In this document: positions 1-64,000 of the stretch, in pieces | How positions within the stretch are numbered: the first letter of the stretch is position 1 | Layout of the letters: the number at the start of each line of letters is the position of its first letter | The notes under the pieces: generated by a model | Seen by the model: only the letters and a program-made list of their open reading frames with translations | Database searches by the model: none | Told to the model about the DNA's origin: nothing | Program-made: the position numbers and the translations under genes | Origin: Nemophila menziesii | Lineage: Eukaryota; Streptophyta; Magnoliopsida; Boraginales; Hydrophyllaceae | Direction of reading: 5' to 3' | Assembly (NCBI GenBank): GCA_029959085.1 | Contig: JARWIR010000002.1 | Location: forward strand, 33,195,733-33,259,732 | Length of the DNA: 64,000 bases

Positions 1-1218
1 TTTTGCTAGTATGCACTAATCCTTCTAATTCTATCTATAGATCTAGTTCATAAGGGAGAATACTAGCTCTTGGTAATACTTAGTCAGGATTCTAAATTCC
101 ACTACCTTAGACCTTGAGAGCGACTAAGGGGGCTACGTCACAACCAAGAAGTGATTTAAAATAGGGTTATCAAACGCCACTAAGGCCCTAAGCAAATACT
201 GCAAGTCTTGGTGATACTGTGGTTAAAACAAACCTTAATGACTATCTAGTTAGAAGTATGTTTTGTCAGAACTGCTATCGACACTAGACATTATGTGGTG
301 GTTCAATAGTTAAACACCCTGTCAAGGAGAACATCTAACTACTCTTAAAACAATCCTAAAGTGATCAGTTCTAGGAAAGACAATAAATCAAAACACATAA
401 GCAAATATAAAGTAAGTAGCTAATATCAGATTAAAACATATAATTCCCAAAGAAACTTAGATAGAAGAATTAGAATTCATAGATTATACATATGCAAAAC
501 CCAAGCTATGGGAGGTTTAGTTCATACCTGAAGGAAATAAACTAAAAGAAATAATAAAAGACATCATCTTGCTCTCTACAATAAACTGGAAGAATAAAAC
601 CTTAAGAACTAATTACTATGAGGCAAGGATAATTTACAAGTGATATAAGGGTGTATTTATAGGTGTTTAGAAGACCTAATTCGTTTTCTTGAGGAATTGT
701 TAAGGTAATGGACTTCTAGCCCAACTCAAATTCGTATGGAAATAAAGATAAACACTGCTGCGTTGTTTTGGTCATAACTTCTTTATTATTGGTCCGATTT
801 TGCTCCACAAGATACCAAAAGAATCGCAACAGAATTTCCTACGCCCTTTAGGAGTAATCTACCAAATTCGGCCTCTTTATTAGGTAAAAACGCCTATCTT
901 TGCAGAATCCCAGATTTAGGCAGCTTTTCCTTTTCCATCTTTTTAGCAATTCTTTCCTTATCTCCAATTACCATGCATATCTCTTTCCATAAGTTGTTGT
1001 CTTTGACTTGGACTCTAATTAAACTCCATAATTATCTTTAAAGCTACACACTAAATAAACAATTAAACCCAATATGCTCTAAAAACAATAATTCTACAAA
1101 TCAAGACACAAAATAGGAAAGTGCACTAAAACTCAAGAAAATCGACATTATTGACTTCTAAAACACTAAAAATGATGTCTCATCTTAACATAAATCTATC
1201 ACAAATGAGGAGACATCA
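1..1218 (-). repeat. Athila-like LTR, family C (5' LTR, right part)
   Basis: Non-coding sequence ending in GAGACATCA at 1218, the same terminus as the other minus-oriented Athila-like LTRs here, whose reverse complement begins TGATGTCTCC. On the minus strand this is a 5' LTR whose element body lies left of the window. The stretch GGACTTCTAGCCCAACTCAA (708-727) also occurs, inverted, in the plus-oriented LTR at 55994-57951, so the two are put in one family (C). A TATAAATA box on the minus strand lies near 655. To its right family B LTR sequence resumes in mid-unit, so this element inserted into array unit 1. The left edge and TSD are outside the window. Confidence 0.72.
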
Positions 1219-2359
1219 AATACAAACCTCGTCAGGGCGATTATAAGCTACGTTTACACGAATAACTAATTACCCAATTGGCTACGTGGTTAGTTAAACT
1301 CGTCAAGATCAATCATGAATACCACGTGCTTATTATTTAGTATAATAATTAACCCCTCCCCCCCCCCCCCCCTCCCGGATGATCACCACCACTCATAAAT
1401 AGCCTAATTACTAATACCTATTTCTAATTGGCCTAATTAATAATAGTAAATAATTTTGAAATAATAAACAATATGAAATACCTAACTTTGAATTAAATTG
1501 GAACAATCCCAAATTCAAAAGTACTAAATTTATTAAATTAGGACCTATCCCATTATGCGATTCTCAAGTATATAAGGGTTAAGCTCATATTGAAATCAAA
1601 TACTGAAAAGAAATTGATTTGATACATGTCTCCTAAAAACAGAAATAAAAATAACCTAATTAGATGAATGACTTGAGTTATTGGTTGAATAAAAGAACTT
1701 CTCCAGCTTCTACAATTGCCTCTGCTTTGCTTTCTCTCTTTCTCTCTCAGAAAATTGGAAATAATTTGAAGTGTACTGATTTATGTGGTTTAAGAAGCCT
1801 TATATAGAGATTAAAAATGGATTGGGCACCTTTTTAACTTAATTAAATGATTAAGGGCCCAAGACCATTTTAAAATTTCCGCATCTACTATACACACTTT
1901 AGTAAAACAGATGTAACTTTCGCATCGTAAGTCCAAATCACCTAAAACCACTTCTCATATTTCGCTAACTCAAAGGCGCATCTTTTTCATTTGAACCACC
2001 AAGTCTGAATCTGCACCGTTTGAGCTCAGAAAGGGCTAGAAGTGGAGACTTTCCCGTTTCCAGTGCTCCTCCACCTTCACTAAAGTTATGTCTTTAGCTC
2101 CTTTAACACTTCTTTTGATCTTGAACTTTAAACTTCACTTATTCTCTTCATATTAATGCCTCCTAGCATCCATGTACCTAATAACTTCACACTAAACAAG
2201 CAAATTAACGCACAAAAGCTCTAAAAGCACCAAATAATTCTGAAGGAAGAAAGTGCAATATAGAAAAATATGCCTACAAATCAACTCACTTAGTCCAATT
2301 TCTACCTAAAATTATGTCTTCTACGAGCATTTATTTATAAGAAAAAATGGAGACAAACA
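1219..2359 (-). repeat. LTR-B tandem unit 1 (partial)
   Basis: Right-hand 1.1 kb of a family B Athila-like LTR. It aligns by eye along its whole length with 2760-3856 (shared landmarks: the CTCGTCAGGGCGATTATAAGC-type block, the TTATGCGATTCTCAAGTATA block, and a ATAATTAAATGATTAAGG block). It ends GGAGACAAACA and is followed at once by TGGTCGC, the start of the next unit, with no internal domain between. A pyrimidine tract of about 24 bases, nearly all C, at 1353-1376 interrupts the unit. No protein-coding potential is seen. Confidence 0.75.
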
Positions 2360-3856
2360 TGGTCGCTTCTAGAGTGTGATAAAAATCAACACTAAAGAAG
2401 AGAAGCGACTCCCGCAAGTATACGGGTCGTCCAAGTAATGATAGATAGAAACGGAACAATCTTCTCCACAGGGGATTGCTAGATATGACTGATTTGTTTA
2501 AGTGAGAAGTAGAATAATTGCAATACGAAATAAATAAAGATGAATGCTTGTTTTGGTTTTAGATTATGAAACTACTAAACTCAAGAAAGTAAATTAATTA
2601 GAGATTAACAAATGCAAATAAATAAAGAGTAAAAGAGTAGACGCAGATATGAGAACTAAACTTCACTCTTTTCTAGGGATCCACCTATCTTAATATCTAT
2701 AGGGCTTTAGTTTAAGGGTCAAGTTGGTAAATCTATACTAGTTAGGACTCTAACATCTCCTAACTCTCGTCAGAGCAGACTTAGAAGCTATCCTACAGTA
2801 TCACAAACCCCGTTAGGGTGATTATAAGCTACATTAAGATGAATAAGAAATTACCGAATTGTTTATGTGACTGGTCAAGCCCATTAGGATCAATGACCGC
2901 TTCCGGATGATCACTCGTGAATAGTTTAATTAATAATACCTATTTTTAGTTGTCCTAATTAAAAATAGTAAATAAGCTTGAAATAATAAATCATATGAAA
3001 TACCCAACTTAAATTGAATTGAAAGAATCCCAAATTTAAAACTACTATAATTATTAAATTAGGACTTAACCGATTATGCGATTCTCAAGTATATAAGGGT
3101 TGAACTCATATTGAAATTAAATACAAAAAATAGTTTGATTTGATACATGTCTCCTAAAATCAGAAATTAAAAAATACCTAATTAGATGAATGAGTTGAGT
3201 TGTTGGTTAAAGAAAAAAATTTCTCCAGCTTTTGTTCTTGCCACTGCTTTGGTCTCTCTCAGAAGATTAGACATAATATGACGCGCACTGATTTTTGAGG
3301 TTTAATAAGCTTTATATAGAGCTTAAAAACGGATTGAGCCCATATTTGACTTAATTAAATGATTAAGGGCCTAAGTCCATCTTATGATTCCCGCATCTGT
3401 TGTACACACTTTAGTAAAACATGTGTAACTTTCACATCGTAAGTCCAAATCACCTTAAACTACTTCTCAAATTTCGCTGACTCAGATACGCATATTTTAA
3501 TTTGAACCACCAGGTGTGAACTGCAACGTTTGGGCCCAGGAACGGAAGAAGTGACGACTTTCCAAATTCTAGTACTCCTCCACCTTTACTAAAGTGATGT
3601 ATTTTGCTCCTTTAACACTTCCTTTTGATCTTGGACTTTAAAAACCACTTCTTCTCTTCATCTTAATGCCTCCTAGAATCCATGTACCTAATAACTTTAA
3701 ACTAAACAAGCAAATTAACGCACAAAAGATCTGAAAGTAACAATATTATAATTCTGAAGAAAGAAAGTGAAATATATAAAAATATGCATAAAAATCAACT
3801 CACTAAGTCCAATTTCTACTAAGGGAATTTATTTATCACCAAAAGGGAGACAAACT
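2360..3856 (-). repeat. LTR-B tandem unit 2 (complete)
   Basis: Complete 1497-bp unit starting TGGTCGCTTCTAGAGTGTG and ending GGAGACAAACT. Start and body match the free-standing LTR at 61836-63350, which has a gag fragment beside it; this identifies the unit as an Athila-like LTR read on the minus strand. A CTTATATAGAGC block near 3309-3320 gives a TATATAAG box on the minus strand. The unit abuts its neighbours without gag, PBS or polypurine tract. There are no ORFs worth calling. Confidence 0.8.
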
Positions 3857-4325
3857 TGGTCGCTCTTAGAGTGTAATAAAAATCATCACTAAAGAAGAGA
3901 AGTGACTACCGCATGTGACAGGTCGTCCAAGTAATAATAGGTAAAACATGATAATCGTCTCCACAAGTATTGCTAGATATGACTAATTTTAGTTTAAGTG
4001 AGAAGTAGAATTAATTTAAATACAAAATAAATAAAGATTAATGTTTGGTTGAGTATCTGATTATAAAACTATATAACAAAATAAAGTAAATTAACTAGAT
4101 ATTTACAGAATGCTTATAAAATAAAGACTAAAAGAGTGGACGCAAATATGAGATGTATACTTGAGTCTCTCTAGGATACACCTAAGTTCAAATATTTAGT
4201 GCTTTCGTTTAAGGGTCAAACTAGGAATTCTATAATAGATGGGACTCTAACATCTCCTAACTTCCGTTAGGGCAGACTTAGAAGCTATCATACATTATTA
4301 CAAACCTCGTCAGGGCGATCATAGG
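3857..4325 (-). repeat. LTR-B tandem unit 3, left segment
   Basis: First 469 bp of unit 3 (starts TGGTCGCTCTTAGAGTG). It breaks off at GGGCGATCATAGG where Athila element A1 begins. The sequence resumes at 18553 with ATAATCTACGTTCAGACG, matching the ATTATAAGCTACGTTYAGACG order of other units. The A1 insertion therefore split the unit. The flanking 5-mers ATAGG and ATAAT share only ATA, as expected for a decayed 5-bp TSD. Confidence 0.78.
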
Positions 4326-5540
4326 TGGTGGTCCTTTGTGTGTTCTAGAAAAATGCAATTAAGGAAAAGAGAACCAGAACCGCAAGTGTACGGTTGTCCA
4401 AAGTAATATAAGTGATAAAACAGATTCGTTCTCAGGGACGAAATGGTTGACTCTAATGCTTATCAAATAGTAGTTAATTGCACGTGAAAATAAGTAAATG
4501 ATTTTTAGAAGTGTTTGTTTGGTTTTCTAATGCTAAGACAATAAATTGAAATACTAAATTAATGCAAGTAATTAACTAGACGTAAGAAAATAAAGTGTTT
4601 ACGCAAGATGAGAAGGCAGTGCTTGAGAGACGCTAGGATATCACCTAATTATCATTCATTTCATGCATTGTTTAAGGGACAAATTGGTAAATTTGTATTG
4701 CTCGTGATTCGGAATTATCCTTACCCCCATCAGGGTGGACTAAGGAGCTACTCTAAAGTGCTACAAACCCCGTCAGGGTGATTATAGTCCACTCTCAAGT
4801 GATTAAGTCTAATTTACCCAATAGGCCATAGGTTTAATTAAGCTCGTCAGAGTCTAATTTCTAACCTATATTCATTAACTAGTTCTTTACCCAGACCCCC
4901 CATCAAGGTGATCCAATCGCCACTAATTGGAATAGCCTAGATACTAAGTCCTATTATTAATTGATCGGGTCAATAATAATAGATAAAATGCAAATTAAAG
5001 AAAAATACAATTTACCCAATTTGATTTAAATAATAATTATCCCAAATCCAAACATATGAAACGAAATCAACTGGGATTAACCCATTATGCGTTCTCAAGC
5101 ACTTAATGAAATTAGCTCATGCTAATGTGAAATACTAAATTAAAAGAAATAAAAGTATTCATATTGTTTTACAGAAAGAAATAAAAGAAAACCTAATTTT
5201 GGAATTAGATTAGCTGTGATTTGGAGATATAGACCGTCTCCAACTCTGTAGCTTTCTCCTCTTCCTTGCCTTGACTTCTCTCTAATGCTTTCTTTTGTAA
5301 AAAGTGAATTGTGTGAAAAATAGAAGTCAAAACCCTTATTTATACTCCAGAATTCGGACTTGGACCTTAGGCTAAGGTTTAAATGAAATAATAAAGGCCC
5401 AAGTCTATTATCTTAGCCCAAAATCCCGTAACTGCTACACCACCTCCACTGAAACAGCTCTAACCGGCTCGTTTCAACTCGGATTGACCTCATTCCAGTT
5501 GCTAAAGTTCCGTAACTCAATGGGGCACGTTTTCTCTCAA
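4326..5540 (-). repeat. A1 3' LTR, left part
   Basis: Starts TGGTGGTCCTTTGTGTGTTC, identical to the start of the 5' LTR at 16976, and stays collinear with it to about CACGTTTTCTCT, where the chromovirus begins. It continues at 10946 (TAAATCTACTCTTAGGTGGC). About 15 bp present in the intact LTR (18192-18206 region) are missing at the junction. Contains four spaced copies of a CCCCGTCAGGGTGAT-like motif that occurs in all LTR families of this window. Confidence 0.85.
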
Positions 5541-5907
5541 TGAAAGCACCAATGAAATGATTTATAAATAATAATGGTATATATATTAATAATTATTATT
5601 AATTACAGTATTTAAATAAATTATACTGTAATATAATTATTGAATATCTACATTCCCATAATGGTATGGAACAAGAGAATATTATAAGAAGGAAGGAGGG
5701 AAAAGAAGATTCAAGAGATAAGAAGGAAACTTTATTTATTTTTTCACATATATCTTTCTATACTTTCTATTACAATATATAAATACAATTCACCATAACG
5801 GTAATAAACCGTTATGCTATTCTAATTTCAAATATTAATCAATAATCCCTTCCCGCCTAACATAATATTTCCTAAACCTAATCTAAACCTAATCCAAAGT
5901 CATAACA
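5541..5907 (-). repeat. Chromovirus 3' LTR
   Basis: 367 bp, TGAAAGCACC to GTCATAACA on the plus strand, matching 10652-10945. It is about 73 bp longer than the other LTR because of an AT-rich insert near 5568-5640 made of ATTAATAATTATTATT-like repeats. Most of the remaining 290 bp is near-identical between the two copies. Confidence 0.85.
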
Positions 5908-6138
5908 ATTTAGCCGCTAATGAAACGATCTTGATAAACTTTATTTATAAATACTAATAATTACAATAATAATTTGCAAGCAATTTAGAGATCTTGCATT
6001 TATTGAATTACATATATTTACATGATGAGAATAATTGAAATACAAGGAAGATATAAGAGAAGAGATGTAGAAGTCAGGGAAGGAATTTTCTAATTTTTCT
6101 GGATAACCGTTGCCTCCTGCTTCTCTCTTATTATAACT
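5908..6138. other. Chromovirus 3' untranslated stretch
   Basis: About 230 bp between the 3' LTR and the stop codon of the chromodomain ORF. AT-rich, with the 3' polypurine tract expected at its left end. I see no further ORF or repeat in it. Confidence 0.5.
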
Positions 6139-6723
6139 TTAGCCAAGTACATAACCGTTAAATTTCTTAGGAACTATTTTATGACGGTTACTCTTACATT
6201 GTTGAAAGTCTCTATCCCCAGGTTCGGAAGGCATAACATTTCCCCGCCCACTTTCGAGAACCTTGTCCTCAAGGTTCGGATAATTTTTCAGAATGATCGT
6301 TGCATCTTCCCATGTTGCCTCTTCCGTGGATAATCCTTCCCATTGAACTTGTACTTGTTGAACTTCAGAACCTTGACGTTGGATTGTACGTTTGGATAAG
6401 ATAGCCACCGGTTGAACAATTGGGGTAGTTGGGGTAGACAATAGTGGTAACGGAATTGTCTGATGAACAATATTACCAGAGCACTTCTTTAACATTGAAA
6501 CATGAAACACTGGATGTATACGGGCTGTCTGGGGTAGTTCCAATTCATAAGCAACTGAACCAATACATTTAATAACCTTGAAAGGTCCAAAATATCTCGG
6601 ACCAAGCTTGTGGTAGCATTGTAAACGGACAGAAAGTTTCCGATAAGGTTGAAGTTTCACAAATACCCAATCACCAACAGCAAAATGTACGTCACGGCGC
6701 TTCTTATCAGCGTTGTTTTTCAT
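6139..6723 (-). pseudogene. Chromovirus integrase C-terminus with chromodomain
   Basis: Open for 194 codons. The first 80 residues form the end of the integrase, with the GPRYFGPFKV (GPY/F) motif followed by YELELPQTARIHPVFHVSML. A chromodomain-like module then follows (about residues 105-160), with VQVQWEGLSTEEATWED. In chromoviruses this module is thought to steer integration toward modified histones. The segment directly continues the integrase core on its right but in another frame, so the pol polyprotein is broken near 6725. Confidence 0.83.
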
Positions 6724-6729
6724 TCGGTG

Positions 6730-7643
6730 TTATGCTTTTAGCATGTTCTCCTTTAAGGTTTGAAGCAATACATCACGTTGAATTAGATCTTGATTGACAT
6801 TATCATTAGTAGTTGACCCAGAAATATAACGTTCAATAGTAGGAGGGGGTCGACCATACAATGCCTCAAATGGTGTCATTCCAGCGGCCGTGTGAAAAGA
6901 AGTATTATACCAGTATTCCGCCCAAGGTAAAAAATTTGTCCACTTCTCAGGATGATCATGAACAAAACATCGAAGATACATCTCAACATATTTATTTAAT
7001 ACCTCTATTTGGCCATCAGTTTGAGGATGATAGGAGGTGGTCATTGCCAGAGTATTTCCCTGTAGACGAAATAATTCCTTCCAAAAGGAGCTCAAAAATA
7101 GAGGATCACGATCAGAAACAATGGTTCGCGGCATACCATGAAGACGCAAGATCTCCTTTACAAATATATCTGCCACAACCTGACTAGTAAATGTTGTAGG
7201 AAGTGCACAAAAGTGACCATACTTAGTAAGGCGATCCACCACTACGAATATTGATGTCTTTCCTTGCGAACACGGTAGCCCTGTGATAAAATCCATAGAA
7301 ATATCTTCCCAAACCTTATTAGGTATAGGTAATGGTTGAAGAAGTCCTGCTGGTGATGACTGAAGAAATTTCATTTGTTGACAAATAATACAATCTGCCA
7401 CATACAAATTCACATCTTTCCGCATATTTACCCAAAAAAATTAGCTGCCAACCTTTTGTAAGTTCTAAGAGTTCCAGAATGCCCTCCTGTAGGTGTGTTA
7501 TGGAATTTAGTAATTAAAACATGTTTTAAACTCGAATGTTCGGACAACACAAGTCTATTCCGATAATAAAGAAGGCCATCTCGGACATAATAAAATTGCA
7601 TACTCAACGGATCTTTCTCCAATTTCTCGTGCAATTGTATCAA
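6730..7643 (-). pseudogene. Chromovirus integrase (zinc finger and catalytic core)
   Basis: Two adjoining open stretches (7643-7428 and 7425-6730). The first ends in the N-terminal zinc-binding region (KFHNTPTGGHSG); its cysteine pair CIICQQ opens the second. The core shows the DDE residues in MDFITGLP, IVSDRDPLF and SYHPQTDGQIEVLN, followed by WAEYWYNTSFHTAAGMTPFE. The stretches are separated by an in-frame stop at 7428-7430, next to a homopolymer T run on the coding strand. This looks like a one-base length change rather than a substitution. The enzyme would insert element cDNA into chromosomes; this copy cannot make it intact. Confidence 0.85.
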
Positions 7644-7664
7644 GTCCTTTTCTTTTGCATTCTC

Positions 7665-9021
7665 TTAACGTAATTCTTTGACAAAATCGAAATGAGGTGT
7701 TGTGACAGCAAAAAATACATTAAAATCAGTTGGGTATCTTGAAAGAGCATCTGCCACGGTATTCTCCTTTCCAGGACGATAATTAATATCAAAGACGTAT
7801 CCCAATAATTTGGAAAGCCATTGTCGTTGTTCCGGTGTCTGAATCGTTTGATCGTTAAGCTCCTTCAAACTACGTTGATCTGTGCGAATAAAAAAAATTT
7901 CTACCCAAAAGATAATGCCTCCATTTTGAAACTGACTGTGTAATGGCATACATTTCTCGATGATATGCCGAGGACCCCTGCATCCGCGGTGACAATTTTG
8001 CACTGAAAAAAGCAATAGGATGTCCATCTTGGCTGGGTACCGCACCAATTCCAATTCCTGATGCATCGGTCTCCACGACAAATTGTTTTGTGAAATCAGG
8101 TAAGGCTAATATAGGTGTTGATGTAAGCGCGGATTTTAATTGATTGAAAGCCTGGAAAGATATATCTGTCCATTCAAATGAATCTTTTCTCAATAAATCA
8201 GTGAGAGGCGAAGCTATACGAGCATAACTCTTGATAAAAGGTCAATAATAACCTGTTAGACCGAAAAATCCGCGTAATGTTTTCAGATTATGAGGAATAA
8301 GCCAATCCACCACTGCTTGAATTTTTCCAAGATCCATACTTACTCCCTTGCCGCTTACTACATGCCCCAAGTATTCAACTTTGTCTTAACCAAAGACACA
8401 TTTGGATAGTTTTGCAACAAATTTATGAGATGACAAAATTTGTAAAACCAATTCCAAATGCTGTAAATGTTCCGCCATCGAACGACTATACACAAGAATA
8501 TCATCAAAAAATACCAACACAAATTTACACAAGTATGGATTAAAAATTTGATTCATTGCAGCTTGAAATGTTGATGGTGCATTTGTTAGGCCGAAAGGCA
8601 TCACTAAGTATTCATAATGACCTTCATGAGTCCGAAAGGCAGTCTTATGAATATCATGTGGTTGAACTCTTATTTGATGATACCCAGAAATTAAATCCAG
8701 TTTTGAAAAAACCATCGAACCATGTAATTCATCGAGCAATTCATCCACTGTAGAGATCGGAAAACGGTCTTTTACTGTAACTGCATTTAAGAAAAGATAA
8801 TCAGTACAAAAACGCCACGTACCATCTTTCTTTTTCACCAAAATTACGGGAGATGAAAACGGACTAGTACTTGGCCGTATAATTCCTTCTTTAAGCATAT
8901 CCGAAACCAAGCGTTCAATTTCCGTCTTTTGGCAATGAGGGTATCTATACATACGAACATTAACAGGCTCAGCTGAAGGTAATAAATGAATGGAATGATC
9001 AAAATTCCTTTGCGGAGGCAA
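7665..9021 (-). pseudogene. Chromovirus reverse transcriptase and RNase H
   Basis: RT is readable at 9021-8386: [29 protein letters not shown] and the active-site box [10 protein letters not shown] (FFDD in place of the usual YxDD). RNase H follows at 8193-7665: VETDASGIGIGAV at the first catalytic Asp, then a frame change, then IRTDQRSLK and ENTVADALSR. Stops interrupt the RT connection (about 8386 and 8240) and frames shift near 7930 and 8000. These domains copy the element RNA into DNA and remove the RNA template. Confidence 0.86.
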
Positions 9022-9200
9022 ATTATTGGGTTTCTTGAATACATTACTATATTTTCTAGCAGTGGTCCCAAATAAGGATGAATACCATCAGTAATCTTTG
9101 TTCTTTCAACACAAACATGCAATTGATGAAAACATTCCACATCATCAACATCAGACAAACAACGGAAAGAATGAAACTTTATCGGCCGCGGATTTAAATG

Positions 9201-9865
9201 TCATACCCCTTGTAAACAAATGTCATTACCCTTGTGATTAAATGAAAGAGTCAGATCATGAGAATCATGGAGAACTTTTCCCAAAGATGCTAGCCACTGT
9301 ACCCCCAATACTATATCAGCACCATGTAAAGGAAGAACAAATAGATACACACAAAAAATAACACCCTGAATATGTAATTCAACATTTTGATACAACCCTC
9401 ACTAATTAACATACCACCATTGCCAACCATAACACGAAATCGTGATGATGACTCAATTGGAAATCCCAAATGTTTAGCAACACGATTCTGGATAAAAAAT
9501 TTAGTCGATCCACTATCAACAAGAACTTGTAACGACGTACCTGTCACCAAGGCATCCAAACGAATCGTAGTCGGGGATGATGATCCGCCTAGAGCATGAA
9601 ATGATGTATCACTGACAAGTTGGAGTTCTGCTTCATGAAGAGAAGTTTCAGAATCATCGATAATACAATCAGAGTCTACAATATCAGGATCCAAGATGTA
9701 AAGTAGTGGTGGTGTTTTATAACGATGACCGCGGGCCCATTTCTCATCACAATTATAACAAAGTTTAAGATCACAATGATTTTGCATTTCAGCGGCAGTT
9801 AGTTTACGAATAGGAAATCTATGTGTTACAGGTTTGGTTATTAACGGTTCATTAGGTGTCGGCAA
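9201..9865 (-). pseudogene. Chromovirus Gag zinc knuckle and aspartic protease
   Basis: Overlapping frames 9865-9311 and 9395-9201. A zinc-knuckle remnant reads CYNCDEKWARGHRY, in which the last Cys of the usual CCHC set is Tyr. The protease follows with the active-site triplet in VLVDSGST and, after a frame change, the flap-distal segment LPLHGADIVLGVQWL. The protease would cut the Gag-Pol polyprotein in virus-like particles. Upstream it joins gag (10639-10013), with a broken frame at 9870-10010. Confidence 0.78.
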
Positions 9866-10012
9866 TAATGTAGGTTGTTGCCCTGTATCAATAGATTTTC
9901 TATAATCATGTCGAAGTTGAACACGACGAGACTATATAAATTTTGCTTCATGTAATCTAGCCAAGGCAATACACTGTGACATCGATTGAGGACGGAAAGC
10001 CTTCACTTCATT

Positions 10013-10639
10013 TCAAAGATCCTGTTTCAAACCAGACAAGAAACAACTAACCAGAGCAGATTCAGATAACCCTTGTGTACTATTTGAAAGCGCTTCAAAC
10101 TTGGATTGATAATCTTGAACAGAATTTGTGTATTGAAGTTTAAATAGCGCCCCTTGATGATCTTCAAATTCTGTAGGTCCAAACCGAATTTCTAAAAGCC
10201 GAACAAAGTCCGCCCACGTATTAAATGGACTAGTATTATTCATCCATTGAAACCATTGCAAAGCCGGACCATCCATATGGAGGGAAGCCAAATCTAATCG
10301 TTGGTTATCACTTACAGAATGAAATGAAAAAAAATGATCTGCCTTGAATATCCAGCCGAGTGGATCATTACCATCAAATCTGGGAAAATCAATACGAACA
10401 TGACGAAAAATATTATTTTCATGAACGGTTGATGTGGAATGTAAAATTGATTTGGGATCTCCAGATCTGTTCGTGCCCTCGTTGTGATTAAGTGATTGTT
10501 GCACACGTGCATCCATTGTATTAAGTTTTACCGTTAGATCTAATATGGCATCTGAAAGTTGTGTGGTTAGAGCAGAGATTTGTTCTTGTATATGTTTGAT
10601 CGCTGCATCCATTGTTTGAATACGTGTTCCATCAGCCAT
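10013..10639 (-). pseudogene. Chromovirus Gag (capsid region)
   Basis: Open for 208 codons from an ATG at 10639. A short predicted coiled coil (residues 1-45: MDAAIKHIQEQISALTTQLS) precedes the retrotransposon Gag core, with IDFPRFDGNDPLGWIFKADHFF, DGPALQWFQW and FVRLLEIRFGPTEFED. The start codon lies only 12 bases after the 5' LTR, leaving no room for a normal primer-binding site and leader. The frame closes at 10013 in a stop, after LVSCFLSGLKQDL, before the zinc-knuckle part. Confidence 0.82.
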
Positions 10640-10651
10640 GGTTCAATTCAA

Positions 10652-10945
10652 TGAAAGCACCAATGAAATGAATAGATTAAATACATTCCAATAATGAAAT
10701 GGAAGAAGAGAATTATAGAATAGAAGAAGGAAGGAGGAAAAAGAAGACTCAAGAGATAAGAAGGAAACTTTATTTATCTTTTCACATATATCTTTCTATA
10801 CTTTCTATTACAATATATAAATACAATTCACCATAACTGTAATAAACCGTTATGCTATTCTAATTTCAAATACTAATCAATAATCCCTTCCCGCCTAACA
10901 TAATATTTCCTAAACCTAATATAAACCTAATCCAAAGTCATAACA
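10652..10945 (-). repeat. Chromovirus 5' LTR
   Basis: 294 bp, TGAAAGCACC to GTCATAACA on plus. It matches 5541-5907 apart from a 73-bp AT-rich difference. Read on the minus strand it ends ...TTGGTGCTTTCA and runs directly into TTGAATTGAACC and the gag ATG. Confidence 0.85.
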
Positions 10946-11290
10946 TAAATCTACTCTTAGGTGGCTCGAAATCAGCAATATTTGGCAACTTTCCAGATTT
11001 GCAACTTTAAAATATCAATTCTTCGGGATTTGTCTTCATGCTTTGACTCCATATCACGACCTTTGACTTTATTCTCGGATTCCTCTTCTAGTTAATATTC
11101 AAAACCTACAAACTTTTCACTAAAATACCCAATATTACGCGCAAAAGTTTAATAAATTAAAAATGCTAGAAATAAAAGAGGAAATTCGGATTATTGCATA
11201 TTTAGTCCAAAAGTCTATCAAAATAGTCGGATAAACACCAAAAAGGATGTCTCCCAAGGGCATAAGATTAGAACATTTAGGGAGACATCA
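10946..11290 (-). repeat. A1 3' LTR, right part
   Basis: Resumes the A1 LTR interrupted at 5540 and ends GGGAGACATCA at 11290. It contains the LTR block TTACGCGCAAAAGTTTAATA and the inner GATGTCTCCCAAGGGCATAA that partly repeats the LTR terminus. Combined A1 3' LTR length without the chromovirus is 1560 bp, against 1577 for the 5' LTR. Confidence 0.85.
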
Positions 11291-12739
11291 AGGCCCCCAA
11301 CTCAAACCTTTGTGATTCCGACAAAGTAATATTAAAACAAAAGGGTAAGAAGTCATTGCAAGAAAAAGTAGAAGCTAGCAAATAAACCTAAAGTCATTCT
11401 CAAAATAAATCTCATATAGCAAAACTCTAGGAACTAGTATACACATACACCTATCATGCAAAATCAAACACAAATAATCTCAATCATAAAATTAAAGTAG
11501 CAATGCTTGAAGCTTACACTTGTACTCATCTCTGTATGATGGCTATAGGGTGTTCCTCAATCCTAATTCGCTTTGAGTGCTCCACTTATTATACTCCCTA
11601 TTAACGGAATCATAAATTCACTATGCACTTAGGAATCACGAGGACTTTACGGTTTTAGCGTAGGCTTAGGGACGGTGTGGTATGTATATTTGGTAAATTT
11701 GAACTGAGCTTTTGGCTCTCTCCTCACTTAACATCAACAACTGTCCACGAGCTTGAGTTTACACTCATATAATGTTCTCACTCAACCCGTTTGATGTGCT
11801 AATGTTGCGTCCCCATGTCAACCCAATATATACTAAGATTATTTTTCAAAATATTCCACTTTGCCGGTTTATTTTATTCTTTCTTTTTATTTTCTTTTTC
11901 ATTTATTTTCTTCTCTTTTTTTTGTACAAGATACCCATGACCCTCGTTTTGATGTGAAAGGTCATGTCTCTTATAATTTTTTTTCTTTTTCTCTGTTTTT
12001 TAAATCCCGGCAAAGGGTTACAAATAATAATATCATCTTTTATTTTTGTTACTCAATACAAACACATATAATTCTCTCCCAATGAATTTCCCAAATGTGG
12101 ACCCTCCACCCCAAACTCAAGCTCGAGACAGGTCTCAGGATCATGATTCAAGTGCGGGTCATTTGGTCATGCCTAATAATCTAATGGATAATGTGCTTAT
12201 ATCGTGGCGACAAAAGAAAAGGCTTTAGGCTGAAAATTGGGCTAAGACGGATAATATTCATATAAGGGATAGCAAGCTAAAAGGCTACAAATGGGTAACA
12301 AAGAACTGCCCCTATCATTTTCCTAAGTACATAGCTCGTCTTTAGTTCATATATAAGTGGGTTCTCTACTAATTAGGATTTCACCTTCTACACACCAAAC
12401 ATATTCCTTAAGTACAAGCTTACTTCATTTGCATTGTTCATTAATTTTTCCTATCAATTACCTATGTTCGCATGCAATTCTAAGTGCGTTTAATACAATT
12501 CCCTAAAGTCCACTATTTACTATCATATATTTATTAAAAGTATGCTTAAAGGGACATTTAAAATCTTCTACAGTTAAGCGCAACTCCTAATTATTTATTG
12601 AAAGCGATTAAAACAAATAAACACATAAAACTGGGATGAGGCAACGAACCCCACCCCAAACTCAAAAATGAGTCGTGTCCCCACGACTCGAAAAGACTCA
12701 ACGCAAATAAACTAATTTACACTAAATGAGAAAGGATAG
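11291..12739 (-). other. A1 3' untranslated region with polypurine tract
   Basis: Collinear with 22269-23736 of A2. The first bases next to the LTR, AGGCCCCCAACTCAAACCTT, read on minus as an AAGGTTTGAGTTGGGGGCCT block, a plausible plus-strand primer tract. The rest has a long pyrimidine-rich stretch (11870-12010) and no coding sequence; the open stretches on the plus strand here are low-complexity T-rich artefacts. Confidence 0.65.
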
Positions 12740-12983
12740 AAAACGTATCTTAATTAGCGCGAGGCTGGTTGTCAGTGTTGCGTCTAGGTTGAGGTTTTGA
12801 ATTCTTCTTCATCAATGGTTGCGTTTAAAGTGTTCTTCATCACCTCGAACTTTTCGTCAAATTTTCCACGTTTTCATCTATTCCAGCTCTCTAATCATCA
12901 TCTCCTCTTCGAAAGTCTTCCCTCCATACCCAATTCTCTTTCTTCATCATGTTCTTTGTACCTTTTCCAACCTTCGTGGTCAT
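12740..12983 (-). pseudogene. A1 ORF3 (env-position) remnant
   Basis: An ATG at 12983 sits in the same upstream context (GTTTTGAGTTTGGGG-type leader) as the ORF3 start of A2 at 25069. After about 30 codons a stop follows. The last part resembles, with frame changes, the A2 ORF3 C-terminus (NTLENAT...NTGNQPRAG versus NTLNATID...QPASR). The 1.1-kb middle that carries the conserved domain in A2 is gone. I read it as an internally deleted ORF3. Confidence 0.55.
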
Positions 12984-13369
12984 CTCTGATGACCCCAAAC
13001 TCAAAGCTTCAAGAACTCTCAAAAGTTTTGGATGATATTTGCGAATTTGGTGTTCTTGAAGGTGAATGGATATGAATCATGGTGTATTCTGAGCTGGGTC
13101 ATAATTATTTCAAGGTTTGGGAAAGGTTTAATGGATAAACTTTAAGCTTTGGTGAAAGGAAATTTCGGATTAAAGTGTAACTCTCTGGTATTTAGGGAGA
13201 TTTATGGTATGATTGTGTGTTTGGATGATGTTTAGAGAGAAGGATTGGTGGTATATTGGTGTTTTGATGGTAATTCTCGGAGTAGTTGGAGGCTAGGATT
13301 CGTAGGTGGAGGCTAACATGAGAAAGAAGCTAAAACTATAGGGTTTTAACCTTTGAAATCGCCAATCAC

Positions 13370-13790
13370 AGCAGCTGACCGGCTAGCCGGCGGCTGACCG
13401 GCATGCTGGTCGCTGTGTCGGCGAAAAATAAATTACGTAATTGAAAATTTTCCTTTTTTTTAACCTCTGACGCAAGCCTCCTTGCGTCATACCTGACGCA
13501 CTAACCAGAACATCCTCCTTCATTGACCGGCATACCGGTCGCGTCTCGCTGGCGCACCCTCAGACGCAGCATGTTGTGTCAAAGTCGACGCCCTCATCAG
13601 GACTCTTCACTTCTCGGATCGGCTAGCCGGTCATCTGACCGGCGTGCCGGTGGTGTCTCGCTGGCGCAAACGTGGACGCAGCAAAGTGCGTCAAACTGAA
13701 CGCACTAACTAGAAAGTTTGGGGGTCTTCAGCGTATTTGACCGGCATGCCGGTCAGCTCGCCGGCTAAGCCGGTCACGCCTGTCTTTGAA
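13370..13790. repeat. Array of GACCGGcatgCCGGTC-type palindromes in A1
   Basis: At least eight perfect or near-perfect palindromes built on ACCGGC-N2-GCCGGT (for example at 13378, 13399, 13524, 13619, 13636, 13739 and 13758). They are spaced by segments containing CGCTGTGTCGGCG or TCTCGCTGGCGC and by short GACGCA...TGCGTC hairpins (for example 13478-13496 and 13675-13692). It lies between the end of pol and the ORF3 start. The equivalent place in A2 (25455-25850) has a different palindrome, so the structure rather than the sequence is kept. Confidence 0.8.
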
Positions 13791-13999
13791 CTCCATTTTT
13801 TCGTTTTTTCGTCTAATCGACCCCAAACTCATGACCTTTCTACCCCTGAAATCATCAAAAACAACTACCCTTCTTCAATTCTTAATAATAAACAATAAAT
13901 TAATGACTTTTATCTAATATACACTACTAAAACCAAAAGACTTAAACTAATATACAATGAATTGGCTTTTGTTTAACGTCGCAAAGCTCGACGGGTTAC

Positions 14000-14764
14000 C
14001 TCGTGTTTCATTCTTTAACATAACCTCCCCAGCAGTGAGTGAGGTTGTCAACATTTGATACTCGAAATTTGCATCCCTTGGCTTTTATTCCAACTAGTTT
14101 GTCTGAGATACCATTGCGACCATGAAAGGTCCTAGCCAAGAGTTCTTTGATTCACGCGTCTTTGGAGAATGTTTAGGATTTTTCATAGCGAATTCTTCGC
14201 CCACTTTGAACTCCTTTTTCTTTCTTTCTTTCTTTGGTTCTTTTGGAACCTTCGTGACACGTGCTTTAGCTTTCTTCTTTGCATGATCGAGGTGTGGACT
14301 TCCCTTAGGATTTGGAGGAACTTTAATTGGTGGTTTTTTTCTTAGCTCTTTTTCCTCCACTCCTAAGGTTTCCACAACCTTAGTTGGCTCTTTTGGTACC
14401 TATTCAACTACATCTACACGAAAGCAATCCTCCTTGGAATCTAGAAATTTCATTGGTCTGAACACGTTGAACTTCACCTCTTCGTCTTGGATTCTCATAA
14501 TCATTTCTCCGTTTTCTACATCAATTAAAGTACGCCCCGTGGCTAGGAATGGTCTTCCCAAGATAATGGGGACATTCCTATCCGCGTCGTAAAATCAACG
14601 GGAAAAATTAATGTATCTGCCTTGACGAGGACATCTTCTATTCGTCCCTCTGGGTGTACGAGGGATCTGTCAGCCATCTGTAAGACCATAGATGTTGGTT
14701 TCGCATCTCCTATCTTCAACTTCTCAAAGATTGATTTGGGCATAAGATTAATACTTGCACCCAA
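14000..14764 (-). pseudogene. A1 protease joined to a basic tail (integrase-end-like)
   Basis: Protease residues MGASINLMPKSIFEKLKIG (14764 downward; DLGAS-type active site, the Asp and Leu codons just upstream in another frame) match the A2 protease. After about 120 codons the A2-like sequence stops. A lysine-rich segment follows (14375-14094), ending KEFKVGEEFAMKNPKHSP and SWLGPFMV. SWLGPFMV resembles the W-x-GP-(F/Y)-x-V motif of integrase C-termini (A2: KWSGPYIV). Downstream non-coding sequence again matches A2. RT, RNase H and the integrase core are missing between them. The GPF resemblance is my inference; the tail could be unrelated acquired sequence. Confidence 0.55.
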
Positions 14765-16846
14765 ATCGCATAACGCTTTTCCTTGCCACTCATTACCAAT
14801 GGATATCGGAATTGTAAAGCTCCAGGATCAAGTAGTTTGGGAGGTAACTTATTCTGACATATTGCACTACATTCTTCAGGTAAACCAATCATCTCATTAT
14901 CGCAATATGGCCTTTTGTTGGTGAGGGCTCTTTTCAGAAACCTAGCATACTTGGGTACATCTCTAATAGCTTCTAACAACGGAATATTTATGCTAAGACC
15001 TCTTACCTTGTTGAAGAATTTTTGATAATCAGCCATATCACCCTTCTTTTGAACTCTCGAGTGAAATGGTGGAGGAGGACGGTTTATTATGTTATCATCT
15101 TTCTTTTTCGGAACTTCAACAGGCCTCTCCACTTCTTCTACTTCAACCTTTATTTTTATCCCCCACATCCTTATCGTTTCTAACAACTTCCTTCTCTTTC
15201 ACAACAGGAAAAGGAGGTGGAGGGAGGTTCTTACCACTTTTGAGAGAGATGATTTTACAATCTTCGATTTGGATTGGATTTTCAGTGTCACTAGGGAGTT
15301 GCCCTTGTGGACGCTGATTCAATTGTTTTGACATTTGCGAAACTTGAGTCTTTAACATCTGAATGTGTGCTTCAGTAGCTTGTTGCCTTTGGATTGACTG
15401 TGCATGGAGGGCAATCAAACTTTTTACGATTTTCTAAAGGTTGTTTGTATCTTCTTGTGGTTGAGCAGGTAAGGCTTTCTGTTTCATGGTGTCATCATAA
15501 TTGTCATGAGGAGGTTGTTTCTGAGCATAGTTTCCTTGATTTTGTCCCCCTTGATAATTATTATGAGGTCTTGGATTATAGTTGTTACCTTGGGGACGCG
15601 GCTGATATGCGTGAGTCGGATTTGCTGCCCCATTAGGATTTGAATACTGAAACCCAGGATGGTTTCTGTTAGGTTGATATCCTTGACCATTCGAATTGAA
15701 ATTCCCTCGGTTGGAAACAAACATCACAGACTCTTGATTATTCTGACAATTCTCCCATTCATGATCATTCACACCACAATACGAACATCCATAAACTTCT
15801 TGTGCGACATTTACTTCAACCCTTCTACTCGAAAAACCTTCTTTCACGGCTAAGGTGAGTTGCTTCAATTGTTGTTCCAATGTGGTTTTTAATTTGTTCT
15901 CTAAAGAGGTGAACTTTTCTTCAATGTTTACATTATTAACTCCTCCTTTAACTGGTGTTCTTACAGTATTCCACCCCACTTCATTATTGACCGTTCTATC
16001 CAAAATAATTCTTGCGTGAACGGGTTGAAGCTGTAAAAATGCACCACCACATAATAAATCTAAATCTTTTCGTGAACTCCCATCAAGAACGTTATAAAAA
16101 AAATTCAATTGTTGTTGTTCTGAAAGGTCATTGGGTACTCTTCGTAAGCAATTCTGGAATTTCGACCAACTTCTACCCAACGCTTCATCATACTCTTGTC
16201 GGAAATGTGTTAACTCGAGTTGAGCATTTAATCTCATGTTGGACGGATAGTACCTATCGAACAACGCAACCTATAACTGTTCCCAATTAGTAATCTTTCC
16301 TGGTTCTTGCAAATTATGCCAATCACTAGCTCCATCTATCACGAAAAACCTAATTGTAGCAAAATACATTTGCTCTTTTGTTACTCCTTGAGTGATGTAC
16401 AAATCGCAGATTTGCATAAATTTTTGTACTGCGCGAATAGGATCTTCTCCGGGCTTGCCACGAAAATTTCCGAAATTCTGAAATTGAGCTAACATACCTG
16501 AATCTGGACGGAATCTCGTAACATCGATATTAGCTGGGCCAATCCCAAGAGGAGGAGCAAGGAATGGTTCTTGTGCTGGACCGGTAAGGAACCATGGATC
16601 CCCTACTTGGATTTGAACCGGAGGATTAGGAATAATTGGTGGCACTATTGGCTGACCATTCGCGTCTGGCTGAACTCCTGGTTCATTATTGTTGTGGAGA
16701 TTAAGATTTTCCATTTCGTTAGCTAGTCTTTCTAATTCTTGTGCTTCTTGTTCTTTCCTTCTCTTGTTAGCAAGTCTAACTAATGATTCGGGATTATCAA
16801 GGATCGGAGGTAATGTCTCAAGAATCTTAAAGAGTCTCCTTCGCAT
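14716..16846 (-). pseudogene. A1 Gag (with start of protease region)
   Basis: Starts MRRRLFKILETLPPILDNPE at 16846 and follows the A2 Gag closely: DPWFLTGPAQEPFLAPPLGIG, GMLAQFQNFGNFRGKPGEDP, a CCHC zinc knuckle CSYCGVNDHEWENC, a glycine/asparagine-rich region, then FLKRALTNKRPYCDNEMIG. In-frame stops at about 16268-16270 (after NWEQL) and 15431-15433 (after DTNNL) are TAG where A2 has CAG, as expected from decay of methylated cytosines. A frame change near 15143-15186 separates the rest. The protein would package element RNA. Confidence 0.85.
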
Positions 16847-16951
16847 ACACCAAACCTAAAAACCTGAAAAAGATGAACAAACAAAGCGTAAAAATGAAAA
16901 ATAAAAATGCAACTAACACTAAAGGATAAACACCGGGGTCACATGCTACCG

Positions 16952-16969
16952 TCCCCGGCAGCGGCGCCA
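16952..16969 (-). other. A1 primer-binding site (tRNA-Asp type)
   Basis: Read on minus: TGGCGCCGCTGCCGGGGA, six bases after the 5' LTR end. It differs by one base from the A2 site TGGCGCCGTTGCCGGGGA. Athila elements are known to prime from tRNA-Asp, whose 3' end is complementary to this block. Confidence 0.85.
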
Positions 16970-16975
16970 AAAACT

Positions 16976-18552
16976 TGGTGGTCCTTTGTGTGTTCTAGAA
17001 AAATGCAATTAAGGAAAAGAGAACCGCAACCGCAAGTGTACGGTTGTCCCAAGTAATATAAGTGATAAAACAGATTCGTTCTCAGGGACGGTATGGTTGA
17101 CTCTAATGCTTATCAAATTGTAGTTAATTGCATGTGAAAACAAGTAAATGATTTTTGGAAGTGTTTGTTTGGTTTTCTAATGCTAAGACAATAAATTGAA
17201 ATATTAAATTAATGCAAGTAATTAACTAGATGCAAGAAAATAAAGTGTTTACGCAAGATGAGAAGGCAGTACTTGAGAGACACAAGGATTTCACCTAATT
17301 ATCATTCATTTCATGCATTGTTTAAGGGACAAATTGGTAAATTTGTATTGCTCTGGATTCGGAATTCTCCTTACCCCCGTCAAGGTGGACTAAGGAGCTA
17401 CTCTCAAGTGCTACAAACCCCGTCAGGGTGATTATAGTCCACTCTCAAGTGATTAAGTCTAATTTACCCAATAGGCCATAGGTTTAATTAAGCTCGTCAG
17501 AGTCTCTAATTTCTAACCTATATTCATTAACTAGTTCTGTACCCAGACCCCCCGTCAAGGTGATCTAATCGCCACTAATTGGAATAGCCTAGATACTAAG
17601 TCCTATTATTAATTGATCAGGTCAATAATAGTAAATAAAATGCAAATTAAAGAAAAATACAATTTACCCAATTTGATTTAAATAATAATTATCCCAAATC
17701 CAAACATATGAAACGAAATCAAATTGGGATTAACCCATTATGCGTTCTAAAGCACTTAATGAAATTAGCTCATGCTAATGAGAAAAACTAAATTAAAAGA
17801 AATAAAAGTTATCATATTGTTTTACAGAAAGAAATAAAAGAAACCCTACTTTCGGAATTAGATTAGCTGTGATTTGGAGATATAGACCGTCTCCAACTCT
17901 GTAGCTTTCTCCTCTTCCTTGCCTTGACTTCTCTCTGATGCTTTCTTTTGTAAAAAGTGAATTGTGTGAAAAAATAGAAGTCAAAACCCTTATTTATACT
18001 CCAGAATTCGGACTTGGACCTTAGGCTAAGGTTTAAATGAAATAATAAAGGCCCAAGTCCATTATCTAATCCCAAAATCCCGTAACTGCTGCACCACCTC
18101 CACTAAAACAGCTCTAACCGGGTCGTTTTAACTCGGATTGACCTCATTCCAGTTGTTAAAGTTCCGTAACTCAATGGGGCACGTTTTCTCTTCACAAGTC
18201 CACGGCTAAATCTACTCTTAGCTGGCTCGAAATCAGCAATCGTTGGCAACTTTTCAGATTTGCAGCTTTAAAATATCAATTCTTCCGGGATTTGTCTTCA
18301 TGCTTTGACTCCATATCACGACCTTTAACTTTATTCTCGGATTCCTCTTCTAGTTAATATTCAAAACCTGCAAACTTTTCACTAAAATACCCAATATTAC
18401 GCGCAAAAGTTTAATAAATTAAAAATGCTAGAAATAAAAGAGGAAATTCGGATTATTGCATATTTAGTTCAAAAGTCTATCAAAATAGTCGAATAAACAC
18501 CAAAAATGGTGTCTCCCAAGGGCATAAAATTAGAACATTTAGGGAGACATCA
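16976..18552 (-). repeat. A1 5' LTR
   Basis: 1577 bp, TGGTGG...GAGACATCA on plus, i.e. TGATGTCTCC...CCACCA on minus. Contains the spaced CCCCGTCAGGGTGAT-like repeats (near 17380, 17417, 17491 and 17549) and a TATAAATA box on minus (17991-17998). It is nearly collinear with the interrupted 3' LTR. Confidence 0.88.
17991..17998 (-). promoter_or_regulatory. TATA box of A1 5' LTR
   Basis: TATAAATA on the minus strand inside the LTR, about 1 kb upstream of gag, where the LTR promoter (U3/R boundary) would be expected. Family C LTRs carry the same TATAAATA at the corresponding place. Confidence 0.45.
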
Positions 18553-19643
18553 ATAATCTACGTTCAGACGAATCAAAAATTACCCAATTGGCTATGCAGT
18601 TAGTCAAGCTCGTCAGGATCAATGACGAATACCACGTGTTTAATATTTAGTTTAGTAATTAAACCCGTCTTTCCAGATGATCACCGCCACTCGCGAATAG
18701 CCTAATTACTAGTACCTATTTCTCATTGCCCTAATTAAAAATAGTAAATAAGCTTGAAATAATAAACAATATGAGATACCTAACTTGAACTAAATTGAAC
18801 AATCCCAAATTCAAAAGTACAAAATTTATTAAACTAACCCATTATGCGATTCTAAAGTATATAAGAATTTAGCTCATATTGAAATTAAATACTGAATATA
18901 AATTAATTTGTTACATGTCTCCTAAAAACTGAAATAAAAATAACCTAATCAAATGGATGACTTGAGTTGTTGATTGAAGAAAATAATTTCTCCAACTTCT
19001 GATCTTGCCTTTGCTTTGCTCTCTCTCTTAGAAAATTGGAAATAATATGAAGCATACTGATATCTAAGGTTTAAGAAGTTTTATATAGAGCTTAAAAAAG
19101 GATTGGGCCCCTATTTGACTTAATTAAATGATTAAGGTCCCAATTCCATTTTATAATTTTCGCATCTGCTTTACACATTTTAGTAAAACGGGTGGAACTT
19201 TCGAATCGTAAGTCCAGATCACCTGAAACCACTTCTTGATTTTGCTTACTAAAAGGCGCATCTGTTTCACTTGACCAACTAGGTCAGAATCTGCACCTTT
19301 TGGGCTCAGAAAGGGCTAGAAGTGACGACTTTCATGTTTCTAGTGCTCATCCACCTTCACTAAAGTGATATTTTTTGCTTATTTAACACTTCTTTTTTTA
19401 TCTTGGGCTTTAAACCTCTTTTCTTCACTTCATCTTAATTCCTCCTAGTATCTAGGTACCTAATAACTTCACACTAAATATGTAGATTAACGCACAAAAG
19501 CTTTCAAAGTAACATATTATAATTCTAAAGTAACAAAGCGCAATATACCAAACTATGCCTAAATATCAACCCACTAAGTCCAATTTCTACCTAAAATGAT
19601 GTCTTCTAGTGGAATTTATTTATCACAAAAAGGGATACAAACT
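18553..19643 (-). repeat. LTR-B tandem unit 3, right segment
   Basis: Continues unit 3 after A1. It ends GGGATACAAACT and is followed directly by TGGTCGCTCATAGAG of unit 4, the same CAAACT|TGGTCGC junction seen at 3851-3863. Length of unit 3 without A1 is 1560 bp. Confidence 0.78.
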
Positions 19644-20700
19644 TGGTCGCTCATAGAGTATGATAAAATCAACACTGATGAAGAGAATCAACTACGACAA
19701 GTGTACGGGTCGTCCAAGTAATAATAGGTAAAACAGGATAATTGTCTCCACAGGGTTTGCTAGATATGAATGATATGTTTAAGTGAGAAGCAGAATTAAT
19801 TGCAATACAAAATAAACAAAGATAAATGTTTGTTTGGTTTTTTTATTATAAAACTACTAAAAACGCAAGAAAGTAAATTAACTAGAGATTAACATAATGC
19901 AAATCAAATAAAGATTAAAAGAGTAGACGCGGATATGGGAAGTAAACTTGAGTCTTGCTAGGAATCTACCTATGTTCACATATTTAGTTTTTCTATTAAG
20001 GGTCAAGTTTGTCGGTACTCTAACATCTCCTACCTCCCGTCAGGGCAGACTTAGAAGATATCCTACAGCGTCGAAAATCCTATTAGGGCGATTATAAGCT
20101 ACGTTCAGACGAATAAGAAATTACCCAATTGGCTACGCTGTTAGTCAAGCCCTTCAGGATCAACGAAAAATACAACGTGTTTATTATTTAGTTTAGTAAT
20201 TAACCCCCCCCCCCCCCCCTTCCGAATGATCACTGTCACTCATGAATAGCATAATTACTAATTCCTATTTCTAATTGGCCTAATTAAAAATAGTAAATAA
20301 GCTTGAAATAATAAAGAATATGAAATACCTAACTTAAATTAAATTGAAACAATCCCAAATTCAAAAGTACTAAATTTATTAAACTAGTGCTTAACCCATT
20401 ATGTGATTCTCAAGTATATAAGGGTTTAGCTTATATTAAAATTAAATACTGAACAGAAATTAATTTGATACATGTCTACTAAAAACATAAATATAAAAAC
20501 CTAATTAGATGAGTGACTTGAGCTGTTGGTTGGAGAAAACAATATCTCTAGCTTCTGTTCTTGCCTCTTATTTGCTCACTCTCAAAAAATTGGAAATAAT
20601 ATGAAGCGTACTAATTTCTAAGATTTAAGAAGCCTCTTATACAGAGCTTAAAAACGAATTGAGCCCCTATTGACTTATTTAAATGATTAAGGTCCCAAGT
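19644..20700 (-). repeat. LTR-B tandem unit 4, left segment
   Basis: First 1057 bp of unit 4, up to the CAAGT target site of A2. It contains a 16-base C run (20204-20219) at the position homologous to the C-rich tract of unit 1. It continues at 33400 and again at 53858. Confidence 0.78.
20696..20700. repeat. A2 target-site duplication, left copy
   Basis: CAAGT immediately before the LTR start. The identical CAAGT is at 33395-33399 directly after the other LTR. Five bases is the normal Ty3/gypsy TSD length. Confidence 0.93.
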
Positions 20701-22268
20701 TGGTGGTCCTTTGTGTGTTCTAAAAATAATGTAATAAGCAAAGAGAACCACAACCGCAAGTGTACGATTGTCCCAAGTAATAATAGTGATAAACAGGATC
20801 GTTCGCAGGGACGGTATGGTTGACTTCAATGCTTATCAATTAATGAATGACTGCACTTATGAAAGCAAACAAATGAGTTGATAGTTGGTTGGTTTTTACT
20901 AATCCTAAGTATGAAAGACTAATGTGAAAATGCAAATAAATAACTAGACACAAGTAAATAAAGACTAAAAGAAAATATGAGCATGCAGTACTTGAAAGAC
21001 GCAAGGCTTTCTCCTAACTCTATCTCATTCCATATGTTGTTTAAGGGACAAATTGGTTATTTAACATTGGTCGGGATTCGGGAATCTTCGTACCCCCGTC
21101 AGGGTGGACTACGAAGCTATTCTAGGGTGTCACAAACCCTGTCAGGGTGATTATGATCCACCTTCGAATGATTAAGCTAAAATACCCTATTGGCCATAAG
21201 GTTAATTACGCTCGTTAGAGTCAAATAATTCCTACCTTATATTCTGTAATTAATTCTGTATCTAAACCCCCCGTCAAGATGATCCACACGCCACTATGTG
21301 GAATAGCCTAGATACTAAAACCTGTTATTAATTAGCTACTTTAAGAACAGTAAATAATCACAAATTATATAAAAATGTAAAAGACCCAATTTGAATTAAA
21401 TTATTGAAATCCCAAATCCAATCATATGAAATTAAACAAAGTAGGGATTAACCCATTTTGCGTTCTCAAGTACTAAATGGATTTAGCTCATAATTAAAGA
21501 AAAGACAAAAACTGAATTAAAAGAAGAATTCATATTGTTCATAGAAAGAAAATACAAGGAAACCTAATTTCAGATTAGGATTGGCTGAGAATCGGAGATA
21601 TAGACAGTCTCCAGCTCCGTAGCTTCTTCCTTCTTCCTTGCCTTGATTTCTCTCTGATGCTCTGACTTATGAAAATTGAATTGTGTGAAAAATTGAAGTC
21701 AAAAGCTCCTTTTATAATCTGACATTCGGAATGGGCTTTTAATTAAGGATTAAGTGAATAATAAAAAGTCCAAGTCCATTAATCAAGCCCAAATCCCGTA
21801 ACTGCTGCACCACCTCCACTAAATCAGCTCTAACCGATTCGTTACAACTCCGATCGACCTCAAACCACTTGCCAAATTTCCATAACTCTATAAGGAATTA
21901 AACTCTTCAGAGGTCAGCGGCTAAATCAACTCGTAAGTGTCTCGAAATCAGCAATCTTTGACAGTTTTCCAGATTTGCAGCTCCAAAATATCAACTATTT
22001 TCGAGATTTAACTTCAAGCTTTGACTCCATATCACGATCTTTGACTTTATTCTCGTGTTCCTCTCCTAGCTAATATTCAAAACCTACAAACTTTTCACTA
22101 AAATACACAAGATTACGCGCAAAAGTTTAATAAATTAAAAATACTAGAAATAAAAGAGGAAATTCGGATTATTGCATATTTAGCACAAAAGTCTATCAAA
22201 TTAATCTAATAAACACCAAAAATGATGTCTCCCAAGGGTATAAAATAAGAACATTTAGGGAGACATCA
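20701..22268 (-). repeat. A2 3' LTR
   Basis: 1568 bp from TGGTGG to GAGACATCA on plus. It differs from 31828-33394 at only scattered positions by eye. It carries the same TATAAAAGG box on minus (near 21711-21719). Confidence 0.92.
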
Positions 22269-23736
22269 AGACCCCCAACTCAAACCTTTGTCGTCCCGAC
22301 AAAGTAAAATAAAAAACAAAGGGGTAGAAGCAAACGCAAGAAAGTAGAAGCTAGCAAATAAACTAAAAGCAATTCTTAAGATAAATCTCATTTAGCAAAC
22401 TCTAGAAACTAATATACACATACATCTATAATGCAAAATCAAACATAGATAATCTCAATCATAAAATTAAATTTGCAATGCTTGAAGGTTACACTTGTAC
22501 TCATCTCTGTATGATGGCTATAGGGTGTTCATCAATCCTACCTCGCTTTGAACGCTCCACTTAGCATATTTGCTATCAACAGAATCATAAATTCACTATG
22601 TACTTAGGAATCACGAGGACTTTACGGTTTTAATATAGGCTTAAGGACGGTGTGGATGTTTATTTGGTAAATTTGAAGTGAGCTTTTGGCTCTCTCCTCA
22701 CTTACCATCAACAAATGTCCTCGAGCTTGAGTTTACGCTCAAAAAATGTTCTCACTCACCCATTTACGCAACAATTTAGCGTCCCATGTTTACCCATTAC
22801 AAATAAGATGATTTTTCATAAAATTCCACTTTGCCAGATGTTTATTCTTTCATGTTTTTCTTTTTCTTTTCTTTTTCTCTTTTTTTTGTACAGTTTGTCA
22901 ACCGGGTTCCCGGTTTTTGCGGACCGGGTTCCCGGTTCCTACTGTAATGGATTTTAAACTTTTTTTTCTTTCTCTTTCATTTTTTCAATCCCGGCAAAGG
23001 GTTACAATAAGTATAATCATCTGCAATTGTGCTACAACATAAACGCATACATCCCTTCCCAATAAATTCCCCATAGGTGGACCCACCACCCCAAACTCAA
23101 GCTCGAGACATGTCTCAGGATTGTGATTCAAGTGCGGGTCATATGGTCATGCCTAATAATCTAAGGGATAATGGGCTTATATCGTGGCTACAAAAGAAAA
23201 GGCTAAAGGCTCAAAATGGGCTAAGACAGATTAACATTTAATTACAAGGGATAGAAGGCTAAAAAGGTCACAAATGGCTAACAAAGAACTGCCCCTATCA
23301 TTTTCCTAAGTACATAGCTCGTCTTTAGTTCATATCTAGGTGGGTTCTCTACTAATTAGGATTTCACGTTCTACACACCAAACATATTCCTTAAGTACAA
23401 GCTTACTTCATTTGCATTGTTTATTAATTTTTCCTATCAATTACCTACGTTTGCATGCAAGTCTAAATGTGTTTTATATCAATCCCTAAAGTCCACTATT
23501 TACTATCATAAATTTATCAAAAGTATGCTTAAAAGGGATATTTAAAATTTTCTACAGTCTAACGCAACTCCGAAATCATTTTATTGAAAGCAAATAAAAC
23601 ACATAACACATAAAAACTGGGATAAGGCAACGAACCCCACCCCAAACTCAAAAATGAGCCGTGTCCCCACGACTCGAAAAAGACTCAAAGCAAATAAAGT
23701 AATTTACACTAAAAAGGAAGGATTAGAAAACGTATC
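22269..23736 (-). other. A2 3' untranslated region with polypurine tract
   Basis: AGACCCCCAACTCAAACC next to the LTR reads on minus as GGTTTGAGTTGGGGGTCT, the likely plus-strand primer. Farther in, two AACCGGGTTCCCGG-type palindromes (22893-22940) lie in a pyrimidine-rich stretch. They repeat the palindrome class found upstream of ORF3. No coding sequence seen. Confidence 0.65.
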
Positions 23737-25090
23737 TTAACCAGCGCGTGGCTGGTTACCGGTGTTGCGTTCTGGACCCTTATCACGCGTAAGAACATCA
23801 TAAGTTGCATTTTCAAGTGTGTTCAAGCCAAGTATTAAATTTTGGATAAGGTCCAGCTCTTTCGTAACGTTTCCTAAAGTGGCAATCATCTTCTCTTGAT
23901 TCTCTTCCATCACCCTAACTTTGGATTCCAATTCACGATCATTATTTGCCTTCTTCTTTGATGGAGGAGCTCTAGGAGTTCTCACAGCTCGTGTTGCTTC
24001 ATCGTGGATATTCCGAATTGTACTCAATGCCATGCTCACTCCAACTGTAACACCGTCAACCTCTGCGTTCCTACGCGAGATTTTTGCGTCTAGGCACAAA
24101 GTAGTGATAGTACAAGGAAACTTAAGATTTTGTTGTTTCATTAGAGCTTTCGCGAATTCCATGATGGTATCATAAATAATTCGAGCAACATTCATAGGTT
24201 TCTCCTTAATAACACACTTGATAAAAATTATATGTTCCTTTTTCAACTCGGATGTGTGTTTAATTCCAAAGAATGTAGGGATTATGAAATGAGACCAAAC
24301 CTTAGCACGAGGCATTAAATTACTGTTGTAAAATTGTCCAGGATACCTTTCTCCATCCGGAATTGGGCTAGTCCCACTAATAAGCACAGTTCCCCAAAGG
24401 GATTCATAATCGAAAGAAGGATCATTAAGGGATTCTTGGAACGGACATAATCCAGTAAAGTTGGGTAATTTCAATGATTTTTCGAATAAGTTCAATAGAA
24501 AAAGGAACTACCTTTTTGCAAATTTCAATTGCCTCACGGGAACGGGCTAAACCTTCGTAAAATTCTCGCACCAAGGTAGGAATAAACTCGAGCTTCCTTT
24601 CTCTCAATTCTTTCCAACCAAACTTGTTACAAGCAATAGCATAATCTTTAAAGGCACTACTCATAAGACCCTCAGGAAGGTCAATCTCCTCACCAAACTT
24701 CAAAAAGTCAATTCTATCACGAACCTGATCATTCCAAGAAGTGTAAACCCTCTTTGGCTTATGGGCACAAATCTTTCTACGCGGGGGTTTCTGCTGAACT
24801 GGTACTTTCGAAATTTCTTGTTCGCTCTCATCTTCAATTTCTTTTTCAATCTCATCTTCACGCTCTTCCTCACTTTCTGATTCATCAATTAATCTTCTCT
24901 TCTTCGGATTAGTCTGACCTGTGATTTTTCTCTTGTAAGCAAGCTTAACTTCTTCAGTCTTGCGTTTTGGACGCGAATCAGGAATCTCAATAGCTTGTTC
25001 TTGAGTACCACCAATGGAGGTTCTTCTTCTAGGAGCAATTCTTCGAAAATCACCGGTTCTATTAGTCATCTCTTTCCACCCCAAACTCAA
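23737..25090 (-). pseudogene. A2 ORF3 (env-position protein, plant transposon-protein domain)
   Basis: Two frames, 25090-24425 and 24495-23737, overlapping around one frameshift. The likely start is the Met at 25069 (MTNRTGD). The N-terminus is basic with nuclear-signal-like KRKITGQTNPKKRR and an acidic stretch of E/D residues. The conserved middle (WNDQVRDRIDFLKFGEEIDL..., then NSNLMPRAKVWSHFIIP and MNVARIIYDTIMEFAKAL) matches the domain known as putative plant transposon protein, common after pol in Athila relatives. The C-terminus is a predicted coiled coil. It holds the env position but shows no signal peptide or membrane segment, so an envelope role is not supported. Confidence 0.78.
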
Positions 25091-25454
25091 AACTTCAAAT
25101 AGTGAGAAGCTAGAGAAAAGCTTAGACTTTTGATGTTTTGAGGTTAAGGAATTGAAGAATATGGTGGAATATGAGATGGGTAAGGGTTAATTGATGTGGG
25201 AGAAGTAAGAATTGGGTTTAGTTTAAGAATTGGATGAAGAACAGTCTTGGTGAAAAAGTAGGGATTTGATGATATTTTGGAGAGGAGGTGAGTTGATTTT
25301 GTGTTTTTGTGGTGAAAGAGGGTAGGTTTTAATGGTTTTTATAGGTGTTGATGATGATTTTCGGAGGTAGGAAGGTTATGGAAGCGTTTTTGGTAAAGAC
25401 TTGCAGAAGAGGCTAAGAAAAGTAGGTCAAACAGGCCAAAACCGCCTCATCACA

Positions 25455-25850
25455 GAAGAAATCGGGTTCCCGGTTTCGCGTCGCTGTGTCGGCGCGAAAA
25501 ATTACTTAATTAATTAATTAATTTTTTTACCTCTGACGCAATAATGGCTGGGCCCCACAACGCTGGGTCAGAAAATTCTCCCTTAAAAACCGGGTTCCCG
25601 GTTTGTGACAACGGCGCGAACGGAGACGCACACGTTGACGCAGCAAAGGGCGGGCCCCAAAACGCTGGGTCTGAACTTTGTAATTTTTCAGCTCCAAAAA
25701 TCGGGTACCCGGTTTGTGCAAAACCAGGGCCCCGGTTCGTGTCGATGCGCGAAGCCAGACGCAGCTTCTTGCGTCTCATAGGTCGGTTACCAGCGTCGCA
25801 ACCGGGTTCCAGGTTTGTGAAAACCGGGTTCCTGGTTTTGCCCCTGGAAA
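25455..25850. repeat. Array of AACCGGGTTCCCGGTTT palindromes in A2
   Basis: Six copies of CGGGTTCCCGG or a one/two-base variant (about 25461, 25591, 25702, 25726, 25801 and 25824). Between them are CGCTGTGTCGGCGCG and GACGCA...TGCGTC-type hairpins (for example 25758-25776). It occupies the space between the integrase stop and the ORF3 start on the minus strand. Two more copies sit at 22893-22940. Confidence 0.82.
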
Positions 25851-26071
25851 ACCACCCATTTTTCTTCTATTTTCGCCCTTTCGACCCCAAACTCATCACC
25901 TTTTTACCCCTGAAATCATCAAAAACAACTACCCTTCCTCATTTCTTACTAATAAACACTAATTTTACAAGAATTAACTAATTTACACTACGAAAATCAA
26001 AAACTTAAACTAATATACAATGAATTGTCTTTTGGTTAACGTCGTTAAGCTCAACGGGTTACCTCACGCTT

Positions 26072-27337
26072 CTAAGGAGCTTCGAGGAAATACATGACCT
26101 CCCCGGGATGTGGATCTTCCAAGCGGTTGGTATCTTCACCTCCATGGTATATCTTTAAACGATGACCGTTCACCATGAAGGTGCGCTTCTCGAGTGGATG
26201 TTCTATTTCTATCGCCCCATGAGGTGTAAGTTTGGTCACAATGTATGGACCCGACCACTTAGACCTTAACTTACCCGGATAATTGCTGAACTTTGAGTTA
26301 TACTTCAATACTTTTTGACCCACTTCAAAGTTCTTCACACGAATCCGATTGTCATGCCATTTCTTAGTGTTTTCTTTGTAGAGTTTAGCATTTTCATAGG
26401 CATTCAATCGGAATTTATCAAGTTCGTTAAGCTTCATTATACGATTCTCTCCGGCTAAGGTAGGATCTAAGTTCAACTGCGCAATTGCCTAATAGGCACC
26501 CATTTCAAGCTCAAGAGGTAAGTGACAAGCCTTACCATACACCATACGATACGGAGATGTACCAACTGGAGTTTTGAACGCAGTCTGATAGGCCCACAAC
26601 GCATCATCTAACTTCATTGACCAATCTTTTCTGGTAGGACCAACAGTCTTCTCTAGGATTGACTTTACTTCACGATTCGAGACTTCAGCTTAACCATTGG
26701 ATTGTGGATGATATGCAGTAGATACTCGGTGTCTCACCCCATACTTCTCTAGAACAGTCTTCAAATACTTATTAACGAAATGAGATCCTCCATCGCTAAT
26801 AATCACTCTAGGTGTACCATGTGAAGATATGTGATTTCAAGAACTTAATCACCACTCGTGAATCATTAGTTGGTAGAGCCACGGCTTCTACCCATTTAGA
26901 CACGTAATCAACAGCTAATAAGATGTAGAGGTTACCATTTGAAGAAACGAACGGACCCATAAAATCTATACCCCAAACATCAAATATTTCAACTTCTAAC
27001 ACATTGTTACGTGGCATTTCATCCCTCTTGGATATATTTCCGGTAAACTGACATCTCTCGCATTTCTTCACATAATTATGACAATCTTTCACAAGTGTAG
27101 GCCAGTAAAAACCGGATTGGAATACCTTAGCAGCAGTTCTATCCCCCTGAAGTGTCCTCCGTAGAGTGAATCATGACACTCAGCTATAATCGCATCTGTT
27201 TCTTCCTTGGCTACACATCTCCTTACCATTTGGTCAGCACATACTTTGTAGAGGAAAGGATCCTCCCAAAAGAACTGTCTAGCACGATGAGCTAACCTCT
27301 TTCTGTCTTGATAAGGATCCTTCAGGAAAAGAACCAC
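26072..27337 (-). pseudogene. A2 integrase
   Basis: 27337-27089 gives the linker and the histidines of the zinc finger ([13 protein letters not shown]). 27092-26808 gives its cysteines (CERCQ) and the first catalytic Asp in [10 protein letters not shown], then [17 protein letters not shown]. The second Asp and the Glu fall in the stop-rich, frame-shifted stretch 26480-26808. 26476-26072 is the C-terminal domain, with KWSGPYIVTKLTPHGAIEIE and FMVNGHRLKIYHGGE. It would integrate element DNA; broken here. Confidence 0.85.
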
Positions 27338-28872
27338 TTACAATTAAATTTGCAATATCTGCATACCAAGGAGCTTCATAATAACGAACAGCAAATAAAC
27401 TTTCGTCAGGAAATTCTTCTCTAACTACTTCAGTTCCACCATTTGATTCTGAGCCTTCAAGACGAGATAAATGATCTGCAACCTGATTCACACAACCCTT
27501 TCTATCTTTGATCTCTAAATCGAATTCTTGAAGCAATAAAACCCATCTGATTAACCTCGGTTTAGCATCTTTCTTTTACATAAGATATGTGATAGCTGAA
27601 TGATCTGTATACACAATAACTTTCGCTCCAAGAAGGTAAGAGCGAAACTTATCAAATGAATATACAACTGCTAGAAATTCTTTCTCTGTAACTGTATAAT
27701 TAGTTTGAGCACCATTGAAAGTCTTACTAGCATTATAAATCGAATGAAATATCTTATCTTTTCTTTGTCCCAATACAACTCCCATACAAAAAATCACTAG
27801 CATCACACATAACTTCAAAAGGCAAACTCCAATCTGGAGGTAATACTATAGGAGCAAAAATAAGCTTTTCTTTTATTGCTTGGAAAGCCGCTAAGCAAGC
27901 TTCATCAAAAAGGAATTTGGAGTCCTTCTCAAGTAAGTTACATAGCGGTTTAGCAATCTTAGAAAAGTCTTTAATGAAACGCCTATAAAAGTCAGCATGA
28001 CCAAGAAAACTTCTTACCCCTTTAACAGAAATAGGAGGGGGAAGAGTTTTAATTACCTCTATCTTCGCTCTATCAACCTCTAACCCAGCACTTGAAACCT
28101 TGTGACCCAGAACTATACCTTCGCGAACCATGAAATGACACTTCTCCCAGTTTAAGACTAAATTTGTTTCCTTGCATCTGATTAACACTTTCTCCAAGTT
28201 ATGTAAACATTTATCAAAATCATCACCAAACACGGAGAAATCATCCATAAAAACTTCAAGGAAATTATCAATCATATCCCAGAAGATAGCCATCATACAT
28301 CTCTGAAAGGTAGCAGGTGCATTACACAACCCAAATGGCATTCTGCGATATGCAAAAGTACCAAAGGGACATGTAAATGTTGTTTTATGTTGATCTTCTG
28401 GAGCCACATAGATCTGATTATACCCAGAATAGCCATCTAAGAAACAATAGTATTCTCTAACAGCCAATTTATCTAACATCTGATCAATGAAGGGCAAAGG
28501 GAAGTGATCTTTCCTGGTGGGCTTGTTCAATTTCCGGTAATCCATACAAACTCTCCATCCAACAACCGTTCTTGAAGGAATGGCTTCATTCTGAGCATTT
28601 AGAACAGTTGTAAGTCCTCCTTTCTTAGGCACACATTGAACAGGACTCACCCATTCACTACTTGAGATGGGATAGATAATCCCCGCGTCTAACAGCTTGA
28701 TAACTTCCTTCTTCACTACATCTTTCATAGCAGGTATTAATCTCCTTTGACCTTCAAGTGAGCGTGCGTTATCATCTTCAAGTATGATTTTGTGTTGACA
28801 ATAGGAGGGACTAATGTCTTTGATGTCAGCAATTATCCATCCTATCGCCTCTTTGTTGGCTCTTAACACACG
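27279..28872 (-). pseudogene. A2 reverse transcriptase and RNase H
   Basis: RT is open from 28869 to 27754. It has CMDYRKLNKPTRKDHFPLPF, DGYSGYNQI, the active site VFMDDFSVF and GLEVDRAKIEVI. RNase H spans the shift at 27754-27818: VMCDASDFLYGS, YTVTEKEFLAVVY, VIVYTDHSAITYL, then a stop at 27576 and [12 protein letters not shown]. The open part joins gag-protease in the same frame across two stops (29038-29040 TAA and 28873-28875 TAG), so a single Gag-Pol frame is ancestral. Confidence 0.9.
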
Positions 28873-29037
28873 CTACAGTTTATCTTCTTGAGGACCTGTT
28901 AAATTTGCTGAAACAATAACAGGTAGAGTTTCATTAGTACCTAAGTACGCATACCTCAAGTGTGTTGGTAATGGCTTTTCTTCCAACTGCGGAGGAGATT
29001 CAATTGAAGGCTTCTTTTTAGGAACAATCTCCCCCGG

Positions 29038-31557
29038 TTATCTTACAGGTTCATAGGCAGGACGCCTATACTTAGGATTCTCAGAATTGAGAGCTGCCAC
29101 TGTTTCGGCAAGCTCTTCCATGAACTCAGGTACATCCATAGTTAAAGCTGCCTGCAAGATATCATCATAAGTAAATTCATTATATACCTCTTGTGTGGCA
29201 TGCTCAACTACATCCATTCGAAAGCAATCTTCTTGAGAATCCGGAAACTTCATAGCTCGGAACACATTAAATTTGACCTCCTCGTCTTGGATTCTCATCG
29301 TCAATTCACCGTTCTCTACATCAATGAAAGTACGCCCCGTGGCTAGGAATGGTCTTCCCAAAATAATGGGGACATTCCTATCCGCGTCGTATTCAAGAAT
29401 AACAAAATCAACGGGAAATACTAAAGTACCTGCCTTAACGAGGACATCTTCAATTCGACCTTCCGGATGTGCAAGAGACCGATCCGCCATTTGCAAGACC
29501 ATAGAAGTAGGTTTTGCTTCTCCAATTTTCAGTTTATCAAAGATCGATTTGGGCATAAGATTGATGCTTGCACCCAAATCACATAGTGCCTTACCTTTCC
29601 ATTCCTCTCCAATTGATATCGGAATTGTGAAACTCCCAGGATCAAGTAACTTTGGAGGTAATTTGCTTTGACAAATAGCACTACATTCTTCAGGAAGACC
29701 AATCATCTCATTGTCACAATACGGCCTTTTGTTGGTGAGGGCCCTTTTTACGAACTTTGCATATTTGGGAACATCCCTAATAGCTTGTAACAATGGAATA
29801 TTAATGTTGAGGCCACTCACCTTGTTCAAGAATCTTTGATAATCGGCCATATCACCTTTTTTCTGAACTCGAGATGGAAATGGTGGAGGAGGGCGATTGC
29901 TTACAACATCATCTTTCTTCTTTGGAACCTCAATCGGCCTCTCTATTTCAACCTCAACATCATTCTCTTTCTCAACCACATTCTTTTCTTTTCTTCGAAC
30001 TTCTTTCTCTTTCATAACTGGAAAATGAGGTGGAAGGAGGTTCATACCACTTCTGAGAGTAACAGCTTTGCAATCTTCATGTTGTCTCGGATTTTCTGTG
30101 TCACTAGGGAGTTGCCCTTGTGGACGCTGATTAAGTTGTTTTGAGATTTGAGCAAGCTGATTCTCTAATAGTTTAATTGGTGCGTCAGACGCTTGTTGAT
30201 TCTGAATAGCTTTCGTTTGGAGAGCAATTAAGTTTTCAACGGTTTTCTGAAGGTTATTGGCACCTTCTTGAGGATGCGCAGGTAAGGCTTTTTGGTTCAT
30301 GGTTTCATTATAACTTTCTTGGGGAGCTTGTCTCTGAACATAGTTTCCTTGATTCTGTCCCCCTTGATAATTATTATGAGGTCTTGGATTGAAGTTGTTA
30401 CCTTGGGGACGCGGCTGATATGCGTATGTAGGATTGGCTGTCCCATTAGGATTTGAATATTGAAACCCAGGATGGTTTCTGTTAGGCTGATATCCATTAC
30501 CACTCGAATTAAAGTTTCCTCTATTGGAGACAAACATCACGGACTCTTGGTTATTCTGACAATTCTCCCAATCGTGATCATTCACACCACAATACTCACA
30601 TTCATACACTTCTTGCGCAGCCTTTACCTCAACTCTTTTATTCGAAAAACCTTCTTTCACGGCTAATGTAAGTTGTCTCAACTGTTGTTCTAATGTGGTT
30701 TGTATCTTGTTCTCTAAGGAGTTGAACTTCTCTTCGATGTTGACATTATTAACTCCTCCTTTAACTGGTGTTCTTACGGTATTCCACCCTACTTCATTAT
30801 CGACTGTTCTATCTAAAATAATTCTTGCATACGCAGGTTGAACTCGTAAAAACGCACCACCACATAACAAATCTAAATCTTTTCGTGAACTCCCCTCAAG
30901 ACCGTTATAGAAAATTTTCAATTGCTGTTGTTCTGAAAGATCATGATTGGGGACTCTTCGTAAACATTTCTGAAATCTTGACCAACTTCTACCCAATGCT
31001 TCATCATATTCTTGTCGGAAATGTGTTAACTCAAGTTGAGCATCTAACCTCATGTTGGACTGATAATATCTGTCGAAAAACGCAGCCTGTAACTGTTCCC
31101 AATTTGTAATCTTCCCTGGTTCTTGCGAATCATGCCAATCACTCGCTCCATCTATTAAGAAAAATCTGAATATAGCAAAATACATTTGCTCCCTTGTTAC
31201 TCCTTGCGTAATGTATGAATCACAGATTTGCATAAATTTTTTTACTGCGCGAAGTGGATCTTCTCCTGGCTTGCCACGAAAGTTTCCAAAATTCTGAAAT
31301 TGAGCTAGCATACCCGAATCTGGACGGAATCTCGGATCATTGATATTAGCTAGGCCAATCCCAAGAGGAGGGGCAAGGAATGGTTCTTGTGCTGGACCGG
31401 TAAGAAACCATGGGTCGGCTATTTGAACTTGAACTGGAGGATTAGGAATGACGGGTAGAACCGGAAGATTAGGAATTCCTGGAGGCACTAGTGGTTGACC
31501 ATTTGCGTTTAGCTGAACTCCTGGGTTCTCTTGGTTATGAAGGTTAATATTATCCAT
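29038..31557 (-). CDS. A2 Gag-protease polyprotein
   Basis: 839 codons open, the longest coding stretch in the window. Gag: DPWFLTGPAQEPFLAPPLGIG (about residue 50), FRGKPGEDPLRAVKKFMQIC, and CCHC zinc knuckle CEYCGVNDHDWENC at residues 320-333, then an Asn/Gln/Gly-rich region. Protease: ALCDLGASINLMPKSIF near residue 660, with DLGAS replacing the usual DTGAS as is typical of Athila, and VPIILGRPFLATG. The A1 start codon is conserved at about 31690, but codon 2 is TGA here (CGA in A1) and another stop follows ten codons later. The usable start is therefore probably 31557, losing about 45 residues. Confidence 0.88.
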   Translation of the reverse strand: MDNINLHNQENPGVQLNANGQPLVPPGIPNLPVLPVIPNPPVQVQIADPWFLTGPAQEPFLAPPLGIGLANINDPRFRPDSGMLAQFQNFGNFRGKPGEDPLRAVKKFMQICDSYITQGVTREQMYFAIFRFFLIDGASDWHDSQEPGKITNWEQLQAAFFDRYYQSNMRLDAQLELTHFRQEYDEALGRSWSRFQKCLRRVPNHDLSEQQQLKIFYNGLEGSSRKDLDLLCGGAFLRVQPAYARIILDRTVDNEVGWNTVRTPVKGGVNNVNIEEKFNSLENKIQTTLEQQLRQLTLAVKEGFSNKRVEVKAAQEVYECEYCGVNDHDWENCQNNQESVMFVSNRGNFNSSGNGYQPNRNHPGFQYSNPNGTANPTYAYQPRPQGNNFNPRPHNNYQGGQNQGNYVQRQAPQESYNETMNQKALPAHPQEGANNLQKTVENLIALQTKAIQNQQASDAPIKLLENQLAQISKQLNQRPQGQLPSDTENPRQHEDCKAVTLRSGMNLLPPHFPVMKEKEVRRKEKNVVEKENDVEVEIERPIEVPKKKDDVVSNRPPPPFPSRVQKKGDMADYQRFLNKVSGLNINIPLLQAIRDVPKYAKFVKRALTNKRPYCDNEMIGLPEECSAICQSKLPPKLLDPGSFTIPISIGEEWKGKALCDLGASINLMPKSIFDKLKIGEAKPTSMVLQMADRSLAHPEGRIEDVLVKAGTLVFPVDFVILEYDADRNVPIILGRPFLATGRTFIDVENGELTMRIQDEEVKFNVFRAMKFPDSQEDCFRMDVVEHATQEVYNEFTYDDILQAALTMDVPEFMEELAETVAALNSENPKYRRPAYEPVR

Positions 31558-31803
31558 TCTGTTCGCTAATTCTTCTACTTCTCTAGCTTCTTGTTCTTTC
31601 CTTCTCTTGTTAGCAAGTCTGATTAATGATTCTGGATTATTAAGGATCGGAGGTCATGGCTCAAGATCCTTAAAGAGACTCCTTCACATACACCAAACCT
31701 AAAAACCTGAAAAAGATGAACAAACAAAAAGCGTAAAACTGATAAAAATAAAAATAAATGCAACTAGTCACTAAAGGATAAACACCGTGGTCATACGCTA
31801 CCG

Positions 31804-31821
31804 TCCCCGGCAACGGCGCCA
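31804..31821 (-). other. A2 primer-binding site (tRNA-Asp)
   Basis: TGGCGCCGTTGCCGGGGA on minus, six bases after the 5' LTR terminus. Complementary to the 3' end of plant tRNA-Asp, the known Athila primer. Confidence 0.9.
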
Positions 31822-31827
31822 AAAACT

Positions 31828-33394
31828 TGGTGGTCCTTTGTGTGTTCTAAAAATAATGTAATAAGTAAAGAGAACCACAACCGCAAGTGTACGGTTGTCC
31901 CAAGTAATAATAGTGATAAATTGGATCGTTCGCAGGGACGGTATGGTTGACTTCAATGCTTATCAATAAATGAATGACTCTGCACTTATGAAAGCAAATA
32001 AATGAGTTGATAGTTGGTTGGTTTTTACTAATCCTAAGTATGAAAGACTAATGTGAAAATGCAAATGAATAACTAGACGAAAGTAAATAAAGACTAAACG
32101 AAAATATGAGCAGGCAGTACTTGAAAGACGCAAGGCTTTCTCCTAACTCTATCTCATTCCATATGTTGTTTAAGGAACAAATTGGTCATTTAACATTGGT
32201 CGGGATTCGGGAATCTTCGTACCCCCGCCAGGGTGGACTATGAAGCTATTCTAGGGTGTCACAAACCCCGTCAGGGTGATTATGATCCACCTTCGAATGA
32301 TTAAGATAAAATACCCTAGTGACCATAAGGTTAATTACGCTCGTCAGAGTCAAATAATTTCTACCATATATTCTATAATTAATTCCGTATCTAAACCCCC
32401 CGTCAAGATGATCCACACGCCACTATGTGGAATAGCCTAGATACTAAAACCTGTTATTAGCTACTTTAAGAACAGTAAATAATCACAAATTACAGAAAAA
32501 TGTAAAAGACCCAACTTGAATTAAATTATTGAAATCCCAAATCCAATCAAATGAAATTAAACAAAGTAGGGATTAACCCATTATGCGTTCTCAAGTACTA
32601 AATGGATTTAGCTCATAATTAAAGAAAAGACAAAAACTTAATTAAAAGAAGAATTCATATTGTTCATAGAAAGAAAATACAAAGAAACCTAATTTCGGAT
32701 TAGGATTGGCTGAGAATCGAAGATATAGACAGTCTCCAGCTCTGTAGCTTCTTCCTTCTTCCTTACCTTGACTTCTCTCTGATGCTCTGACTTATGAAAA
32801 TTGAATTGTGTGAAAAATTGAAGTCAAAAGCTCCTTTTATAAGCTGGAATTCGGAATGGGCTTTTAATTAAGGATTAAGTGAATAATAAAAAGTCCAAGC
32901 CCATTAATCAAGCCCAAATCCCGTAACTGCTGCACCACCTCCACTAAATCAGCTCTAACCAATTCGTTACAACTCCGATTGACCTTAAACCACTTGCCAA
33001 ATTTCCGTAACTCGATAAGGAATATAATCTCTTTAAAGGTCAGCGGCTAAATCAACTCGTAAGTGTCTCGAAATCAGAAATCTTTGACAGTTTTCCAGAT
33101 TTGAATCTCCAAAATATCAACTATTTTCGGGATTTAACTTCAAGCTTTGACTCCATATCACGATCTTTGACTTTATTCTCTTGTTCCTCTCCTAGCTAAT
33201 ATTCAAAACCTACAAACTTTTCACTAAAATACACAAGATTACGCGCAAAAGTTTAATAAATTAAAAATACTAGAAATAAAAGAGGAAATTCGGATTATTG
33301 CATATTTAGCCCAAAATTCTATCAAATCAATCAAATAAACACCAAAAATGATGTCTCCCAAGGGTATAAAATAAGAACATTTAGGGAGTCATCA
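31828..33394 (-). repeat. A2 5' LTR
   Basis: 1567 bp; on minus it starts TGATGACTCCC and ends ...GGACCACCA. Spaced CGTCAGGGTGAT-type motifs near 32222, 32264, 32339 and 32395. It drives gag-pol on the minus strand. Near-identity to the other LTR marks A2 as one of the more recent insertions here. Confidence 0.92.
32833..32841 (-). promoter_or_regulatory. TATA box of A2 5' LTR
   Basis: TATAAAAGG on the minus strand inside the 5' LTR, with the same box at the homologous place in the 3' LTR. A consensus match at the expected U3 position. Confidence 0.5.
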
Positions 33395-33399
33395 CAAGT
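33395..33399. repeat. A2 target-site duplication, right copy
   Basis: CAAGT, identical to 20696-20700. After it the LTR-B unit continues (CTATTTTATAATTCCCG). Confidence 0.93.
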
Positions 33400-33432
33400 C
33401 TATTTTATAATTCCCGAATCTGTTGTACACAC
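33400..33432 (-). repeat. LTR-B unit 4, 33-bp middle segment with MULE TSD
   Basis: CTATTTTATAATTCCCGAAT onward matches CCATCTTATGATTCCCGCAT of unit 2. It ends in TGTACACAC (33424-33432), the left 9-bp TSD of the MULE. Only 24 bases separate the A2 and MULE insertion points. Confidence 0.85.
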
Positions 33433-33470
33433 AAGATTATTACCCAAATGGTCTTGAAGACACACCCCTA
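33433..33470 (+). repeat. MULE left terminal inverted repeat
   Basis: Begins AAGATTATTACCCAAATGG and contains GGTCTTGAAGAC. The mate is at about 53811-53848 (reverse complement contains GGTCTTGGAGAC). Similarity fades after about 35 bases, so the TIR is short or decayed. Confidence 0.7.
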
Positions 33471-34468
33471 GGACCCAACAAGACCTCCCTAATACTCTAT
33501 TCTTACTAAAAACCACAAAAAATAATTAAGACTATATACATAAATGACCAATATTTATTCTACCCTCAAATATTCCAAGACACTATATATAGTTATTTTC
33601 TTCATTAAACCCTATGAATTCCTACACTCACTCCCACAAATATGCTCCTTCTCTCTATATTTTGTTTCTCTATCCATCGTGTTATCTTCTTCTCTCCACC
33701 ATAACAATATATCTCTCTATATTTGATTAGTTACCAATCTCGCTGCATTGTCTAACATATCAAACAATCACGTTAAGGTTTACTGTAAGTTTTTTGTTCA
33801 TACCTTTTTTATGTGTTTATTTTGCTTATCTTAGTTGGGTTTCTATGAATATGATAATATTGTTTAATTAACATGGTTGGACTTGTTTCTTTTCTTCCTT
33901 GTTTCGTTTTTTAGTTGTTATTTATCAATTTTTATAGTTTGTGTTCATCGTGGTTTAACTGTTGCGGCGATGCATGTTAACACGTACTTGTTGGTTTAGG
34001 GTTTGGATGTTTTACAAAGTTTTATGCTTTGAATACTCAATAATCTTCTATTTTTATCCATGCTCAGTATATTTTGCTCGTATATGTTGTTATTTTAGTG
34101 TTTATTGTTGTTTTACCAATTATAAGTGTTGTTTAGATTTTATATGCTAAGTATATGTGTACAGGGTTGCATGCTCTCCATACTCAATATTTCTGTGTTT
34201 TTACTGAGTGATCGATACTTTATGCACAGATCCTCAGTACTAAGTACTCAGAACTCAGCACTTTATGTTTTTTGGTTGTTGTTCAGATAACTTGTTTGTT
34301 GTGTATGTGTTTTTAATGCTCAACTTTTTGCCATATGTGTATGGTCAGTTTTACTCATCAACTACTTGTTTAGTTGAGTACTCAATAACATATGAACAAT
34401 GTGTCTGAGTACTCGGGAACATTTCTTTTTGTATTCAGTTTACTACAGTTCTTTACTTGCCAGGTTAG
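33471..34468 (+). other. MULE 5' region upstream of transposase
   Basis: AT-rich leader with many copies of the ACTCAGTA/TACTGAGT motif in both orientations at 34070-34440. A CACTATATATAG box near 33582 could be a TATA element. No convincing coding exon; the open stretches on plus (33544-33726, 33962-34150) are low-complexity and have no recognisable domain. Confidence 0.5.
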
Positions 34469-35293
34469 ATGGATTGCGATGTTCTAGTTGTGTTCAAGGC
34501 TGGTTTCGAGCAAGTCTTTTTTCCCTTCAATAAGTTGGCCGATTTCAATTCTATAAATAATTTCGCAGTTAACAGATGGGGTTTGTTTGACAGTTTTCTT
34601 AGTTAATCTTATACTATAGGTGATTACAAAGATTCCAAACTAGAGAATAACACTGATTTATCCACAATCAAGTGGATTTTGGAGCATGGAAATTACCAAA
34701 AGATGGATAGTTGTGTTTTGGAAAAAAAGAGCAAGGTTATCCTTTATTATCCCCGATACGGATTCATCCCGACCACGTGTACAAGTCAGTCAGCCTATCC
34801 CTATACAATCTATTCCCGACCCTTCCATACCCGCCCACACTCCAATATTTTTTACACGCGAAGCAAACGATTTGAGAAGTGATTCGTGGAAATATGGTTT
34901 ACAGTCTTCCAGACGTGTTTTATGGACGGTGCTAAACAATTCCATATAGCTCTTTGTAAACAAGCTGATGTTGAAGGCTTCAAGTTTGACTATATTCATA
35001 ATAATACGAATCGAATAAGTGCCCAATGCTTTTATAAGATTAGTAATGGTTGCAAGTGGTATGTTTATTTGTCTCCTAAAAAAATCTAATGGCACGTTTA
35101 CAAGAAGTTGTTGCATTGTAGGTTGGACTCTAGCATTTTATCTCATGTTGTTGCAGAAGTGGTTCATGTGAATCCATCTCTTGTGCCAAGAGAAATTCAG
35201 TTTAATTTAAAGGAGAGTTACGCTTTTGATGTTTCTTACAAAACGTCTTGGGGTACGGTCAACAAGGTGAAGGACCATTTATTTGGAGATATT
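34469..35293 (+). pseudogene. MULE transposase, N-terminal part
   Basis: Proposed start ATG at 34469 (MDCDVLVVFKAG), with a stop at about 34601. Then, in shifting frames, comes the MuDR N-terminal domain: FQTCFMDGAKQFHIALCKQ, NRISAQCFYKISNGCKWYVY and, at 35108-35290, SHVVAEVVHVNPSLVPREIQ and KTSWGTVNKVKDHLFGD, which fits the (s)Y-x-tawrak...lfGD block of plant MULE transposases. LINE-1 interrupts the gene right after LFGD; coding resumes at 40405. Confidence 0.78.
35277..35293. repeat. LINE-1 target-site duplication (left copy)
   Basis: ATTTATTTGGAGATATT, matched by TTTATTCGGAGATATT at 40389-40404 with one mismatch. It marks both ends of LINE-1 and lies within the transposase reading frame. 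Confidence 0.8.
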
Positions 35294-35501
35294 TTTTTTT
35301 TGATCATTAAATCAAATTTTATTAAAATGACAATCAACTTCTAATATCCTTAAACACTTTCAATAGCCCATTTCTACCAAACTAGAGGCCTAAGGCCCAA
35401 CTTATAAGAATAAAAACAATTACAATATAAGCTATTACATTAAAAACAAAAAAACAACTCTTTAAAAGCCGAGGCCCAAACGGGTTACACAACTAGCCCA
35501 T

Positions 35502-38500
35502 TTAGCCCACTTCCATTGCTTTGTTGATTCTGCTCACTAACTCTTCGGCCCTTTTCGTTTTAAACCTCTTTCTATTGACTTTAAACTTGAACATTTCTCT
35601 TATCTTATTTATAATTTGTTTATCATTTAGACAATTTCCTCCATGAACCCTCTCGTTTCTTTCATTCCAAACGCAATAAATATGAGGTAATGACAATATT
35701 CATAACACTTACGTTTTCTGCACCTGAATTTTGTAAAACACATTCCACTATCTCATCCAAACTTGATGCTTTACAATTAATAGAGAAAGGATTCATAACC
35801 TCAAATAATATTCTTTTAGTGAAAGAACAAGTTACCATTAAATGTTGTATATCTTCAGTTTTAGCATAACAAAACACACAAAGTGGATCAACTTGTAAAC
35901 CCCAACTAATCATCCTCTGTTTTGTTGGCAACCTGTCTTGTATAGCAAGCCAAGAAATGAAACAGCATCTTGGAATATTAAGCTTAAACCATACAATTCT
36001 GCACCAGTTGACTTCATGTGATTTAATACTAATTCTGCGCAAAGTCTTTTTGAAAGAAAAGTAGTGACTTTTACTTTCAGCCCAAGTTATCACATCCTCT
36101 CCTTGTTTTAATTTATAATCATTAATGTAAGGTAATAGCTTACCTACACAAGGAGGTAATCTCCACCTATTTCCACCAAAGCAGCTATACACAGTTCTAT
36201 CTTTATTGATATTATACTTAACAAATTCAATTCCAAGCAACTATTGTACATTCTTACCATCTACCCACTTATCCCATAATAGATAAGTAGACTTACCATT
36301 TCTAACCTTGTGTGAAATAAACTCATAAGTAATGCTTCTGATCTTCATCAATTGTTTCCAAATCCATGAGTGAGCCTGTTTAATGTCTAAGCTCCATATA
36401 CACCTTCCTTGTATAATGTTTTTGTGCACCCATATACTCCATAAGTTTGTTTTCTGAGAGTACATCCTCCAAAAGGTGTATAAAAGACACACTTTATTCA
36501 AATCTTCTAAGTTAGGTATTCCAAGCCCTCCATATTCTTTGCTTTTACAAATGTTATGCCATGAGATTTTTGCTCCACTTGCACCATCTGTATTACCCTT
36601 CCACAAGAAACAGCTCAGCTTTTGACTAAGTTTATATATAACCTGTTTTGGCAAAAGGAATACCCTGCACCAAAACAAAATCTTACTAATAAGGACACAT
36701 CTGACTAACTCTGTTCTTCCAGCATATGAAAGCAATTTTGATGACCAAACATTTATACAGCTAAAAATATTTTCCACCAATCTATTCCTATCTGATACAG
36801 ATAGTTTCTTGGAGTTTAGAGGTACTCCAAGATATCTAATTGGCATTGATCCAATTTTGATTCCAAGAATTGCATATATATCATTCATTATATTAATTTT
36901 GGTTCCACCAAAGTATAATTCACTTTTATTGAAATTAATTTTGAGCCCTGAGAGCCTTGAGATAATGTTGAGAGCTTCTTTAACTACCCTTGCAGAATTA
37001 CCATCAGCTTTTAAGAATATTAAAACATCATCTGCAAAAATCTGATGGTTTAACTTCATTCTCTACATTTGTGATGATAACTGAAGTTCTTTTTATAAGC
37101 CATATGATTAAATAGACCTGAGAAAATCTCCATACATATAGCAAACAAATATGGGGAGAGAGGGTCTCCTTGCCTGAGCCCTCTCTTCCCTTTGAAATAT
37201 CCACAGGATTGACCATTTAAACAGATAGAATATGAGGGTGAGCAGATACAAATTCTTATCCATTCAATAAATTTACTTGGGAATCTGAAAGCATGAAGTG
37301 AACTAATGAGAAACTTCCAGTATACACTATCATAGGCTTTTTGTAAGTCTAGGTTGATAGTGCACTTTGGTATTGAGTCTTTCTTTTCATATCCAAGAAC
37401 AACTTCTTGCGCAACTAGCACATTATCACTTATAAATCTCCCTCCTACATAAGCTGCCTGATTTGGTGAGATGATTGAGTTTAACACCTTTGAGCCTGTT
37501 TGAGATAACTTTGGATATTGTCTTGTATATAGTATTTACACAAGAGATTGGTCTGAACTTTTTTAGGTTTGAAGCATTCTTTTCTTTAGGTAGCAGAACC
37601 AAGTTTGTAGCACTTACTTGGCCTAGAAGTTTGTTGTTCTCCAGACATTGTCTAACTGCCTTTATGAAATCTTCTCCTATAATGCTCCATGTAGCTTTGT
37701 AAAAACATGAATTAAGTCCATCAGATCCTGGACTTTTATTTTCATTTATAGAGAAGAGAGCATCTTTAATTTCTTTATCTGAGAAAGGTTTACTTAATTC
37801 CTCAGCCTGTTCATCAGTTAGTTGAGTATGTATCAATTTCTTTAATGTTGAAATTGCACATACTTCTTCATTTACATCTTCAGTCTCCAGAAGGTTCTTG
37901 TAATAAATAATAAACTCAGACTTTATTTGCTCATAATCTGTGATAATTTCACCATTTTCTTTAGTAAGAACTGAAATATTATTTCTAGCATATCTTCCTT
38001 TGATTACTTTATAAAAATTTGTTGAGTTACAGTCCATATCAGTTGTGAAAGTAGCTTTTGCTTTTTGCCTTAGTATGTTGTGTTGAATGAGCATAGCATC
38101 TTCCAATTCTCTCTCCAATATTTTCTCTTCTCTAAGAACATCTTCATCAGTTTTACCTTCCATAATGAGAGTTGTAGTTTTGTCAGATGGCTTTTTATAG
38201 ATTCTATATTGTTTGAGTTCCTTCTGAAGTATGTGTTGTTGAATTTCTTCAAAGCATTTTTAGTACACTTCTGCTTAAAACATAATCTGAACATTAAATT
38301 CCCCTCAACATGTTGATTCCAAGCTATCTTAACAGTTTCTATGAACTTCTCATGAGATGCCCATATATTAAAGAATTTGAATGAGCTTGGACTGTATTTT
38401 TTTTATCACCTAATTCCACTTTTATGGCTTGGTGGTCAGAGGTTGAAGGAGGGATGATAATTACTTTAGGCTCCTTTGTATCCATTACTTTAAACTGGCT

Positions 38501-39081
38501 CTAATCTCAGTTGTACTCTTATTTGTCCATGTATAATATTGACCTGAGTAGTTATGTTCATATAGATTTGCATCATCTAGACAATCTGCAAATTCCAAAG
38601 CTCCATTTTCAAGCTCATCACAGTTAAGTCTATCTTGAATCTTTAGAATCTCATTGAAATCCCCAAGGACACACACTCTATCCTTCTCATGGTCACTACT
38701 CCACTGTATAATGTCATTCCATACACTTCTTCTGTCCCTATCATCATTAAAGGCATATACAATAGCTATATAATATATTTCCTTATTTTTAGTTGTTTCC
38801 ATCTCAATGAACATTGCTTGAGCTGTCTCTTTGAGAAGATTAACCTTAACACAATTTTTATCCCACAAAATCCAAATTCTACCCAAGTCATCTTTGTTGT
38901 AATTGTGAATCATCTCTAAGTTTGAGAAATGAGCTTTTATTATAGCTGAGGCATTACTAAATTTAACTTTAGTTTCTAGTAGTCCAACTAAGTTGACTTT
39001 ATTAATAGCTAGAAAGTCTTTAACATCTAATTGACGCAAGACATTATTTAGACCACGCACATTCCATGTAGCTAAACTCAT
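35502..39081 (-). pseudogene. LINE-1 ORF2 (endonuclease, reverse transcriptase, zinc-binding)
   Basis: Start MSLATWNVRGLNNVL at 39081. APE-type endonuclease to about 38485: TWNVRGLN, VGLLETKV, VLGDFNEI, QYYTWTN. RT: PGSDGLNSCFYKATW, KKFRPISCVNTIYK (37.6 kb), NLDLQKAYDSVYW, GLRQGDPLSPYLFAICME, and the active-site box IFADDVLIF (about 37025-37036, FADD). The C-terminal zinc-binding RT domain at 36240-35700 contains PRCCFISWLAIQDRLPTKQR and CVFCYAKTEDIQHLMVTC. Frames change near 38480, 38160, 37440, 37060 and 35680, so this copy is non-functional. ORF2 nicks the target and copies the RNA at that site. Confidence 0.9.
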
Positions 39082-40066
39082 ATGTTTGGGGGTCTTGTTA
39101 TTTCTTTACCTCCTTCATGATTTATAAATTGAAGGACACCTCTATCAATATTATCCTCATTAGTTTGTCGATCTTTATACTTATTATTAGTTGAGATAAC
39201 TTTGTTACTCCCACTTGCACTTGTTTCTCCTTGATATACTACTTGTTTTCCTCGTGCATTTGTCCATTCATTTCCTTTATCATTAACTTTTTCTTGATCA
39301 TTTGTTTGAATACGTTTGGGCCTCCATACTTTCTGAATGTTGTTGCATTTAGCTTCAATGTGGCCGAATTTGTTACACTTCAAGCTTAAGATTGGTTTCC
39401 AGTCATATTCGACTTTCACCTCATGTAAATCTTCTTTTCCCACATCCACATACACAGTTTCTGGTAATTCTTCTTTAGTGTCAATCTCAATGCATACTCT
39501 AGCATATCCCAGCCTCGTTTTCGACTCTGTAATCGAGTCCATCTGTAAAGGGACTCCGATTCCACTTGCTACATTGCCTAGACCGCGTTGTGTCCATAAG
39601 TTCATTGGTACGTTTATAAGTTTAGCCCATACCGGAATTCGTGTAACATCTATCGCTTCAAATTGTACATTAGGTGTCCAAGGTCTCTTAGTAACAGAGG
39701 TTTACCGTTTATGTGCCAAAATTGTTCCATAGCTTTACCACAGTTTTGCTGAATTTCAAACTTAAAGACGTATAACCCTTTACCACTGGAATTTACTTCC
39801 ACTTTCCCTAATTTCTGCCATTGAAATTTAACGAAATTTGTGATAGCATAGAAATTCGGAGGGTTATCGAGAAATTGACCTACAAGGCAGTTGACCCATT
39901 GTTCATCTCCTTCATCAAAGACATCCTTAGGCGGTTTAATAACTTTTTTCTCTCCTTGCTTTTCCGGCGAGTGAAAATCAAGTTTGAAAATCTTGTCAAC
40001 TCCTTTTTTGAAGAGGATTGACCACATAGTAGGCTCTTTTGATAACATTTTGTTCCGGTGTCTCAT
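39078..40066 (-). pseudogene. LINE-1 ORF1 (RNA-binding, DUF4283/zinc-knuckle type)
   Basis: Frames 40066-39650 and 39605-39078. FAITN-like FYAITNFVKFQWQKLGKVEV, then FKFEIQQNCGKAMEQFWHINGKPLLL (DUF4283-like core), then MDSITESKTRLGYARVCIEID. The zinc knuckle reads SLKCNKFGHIEAKC, with the first Cys lost (LINE-2 keeps CSKCNQFGHVEGKC). The stop overlaps the ORF2 start: TGA at 39078-39080 and ATG at 39079-39081 share two bases. One break lies near 39610-39650. Confidence 0.85.
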
Positions 40067-40384
40067 CTACAACTTGTATCGGAGTATTGACCGGAGTATG
40101 AACTTCAGATCTTTGGGTCGATGATTGAAGGTTAATGGTGGGTATATTTTGGAGTGGTGGTCGGTTGACTGGGTAAAGATGAATGGATAATTTTTTTTAT
40201 GAATTTGACTTGGTGATAGATCCCAGATTTTTGGGATAAAACACCAAATCGAGAAAAGAAAAAAGCAAAAAAGGTGTGTTTTGTGGCTGAAAGTGGTGAA
40301 AAAAAGAAAAAATTAAGTGGAATAAAGTTTAGGTGGGATGAATGGCTAGAGAGAATTTTTCCTAGTGTTGACTCTCATTTGACC
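40067..40384 (-). other. LINE-1 5' untranslated region
   Basis: About 320 bp between the LINE 5' end and the ORF1 ATG, with an in-frame stop just ahead of the start. Similar to 52877-53166 of LINE-2, including a shared GATCCCAGA...GGGAT/ATGAGAT segment. It probably holds the internal promoter, but no specific element is recognised. Confidence 0.5.
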
Positions 40385-40404
40385 TTTTTTTATTCGGAGA
40401 TATT

Positions 40405-41879
40405 GATTCATCTTTTAATCGTTAACAGATTTATTTTGAGAATCTTAAAGCGCTTGACCCGAAGACTATCTTTTTAGTTGAGTGTTTACCTGTTTCTCGT
40501 GTTTCCAGTCGTTTTTTTCTCGTTTGATGGATCCATAGCAGGTTTTCGATCATGTCGTGTGATGTTATTTCTAGATGCCACCTTCCTTAAAATCCAAATA
40601 TAAGGGATGTTAGTTGTTTCTACTGCCAAAGATGGTGACCAAGGTTAGTTTCTTTTGATTAGGATTTACTCATTCAACCATAGCAGTTAATACATTCTTG
40701 TGAACATACTCAGTAGTGTTAATGAGCATTGTCGACCATACTCAACAACTTTGCTGAGTATTATGCATCATACTCTGTAAAGCTACTGAGCATGAGTTGC
40801 ATACTCAGTAAATCTACTGAGCATGATCTACATACTCAGTAAAACTATTAATTGTACTGATACCCAGTCATTTTTATTGGTGCGACAGGGTTATTTCCTA
40901 TTGCTTTTGGTGTAGTTCCCAGTGAAGATACAGTTAATTGGATTGGAATCCTGCAATTCTTGAAGCCTCTTGTTAGTGGTCATCCACTCACTTTCATCTC
41001 TAGCCGTAATAAGAGACTATTAAACGCTGTGAAATCTGTTTCCCGGTAAAATAGCCATAGCTTCTGTCTGAAATATATAAAGAAAATCTTCGGATTGCAA
41101 TGAAGGGTACACCTTTTTCCGTGATTGAATGGTTCATCTTATGAACACAGTTGCATGCGCTCCAACATTCAACACTTTTATCACTTTATGTCTACTGGAT
41201 TCTTGAAGGGAAAAAACAACTTCGCGATTTCCTTAGTACATTGCCTAAGGAGAACTATGCAAATGCACATTTAACTGCCCGGAGTTATGGTGAAATTACC
41301 TTAAATGCAGTTGGATCGTTTAATTATTGGATAATAGAGCAAAAGAGTCTTCCTGTTTCGCAGCTTATTGATGTGCTGCGTGTTAAACTAATGCAGTGGT
41401 TTCATGATCGTGTATTAAATTCATCTAAATGGACAACAACACTATGCATGTCTATTATGCTACTTTATAATATCAAAATTGGCCTTAGCTCTACTTGGTT
41501 TGTTAAACAATCAACCCCGTCTCTTTTCCAGGTTGGTTCAAACCTGATCATGGTCATAGAAATCGCTGCTCGGACATGTTCTTGTTGTTCATGGCAAGAA
41601 TTGGCGTTCCCTTGCCAACACGCGCTTTGTACATTGTCATCGGCTGGTGTTGTTAATCATTTTGAATATGTTAAGTCATTTTTTCATTTTTCTTCTTACA
41701 AAAATTCTTATGCAAAAAATATTCCTGCCATGTCGACTTTTGAAGTGGATGTCCCACTAGATGATTCCCTAGTTATCCATCCTCCTCCATATAATGTACC
41801 ACCTGGCAGGCCTCAGTCTAAACGATTTCACTCATGTACGGAGAAACTTGTTTGGAAAATTCGGTGTGGAAGGTTTTAA
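40405..41879 (+). pseudogene. MULE transposase, C-terminal part (MULE domain and SWIM finger)
   Basis: After LINE-1 the reading goes on with IDSSFNR...YFENLKALDPKT. The first catalytic region is MLFLDATFLK (about 40560), followed after a GT-AG intron by LFPIAFGVVPSEDTVNW. Frames are broken at 41040-41150. An open stretch, 41151-41879, then gives RSYGEITLNAVGSFNYWI and LPVSQLIDVLRVKLMQWFHDR. The SWIM zinc finger is CSCCSWQELAFPCQH (CxC...CxH complete), with a Pro-rich tail. This is the normal order for plant mudrA/Far1-like transposases, which bind the TIRs and cut the element out. Confidence 0.85.
40644..40888 (+). other. Intron in MULE transposase, filled with TACTGAGTA motifs
   Basis: Removing GTTAG...GACAG joins AAAGATGGTGACCAAG to GGTTATTTCC, giving the uninterrupted conserved text KDGDQGLFPIAFGVV. 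The 245-bp intron holds about ten ACTGAG(T/C)A or reverse-complement motifs, most between 40707 and 40850. Confidence 0.75.
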
Positions 41880-42600
41880 AAGATTGGAACTCATAATCGT
41901 GCATCATGTAGGGTTGCCATATGAATTAAGCTTTAACTACTTGTTGATGTTGTTACTTTTGTTTTTCCTTATATTTATGGATCTTTATTGTATTTTTTTT
42001 CCTATTATAAACACATTTTTAGGTTTTATGCAATTATTTTTTCTATTATAAACTTTTTTTTTGAAACAATGTTTAAGTCTAATCCCCCAGATTAGGTTAT
42101 TTGTTATTCACAATATTTTACCAGGCCTGCTAATTACCTTTATTGAGCATAGATATTATACCCAATACTTTGACTAAGTATGGATTTCATATTCAATACG
42201 TTTATTGAGTATGGATAATATTATACTTAATACTTTTTTTGAGTTCGAATCCCATACTCAGTACTTGTTATTGAGTATCGTTTATAAACTCAAATATATT
42301 ATTGAGTATGAGTGTCATTATCCATATGCTTAGTTCTACATAAGCCTACCTACTTACTAATACATGCATAATACTTGGTAAATATAATTTTACTACAAAA
42401 ATCTACTTCAATTAGGCATATATTAATTAATTGTTAAACATAATTACACAACAAAACCACATAACAGTTAAACAAAATGTAGATAATCATAGTAGTTTAA
42501 TTTTCTAGAATTCAACAAAATAGTATATCAACTAAAGCATCGTTCAGTCTAATATTATCTTCTGTGAATATTTTTCGTTACGCAATAGCTTCCTCACAAT
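41880..42600. other. MULE spacer between the two convergent genes
   Basis: AT-rich, non-coding. 42130-42330 is dense in TATTGAGTAT and TACTCAATA variants of the motif found through the MULE. It lies between the 3' ends of the transposase (+) and the Ulp1-like gene (-), so it should hold both polyadenylation regions; no clear signal is singled out. Confidence 0.5.
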
Positions 42601-45600
42601 TTATGCTCTCATCCCATTAATCACTATTGGTTTGTATGAGTAGTTCCCTAAGCCACCTATTCTATAAAAGTACTTTGCCCATAATAGAATAAACACTCCA
42701 TAGTCAAGCTACCTTGTATTTATTTAGGTGAGTCTATGTGAAATAAGTGGTATGACTCTGATGCATTTTGATTATCTACATTCGAAACGTTCTTCACTAG
42801 AAAATCTCTATACCTTTTCGCAGCAGCTTTAGTTTTTTTTTCCAGTGGATCCTTTGCCTTTTTCCACATATGGAGTTGTAGTAATTGAATGTCTTAAAGA
42901 GCATGTCATACACCATTAAGCTCCAGTTACTGCCACCTTCGGCTTCTACAAATACAGGTAACAGTGTATAATCATATTCTTGGTTGTTTCTTCTGAAAGC
43001 ATCTTTTACGAAGAAATTGATTTCATCTTCCATTTCGCTTACAATATAGTTCTGTTTAAAATTGCAATAACAAAGAGAACCGGTTTAATTTACTATAAGA
43101 AAATTATTGTTTTTAAAGCGTGAATGTGTTACCTACAAAGCAGCCGGCAACGTGGAAGTTGATTTTGTGTTGCCCACCACTCTTCCCATTACCATACTCC
43201 TCATCACACATTACAAGCATATCATCTATCATATGTGATTATAAATTACTCGTAACACACATGAAAGAAATATAACCAAACTCAGTTAAGTTACTGAGTA
43301 TGTCAACCATACTCAGTACTTTTACTGAGTATGATTGACATACTCAGTAAAAGTCTGAGTATGATTGTTCAGACTTAGTAGACTTATCGATTAAGTTAGT
43401 CTTTTTCATATTTCTTACCTTAACTGCAATTGCCCCCTTATGTTCAATGTTCAATACTTCAATGATTGGCACCATAACCGGTTCCTAGACCCAAACATTC
43501 TCCTTTAGCTTTCCGTTTGTCATCCTACTCAAGAAAGTGTGATCGGCTTTTCTGCAATATTTATGTGGAAGAATTTCATTTGACATGCTGGTTCTTCAGT
43601 AACCACTTTTTTTAGCCTTTGTTTGCTTCTCCTCTTCATTTATCTAATCTTGTGTTGCATTCAACAGATCAAATCATGGTTGCGATGGCTTGATTTCTGC
43701 TAGGCATCCTGTTTCAACTGATTTAGTTTTAGCAACTTTAGCAATTCAACTGGCTTTTTGTAAACTAGCCGTCCTTTTTGGTCTTCTAAGAGGTGGATCA
43801 TCTACAAAATATGAAGAATTTGCTTTCTCCGTCACAAATCCCTCTTGAAGAATCGTCCCTGGAGTGTACTTACTAACAATTCCTACTAGCTTCTTTTTTG
43901 CTAGGTTCATCCAATTACACTCTGTAGGTCACACTCCTTCTCCCGAGTTAGAACCTCATTTCCTTCTTCATCTTTTCTCCCAGCAGTTTCTTCACCTTCT
44001 ATATCCCCCATAGCCACCAACTTGGCTATCTATCTAAGATTGATGATCTCATCTTGGAGTGTTTTGTTCTCATCTTTAAGTTTTTTGTTTTCATTCTTAA
44101 GTGTTTTGTTCTCATCCTGTATTAGGTCAGTTCCAGCATGAAGTGCATCATGTCCTTCATTCATTCCCTTTATATAATCTTCTAGTGATCTAATCCTTGA
44201 CTCCAGATTTGTTTTATCTTTCGAAATTTCTTTCATTTGTTCTTCTTTTCATAAAAATATTAAATTAGATTTTTCAAAACCTTCCTCTACTACTTTTAGC
44301 CTTCTACTCAGTTGGTTTTTTTCCTTTGCAGCTCTACATTTTTTGCAATCAATACTTTCCCTACCATTCTTTCTTCTTCCATCCTCTTGATATCCTCAGC
44401 GTGTTTTAGGTTCTCTGCCGTTAATTCATCTATCTCGGCGACCAGCCGGTTGTTTTTGTGTGTTGCTTCGTCTATCCTAGAACGCAGTCTTTTTACTACA
44501 GCATTTGTCGAACCACCCCAACCTCGTTCGCTGCGTTATATCTGAATCTCAAAAACTCTGCATCCTCATTCACAATTTTTTTTGTTTCGTTCACCCCTCA
44601 TATTTTGAACTTGTGTTTGCCGACGACACCTCCTTTTCACTAGAAATCCTTAAGCTTCTCCTGATTTTGAAGATTTTACGGTCGTATATCTTCAAACCGT
44701 TTGAAATATTCACCTCCTCTCGGTGGACCGTCTTCCATCGATTCATCTATGTTCATCTCTTCAGCTTCACTAGAGAAGTCCATTCATGGTTCTTCTCTCA
44801 TCTCAGTATTTGCGTCCATTTCTTGATCTCTTACCAACCCTTCATCATCTCTAACAACCTCTTTCCCCTCTCTTCTATCATTTATCTAATTGTTAACCAT
44901 CACATCATACTTATCATCCATATTTTAACCTTCTGAATTTCTTCTTTTTCTACTTCCTCCCCATCATTACCATCATCATTACCTTAATTATTCACCCGTT
45001 CTAACAAATTGGAATGTTGTATGTCATCGTCATTGCCATCTTGTAGATTTTCTTGTATCAAAACCCATCGATTTTCTTCATCAGTTGGTTCTGGTTCCCT
45101 TATAGACACCTACAATCAGTACCCAAACAAAATTTATTAATAAAATCCTTAATATAATTCTCTCAAAATACTCAATAAATAATTTAATCGTAAACTATCA
45201 TAACCATTCTCGTTTTCACACGATGAGGGTTTTCGCTCTTGTAGCCAACGTAATAATCCCATTCCTGAATCTCAGACTTCCATTTGGGTCCTGGCTTGTT
45301 CCAACTGATACATGCTCATGGTACCAAGGCTGAAAAATAATAAAGGTTAAAACCATACTCAGATTATCAATTTTATTAATTATTACTCAACTTATGTATT
45401 ACTTACCAATATTATGAACAAATTAGCGACGACTGACTTGATGTCCTCGTATGTAGAGATCGAATCGGTTATATCATTTACGATAGCTGAGGCCCAGTCA
45501 TATTGCTTCATTTTCTCTAGGTCTTCACATATACTAAACTATTTTCTAACAATATAATTTCCGTCAGCAAACAACAGTTTTGTTACGGTGTACATGCGCA

Positions 45601-46086
45601 GGAGTTTTGCTACATCCTCCTGAGGTTGAAATATTGCTTCCCCCTCCAGAATTTCTAGTTTACAGTTTTGTACTGTTGTTGAAGTCAATTCTTTTTTTGT
45701 TCCTCCTCCAAAGTTCCTTAGGTACCACTCACTTTCAGCATATTTTTCCTCCTTTGTGATCAATTGGAAATTGTTATTGCCACATTTAATTCCCATCAAA
45801 ATCTTCACTTGTTTTGGGGTGATATGAAGTTCTTTTCCAGCAATCATAAACCTATCCTTCTCCCTATCGTAGCATTCAATTCTCTTTTTCATTAACTTGT
45901 CAAATTTCTTGATTGTTGTGTAAGTTCTTATTTTAGCGTATATAAACCCATCCACAATCTATGGAAAGGTGTTTTTGTGCATCGACCTAATAATTTTGGT
46001 AAAAATTCTCCCATCTTCAACATTTTAAACAACCCTACCATGGTTGATGGGTATTGGACTTCGCTACCCCTTTTTTCCTTTGCCAT
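42601..46086 (-). pseudogene. Ulp1-like (SUMO protease family) passenger gene of the MULE
   Basis: Start MAKEKRGSEVQYPSTMVGLF at 46086; a shift near 45965 leads to 45955-45539 (MKKRIECYDREKD, AGKELHITPKQVKILMGIK), the N-terminal region typical of plant transposon Ulp1 proteins. Further exons follow: 45530-45410 ending at a GTAAGT donor, and 45330-45200 after a TTTTTCAG acceptor. Then come a coiled coil (44236-44030) and the peptidase C48-like domain at 43033-42601. In that domain the catalytic positions read SNW for HW (42926-42928), YYNSI for YDSx (42875-42877) and DYGVFILLWAKYF for DCGxF (42700-42702). Stops and shifts show decay. Ulp1 enzymes remove SUMO; this product could not cleave. Confidence 0.72.
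44030..44236 (-). other. Coiled-coil segment of the Ulp1-like gene
   Basis: 68 open codons with heptad-like, near-tandem repeats of ENKTLKNENKKLKDENKTLQ. Such coiled coils lie between the N-terminal domain and the C48-like domain in plant MULE Ulp proteins. It is part of the gene above, not a separate one. Confidence 0.6.
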
Positions 46087-46549
46087 TTAAAAAACATAAA
46101 ATTTGTATGAGTTCTTACTATAATTATGATGTATACCTTACTGAGCATACCTAACAAGTTACACACAAGATATTGATTATACCTAACAACTTACACACAA
46201 GTTACTGATTTCACCTTTCTAAGTATATCTAACAACTTACATGCAACTTACTGAGTATATCAGACAAGTACTGATTACACTTAAAAAGTATACCTAACAA
46301 CTTACTGAGCATACTTAACAAGTACCTAGCAGCTACTGTGAATTCAACATTTACTGATTACACCTTACTGAGTATACCTAAGAACTTACACACATGTTAC
46401 TGATTTGACCTTTATGAGTATATCTAACAACTTACATCCAACTTACTGAGTATATCAAACAAGTACTGATTACACTTAAAAGGTATACATAACAACTTAT
46501 TGAGCATACTTAACAAGTACCCAACAGCTACTAAGCATTCATAATTTAC
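46087..46549. repeat. Direct repeat array rich in ACTGAGTATAC motif (MULE)
   Basis: 46130-46520 consists of two imperfect direct copies of about 190-200 bp, with the unit CTTACTGAGTATACCTAA(C/G)AACTTACACACA...GTACTGATTACACTTAAAA. Each copy itself contains several ACTGAG(T/C)ATA blocks. It lies between the Ulp1-like gene start and LINE-2. Its continuation after LINE-2 is at 53181 (TGATTACACCTTACTGAGTATA). Confidence 0.75.
46535..46549. repeat. LINE-2 target-site duplication (left copy)
   Basis: GCATTCATAATTTAC, matched by GCATTCATAAATTAC at 53167-53181 (one mismatch in 15). Confidence 0.83.
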
Positions 46550-46925
46550 TTTTTTTTATCGGCTAATCAAATTTTATTAGAATAAGGTTAACTATCCATT
46601 TTCCTTTACACTTAATTATACCCGGGGAGGATATAAAATTTGACTAAGCTATTACATACGATAACTCCTAAATAAAGAACTATCTAGTACTAACCCAAAA
46701 CCATTGGGCTAACATTAAAAAACATAACAACCAAGTAAAACATTTGTGGGCTAACTAACACTACTCTTCACAATTAATTTTCAAGCCCAATTCACGCGCC
46801 TTCTTTGTCTTAAAAATTCTGCAATCTAATTTGATTGAGACAAGAGAGAGAATACAATTCTTGAGATGCTCTTCGTTCTTTTTAGCATCACCATGATTTT
46901 TCATATTTCTTTCTCCCCAAATGCA

Positions 46926-47012
<87 letters not shown>
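46926..47012. repeat. (TA)n microsatellite inside LINE-2
   Basis: About 38 consecutive TA dinucleotides with one interruption (ACATATA near 47000). It falls within the 3' coding region of LINE-2 ORF2, next to the conserved IYCIWGERN segment (LINE-1: IYCVWNERN). It expanded after the insertion, or in a source copy. Confidence 0.95.
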
Positions 47013-47013
<1 letters not shown>

Positions 47014-48594
47014 GTAGTCAAGCATGCACTATATATAAGCATTTCTTCTTTACTAACCTTCAAGCTTATCAAGAATTCAACTAAACCCATGATACTGTGT
47101 TGATTGTATTGGACTTCACATTTACTGAATAAATTTTAAGTATTCTCGAAGTAAATGAGCAATTGATTAGTAGATGATCTAAATCTTAATTGCTCCTCTA
47201 CCGAACACACAAAGGGTATCAATATTACATCCCCAACTCATCAATCTTTCTTTTGTAGGCAGTCGATTCTGAACAGCTTACCATGAAATAAATGAGCATC
47301 TAGGAATACACAATTTAGCACACACCATTTCACTCCACTTTACTGTTTGTTTCTCACCTGTGGTTTTCTTTAAAGTTCTTCTAAATGAGAAATTTCCCTT
47401 TATATTCTCACTCTATATAATTTCATCCTCTTCTGAAGTTAACTTTTTAGTATAAATTAGAGGTACTATCTTACCTACACATGGTGGAAGCCTTCATCTG
47501 TTTTTCCCAAAACATGAGGCAACAGTTCTATTGCAACTTCGGTTATATTTATCTACTTCCAATTTGAGAATATCAGAGAAATTCTTGCCTTGAATCCACT
47601 TGTTCCACAAATAATAAGTGCTCATTTCATTATTAACTTTATGTAAGATGAATTGATAAGCCAGAGTCCTAATCTTCATAATTTTTTTCCACACCCAGGT
47701 ATAACTCTGTTTTGAATCAAGACTCCACACACAAGCTCCTTTAATGATATTCTTATTTTCTCATTGACTCCATAAGTTATTGGACTGAACATACCTTCTC
47801 CAAAAACTATATAATAGGAAAACTTTATTAATATCCTCCAAATTTGGTAAACTAAGTCTACCATTATCCTTACTAGAGCAGATTTGACCCCAAGATATTT
47901 TAGCTCCTTGTGCACCTGCAGTATCACCTTTCCACATGAAGCTAGACATTTTCTGATTAAGTTTGTAGATTACATGTTTAGGGAGCATAAACACTCTACA
48001 CTAGAAATATTTTTTGCTAATTAAAACTGTCTTTATGAGCTCAAGTCTACCTGCATAAGAAAGTAGTTTAGAGCACCATTGATTGATGCACTGGAAAATC
48101 TTCTCAACTAATTTATTTCCATCTTGAATACTCATCTTTTTAGAGTTTAATGGAACACCTAAATATCTCACTGGCATGTTACCAACTTTGATATTGAGTA
48201 TACTCGAAATTTCTTGCTTAGTTTCTTCATGAGTACCCCCAAAATATATATTGCTCTTCTGATAATTTATATTTAGCCCAGAAATTCTAGAAAATAATAT
48301 AAGAGCCTCTTTGACAAAATTTGCATATTTGCAATCAAATTTCATAAAGATGAGTACGTCATCTGCAAAAGCTAGATTATTAAGCTTCAGGGCATCACAT
48401 TTTGGATGAAAATTGAAGTCAATATTGTTAGCTACATTATGAAATAATCATGTGTATACTTCCATACTTATTGCAAATAGATACGGAGAGAGAGGATCTC
48501 CTTGCCTGAGTCCTCTCTTTCCTTTAAAGAATCCACAAGGCTGCCCATTAACTATGATTGAGTAAGAAGTTGAACATATACACATCTTATTCAT

Positions 48595-48795
48595 AATGTA
48601 CCATCGTTTTGGATGGCTCTTATTCTTGGCTCTTCGGATCCATGTGTTAAGATTTAAAGATATAGTGAGTTGCACAAATGGTTTAGTTTCAATCTTGGTT
48701 AATTATTCTTCTCCATTTGTATATGAATTATGAAAATAAAGAGAGAAAATGCGAAGTAATTAAATATTATGTTTAATGACTGGTACAGGCAACTT
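48595..48795. other. Unidentified insert of about 200 bp in LINE-2 reverse transcriptase
   Basis: Compared with LINE-1, where FIEWIRICICSPSYS is continuous, LINE-2 has about 200 extra bases between the FINGL codons (48.82 kb) and the MCICSTSYS codons (48.58 kb). The flanks show TTATTCATAATGTACC and TTATTCATGTTCCC, a possible imperfect TSD. No terminal repeats or coding match recognised. Confidence 0.5.
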
Positions 48796-49531
48796 TGATT
48801 ATTCATGTTCCCATTGGGTTAATCCATTAATAAATTTATTAGGAAATCCAAAGGCATTGGGTGTATTTAATAGAAAACTCCAATTAACATTGTCATAAGC
48901 CTTTTGTAAATCAAGATTAATGGTACATCTAGGTGAAATTGTCTTCTTATCATATCCAAGAACTATGTCATGTGCAACAAGAATTGTCACTAATAAATCT
49001 ATTTTTAACATAGGCAGCTTGGTTCATAGATATAATAGAATTTAAAACCTTCCTCAGTCTATTAGAAATAGCTCTTGATATAGTTTTATAGGTGGTATTA
49101 ACACAAGATATTGGCCTAAACTTCTTAACATTTGAAGCATTCTTCACTTTAGGTATAAGTACTATATTTGTGGCGTGGACTTGATTGAGAAGCTCACCTG
49201 ATTTCAAGCATTAATTGATGGAATTACAAAAGTCTTCACCTATAATGTTCCATGATGATTTGTAAAAACATGCGTTAAATCCATCAGGAGCAGGGCATTT
49301 GTTCTCCTCAATTGAAAATAACGCTTCCTTAATTTCTTCATTTGTGAAAGGTACAATTAGAGCCTTACGCCGATCCTCAATTATAGAGTTATGAATTAGC
49401 TTTAATAACTAAGCTAGAACATATCTCTTGGTTTGGTTCTTCAGCCCCAAGTAAATTTGTATGGAATTCCACAAACTCCTACTTAATAAGTTCAGGCTCA
49501 ATGATAAATTGCCCATTATCTTTAATGAGAG

Positions 49532-50515
49532 TTTTTTATCATCAAATCAAATTTTATTAAAATAAACTCAACTTCCATTGTCCTTACAACTCTAACCAAT
49601 TTTAAGTATTATACCCAAGCATGGACATAAAGCCTTAAAAACAAGTTATCAACCTTACTACATTACTACTACTCGACCCAAAAATAAAATAGATAAAACT
49701 GGCCCATTACAAGAAATATTACATTAACGACAAATTAAGATTATCAACTATCTCTCTTGCTACTTTATCTTTGAATTTCGACCTCTGCAATTTCATCCTT
49801 GCTATTCCGATAATTTTGTTGCAAATTTGGTCTTCAGTCAAACCATTTCCACCATGCTCCAAATCATTTCTCACCCACCATACTTGATATATATATGAGC
49901 TACACACGGTACTTCTAGCCATTACTTGCTCTTTACACTTATTCACTGTAACTTCATCACTTAATTCTTTAAAGTCTTTTGGTATCTTGTCAATTTTACA
50001 AATTGTGAGAATTTTTTTAAGAATTCTGCCAGTGAAAGAACACCCAAAAAACAAGTGAATGTAGTCTTCAATGACAACTTTAAAGAAAATACACAAAGGA
50101 TTACTTACATTTCCCCATACTAACATCCTTTTCTTGGTGCTTAGTTTATCTTGTACTGCAAGCCACGCAATAAACAAACATCTTGGAGTGTTCTTCTTTT
50201 CCCAAATCATCTTGTACCAAAACAAATCCTCTTCATTATCATCTGCAGTGATTTGCGAGAGAGTCTTCATAAAAGAGAACTTATTTTTAACACTCTCTTT
50301 CCATATTTTAACATCACTTCTAGTATTAAGCATATACTCATTGACTTTAGGAAGAATTCTGCCAATTTTAGGAGGCAACCTCCATTTGTTTCTTCCATAG
50401 AAATCACTCACAATTTTGTTATTATTTATATCATCCTTACTTAATTCAAAATTCAGAATTTCTTGAACACTTGAGCCTTCTAACCATCGTCCCACATCAT
50501 ATATGTGTCATTTCC
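49532..50515 (-). mobile_element. LINE-3: 5'-truncated LINE nested in LINE-2
   Basis: A T-rich tail followed by ATCAAATCAAATTTTATTAAA at 49539, the same 3' end as LINE-1, then the terminal 980 bp of a LINE. The open stretch 50495-49719 is the zinc-binding RT domain (TPRCLFIAWLAVQDKLSTKK, CSFTGRILKK) and C-terminus (GGNGLTEDQICNKIIGIARM). LINE-2 ORF2 breaks at its left (SLIKDNGQF) and resumes at its right (KSYEEALLIQNKIL). Truncation at the 5' end is normal for target-primed reverse transcription. The TSD is not clear. Confidence 0.82.
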
Positions 50516-51618
50516 TTAATCATTTTATAATAATATAATAAACTCTGATCATTATCATAATCTAATATAGCTCTTGACTTCTACCTAAGGATTTTATTTT
50601 GAATTAACAATGCTTCTTCATATGACTTTACTAAATCTTTATCTATTAATAAGCTTAGTGTATCCTCCCATAATTTTTAGTTGAATAATGTCAAGCTGAG
50701 ATTTGATGTCTTTCATTTGAGCTGAGTTCCTTCTGAAATATTTATTATTAAACTTCTTTAGCTCATTCTTTACTTTCTTTTGCCTCTTGCAGAATTGAAA
50801 CATAGGGTTACCCTCAACTTTGATGCTCCAGGCTTTTTTAATTACCTCTATATAATCCTTATTTTGACTCCATACACTGAAGAATCTGAAGGAGCTTGGG
50901 TTGTTTGACTTGAGCAGGACTACAACCATTTTAATGCATAATGATCTGAGGATAATGGAAGCATAATTATCACATTTGATTGAGTTTTATCTATCCACTT
51001 GTTGTTGATAAACACCCTATAAATCTTGCTAGCTCTGAGTTTACCATCTCTGTTTTTATTGGTCAATGTATAATATTACTTCCATAACGATGCTCATAAA
51101 GATTTGCCCTGTTGATACAATATGCAAAATCAATAGAACTTTTAGTAAGAACATCACCATTAAGTATGCCCTTAATCTTTAGAATTTCATTCAAGTCTCC
51201 CAATATGCACATGCATTGATTACTATAATCTTCACTCCAGTTAACTATATCATTCCATAGCACAAGCCTGTCATCAACATCATTACTTGCATATATAAAA
51301 AAAAGCAATTAAATTAAAATTATTCTTCAGGTCATTAGCATCAATCAGAATAGCCTGAGAAGTGCTTATAATAAACTTTACGTGTACATGGTTGTTATCC
51401 CACATAATCCATATCCTCCCCAAGTCATCATTATTATAATTGTGAATTAACTCAAACTGAGGAAAGTGCTCAGCCTTTATTTTAGAAACTTTATCGAATT
51501 TAACTTTTTTTCCAAAAGACCGATTAGTTTAAATATTATTAAAAGGCATAAAATATCTAACATCTAACCTCCTAAGAAGCTTATTAAATCCCCTTAAGTT
51601 CCAAGCAGCTATATTCAT
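50516..51618 (-). pseudogene. LINE-2 ORF2, N-terminal part (endonuclease)
   Basis: Begins MNIAAWNLRGFNKLLRRLDVR at 51618 (AWNLRGF is the first APE motif). Endonuclease residues CILGDLNEILKIKG at about 51190 are preceded by LVLWNDIVNWSEDYSNQCM. The linker 50929-50516 aligns with LINE-1 (RRNSAQMKDIKSQLDIIQL). Stops near 51540-51430 and shifts elsewhere. Confidence 0.8.
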
Positions 51619-51641
51619 ATATTGGGACGTCTGGTGATCTC

Positions 51642-52876
51642 TTAACCACCTGCATCCTTAATAAACTGTACTACATCTTGATCAATAGAGCTTGAGGCTT
51701 GATTCTCAAGCTTGCTAAAGGAATTATTAGTATAAATTAAGTGAGAAGAGGATTGAGTACTTTCCTTAGCCTTCTGAGCCACTATATGCCATGTATCTAC
51801 AGGACTTTTACCCTTATCCTCTACTTTTGAAGAACTCTCACCTATTTCTTTCTCCTTGGCAATCTTAGGAAGCCATATCTTCTGCATCTTCTGACACTTT
51901 CCTTCTACATGACCAAATTGGTTGCACTTAGAACATATGATCGGTTTCCTGTCTTAATCAACCTTGACTTCTTGTAACTTTTCAAACCCCATATCCACAT
52001 AAATAATATCTGGTAATTCTTCATTTGTGTTGATTTCAACAAATACTCTAGCATATCCCAGACTAGATTTGGACTCAGTAACTGAATCCATTTGTATAGG
52101 AACTCCAATACCACTTGCAATATAGCTTACCCTTGTTTTAGTCCACAAAGACATTGGTATATTCTGTAACTTGACCCAAATTGGGATTTTACTTGTATCA
52201 ATTTTCTCGAATTGCATTCCTTCTTTCCACAGCCTTAATAATAAAGGTTTACCGCTAATGTGCCACAATTTTTCAAGCGCACGACTAGAAAACTGAGTAT
52301 TCTAAAATTTAAATATGAAAAAGCCTTTGTTATAAGATTTTACCTTAACCTTACACAATCTGCTCCACTGAAATCAAACAGAATTAAAGACCGCATATCT
52401 AAGAATTGTCCAATTAGACATTTTTCTCACTGTTTAGCACCCTCTTCTAGCACTTGAGAAGGAGGAGTAATGATTCCCTTACCTTCTCTGCGAGTCGGTT
52501 CATGATAATCAAGCTGAAGAGTCTGTTTAGCACAGCCACAGCCATCGAACAGAGTTGACCACGGTTGTGGTTTACTATCGGCTTTCGCTTTCGGGATCTC
52601 CATTTCACAAGTATATTGTAGATCTGCACTTTTAGTTTATGTTTTTTCATTTTCCCGACTTTCTTAATCATCACTGCTATTATCCTTCTCCGATTTGTAA
52701 GCTTGAGCTGGAGTACAAGGAAATTCTTCAGAAGACTCTGGAGATAAAATCATTTTAGTGATATCTTTGAACTTTGGTTTAGGTTTTTGGTTTGATTGAT
52801 GGTTGATTTGTTGAACACGATTCGTTTGTTGAACATTGTTATGTTGAGAAACTTTGGTAATAACTGTTTTGGCCAT
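51642..52876 (-). pseudogene. LINE-2 ORF1 (DUF4283, zinc knuckle)
   Basis: Starts MAKTVITKVSQHNNVQQTNR at 52876, with a Gln/Asn-rich N-terminus. The DUF4283-like middle lies at 52268-51954 (HISGKPLLLRLWKEGMQFE; GVPIQMDSVTESKSSLGYAR). The zinc knuckle CSKCNQFGHVEGKC at about 51930-51890 is intact in composition. A frame change near 52450 and a stop near 51957 break it. The C-terminal tail (51887-51642) ends QFIKDAGG. Confidence 0.82.
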
Positions 52877-53181
52877 AATGAGATCTGAAAAACAAAAAAG
52901 AAGATGGGAAATGGTGAGCGGTGAAGTGGGGTGAAGATGAATGAATGATATATAGAAATCAAGGATGAGAAAGAAAATAGACTTGATGCAAGATCCCAGA
53001 AATTTATGAGATTAACACCAAATCTGAAAAGAAAAAAGCTAAAAAGGTGGTAAAAGTGTGTAAAGAGCAAAAAGAAAAAGGAAAAAAGGTGGAATAATTT
53101 TAGTAGTGGTTAAATGTGTAGAGAGGATTTTTTTGGAAGGTTGACTCTCATTGACCTAACTTTGTTGCATTCATAAATTAC

Positions 53182-53848
53182 TGATTACACCTTACTGAGT
53201 ATAAATAGTAACCATGTTCCAAAATAATCAACAATAATAAGTACGCAACAATCATGAGTATATACAGACATGCATAACAACTAGGCGGTTTTATTGAGTA
53301 CAACCGATATAATGGCCTACTCTAATCACAATTTTCATGTGTGCTTCGGTAATACTCAATAAAATCATATAAAAAAGCTCTAAAAATCAATACGTCGTGA
53401 TTATACCTTTTTGTTAGTATTTGAGAGTAGTTGAAGATACTCAGTATGTCTCTGTTGATTTTCCGGCGTTCCCTTTAGCGGACGACGATGCTCAATGTAT
53501 TTCTGGAGCTTTTTTCCGCCGGCCTCAATATATAGTCTTGAGTAATCAGTATGTCGCTGCTAAGTTATCAGTATGTTGTGCTGAGTTGAACCAAAGATGG
53601 ACTATTTCGTATGCTAGAGTTTTTGGAGGAGAGAGAGTGTTTTAAGAGCAGGATATAGAATACAATATTTGGAGAGCGGGATAATGAAAAGTGAACCAAG
53701 AGAGAGAATTTTGTTTCTTTTGTCTTTTTTGAATAGTAGGGGTAAAGATGACAATGGGCATCTTAGAGGCCTCTTTGGAGAAAAGAAGATTATAATGTTA
53801 CTTTTGTGGCACTAAGATGGTCTCCAAGACCCTATAGATAATTCACCC
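53182..53848. other. MULE right end and terminal inverted repeat
   Basis: Continues the MULE array (CTTACTGAGTATA) after LINE-2. An open plus-strand stretch at 53421-53645 contains further TACTCAGTATGTC and AATCAGTATGTCGC motif copies and has no recognised domain. The last 38 bases are the right TIR, ending ATAATTCACCC against the TSD. Confidence 0.65.
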
Positions 53849-53857
53849 TGTACACAC
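53849..53857. repeat. MULE target-site duplication (right copy)
   Basis: TGTACACAC, identical to 33424-33432. Joining 33432 to 53858 restores a normal LTR-B sequence (TGTTGTACACACTTTAGTAAAA, as in unit 2). Confidence 0.93.
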
Positions 53858-54326
53858 TTTAGTAAAACAGGTGTAACTTTCGCATCGTAAGTCCAAATCA
53901 CTTGAAACCACTTCTCAAATTTTTCTAACTCAGAGGCGCATCTTTTTCATCTGAACCACCAGGTTTGAATCTGCACAGTTTGGGCTCAGTAAGGGTTAGA
54001 AGTGACGACTTTACAGTTCTAATGCTCCTCCACCTCCTCTAAAGTGATGTCTTTTGCTCCTTCAACACTTTCTTTTGGTCTTGGACTTTAAACTTCACTT
54101 CTTCCATTCATATTAAGGCCTCCTAGAAACCATGTACCTAAGGACTTCACACTAAACAACCAAATCAATGCACAAAGCTCTAAAAGTAACAATATTATAA
54201 TTATGAAGGAAGAAAGTGCAATATAGCAAAATATGCGTAAATATCAACTAACTAAGTCAAATTTCTACCAAAAATGATGTCTCCTAAGGGCATTTATTTA
54301 TCACAAAAAGGGAGACATAAGCACCC
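53858..54326 (-). repeat. LTR-B tandem unit 4, right segment (array end)
   Basis: TTTAGTAAAACAGGTGTAAC onward matches unit 2 at 3409-3856 closely. It ends GGGAGACAT, after which the sequence (AAGCACCCTAGCC) no longer matches either a neighbouring unit or an internal region. This is the right limit of the array. Confidence 0.75.
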
Positions 54327-54793
54327 TAGCCACCACCATGTGTATCGCACGAGGACGAAAAAGAAAAAGAAAATTAAACCTTAAGCCTCTTATGACCTAG
54401 ACTTCCAACCTTCTTCTTCCCAAAGCTTCCAACCCCCATCAGAACTCTGAACCAAGCTTAATCAAACATCAAAATATACCTAAATCACTCATATTTCACA
54501 CCCAAAATCATCACTACATCATTACTAACAACAATAACCATCCAAAATCACAACAAATCAAGAATCAACCCAAAAAATTTCAAAATTTCTTTTTCCTATT
54601 TCTCAAATTCCTTTCTTATCCCACCGCTATTCCTTCATACCTACATAGCAAAAAACATTCCCCACACCTTTTCACCTCCAAATATTACTTCAATCTTTCA
54701 TTCAAGAAAAAAATTCAAATTGGGTAAGAGTTTTAGTTGAGGGTGACAGAAGATGTCATTGAGAACTGAGACACTTGCTAGTGGGAGAGAGAG
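54327..54793. other. Unassigned AT/C-rich spacer
   Basis: About 470 bp with A- and C-rich low-complexity stretches (AACAACAATAACC, ATCAAGAATCAACCC). It precedes the ORF3-like gene on plus and may be its leader. No repeat family, RNA gene or exon recognised. Confidence 0.4.
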
Positions 54794-55820
54794 ATGAAAA
54801 AGAATTCAAACATGGATTTGGGTGAAAGTAAGAGGAAAAAACTAGAGGTTTATGTGAGTAAAGCAAAGAGGCAAAACAGTGGTTTGAATCATGTGGCTAG
54901 CAAGAAACTAGTTGTTGTGGAGTCAAGTGTTCAAGAACGAGTGATTAAGCTTCCGAAGAAGAAGACTCCACAACCTCGTAAAGTCAATGTACCTCCACCT
55001 ATAACAAACGGTAATTCTAGGGCCCTAGAAACCATTGATATTGAACTTGTACCTACTTTGACACTGACACAGGAGCGAAAATTTCATAGAGTAGAAAAGG
55101 GTAAATATAAAGGATTTATTGAGATTGGGGAAAGATCAGGTTGGAAGACATTCATGATGGATTGTTTGAGATTGAGTATTTAATTAGTGAAAGAGTGCTA
55201 TCTTGGTCTCTTTCATCGATATAGCATTGGTAGAGTTCACATTCAGAGTAAGTTGGTTCCTTTCACAGTTAAAGAAATTATAAGCCATTTTTAGACGAGA
55301 AAATTGGTGGGACCATGCAAGTATCAAGAAGTCATGAAGAAAATCAAATATGTCAATTGGAAACAACTGCATGAAAAGGTTTTTAGTGAAGAATTGGTAT
55401 TATTCAATGGTGAAGATGAGTTGAAGGCATCTTGGCCTTATAAGTTCCTTCAGCCTGATGCAAAAATTTAGTACCATTTCCTTGCACACTCAGCTCTTGG
55501 GAATGCTCTAGTTGCGGATGTACTTCAAAAATCTTCCATCTTGTTGGATTATGTTATGAGAGATAAAGAAGTAGACATGACACAAGTAATCTTTGATGCG
55601 ATTCACAGTGAAGCCTAAAGGTTTCTTTAATTTGAAATACCCATCAATAATTACTAGCCTAATGATGAAAGAGGATGTGAACCTTGGAGAGAAAGGGAGA
55701 CTTGCTAGAAAAATGAGACCCATGTTAGACAATAACTGGATCAAGAATATTTTGAGAGGAGTGCAGTTCAAGGAATCTCCTAGGAAGGGGAAGGTAAGAG
55801 AGAAACTTAAACAAATATAA
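54794..55820 (+). pseudogene. ORF3-like plant transposon protein, broken
   Basis: Opens MKKNSNMDLGESKRKKLEVYV with a basic, nuclear-signal-rich N-terminus (to 55183, 129 codons). After a stop it continues with KLVPFTVKEIISHF, WKQLHEKVFSEELVLFNGED, ILLDYVMRDKEVDMTQVIFDA and YPSIITSLMMKEDVNLGEKG. Together these follow the order of the A2 ORF3 domain (MNVARIIYDTIMEF, then CTITTLCLDAKI). At least three stops and one frameshift (near 55610) break it. It is oriented opposite to A1 and A2 and followed by a plus-strand LTR, so it may be the 3' end of a plus-strand Athila-like element. Confidence 0.6.
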
Positions 55821-55993
55821 ACCACTCAAACCCTCCTTGCAAATGGTTTGGTACTAATCAATTCTAATGAAGTGCATATCATGACACTCCTGGAGCAAAT
55901 AAGGCGCGACACGGTGAAGGATCTACCTCATCCTATCTTGGATGGTGATCATACGAGGCAATAGCCTCGATAGTACATTTCTCTCTTCTATAC
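55821..55993. other. Spacer between ORF3-like gene and LTR
   Basis: 173 bp with no purine-rich primer tract next to the LTR. This leaves open whether the LTR belongs to the ORF3-like gene's element. Confidence 0.4.
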
Positions 55994-56574
55994 TGATGTA
56001 TCCCTGTTTGTGATGATTTAATCTTAGTTGGAGACATTATTTTAGGTGTAATTAATAATTTAATTGTCGATTTTTATTTATATTATTATATTTTCCTATT
56101 TCTTGCATTAATTTGATTATTTATTATTTTTAGAGCATGTTGGGTTTAATTGCTTATTAATTGTGAAGCTTTAAAGATATATGGTAATTAATTAGATGCC
56201 AACTTAATTCTAAGAGATAAGGGAAAGAAGATAATGATGCATATTAGAGATAAAGGAAGGAAATATAAAAAAGGAAAAGATAAAGTTGCCAAATAAATCT
56301 GAATTCCAGCATCTACGTCCATTAAATTTATCATAACTCAAAATTGCTGGGAATTTCGAAGAATGGTCTGAAGCAAAGTTGTAGATCTTCCCGAGACGAT
56401 CAGTTTCGATATAAAGAACGTGTCAATCGGAGTTGTATTGAAGAAGTTATGGCCAAAACAAAGAATCAATAGTTTATTACCTTTTCTATATTTTAGGGTT
56501 ACGAATTTGAGTTGGGCTAGAAGTCCAATACTTGTCTTCCACTCCAAGAAAAAGTTGTAGCGTTTCCTATACCC

Positions 56575-56582
56575 TATAAATA
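56575..56582 (+). promoter_or_regulatory. TATA box of plus-strand family C LTR
   Basis: TATAAATA in the context CCCTATAAATACACCC. The inverted LTR at 1-1218 has the matching TATAAATA near 655. Confidence 0.45.
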
Positions 56583-56709
56583 CACCCTTTAATCAGTAGA
56601 AACACATCATTGGCCAATCCTTGAGCCAAGAGGAAGCTTACAACAAGAGAAAAGAAGACTGGAAGGAGCTGAACACCAAATCATGCATTCACAAGCCTTC
56701 AAATTTGTA

Positions 56710-57103
56710 AGGGTCTGTTTGTATTTAGGAGGGAAAAAAATAATAAAAGAAAAGAAAAGAAAAAATTTAAAGAAAAAGAAAGGAAGAGAAATTTTTTGTT
56801 TGGATCAGAATTTTTTATAAAAAACGATTTCATAAATGATTTTGGATATCTTTTGTTTGAATTGAAAAAAATACAAAAGTAAAGAAAATAAAAGATTAAG
56901 TATAGTCTTTAATCATTAATAAAATTCGTTTCTCTCTATTTGACTCCAATTTAGAGTGATTATAAAAATGGATACATGAGTGATTTTTGGAATCATTTCT
57001 TTTCTTTTCTTTTCTTTTATAAAATTTTCTAATACAAACACCGTAAAAAAATCATTTCTATTCATTTACTTTCTTTCCATTTCCCTCAATCCAAACAGAT
57101 CCT
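56710..57103. mobile_element. hAT-like MITE in the family C LTR
   Basis: 394 bp with terminal inverted repeats AGGGTCTGTTTG / AGGATCTGTTTGG. The subterminal regions are A-rich on one side and T-rich on the other, able to fold into one long hairpin. Flanks ATTTGTA and ATTTGTT are a near-perfect 7-8-bp TSD. The TIR type and TSD length suggest a hAT-derived non-autonomous element. Non-coding. Confidence 0.72.
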
Positions 57104-57969
57104 ATTTGTTTTCTTTTCTTTCTCTTGTATGACCTAATATAATTTAGCTTGAGATTTAGCATATGGGTATGAACCCTATACTTGTTTTACATCTATTTTA
57201 ATTTGGGATAGCATTGTATTTAAATTGAATTCATGTTTTATTCTTTGTTTTATGTTCTTTGATTTATTGTTTGTTTTCCTTGCATTTGCAAATGTATAGG
57301 ATTACCTTAATAGTAGTTAGATGGTCACCCGTAAGAGGTGTCTAATTATTGAAACACCACATAAACGTCTAGTGTGTGGTAGTGATCTTGACGGGCTTGC
57401 CTAACTAGATAACTACTAGGGTATGATTTAACCACCGATCATCATTAGAAGGACAGACTCATTTAGGAACCTAGTGGCGTAGGAGCACCCTATTTAAGTC
57501 CCCTCGTGATTGTGAGATCGTCACCCTAGTCCACCCTGACGGGGGTAGGGAGGAATTTAGAATCCTGGTTATTGCAATTCTACATAATTCACCCTTACAT
57601 GATTAGAATAAACAAGCTAGTGGGGTTTACTTGTTATATCTCGAGCTAAACTCTCATACTCTTTGGGTCTCTTATTTAATTTTTTGTCTTTATTTCAGTT
57701 TTTAATTTTCTTATCAAAACCAAACAAAAATCTATTTAGTCTTTTATTTTTTGCGTATTATTTCTTCTAACTTTTATATTTGCACTTGATATTTGCATAT
57801 GTTTACTCTAACTTTCGTAGTCTCTGAGGAACGAATTCTCTTATCATTAAAACTTGCATACGTCCTGTAATACTTGCACTACCGTGCTAGCCTAGGGTGT
57901 TTATTTTTCACTTATTTTATTTATTATCTTATCACACCTTAGGCGACACCACTTCACTAAAGGAGGTTG

Positions 57970-58630
57970 GGAGGAACAGAAAATCAAAGACTATATTTTC
58001 ATCACACTCTGGAATACGTGGAAGGCTAAGATGAAACCGGTACATGAAGGATCACCAATAAATATCGATCAGGTATTGGCAGCGGTACACACTGTAGAGA
58101 GGACGGAGACACATAATGAGGAAATAACAGAAGGGGATATTACCTTTTACTGTGATGCGTCCTTTACTAACAGAGCGGAAGCAATACGAATTGGAATCGT
58201 CCAAATACACATAATCACGCAACACATATCACAATAAACAGTACGGAGACTGAGTGGTGTGACACGATACTGGAAGGAGAGGCTTTAGCGGTCTTTTCAG
58301 CAACATGAAAGTGCAAAGATTTTCCAGGGGGAAACAAAGACGGTTGTTTCTAATAACCTTGAATTAATACAAGGTATTAGGCAGACATCAGCAGCAAGAT
58401 GGACCATTCACCCTATCATTCGACAAATTCGGAGGATGATGGATGAATATGGCCCGATATCCTATCGGCACATACCGAGACGATTGAATGGTCAAACGGA
58501 CTGCAAAACCAGCTAGGTGCGGAGCCATTCCGCAAAGGACAGAGGTTAGTTATTATTATTAGAGTTTCGAAGACAGAAATCTGATAGAATGTGTCTGGGG
58601 TGCTCAAAATCCGTCCAAAAAAAAAAATCT
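57970..58630 (+). pseudogene. LINE RNase H-like 3' fragment with poly(A)
   Basis: In one frame FITLWNTWKAKMKPVHEGS, then EGDITFYCDASFTNRAEA (first RNase H Asp). After a stop at 58235 and frame changes comes TEWCDTILEGEALAVFSA (catalytic Glu region), then LELIQGIRQTSAARW and ISYRHIPRRLNGQTD. This is the RVT_3-type RNase H found at the C-terminus of some plant LINEs. A run of 11 A at 58618-58628 fits the element's 3' end. The 5' part is missing. Confidence 0.65.
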
Positions 58631-59303
58631 ATTATATTTATACTGAATTTCATATTTATAAATATAATAGAAAATCTCTCCTCCATCAAATGAAAGTTTC
58701 ATTTCCGTAAGCTTTTGTTCAACTATGATAAAACTCTCCATGCAAGAAAAATGGAAAATTCACCTATCGTCGTCACTATGTTCAGAACACCCCAGAGCCC
58801 TAAAAAGAGTGTTCTGGAGTCACCAAATTCTCCGTGTTACATAGTTAAAATTTCTTTTTACTGTTTGTAGTCTGCACGTTTAGGAGAGATACTAATATGT
58901 TAGCATGTGGACACGTTGCGTGAGATGTCTAAATACGATTGGTTAAGAGTGCAAGATTAGGAGGATCATTAAGAAAGGCACATGTGGGTGGGGTGCTACC
59001 TTGTCAATATAATCCTCCTAATATTCTCTTAATTTTATCAACTTTTTTATATTTAATGGAACAAAAAAATACACCTGTTCATTTATTGACAACTCAAGCA
59101 CCAAAAACATTATTTTTTTAAAAGTAATTATATTTGAATTTTACATAGCAGCGAATGAATGGAAGAACATATTTTTCGTGGGTTGGGGTACCTATTAGCT
59201 ATTTTTTCTTTGTTAGTATTGAGATATGACTATTAAATAAGCCAAGATGTTAGGAAATCAGGTACTACCCAGCACTAAAAACATCCTGGCATAAGCGATA
59301 TGA
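58631..59303. other. Unassigned region with a small hairpin
   Basis: Mostly AT-rich. At 58942-59029 the sequence TTAAGAGTGCAAGATTAGGA is mirrored by TCCTCCTAATATTCTCTTAA, a 20-bp imperfect inverted repeat about 88 bp across that could be a tiny MITE. Around 58790-58820 GTTCAGAACACCCCAGAG and GAGTGTTCTGGAGTC form another small inverted pair. No gene seen. Confidence 0.4.
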
Positions 59304-59726
59304 GAGTAAATACGTCGTTTATTTCCTGAACTTTATCCCAATTTTGACAGATTGCTTTCTAAAGTTTATATTGCAACTAGTTGTCTCCTGAATTTTAATT
59401 TCGTGACTCGTTAGTTTTTTTTGTTGTTTTCCGTCTATTTTTTGATGTGTGCATTACACGCGCGTGACTAGTTGCCTCCTATTTTTTGCCTCCCTAAATT
59501 TTAATTTCGTGACTAGTTGCCCCTTATTTTATTTTTTAAAAAAATTGTTAATTATATCCTTTTTTTTAAAGAAATGTATTTTGGGTATTTTACACTTCAT
59601 CTTCTTTAATGGAGAAAGTTTGATAAAAAAAATCTGGAAAGTGGTTTCTTTGTTCTGCTGTCGATCTTCTCTTTGTTCCTTGAACAAAACCAGTTACATC
59701 TTCCCCTCTTCTTTTATTCTTCAATT

Positions 59727-60056
59727 TCATCTTCCCCTTTCATCATTTTCCGGATCAGATTCAACATCTCCATGCATTCCATAACTCGAAATCATAACAT
59801 TCCATAAACCAACATCTCTTTCTTTTTCATTAATTAATTCAAAAATCTCTCTCGCTTTTACAAGTTTTCCATATTTCGCATACATATCACATAACGCAGT
59901 AGCAAGTGTTAAATTAATTTCATACCCTTCTTTCTTTAAATATTCATGAATAAACTCTCCTTTCTCTAAACACGCAATATTCGAACAAGCTGAGAGAACT
60001 ATTATCAAAGTTGTGTTATTAGGTTTAAAATCTTCTTCCACCATTTTATCAAACAA
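59727..60056 (-). pseudogene. PPR protein gene fragment
   Basis: 110 codons of pentatricopeptide repeat text: MFDKMVEEDFKPNNTTLIIV, LSACSNIACLEKGEFIHEYL, TALCDMYAKYGKLVKAREIF, then WNVMISSYGMHGD. This is the PLS-type organelle RNA-binding PPR pattern of about three 31-36-residue repeats, where whole proteins have ten or more. After GMHGD the frame runs into the terminal inverted repeat. It is a captured fragment, not a gene in itself; the donor should be elsewhere in the genome. Confidence 0.8.
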
Positions 60057-60099
60057 ATCTAATGTGTTATTAGGTCTCTTTCTTGAACATAAAGGAGTT

Positions 60100-60205
60100 A
60101 AATATTTGAAGATTTGAAGATTTGAAGATCTGAAGATTTAAAGATTTAAAGATTTAAAGATTTGAAGATTTGAAGATTTAAAGCTTTGAAGCTTTGAAGC
60201 TTTAA
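60100..60205. repeat. GAAGATTT(G/A)A minisatellite
   Basis: About eleven tandem 9-base units (GAAGATTTG, AAAGATTTA, AAAGCTTTG) next to the PPR fragment, inside the inverted-repeat element. Confidence 0.85.
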
Positions 60206-60548
60206 TCATGGAGAAGAAACTTTGGAGAAGAAGATCATGGAGAAGAAGCTTTGAAATACCAATTTTTCCCCTGTTAAAATGATTTTTTAAATAATTAATT
60301 CTGAAAAAAAGTTCAGGGGGCAACGATAAAACTGAAAAAAAGTTCAGGGGGCAACGAGTCACGAGTTAATGGCGTGTGGCACCCACGCTGCAAATTAACG
60401 GCAAAAATTGACAGAAAATGGTCACATGGGGCATCGAGTCACGAAATTAAAATTTAGGGGGCAACTAGTCGCAAAATAAACTTTGGGGGGGCAATCTGTC
60501 AATCAGGGTAAAGTTCAGGGGGTAAACGATATATTTACTCTATATATA

Positions 60549-61105
60549 TTTTTTTTTGTTTTCAAAATCTTATAGATAAATAAAGGATGTTAGACTATCT
60601 CAGAAAGCAAGACATCGTTTTTAACAACTTAACTAATTGGCATGATAAAGATTAGAAGAATCCCCAAACACATTGCCCCTTAGCGTGTAATTGGCCATCC
60701 AATCGGCTGCTAAGTTCCTATTCCTCCTTATAAAGAAGAAATGTGGATTACATAATTCAGAAATAAAATAAATAATCCTAACAATATTACAAATCATTGG
60801 CAAATGTATAGTAGAATTATTAACTAAATGAAGCATAAGGTTCTTGCAACCGTTTTCAATGATGCACTGTTTTCCTCCATAGCTCCTAGCAAAATGGCAA
60901 GCTTTGAGTGCACCTAATGCTTCTACTTTAAGAACACCTTCTGCTGCTACTAGCCAAGATTTGCAATCAATCACTTCTCCTGTTTCATTCCTAGAAATAC
61001 AAGCAATAGCAGTTTCTTTATTTGCAAATGCATCATCACAATTAATCTTAATACAAAAATGCTTCTACTTCAAGAGCACCTTCTGCTGCTGCTGCTAGTA
61101 TTTGA
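60549..61105 (-). pseudogene. LINE RNase H-like fragment (minus)
   Basis: T run at 60549-60557 (the 3' tail), then 60974-60633 open: KVEALGALKACHFARSYGGK, QCIIENGCKNLMLHLVN, FISELCNPHFFFIRRNRNLA and ADWMANYTLRGN, the RVT_3 RNase H pattern (catalytic Glu, Asp replaced by Asn in IENGCKN, terminal RNxxADWxA). A 45-bp segment coding A-A-E-G-x-L-x-V-E-A is duplicated at 60919-60965 and 61065-61105. It is a 5'-truncated LINE that landed in the Athila gag to its right. Confidence 0.62.
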
Positions 61106-61624
61106 AGGTGACATATGCATTTGCAAGTGATCCCAAGTAGTGATTTCCTCACGTTGTTGTTGATCATACCACTCAATAGCTCATCCAGTGAGGAAAAATG
61201 GGAACATAGAGAAATACATTTGTTCCCGAGTAACTCTGAGAGTGACATATGCATCACAAATCTGCATGAACTTGTACATAGCTCGAATGGGATCTTCACG
61301 AGCGGCCCCACTATACTGACCAATATTGATGAACTGATTGATCATTCCCGCATCAGGCTTGAATCTAACGACTTGAATTGCGGGTGGAAGAAGCCCCATT
61401 GATGGAAAACATAATGGGTTGTTCTCATTAGGCTGGATGAGCCAAGGTATAACTCCAAGTGTGACTTACGCACCGTGATTGTTATTAGGGGGTCGTTTTT
61501 CTCTAGGAGGATCTTGAACTAGATTATTAGCATTATCTCCTGGTGGAACTACCGCATTTTGTGGCACTATTTGGTCCCCATTTTCATCTAAGTCCACCAA
61601 AACAGTGACATTCACAGCTGCCAT
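61106..61624 (-). pseudogene. Athila-like Gag N-terminal fragment
   Basis: Start MAAVNVTVLVDLDENGDQIV at 61624. Same frame throughout, with stops at about 61470 and 61178: LLPPAIQVVRFKPDAGMINQ, INIGQYSGAAREDPIRAMYK, ICDAYVTLRVTREQMYFSMF, then AIEWYDQQQREEITTWDHLQ. It aligns with A1 and A2 Gag (EDPxRAxxKFMQICDxYxT, REQMYF). Truncated at 61106 by the LINE fragment. It identifies the LTR to the right as a 5' LTR. Confidence 0.78.
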
Positions 61625-61811
61625 CTCTTTCTCTAGCTTGAGTTATTCTCTTTTTTCTTTTCCTGTAGGCTTTAAGTATCATCTCGGGATCCGAGATCAT
61701 GAACCAAACCTAAAAGATCTGAAAAAGACAAAAACACAAGACAAGCGTAAAATTAGAAAATAACAATTAACTCTACTTAAAATAAATAAACACAAAAAAC
61801 TAATGCTGCAA

Positions 61812-61829
61812 TCCACGTTAACTGCGCCA
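61812..61829 (-). other. Decayed primer-binding site (tRNA-Asp type)
   Basis: TGGCGCAGTTAACGTGGA on minus, six bases from the LTR. Four differences from the A2 site. Confidence 0.65.
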
Positions 61830-61835
61830 AAAACT

Positions 61836-63350
61836 TGGTCGCACCTAGAGAGTGATAAAAATCAACACTAAAGAAGAGAAGCGATTAACCGCAAGTGTAT
61901 GGGTCGCTCCAAGTTCTAAGTAATAAATAATGGATTTCATCTCCACAAATATTGCTTTATTAGACTTAAATGCTTAAATAATAAAGTAGAACTAATTGTA
62001 AGATAAATAAAAGTAAAGATGTTTGTTTTGTTTTTTGATTAAGAACTACTAACACAAGAATATTCTATAAAAGCTAAATTAAACTAAAAGGGAATACGCA
62101 AATATGAGAAATATCCTTGAGTCTCACTAGGAAATCACCTAAGTTCACAATCTATTTCATGCGTTTAAGTGTAAAATGGGTATTTAATACTAGTCGGGAC
62201 TCTAATATCTTCCTAACTCCCGTCAGGGTAGACTTAGGAAGTTATTCTACGGTATCACTGACCCCGTCAGAGAGACTATAAGCTACTTTCGAATAATTAA
62301 GATTATACCCAATTGGCTACGTGGTCAAGGCCACCAAGCTCAATTACGGACATCACACGTCTCTATCCTAGTTATGTAACTAAAACCCTTTCCGGATGAT
62401 CACCACCACTAGCGAATAGCCTAATACTAAAACCTATATTTAATTTGTGCCTGATTATTGATAGTAAACAAGTGCAAGAATAAAGTCAATGTGCAAATAT
62501 GCAACTTGATTTAAATTGAAATAATCAAATCAAAAATATATTAAATTAAGAAAACTAGGGTTCAACCCATATCGCAATTCTCAAGTATTAGACTTTAGCT
62601 CATAATGGAATACAAAAAATAAACTAAATTAATGAAAGACGTCATTCCTAAAAACTAAAATAAATTGAAATTAACCAAATTGGAATGACTTAAACTGTTC
62701 TTCAAGAAGAAGAACTTCCCCAGCTTCTGCTTCTTTACTTCCAAGTGTCCTCTCTCATAAAATATTGAAGTATACTGATTAGTTAGGTCTAAGGAGCTTT
62801 TATATTGATTGAAAAAGGATTAGGCCTTTCTTGGGCTATTAAATTTTTAAGGTCTCAAATCCGTTTTATTAATCCTACACTGTTGTAGACATCTCTAGTA
62901 AAAAGGTTGTAACCTTCGCATCGTAAGTCCAAATCCACTTAAACCACTTCTCCAATTTCTCTAACTCAAAGTCCCATATTTTTATTTTGAACCATAAAGT
63001 CATAATCTACAACGTTTGGTCTCGGGAAGGGCTACAAGTGATGACTTTCCAGATTCCAGGATTCCTCCACCTTCACTAAAGTGATATTTTTCTCTCCTTT
63101 AACGCTTTCTTGGACTTTAAACTTCACTTCTTCTCTTCATCTTGATGTCTCTTAGCATTCATATACCTAATAACTTTACACTGAACACACAAATTAATGC
63201 ACAAAAACTATAAAAGTATAAATAATTCAAATCTGAAGGAAGAAAGTGAAATATAGAAAAATATGACTATAAATTTATCAACTAAGTCCAATTTTAACCC
63301 AAAATGATCTCTCCTAAGGGTATTTTCATCTCACAAAAAGGAAGGCATCA
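61836..63350 (-). repeat. Family B Athila-like 5' LTR
   Basis: 1515 bp starting TGGTCGCACCTAGAGAGTG and ending GAAGGCATCA on plus. It is collinear with array units 2-4 and provides the proof that those units are LTRs, because here the LTR has a PBS and gag next to it. Contains the CCGTCAGGGTAGACTTAGG and CCCCGTCAGAGAGACTATAA motif copies. Confidence 0.85.
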
Positions 63351-64000
63351 ATGCACCAAAGTTGAACCAACTGACAAATATGAACTTATCTCCCTTCAAG
63401 TTGGTAAAGGAAAGATTGACTCCAGTTATGTTGTTCCATGAACATTGTCTACTTTAATTCTCCATGATAAGGATCTAGGAGGAATAAACCTGTCTTAGAA
63501 TTTACTATATTGTTATTTGAAGTTCTTTGAATGATGGAAATCTATGAAGGTGTATGTTGTAAATGTGTATGTTTTAATGGAAGTACGAAGTTTGTATTGA
63601 ATATCGAATTAGTTGAGCTCTACAAACCACTTGACTAAGCAACATGAAACTTTAAGCTTAGACAATACTTGTCACAACGATATTTCCATTTGACTGAGCA
63701 ACATGGAACTTTAGATTTAGAAATTACTTGTTTCAAAGGCATTTTTGTTAAGGTGACTACCGTTTGAACGTCAAAGTAAGGCTATATTTTGCATGGTTAT
63801 ACCCAAGAGAAAGAGTTATCCTTCTGGTAAAAATATATCATGTATTTACACCCTAAATGCATTTACTGAGAGGATATCTAGGGATCTAAACTTTAATTAC
63901 CTCTCGAATCAACACTAGGTGACAACTAAGTTGTGATATACAAGTAAAATGTCTCATCAGATTTGGGTTTCTCCAGCATTCATGGTGAAACCAAATATTC
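63351..64000. other. Unassigned flank
   Basis: On plus, 63362-63441 reads as a short open tail (VEPTDKYELISLQVGKGKID) ending in TGA. It might be a gene 3' end, but no family is recognised. At 63633-63720 a block of about 60 bp is repeated once (TTGACTAAGCAACATGAAAC and TTGACTGAGCAACATGGAAC). Nothing else seen. Confidence 0.35.

What the first reader, a model, noticed from the sequence alone, without database searches (positions are those of the whole stretch)
1219..54326. Head-to-tail array of LTR-only units sharing one recombinant junction
Four family B LTR units follow each other with no internal domain. The junctions at 2350-2366, 3850-3863 and 19633-19650 all read GGGA(G/T)ACAAAC(T/A)|TGGTCGC. 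That joins a clipped LTR end (GGAGACAtca) to the AAACT spacer that normally lies between the PBS and the LTR (compare GCGCCAAAAACT|TGGTCGC at 61824). The same internal deletion at every junction argues for one founding LTR-LTR fusion followed by unequal exchange, i.e. a satellite being born from an LTR, rather than repeated independent insertions.
Basis: partly seen in the sequence, partly recalled or inferred. Interest (0 to 1): 0.75.

Follow-up and report, generated by a model that had tools for sequence, protein, structure and literature searches.

The report
Retrotransposon with four tandem 5' LTRs
A plant jumping gene sits in its chromosome with four copies of its front-end repeat in a row instead of one, joined by the same tiny scar, which looks like the ends of its DNA copy having been glued together around the time of insertion; it is an old fossil and not a newborn satellite, but a younger array of the same kind elsewhere in the genome did go on to multiply.

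Summary
Four family B LTRs of about 1.5 kb follow each other head to tail, and 3 of 3 junctions have the same breakpoints. The host assembly was searchable (1.52 Gb) and changes the reading. Unit 1 continues left of the window and abuts an intact PBS, then gag, PR, RT, RH, INT and env-like matches, then a PPT-side flank and a 3' LTR. So the array is the multiplied 5' LTR of ONE Athila-like element. The four units and its 3' LTR form one star-like clade (99.7/100) and are about equally old (ratio 0.91, 95% 0.78-1.05). No recent exchange is visible, and only 3 of 41 scored matches span the junction, all in the window. So this is not a satellite being born here. The junction keeps 4-5 of the 6 LTR-PBS spacer bases, as expected if unprocessed cDNA ends were joined. 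A second, independent case at C110:69.45-69.47 Mb has seven LTRs, six identical junctions and one ATATG target-site duplication round the whole element; there the inner LTRs did amplify recently. The mechanism is inferred.

The parts
1224..2355 (-). Unit 1, U3-side part of the PBS-adjacent 5' LTR (other part off-window at L010:883-1328; element C lies between)
2348..2366 (.). Junction 1: GGAGACA|AACA|TGGTCGC
2360..3852 (-). Unit 2, LTR lacking its terminal 3 bases (TCA)
3844..3863 (.). Junction 2: GGGAGACA|AACT|TGGTCGC
3857..4325 (-). Unit 3, first piece (ends in ATAGG, left flank of A1)
18558..19639 (-). Unit 3, second piece (right flank ATAAT of A1 at 18553-18557)
19631..19650 (.). Junction 3: GGGATACA|AACT|TGGTCGC
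19644..20700 (-). Unit 4, first piece
33400..33432 (-). Unit 4, middle piece between A2 and the MULE-like insertion (includes left TSD TGTACACAC 33424-33432)
53858..54325 (-). Unit 4, last piece, ending GGGAGACATAA (TCA in other copies): taken as the outer 5' end of the element
1..1218 (-). LTR part of young element C inserted in unit 1; TSD AATAC at 1219-1223 and L010:1324-1328
4326..18552 (-). Athila-like element A1 nested in unit 3; LTR-LTR K2P 0.038
20701..33394 (-). Athila-like element A2 nested in unit 4; TSD CAAGT; LTR-LTR K2P 0.038
33433..53848 (.). MULE-like insertion in unit 4, 9-bp TSD, SWIM domain ORF, LINE-like reverse transcriptase fragments inside
61836..63357 (-). Separate, more distant family B LTR with PBS and gag fragment on its left; comparison only, not part of the array

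Best explanation
The array is the 5' end of a single Athila-like Ty3/gypsy element on the minus strand, with the order LTR-LTR-LTR-LTR-PBS-gag-PR-RT-RH-INT-env-like-PPT-LTR (shown). The junction was made when the U5 end of a linear cDNA that integrase had not yet trimmed was joined to the U3 end of a cDNA molecule. That U5 end still carried the LTR-PBS spacer. Two spacer bases and three LTR bases were lost, with one base shared (sequence shown, joining inferred). A concatemer or circle of such joined ends lost its extra internal domains by LTR-LTR recombination, and the multi-LTR element was present at or soon after insertion (relative age shown, route inferred). Four copies arose from the one junction by early recombination or circle copying (inferred). 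No exchange has left a visible trace since, and the array is now broken up by C, A1, A2 and a MULE-like element.
For: PBS abuts unit 1, and gag to env-like matches and a PPT-flanked 3' LTR follow on the same strand. Units plus 3' LTR form one clade at 99.7/100, with inner branches of 0.002-0.007 against tips of 0.08-0.105. The age ratio units:3' LTR is 0.91 (0.78-1.05), 500 column bootstraps. 3 of 3 junctions have the same breakpoints and keep the spacer. The junction is private among scored matches: 3 of 41 span it, and the other 38 cover one side, 36 starting at query position 156-163 and 2 ending at 156. The second array has the same layout: PBS-adjacent, 6 of 6 junctions = LTR + spacer + TGG of the PBS + TCT of the PPT + LTR, one TSD ATATG/ATATG, and PBS-adjacent and 3' LTR differing at 12 of 1570 positions. 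Its outer six units all differ from both of these LTRs at 44 columns, 44 of 44 between columns 27 and 246, which a plain duplication of the PBS-adjacent LTR would not give. At C79:4.999 Mb an A-like 3' LTR is followed, in sense direction, by the same spacer plus TG and CT and then a PBS-abutting LTR of a clearly diverged kind. NHEJ LTR-LTR junctions with small indels are reported in carrot eccDNA (PMC9324142, passages read).
Against: No joined cDNA molecule was seen; the mechanism is read from scars. In the window element the outer part of the 3' LTR is lost at L012:9027, so its TSD cannot be tested and a multi-LTR 3' end cannot be excluded. The age test allows the array to be up to about 22% younger than the insertion. 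The steps that remove extra internal domains are inferred. In the second array the junction can also be read as a deletion between PBS and PPT at a GG repeat. The C79 scar could also come from a known kind of tandem element (internal-LTR-PBS-internal) that later lost sequence up to the next LTR; and its second LTR was recognised by its ends (80-84% alike) and forced alignment only (56%). The U5-type difference of the second array is not clear in the window array: unit 1 has 19 private differences in columns 80-260 against 5, 8 and 15 for the others.
Confidence: 0.55

Rival explanations
1. Post-integration duplication: microhomology-mediated repair or unequal sister exchange duplicated the 5' LTR in the chromosome and later exchange raised the number to four.
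For: The junction has only a 1-base overlap, as end-joining repair often gives; unequal exchange clearly acts in the second array, where V3 and V4 differ at 2 of 1562 positions; the age test does not exclude an array somewhat younger than the insertion.
Against: Both breakpoints lie within 3 bases of the two cDNA ends, and again within 3 bases of them in the second array; the window array is about as old as the insertion; in the second array the outer units differ from the PBS-adjacent LTR at 44 columns in the first 250; the C79 scar keeps the spacer between LTRs of different kinds.
Confidence: 0.22
2. Made inside reverse transcription: the repeat unit equals plus-strand strong-stop DNA (PPT tail-U3-R-U5-spacer-PBS start). 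Its 3' end re-primes at the PPT or LTR start by microhomology and copies the LTR again before the normal transfer to the PBS, so LTRs pile up at the 5' end only.
For: Unit, location on the PBS side, constant junctions, similar age to the insertion, and T/GG overlaps at the junctions all fit.
Against: It does not by itself explain the different first 250 bases of the outer units in the second array unless two RNAs are involved; nothing here tests it directly.
Confidence: 0.17
3. Newborn satellite: ongoing unequal exchange spreads and homogenises the family B LTR unit.
For: Head-to-tail arrangement with a shared junction.
Against: Star-like with 14-18% of positions differing, longest identical run between any two of the four units 46 bases, no other copy of the junction among scored matches, broken by four insertions.
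Confidence: 0.03
4. Independent insertions of several elements side by side, later reduced to solo LTRs; or insertion of a copy into the 6-base spacer.
For: A solo LTR in the spacer with TSD AAACT would give GGGAGACATCA|AAACT|TGG, only 4 bases away from what is seen.
Against: All three junctions lack the same bases and no TSD is seen round single units.
Confidence: 0.02

Closest known systems
Tandem LTR-retrotransposons in rice and other plants (PMC11899658; abstract, Background, one Results section and Discussion read)
   Same: One insertion with one TSD and extra LTRs, more often gypsy elements; authors leave open recombination versus retrotransposition origin.
   Different: There LTRs alternate with internal domains; here LTRs follow each other directly with a 4-base (second array: 12-base) scar.
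Template-switching complexes of Triticeae (PMC1950507; whole text read)
   Same: Complex thought to be made before integration, flanked by one TSD, outer LTRs from one reverse transcription.
   Different: Three LTRs with two complete internal domains between them.
Cassandra/TRIM tandem arrays (PMC7215508; 12 of 27 found passages read)
   Same: Many LTRs head to tail in plants.
   Different: The internal domain is the spacer between LTRs; miniature non-autonomous element.
2-LTR (LTR-LTR) junctions of retrotransposon eccDNA (PMC9324142; passages read)
   Same: U5 end joined to U3 end with small indels, attributed to NHEJ.
   Different: Those are extrachromosomal; here such a scar lies fixed in the chromosome and is repeated.

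Membership tests
LTR retrotransposon, Athila-like Ty3/gypsy (lineage name recalled) | LTRs, PBS, gag-PR-RT-RH-INT order, PPT, on one strand | tested here: met
   tblastn of A2 proteins on L010/L011, all minus strand: gag-PR pieces 34-61%, RT 69%, RH 67%, INT 74-81%, env-like 41-47% identity; PBS next to unit 1 and PPT-side flank at the 3' LTR
LTR retrotransposon, Athila-like Ty3/gypsy (lineage name recalled) | Extra ORF between INT and 3' LTR; tRNA-Asp PBS | tested here: inconclusive
   Match to the A2 ORF present; PF20167 hit of that A2 ORF is below Pfam's cut-off (21.5 vs 45 bits); tRNA identity recalled
Single insertion event | One 5-bp TSD round the whole structure | tested here: inconclusive
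   Window element: outer part of the 3' LTR lost at L012:9027. Second array: ATATG/ATATG, met
Tandem LTR-RT sharing internal LTRs | Internal domain between successive LTRs | tested here: not met
   No internal sequence between units 1-4 once the nested insertions are set aside
Satellite DNA | Homogenised repeats in long arrays or many places | tested here: not met
   Units 82-86% alike, star-like, junction found only here among 41 scored matches
2-LTR (cDNA end) junction | U5 end and U3 end joined, with bases of the unprocessed cDNA ends kept or small indels | tested here: met
   Spacer kept, 3+2 bases lost; second array spacer+TGG/TCT kept
2-LTR (cDNA end) junction | Seen on extrachromosomal molecules | not testable with these tools
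   needs eccDNA or particle cDNA

The most novel reading that the evidence does not exclude
In this genome, Athila-like elements have more than once entered chromosomes as multi-LTR molecules made by joining unprocessed cDNA ends, sometimes of two different templates or families. The multiplied 5' LTR that results is a seed from which LTR-only satellites can later grow by unequal exchange: an old seed that stayed at four copies (the window) and a young one whose inner copies have just multiplied (C110:69.45 Mb).
Probability: 0.38. Interest if true: 0.75.

Novelty: new variant of a known kind. Interest (0 to 1): 0.58.

Why it matters
How LTR-derived tandem repeats start is an open question; the plant survey read here leaves recombination and retrotransposition origins undecided (PMC11899658, Discussion). 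Here the scar at the junctions, the similar age of array and insertion, and a TSD round a second array point to birth at the cDNA stage, with unequal exchange as a separate, optional second step. The scar (LTR, spacer, start of the PBS, PPT tail, LTR) is a short signature that can be searched for in any assembly.

Tried and rejected
Searching for the junction in public collections led nowhere: 0 matches in viral contigs and one in genome contigs, in a Rickettsiales MAG contig whose printed neighbourhood shows no LTR. The bare 14-mer is a poor probe of the host genome: 31 matches against 0 for the control, 3 of them in the window. Of the other 28, the 8 with loci were read and 0 of 8 were LTR junctions; the other 20 were not read. 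The pattern GGGAGACA-N0-30-TGGTCGCTC gave 3 matches: one is window junction 2, and the two at C351 are not LTR-LTR junctions on inspection. A PBS-retaining B pattern gave 0. I first thought that the right LTR (61836) might be the partner of the array; distance and tree reject this. The missing outer part of the 3' LTR (unit positions 1-844) was sought in L012, L013 and the 80 kb left of them; in the right orientation only one 35-base match came up. A U5-type difference in the window array, like that of the second array, was tested and is inconclusive. The protein search listed mostly plant names among the named hits, a few labelled as bacteria (Salmonella, Snodgrassella), and many without a name; it did not name the host.

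Rows dropped: for the tree, 24 of 27 fetched B loci gave an extract of suitable length (L021, L028 and L034 did not). L024 and L039 were then left out as composite, so 22 loci plus 6 sequences were used. These loci are the best matches to a junction-2 query, not a random sample. In one search the bases in front of the LTR could be printed for 19 of 27 loci: 11 PBS-like, 8 other sequence, 0 an LTR end. One search scored only 40 of 3784 first-look candidates, so diverged copies of the junction could be missed.
Full report
What is there. The window lies in a 1.517-Gb assembly, G000 C110:33195733-33259732. That it is a plant is inferred: most of the named relatives of its reverse transcriptase are plant proteins. 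Self-comparison and alignment give four family B LTR units (U1-U4) that follow each other head to tail, with junctions at 2348-2366, 3844-3863 and 19631-19650. Later insertions break the units up: C in U1 (TSD AATAC/AATAC), A1 in U3 (ATAGG/ATAAT, imperfect), A2 in U4 (CAAGT/CAAGT) and a MULE-like element in U4 (9-bp TSD TGTACACAC/TGTACACAC, SWIM-domain ORF, weak terminal inverted repeats). LTR-LTR K2P is 0.038 for A1 and for A2, and C has 1 difference in the 1218 bases compared.

The element the units belong to. The sequence left of the window shows the other part of U1 (L010:883-1328). It begins right after CCCGGCAGCGGCGCCA|AAAACT, an intact PBS with its 6-base spacer. Left of that, on the minus strand, come matches to gag (L010:535-7 and on into L011), protease, RT (L011:7929-6886), RNase H, integrase (6264-5176) and an env-like ORF (2988-2297). 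Then comes PPT-side sequence and an LTR whose U3 end is intact (L011:272-768 with L012:9018-9238, split by another insertion with TTAATTAAA on both sides). Its outer part is missing from about L012:9027 outward, where a pol fragment of another element on the opposite strand begins. So the array is the 5' LTR end of one element, and the TSD of this element cannot be read.

Age. In columns where the 3' LTR has bases, the units differ from each other by K2P 0.164-0.186 and from the 3' LTR by 0.168-0.225. The ratio of means is 0.91 (95% 0.78-1.05, 500 bootstraps). In a tree with 22 other B LTRs and R, U1-U4 and the 3' LTR form a clade with 99.7/100 support, and inner branches are 0.002-0.007. The longest identical run between two of the four units is 46 bases. 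So the copies separated at, or not long after, the time of insertion and show no recent exchange. With a recalled plant LTR rate of 1.3e-8 per site and year this would be about 7 million years; the rate is not from a call.

Junction. Read on the minus strand, each junction is LTR end GCGACCA + AGTT (one has TGTT) + TGTCTCC (one has TGTATCC). Intact B LTRs start TGAT(G/A)TCTCC, and the spacer before the PBS is AGTTTT. In an unintegrated linear cDNA the spacer is part of the U5 end (established retroviral and retrotransposon biology, recalled). The junction is therefore readable as two cDNA ends joined with the loss of 2 and 3 bases and a 1-base overlap. If both breakpoints were free within 1.5 kb, both would fall within 3 bases of these ends with a chance of about 2 in 100,000 (simple arithmetic, (7/1500) squared).

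Genome-wide. A 320-bp query across junction 2 gave 41 matches; 3 span the junction, and all 3 are in the window. The other 38 cover one side and stop at the junction (40 of 3784 candidates scored). Of 19 other B loci whose upstream bases could be printed (of 27), 11 follow PBS-like sequence, 8 other sequence and 0 an LTR end.

A second array. For family A the pattern LTR end-N0-30-LTR start gave 23 exact matches (control 0), 6 of them in one place, C110:69451146-69459025. There seven LTRs (V0-V6, about 77% identical to A1 and A2 where compared) lie head to tail. V0 abuts a PBS, 6 of 6 junctions are identical (minus strand: CCACCA + AGTTTT + TGG + TCT + TGATGTC), and the outer end is followed by ATATG. 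The 3' LTR (T) of the same element is preceded by ATATG: one TSD round everything. The internal part is only about 4.1 kb, and only its end pieces and one short stretch match the internal DNA of A2, so this element looks incomplete or non-autonomous. T and V0 differ at 12 of 1570 positions; V1-V6 differ from T or V0 at 50-65. At 44 columns all of V1-V6 differ from T and V0, and 44 of 44 lie in columns 27-246. Private substitutions number 5 in T, 6 in V0, 9 in V6 (which also has two private indels), but 3, 0, 1, 1 and 1 in V1-V5. V6 thus looks as old as the insertion and V1-V5 look like recent copies: a founding pair at insertion, then recent growth by unequal exchange.

A third scar. At C79:4.999 Mb an A-like LTR (90% identical to V3) that has PPT and internal sequence on its U3 side, hence a 3' LTR, is followed in sense direction by spacer, TG and CT, and then by an LTR of a clearly diverged kind that abuts its own PBS. 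A deletion inside one simple element would not give this; joining of two cDNA ends would. A tandem element with a shared LTR followed by a deletion could also give it.

Reading. I take end joining of unprocessed cDNA as the most likely origin (0.55 for the whole statement), post-integration duplication as the main rival (0.22), and re-priming of plus-strand strong-stop DNA as a second rival (0.17). Shown: anatomy, junctions, relative age, uniqueness among the matches scored, TSD of the second array. Inferred: the joining itself, loss of extra internal domains, the way from one junction to three.

Literature. The tandem LTR elements in the three papers read alternate LTRs and internal domains (PMC11899658, PMC1950507, PMC7215508; parts read as listed under Closest known systems). 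LTR-LTR junctions with small indels are described on carrot eccDNA (PMC9324142, passages). In ten searches of the library I saw no listing of a chromosomal LTR-only array with the spacer kept at its junctions; four papers were opened, the other listed ones were not, so this is weak evidence of novelty.

Noticed in passing
L057, L058, L059, L060 (G000 C110:69446600-69467599): Young seven-LTR 5' array inside one ATATG TSD; V0 and the 3' LTR have a different first 250 bases than V1-V6; internal part only about 4.1 kb.
   Followed up: yes
L061 (G000 C79:4997700-5001699): Two LTRs of different kinds joined end to end; the 3' LTR keeps spacer and two PBS bases.
   Followed up: partly
G000 C46:6162371, C89:2464507, C121:21236412, C312:4635193, C1:65442894: Recurring family A LTR-LTR junction with only AGACCC or AGACCCC (PPT tail) between the LTR ends at five loci; shared descent or preferred insertion site not tested.
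   Followed up: no
G000 C110:51037964, C270:2128289, C322:2340324: LTR end joined directly, or after four bases, to the PBS region of the next LTR: looks like elements that lost the internal domain but keep PBS bases; seen as pattern matches only.
   Followed up: no
window 5649-10945: Element with ~260-bp direct repeats (94% alike) and gag-pol-like ORFs nested in the left LTR of A1.
   Followed up: no
window 33433-53848: 20-kb MULE-like insertion with 9-bp TSD, LINE-like fragments and several short tandem repeats around ACTGAGTATG-like motifs.
   Followed up: partly
window 1-1218 and L010:1329-2858: Very young element C: LTRs differ at 1 of 1218 compared positions, perfect 5-bp TSD.
   Followed up: partly
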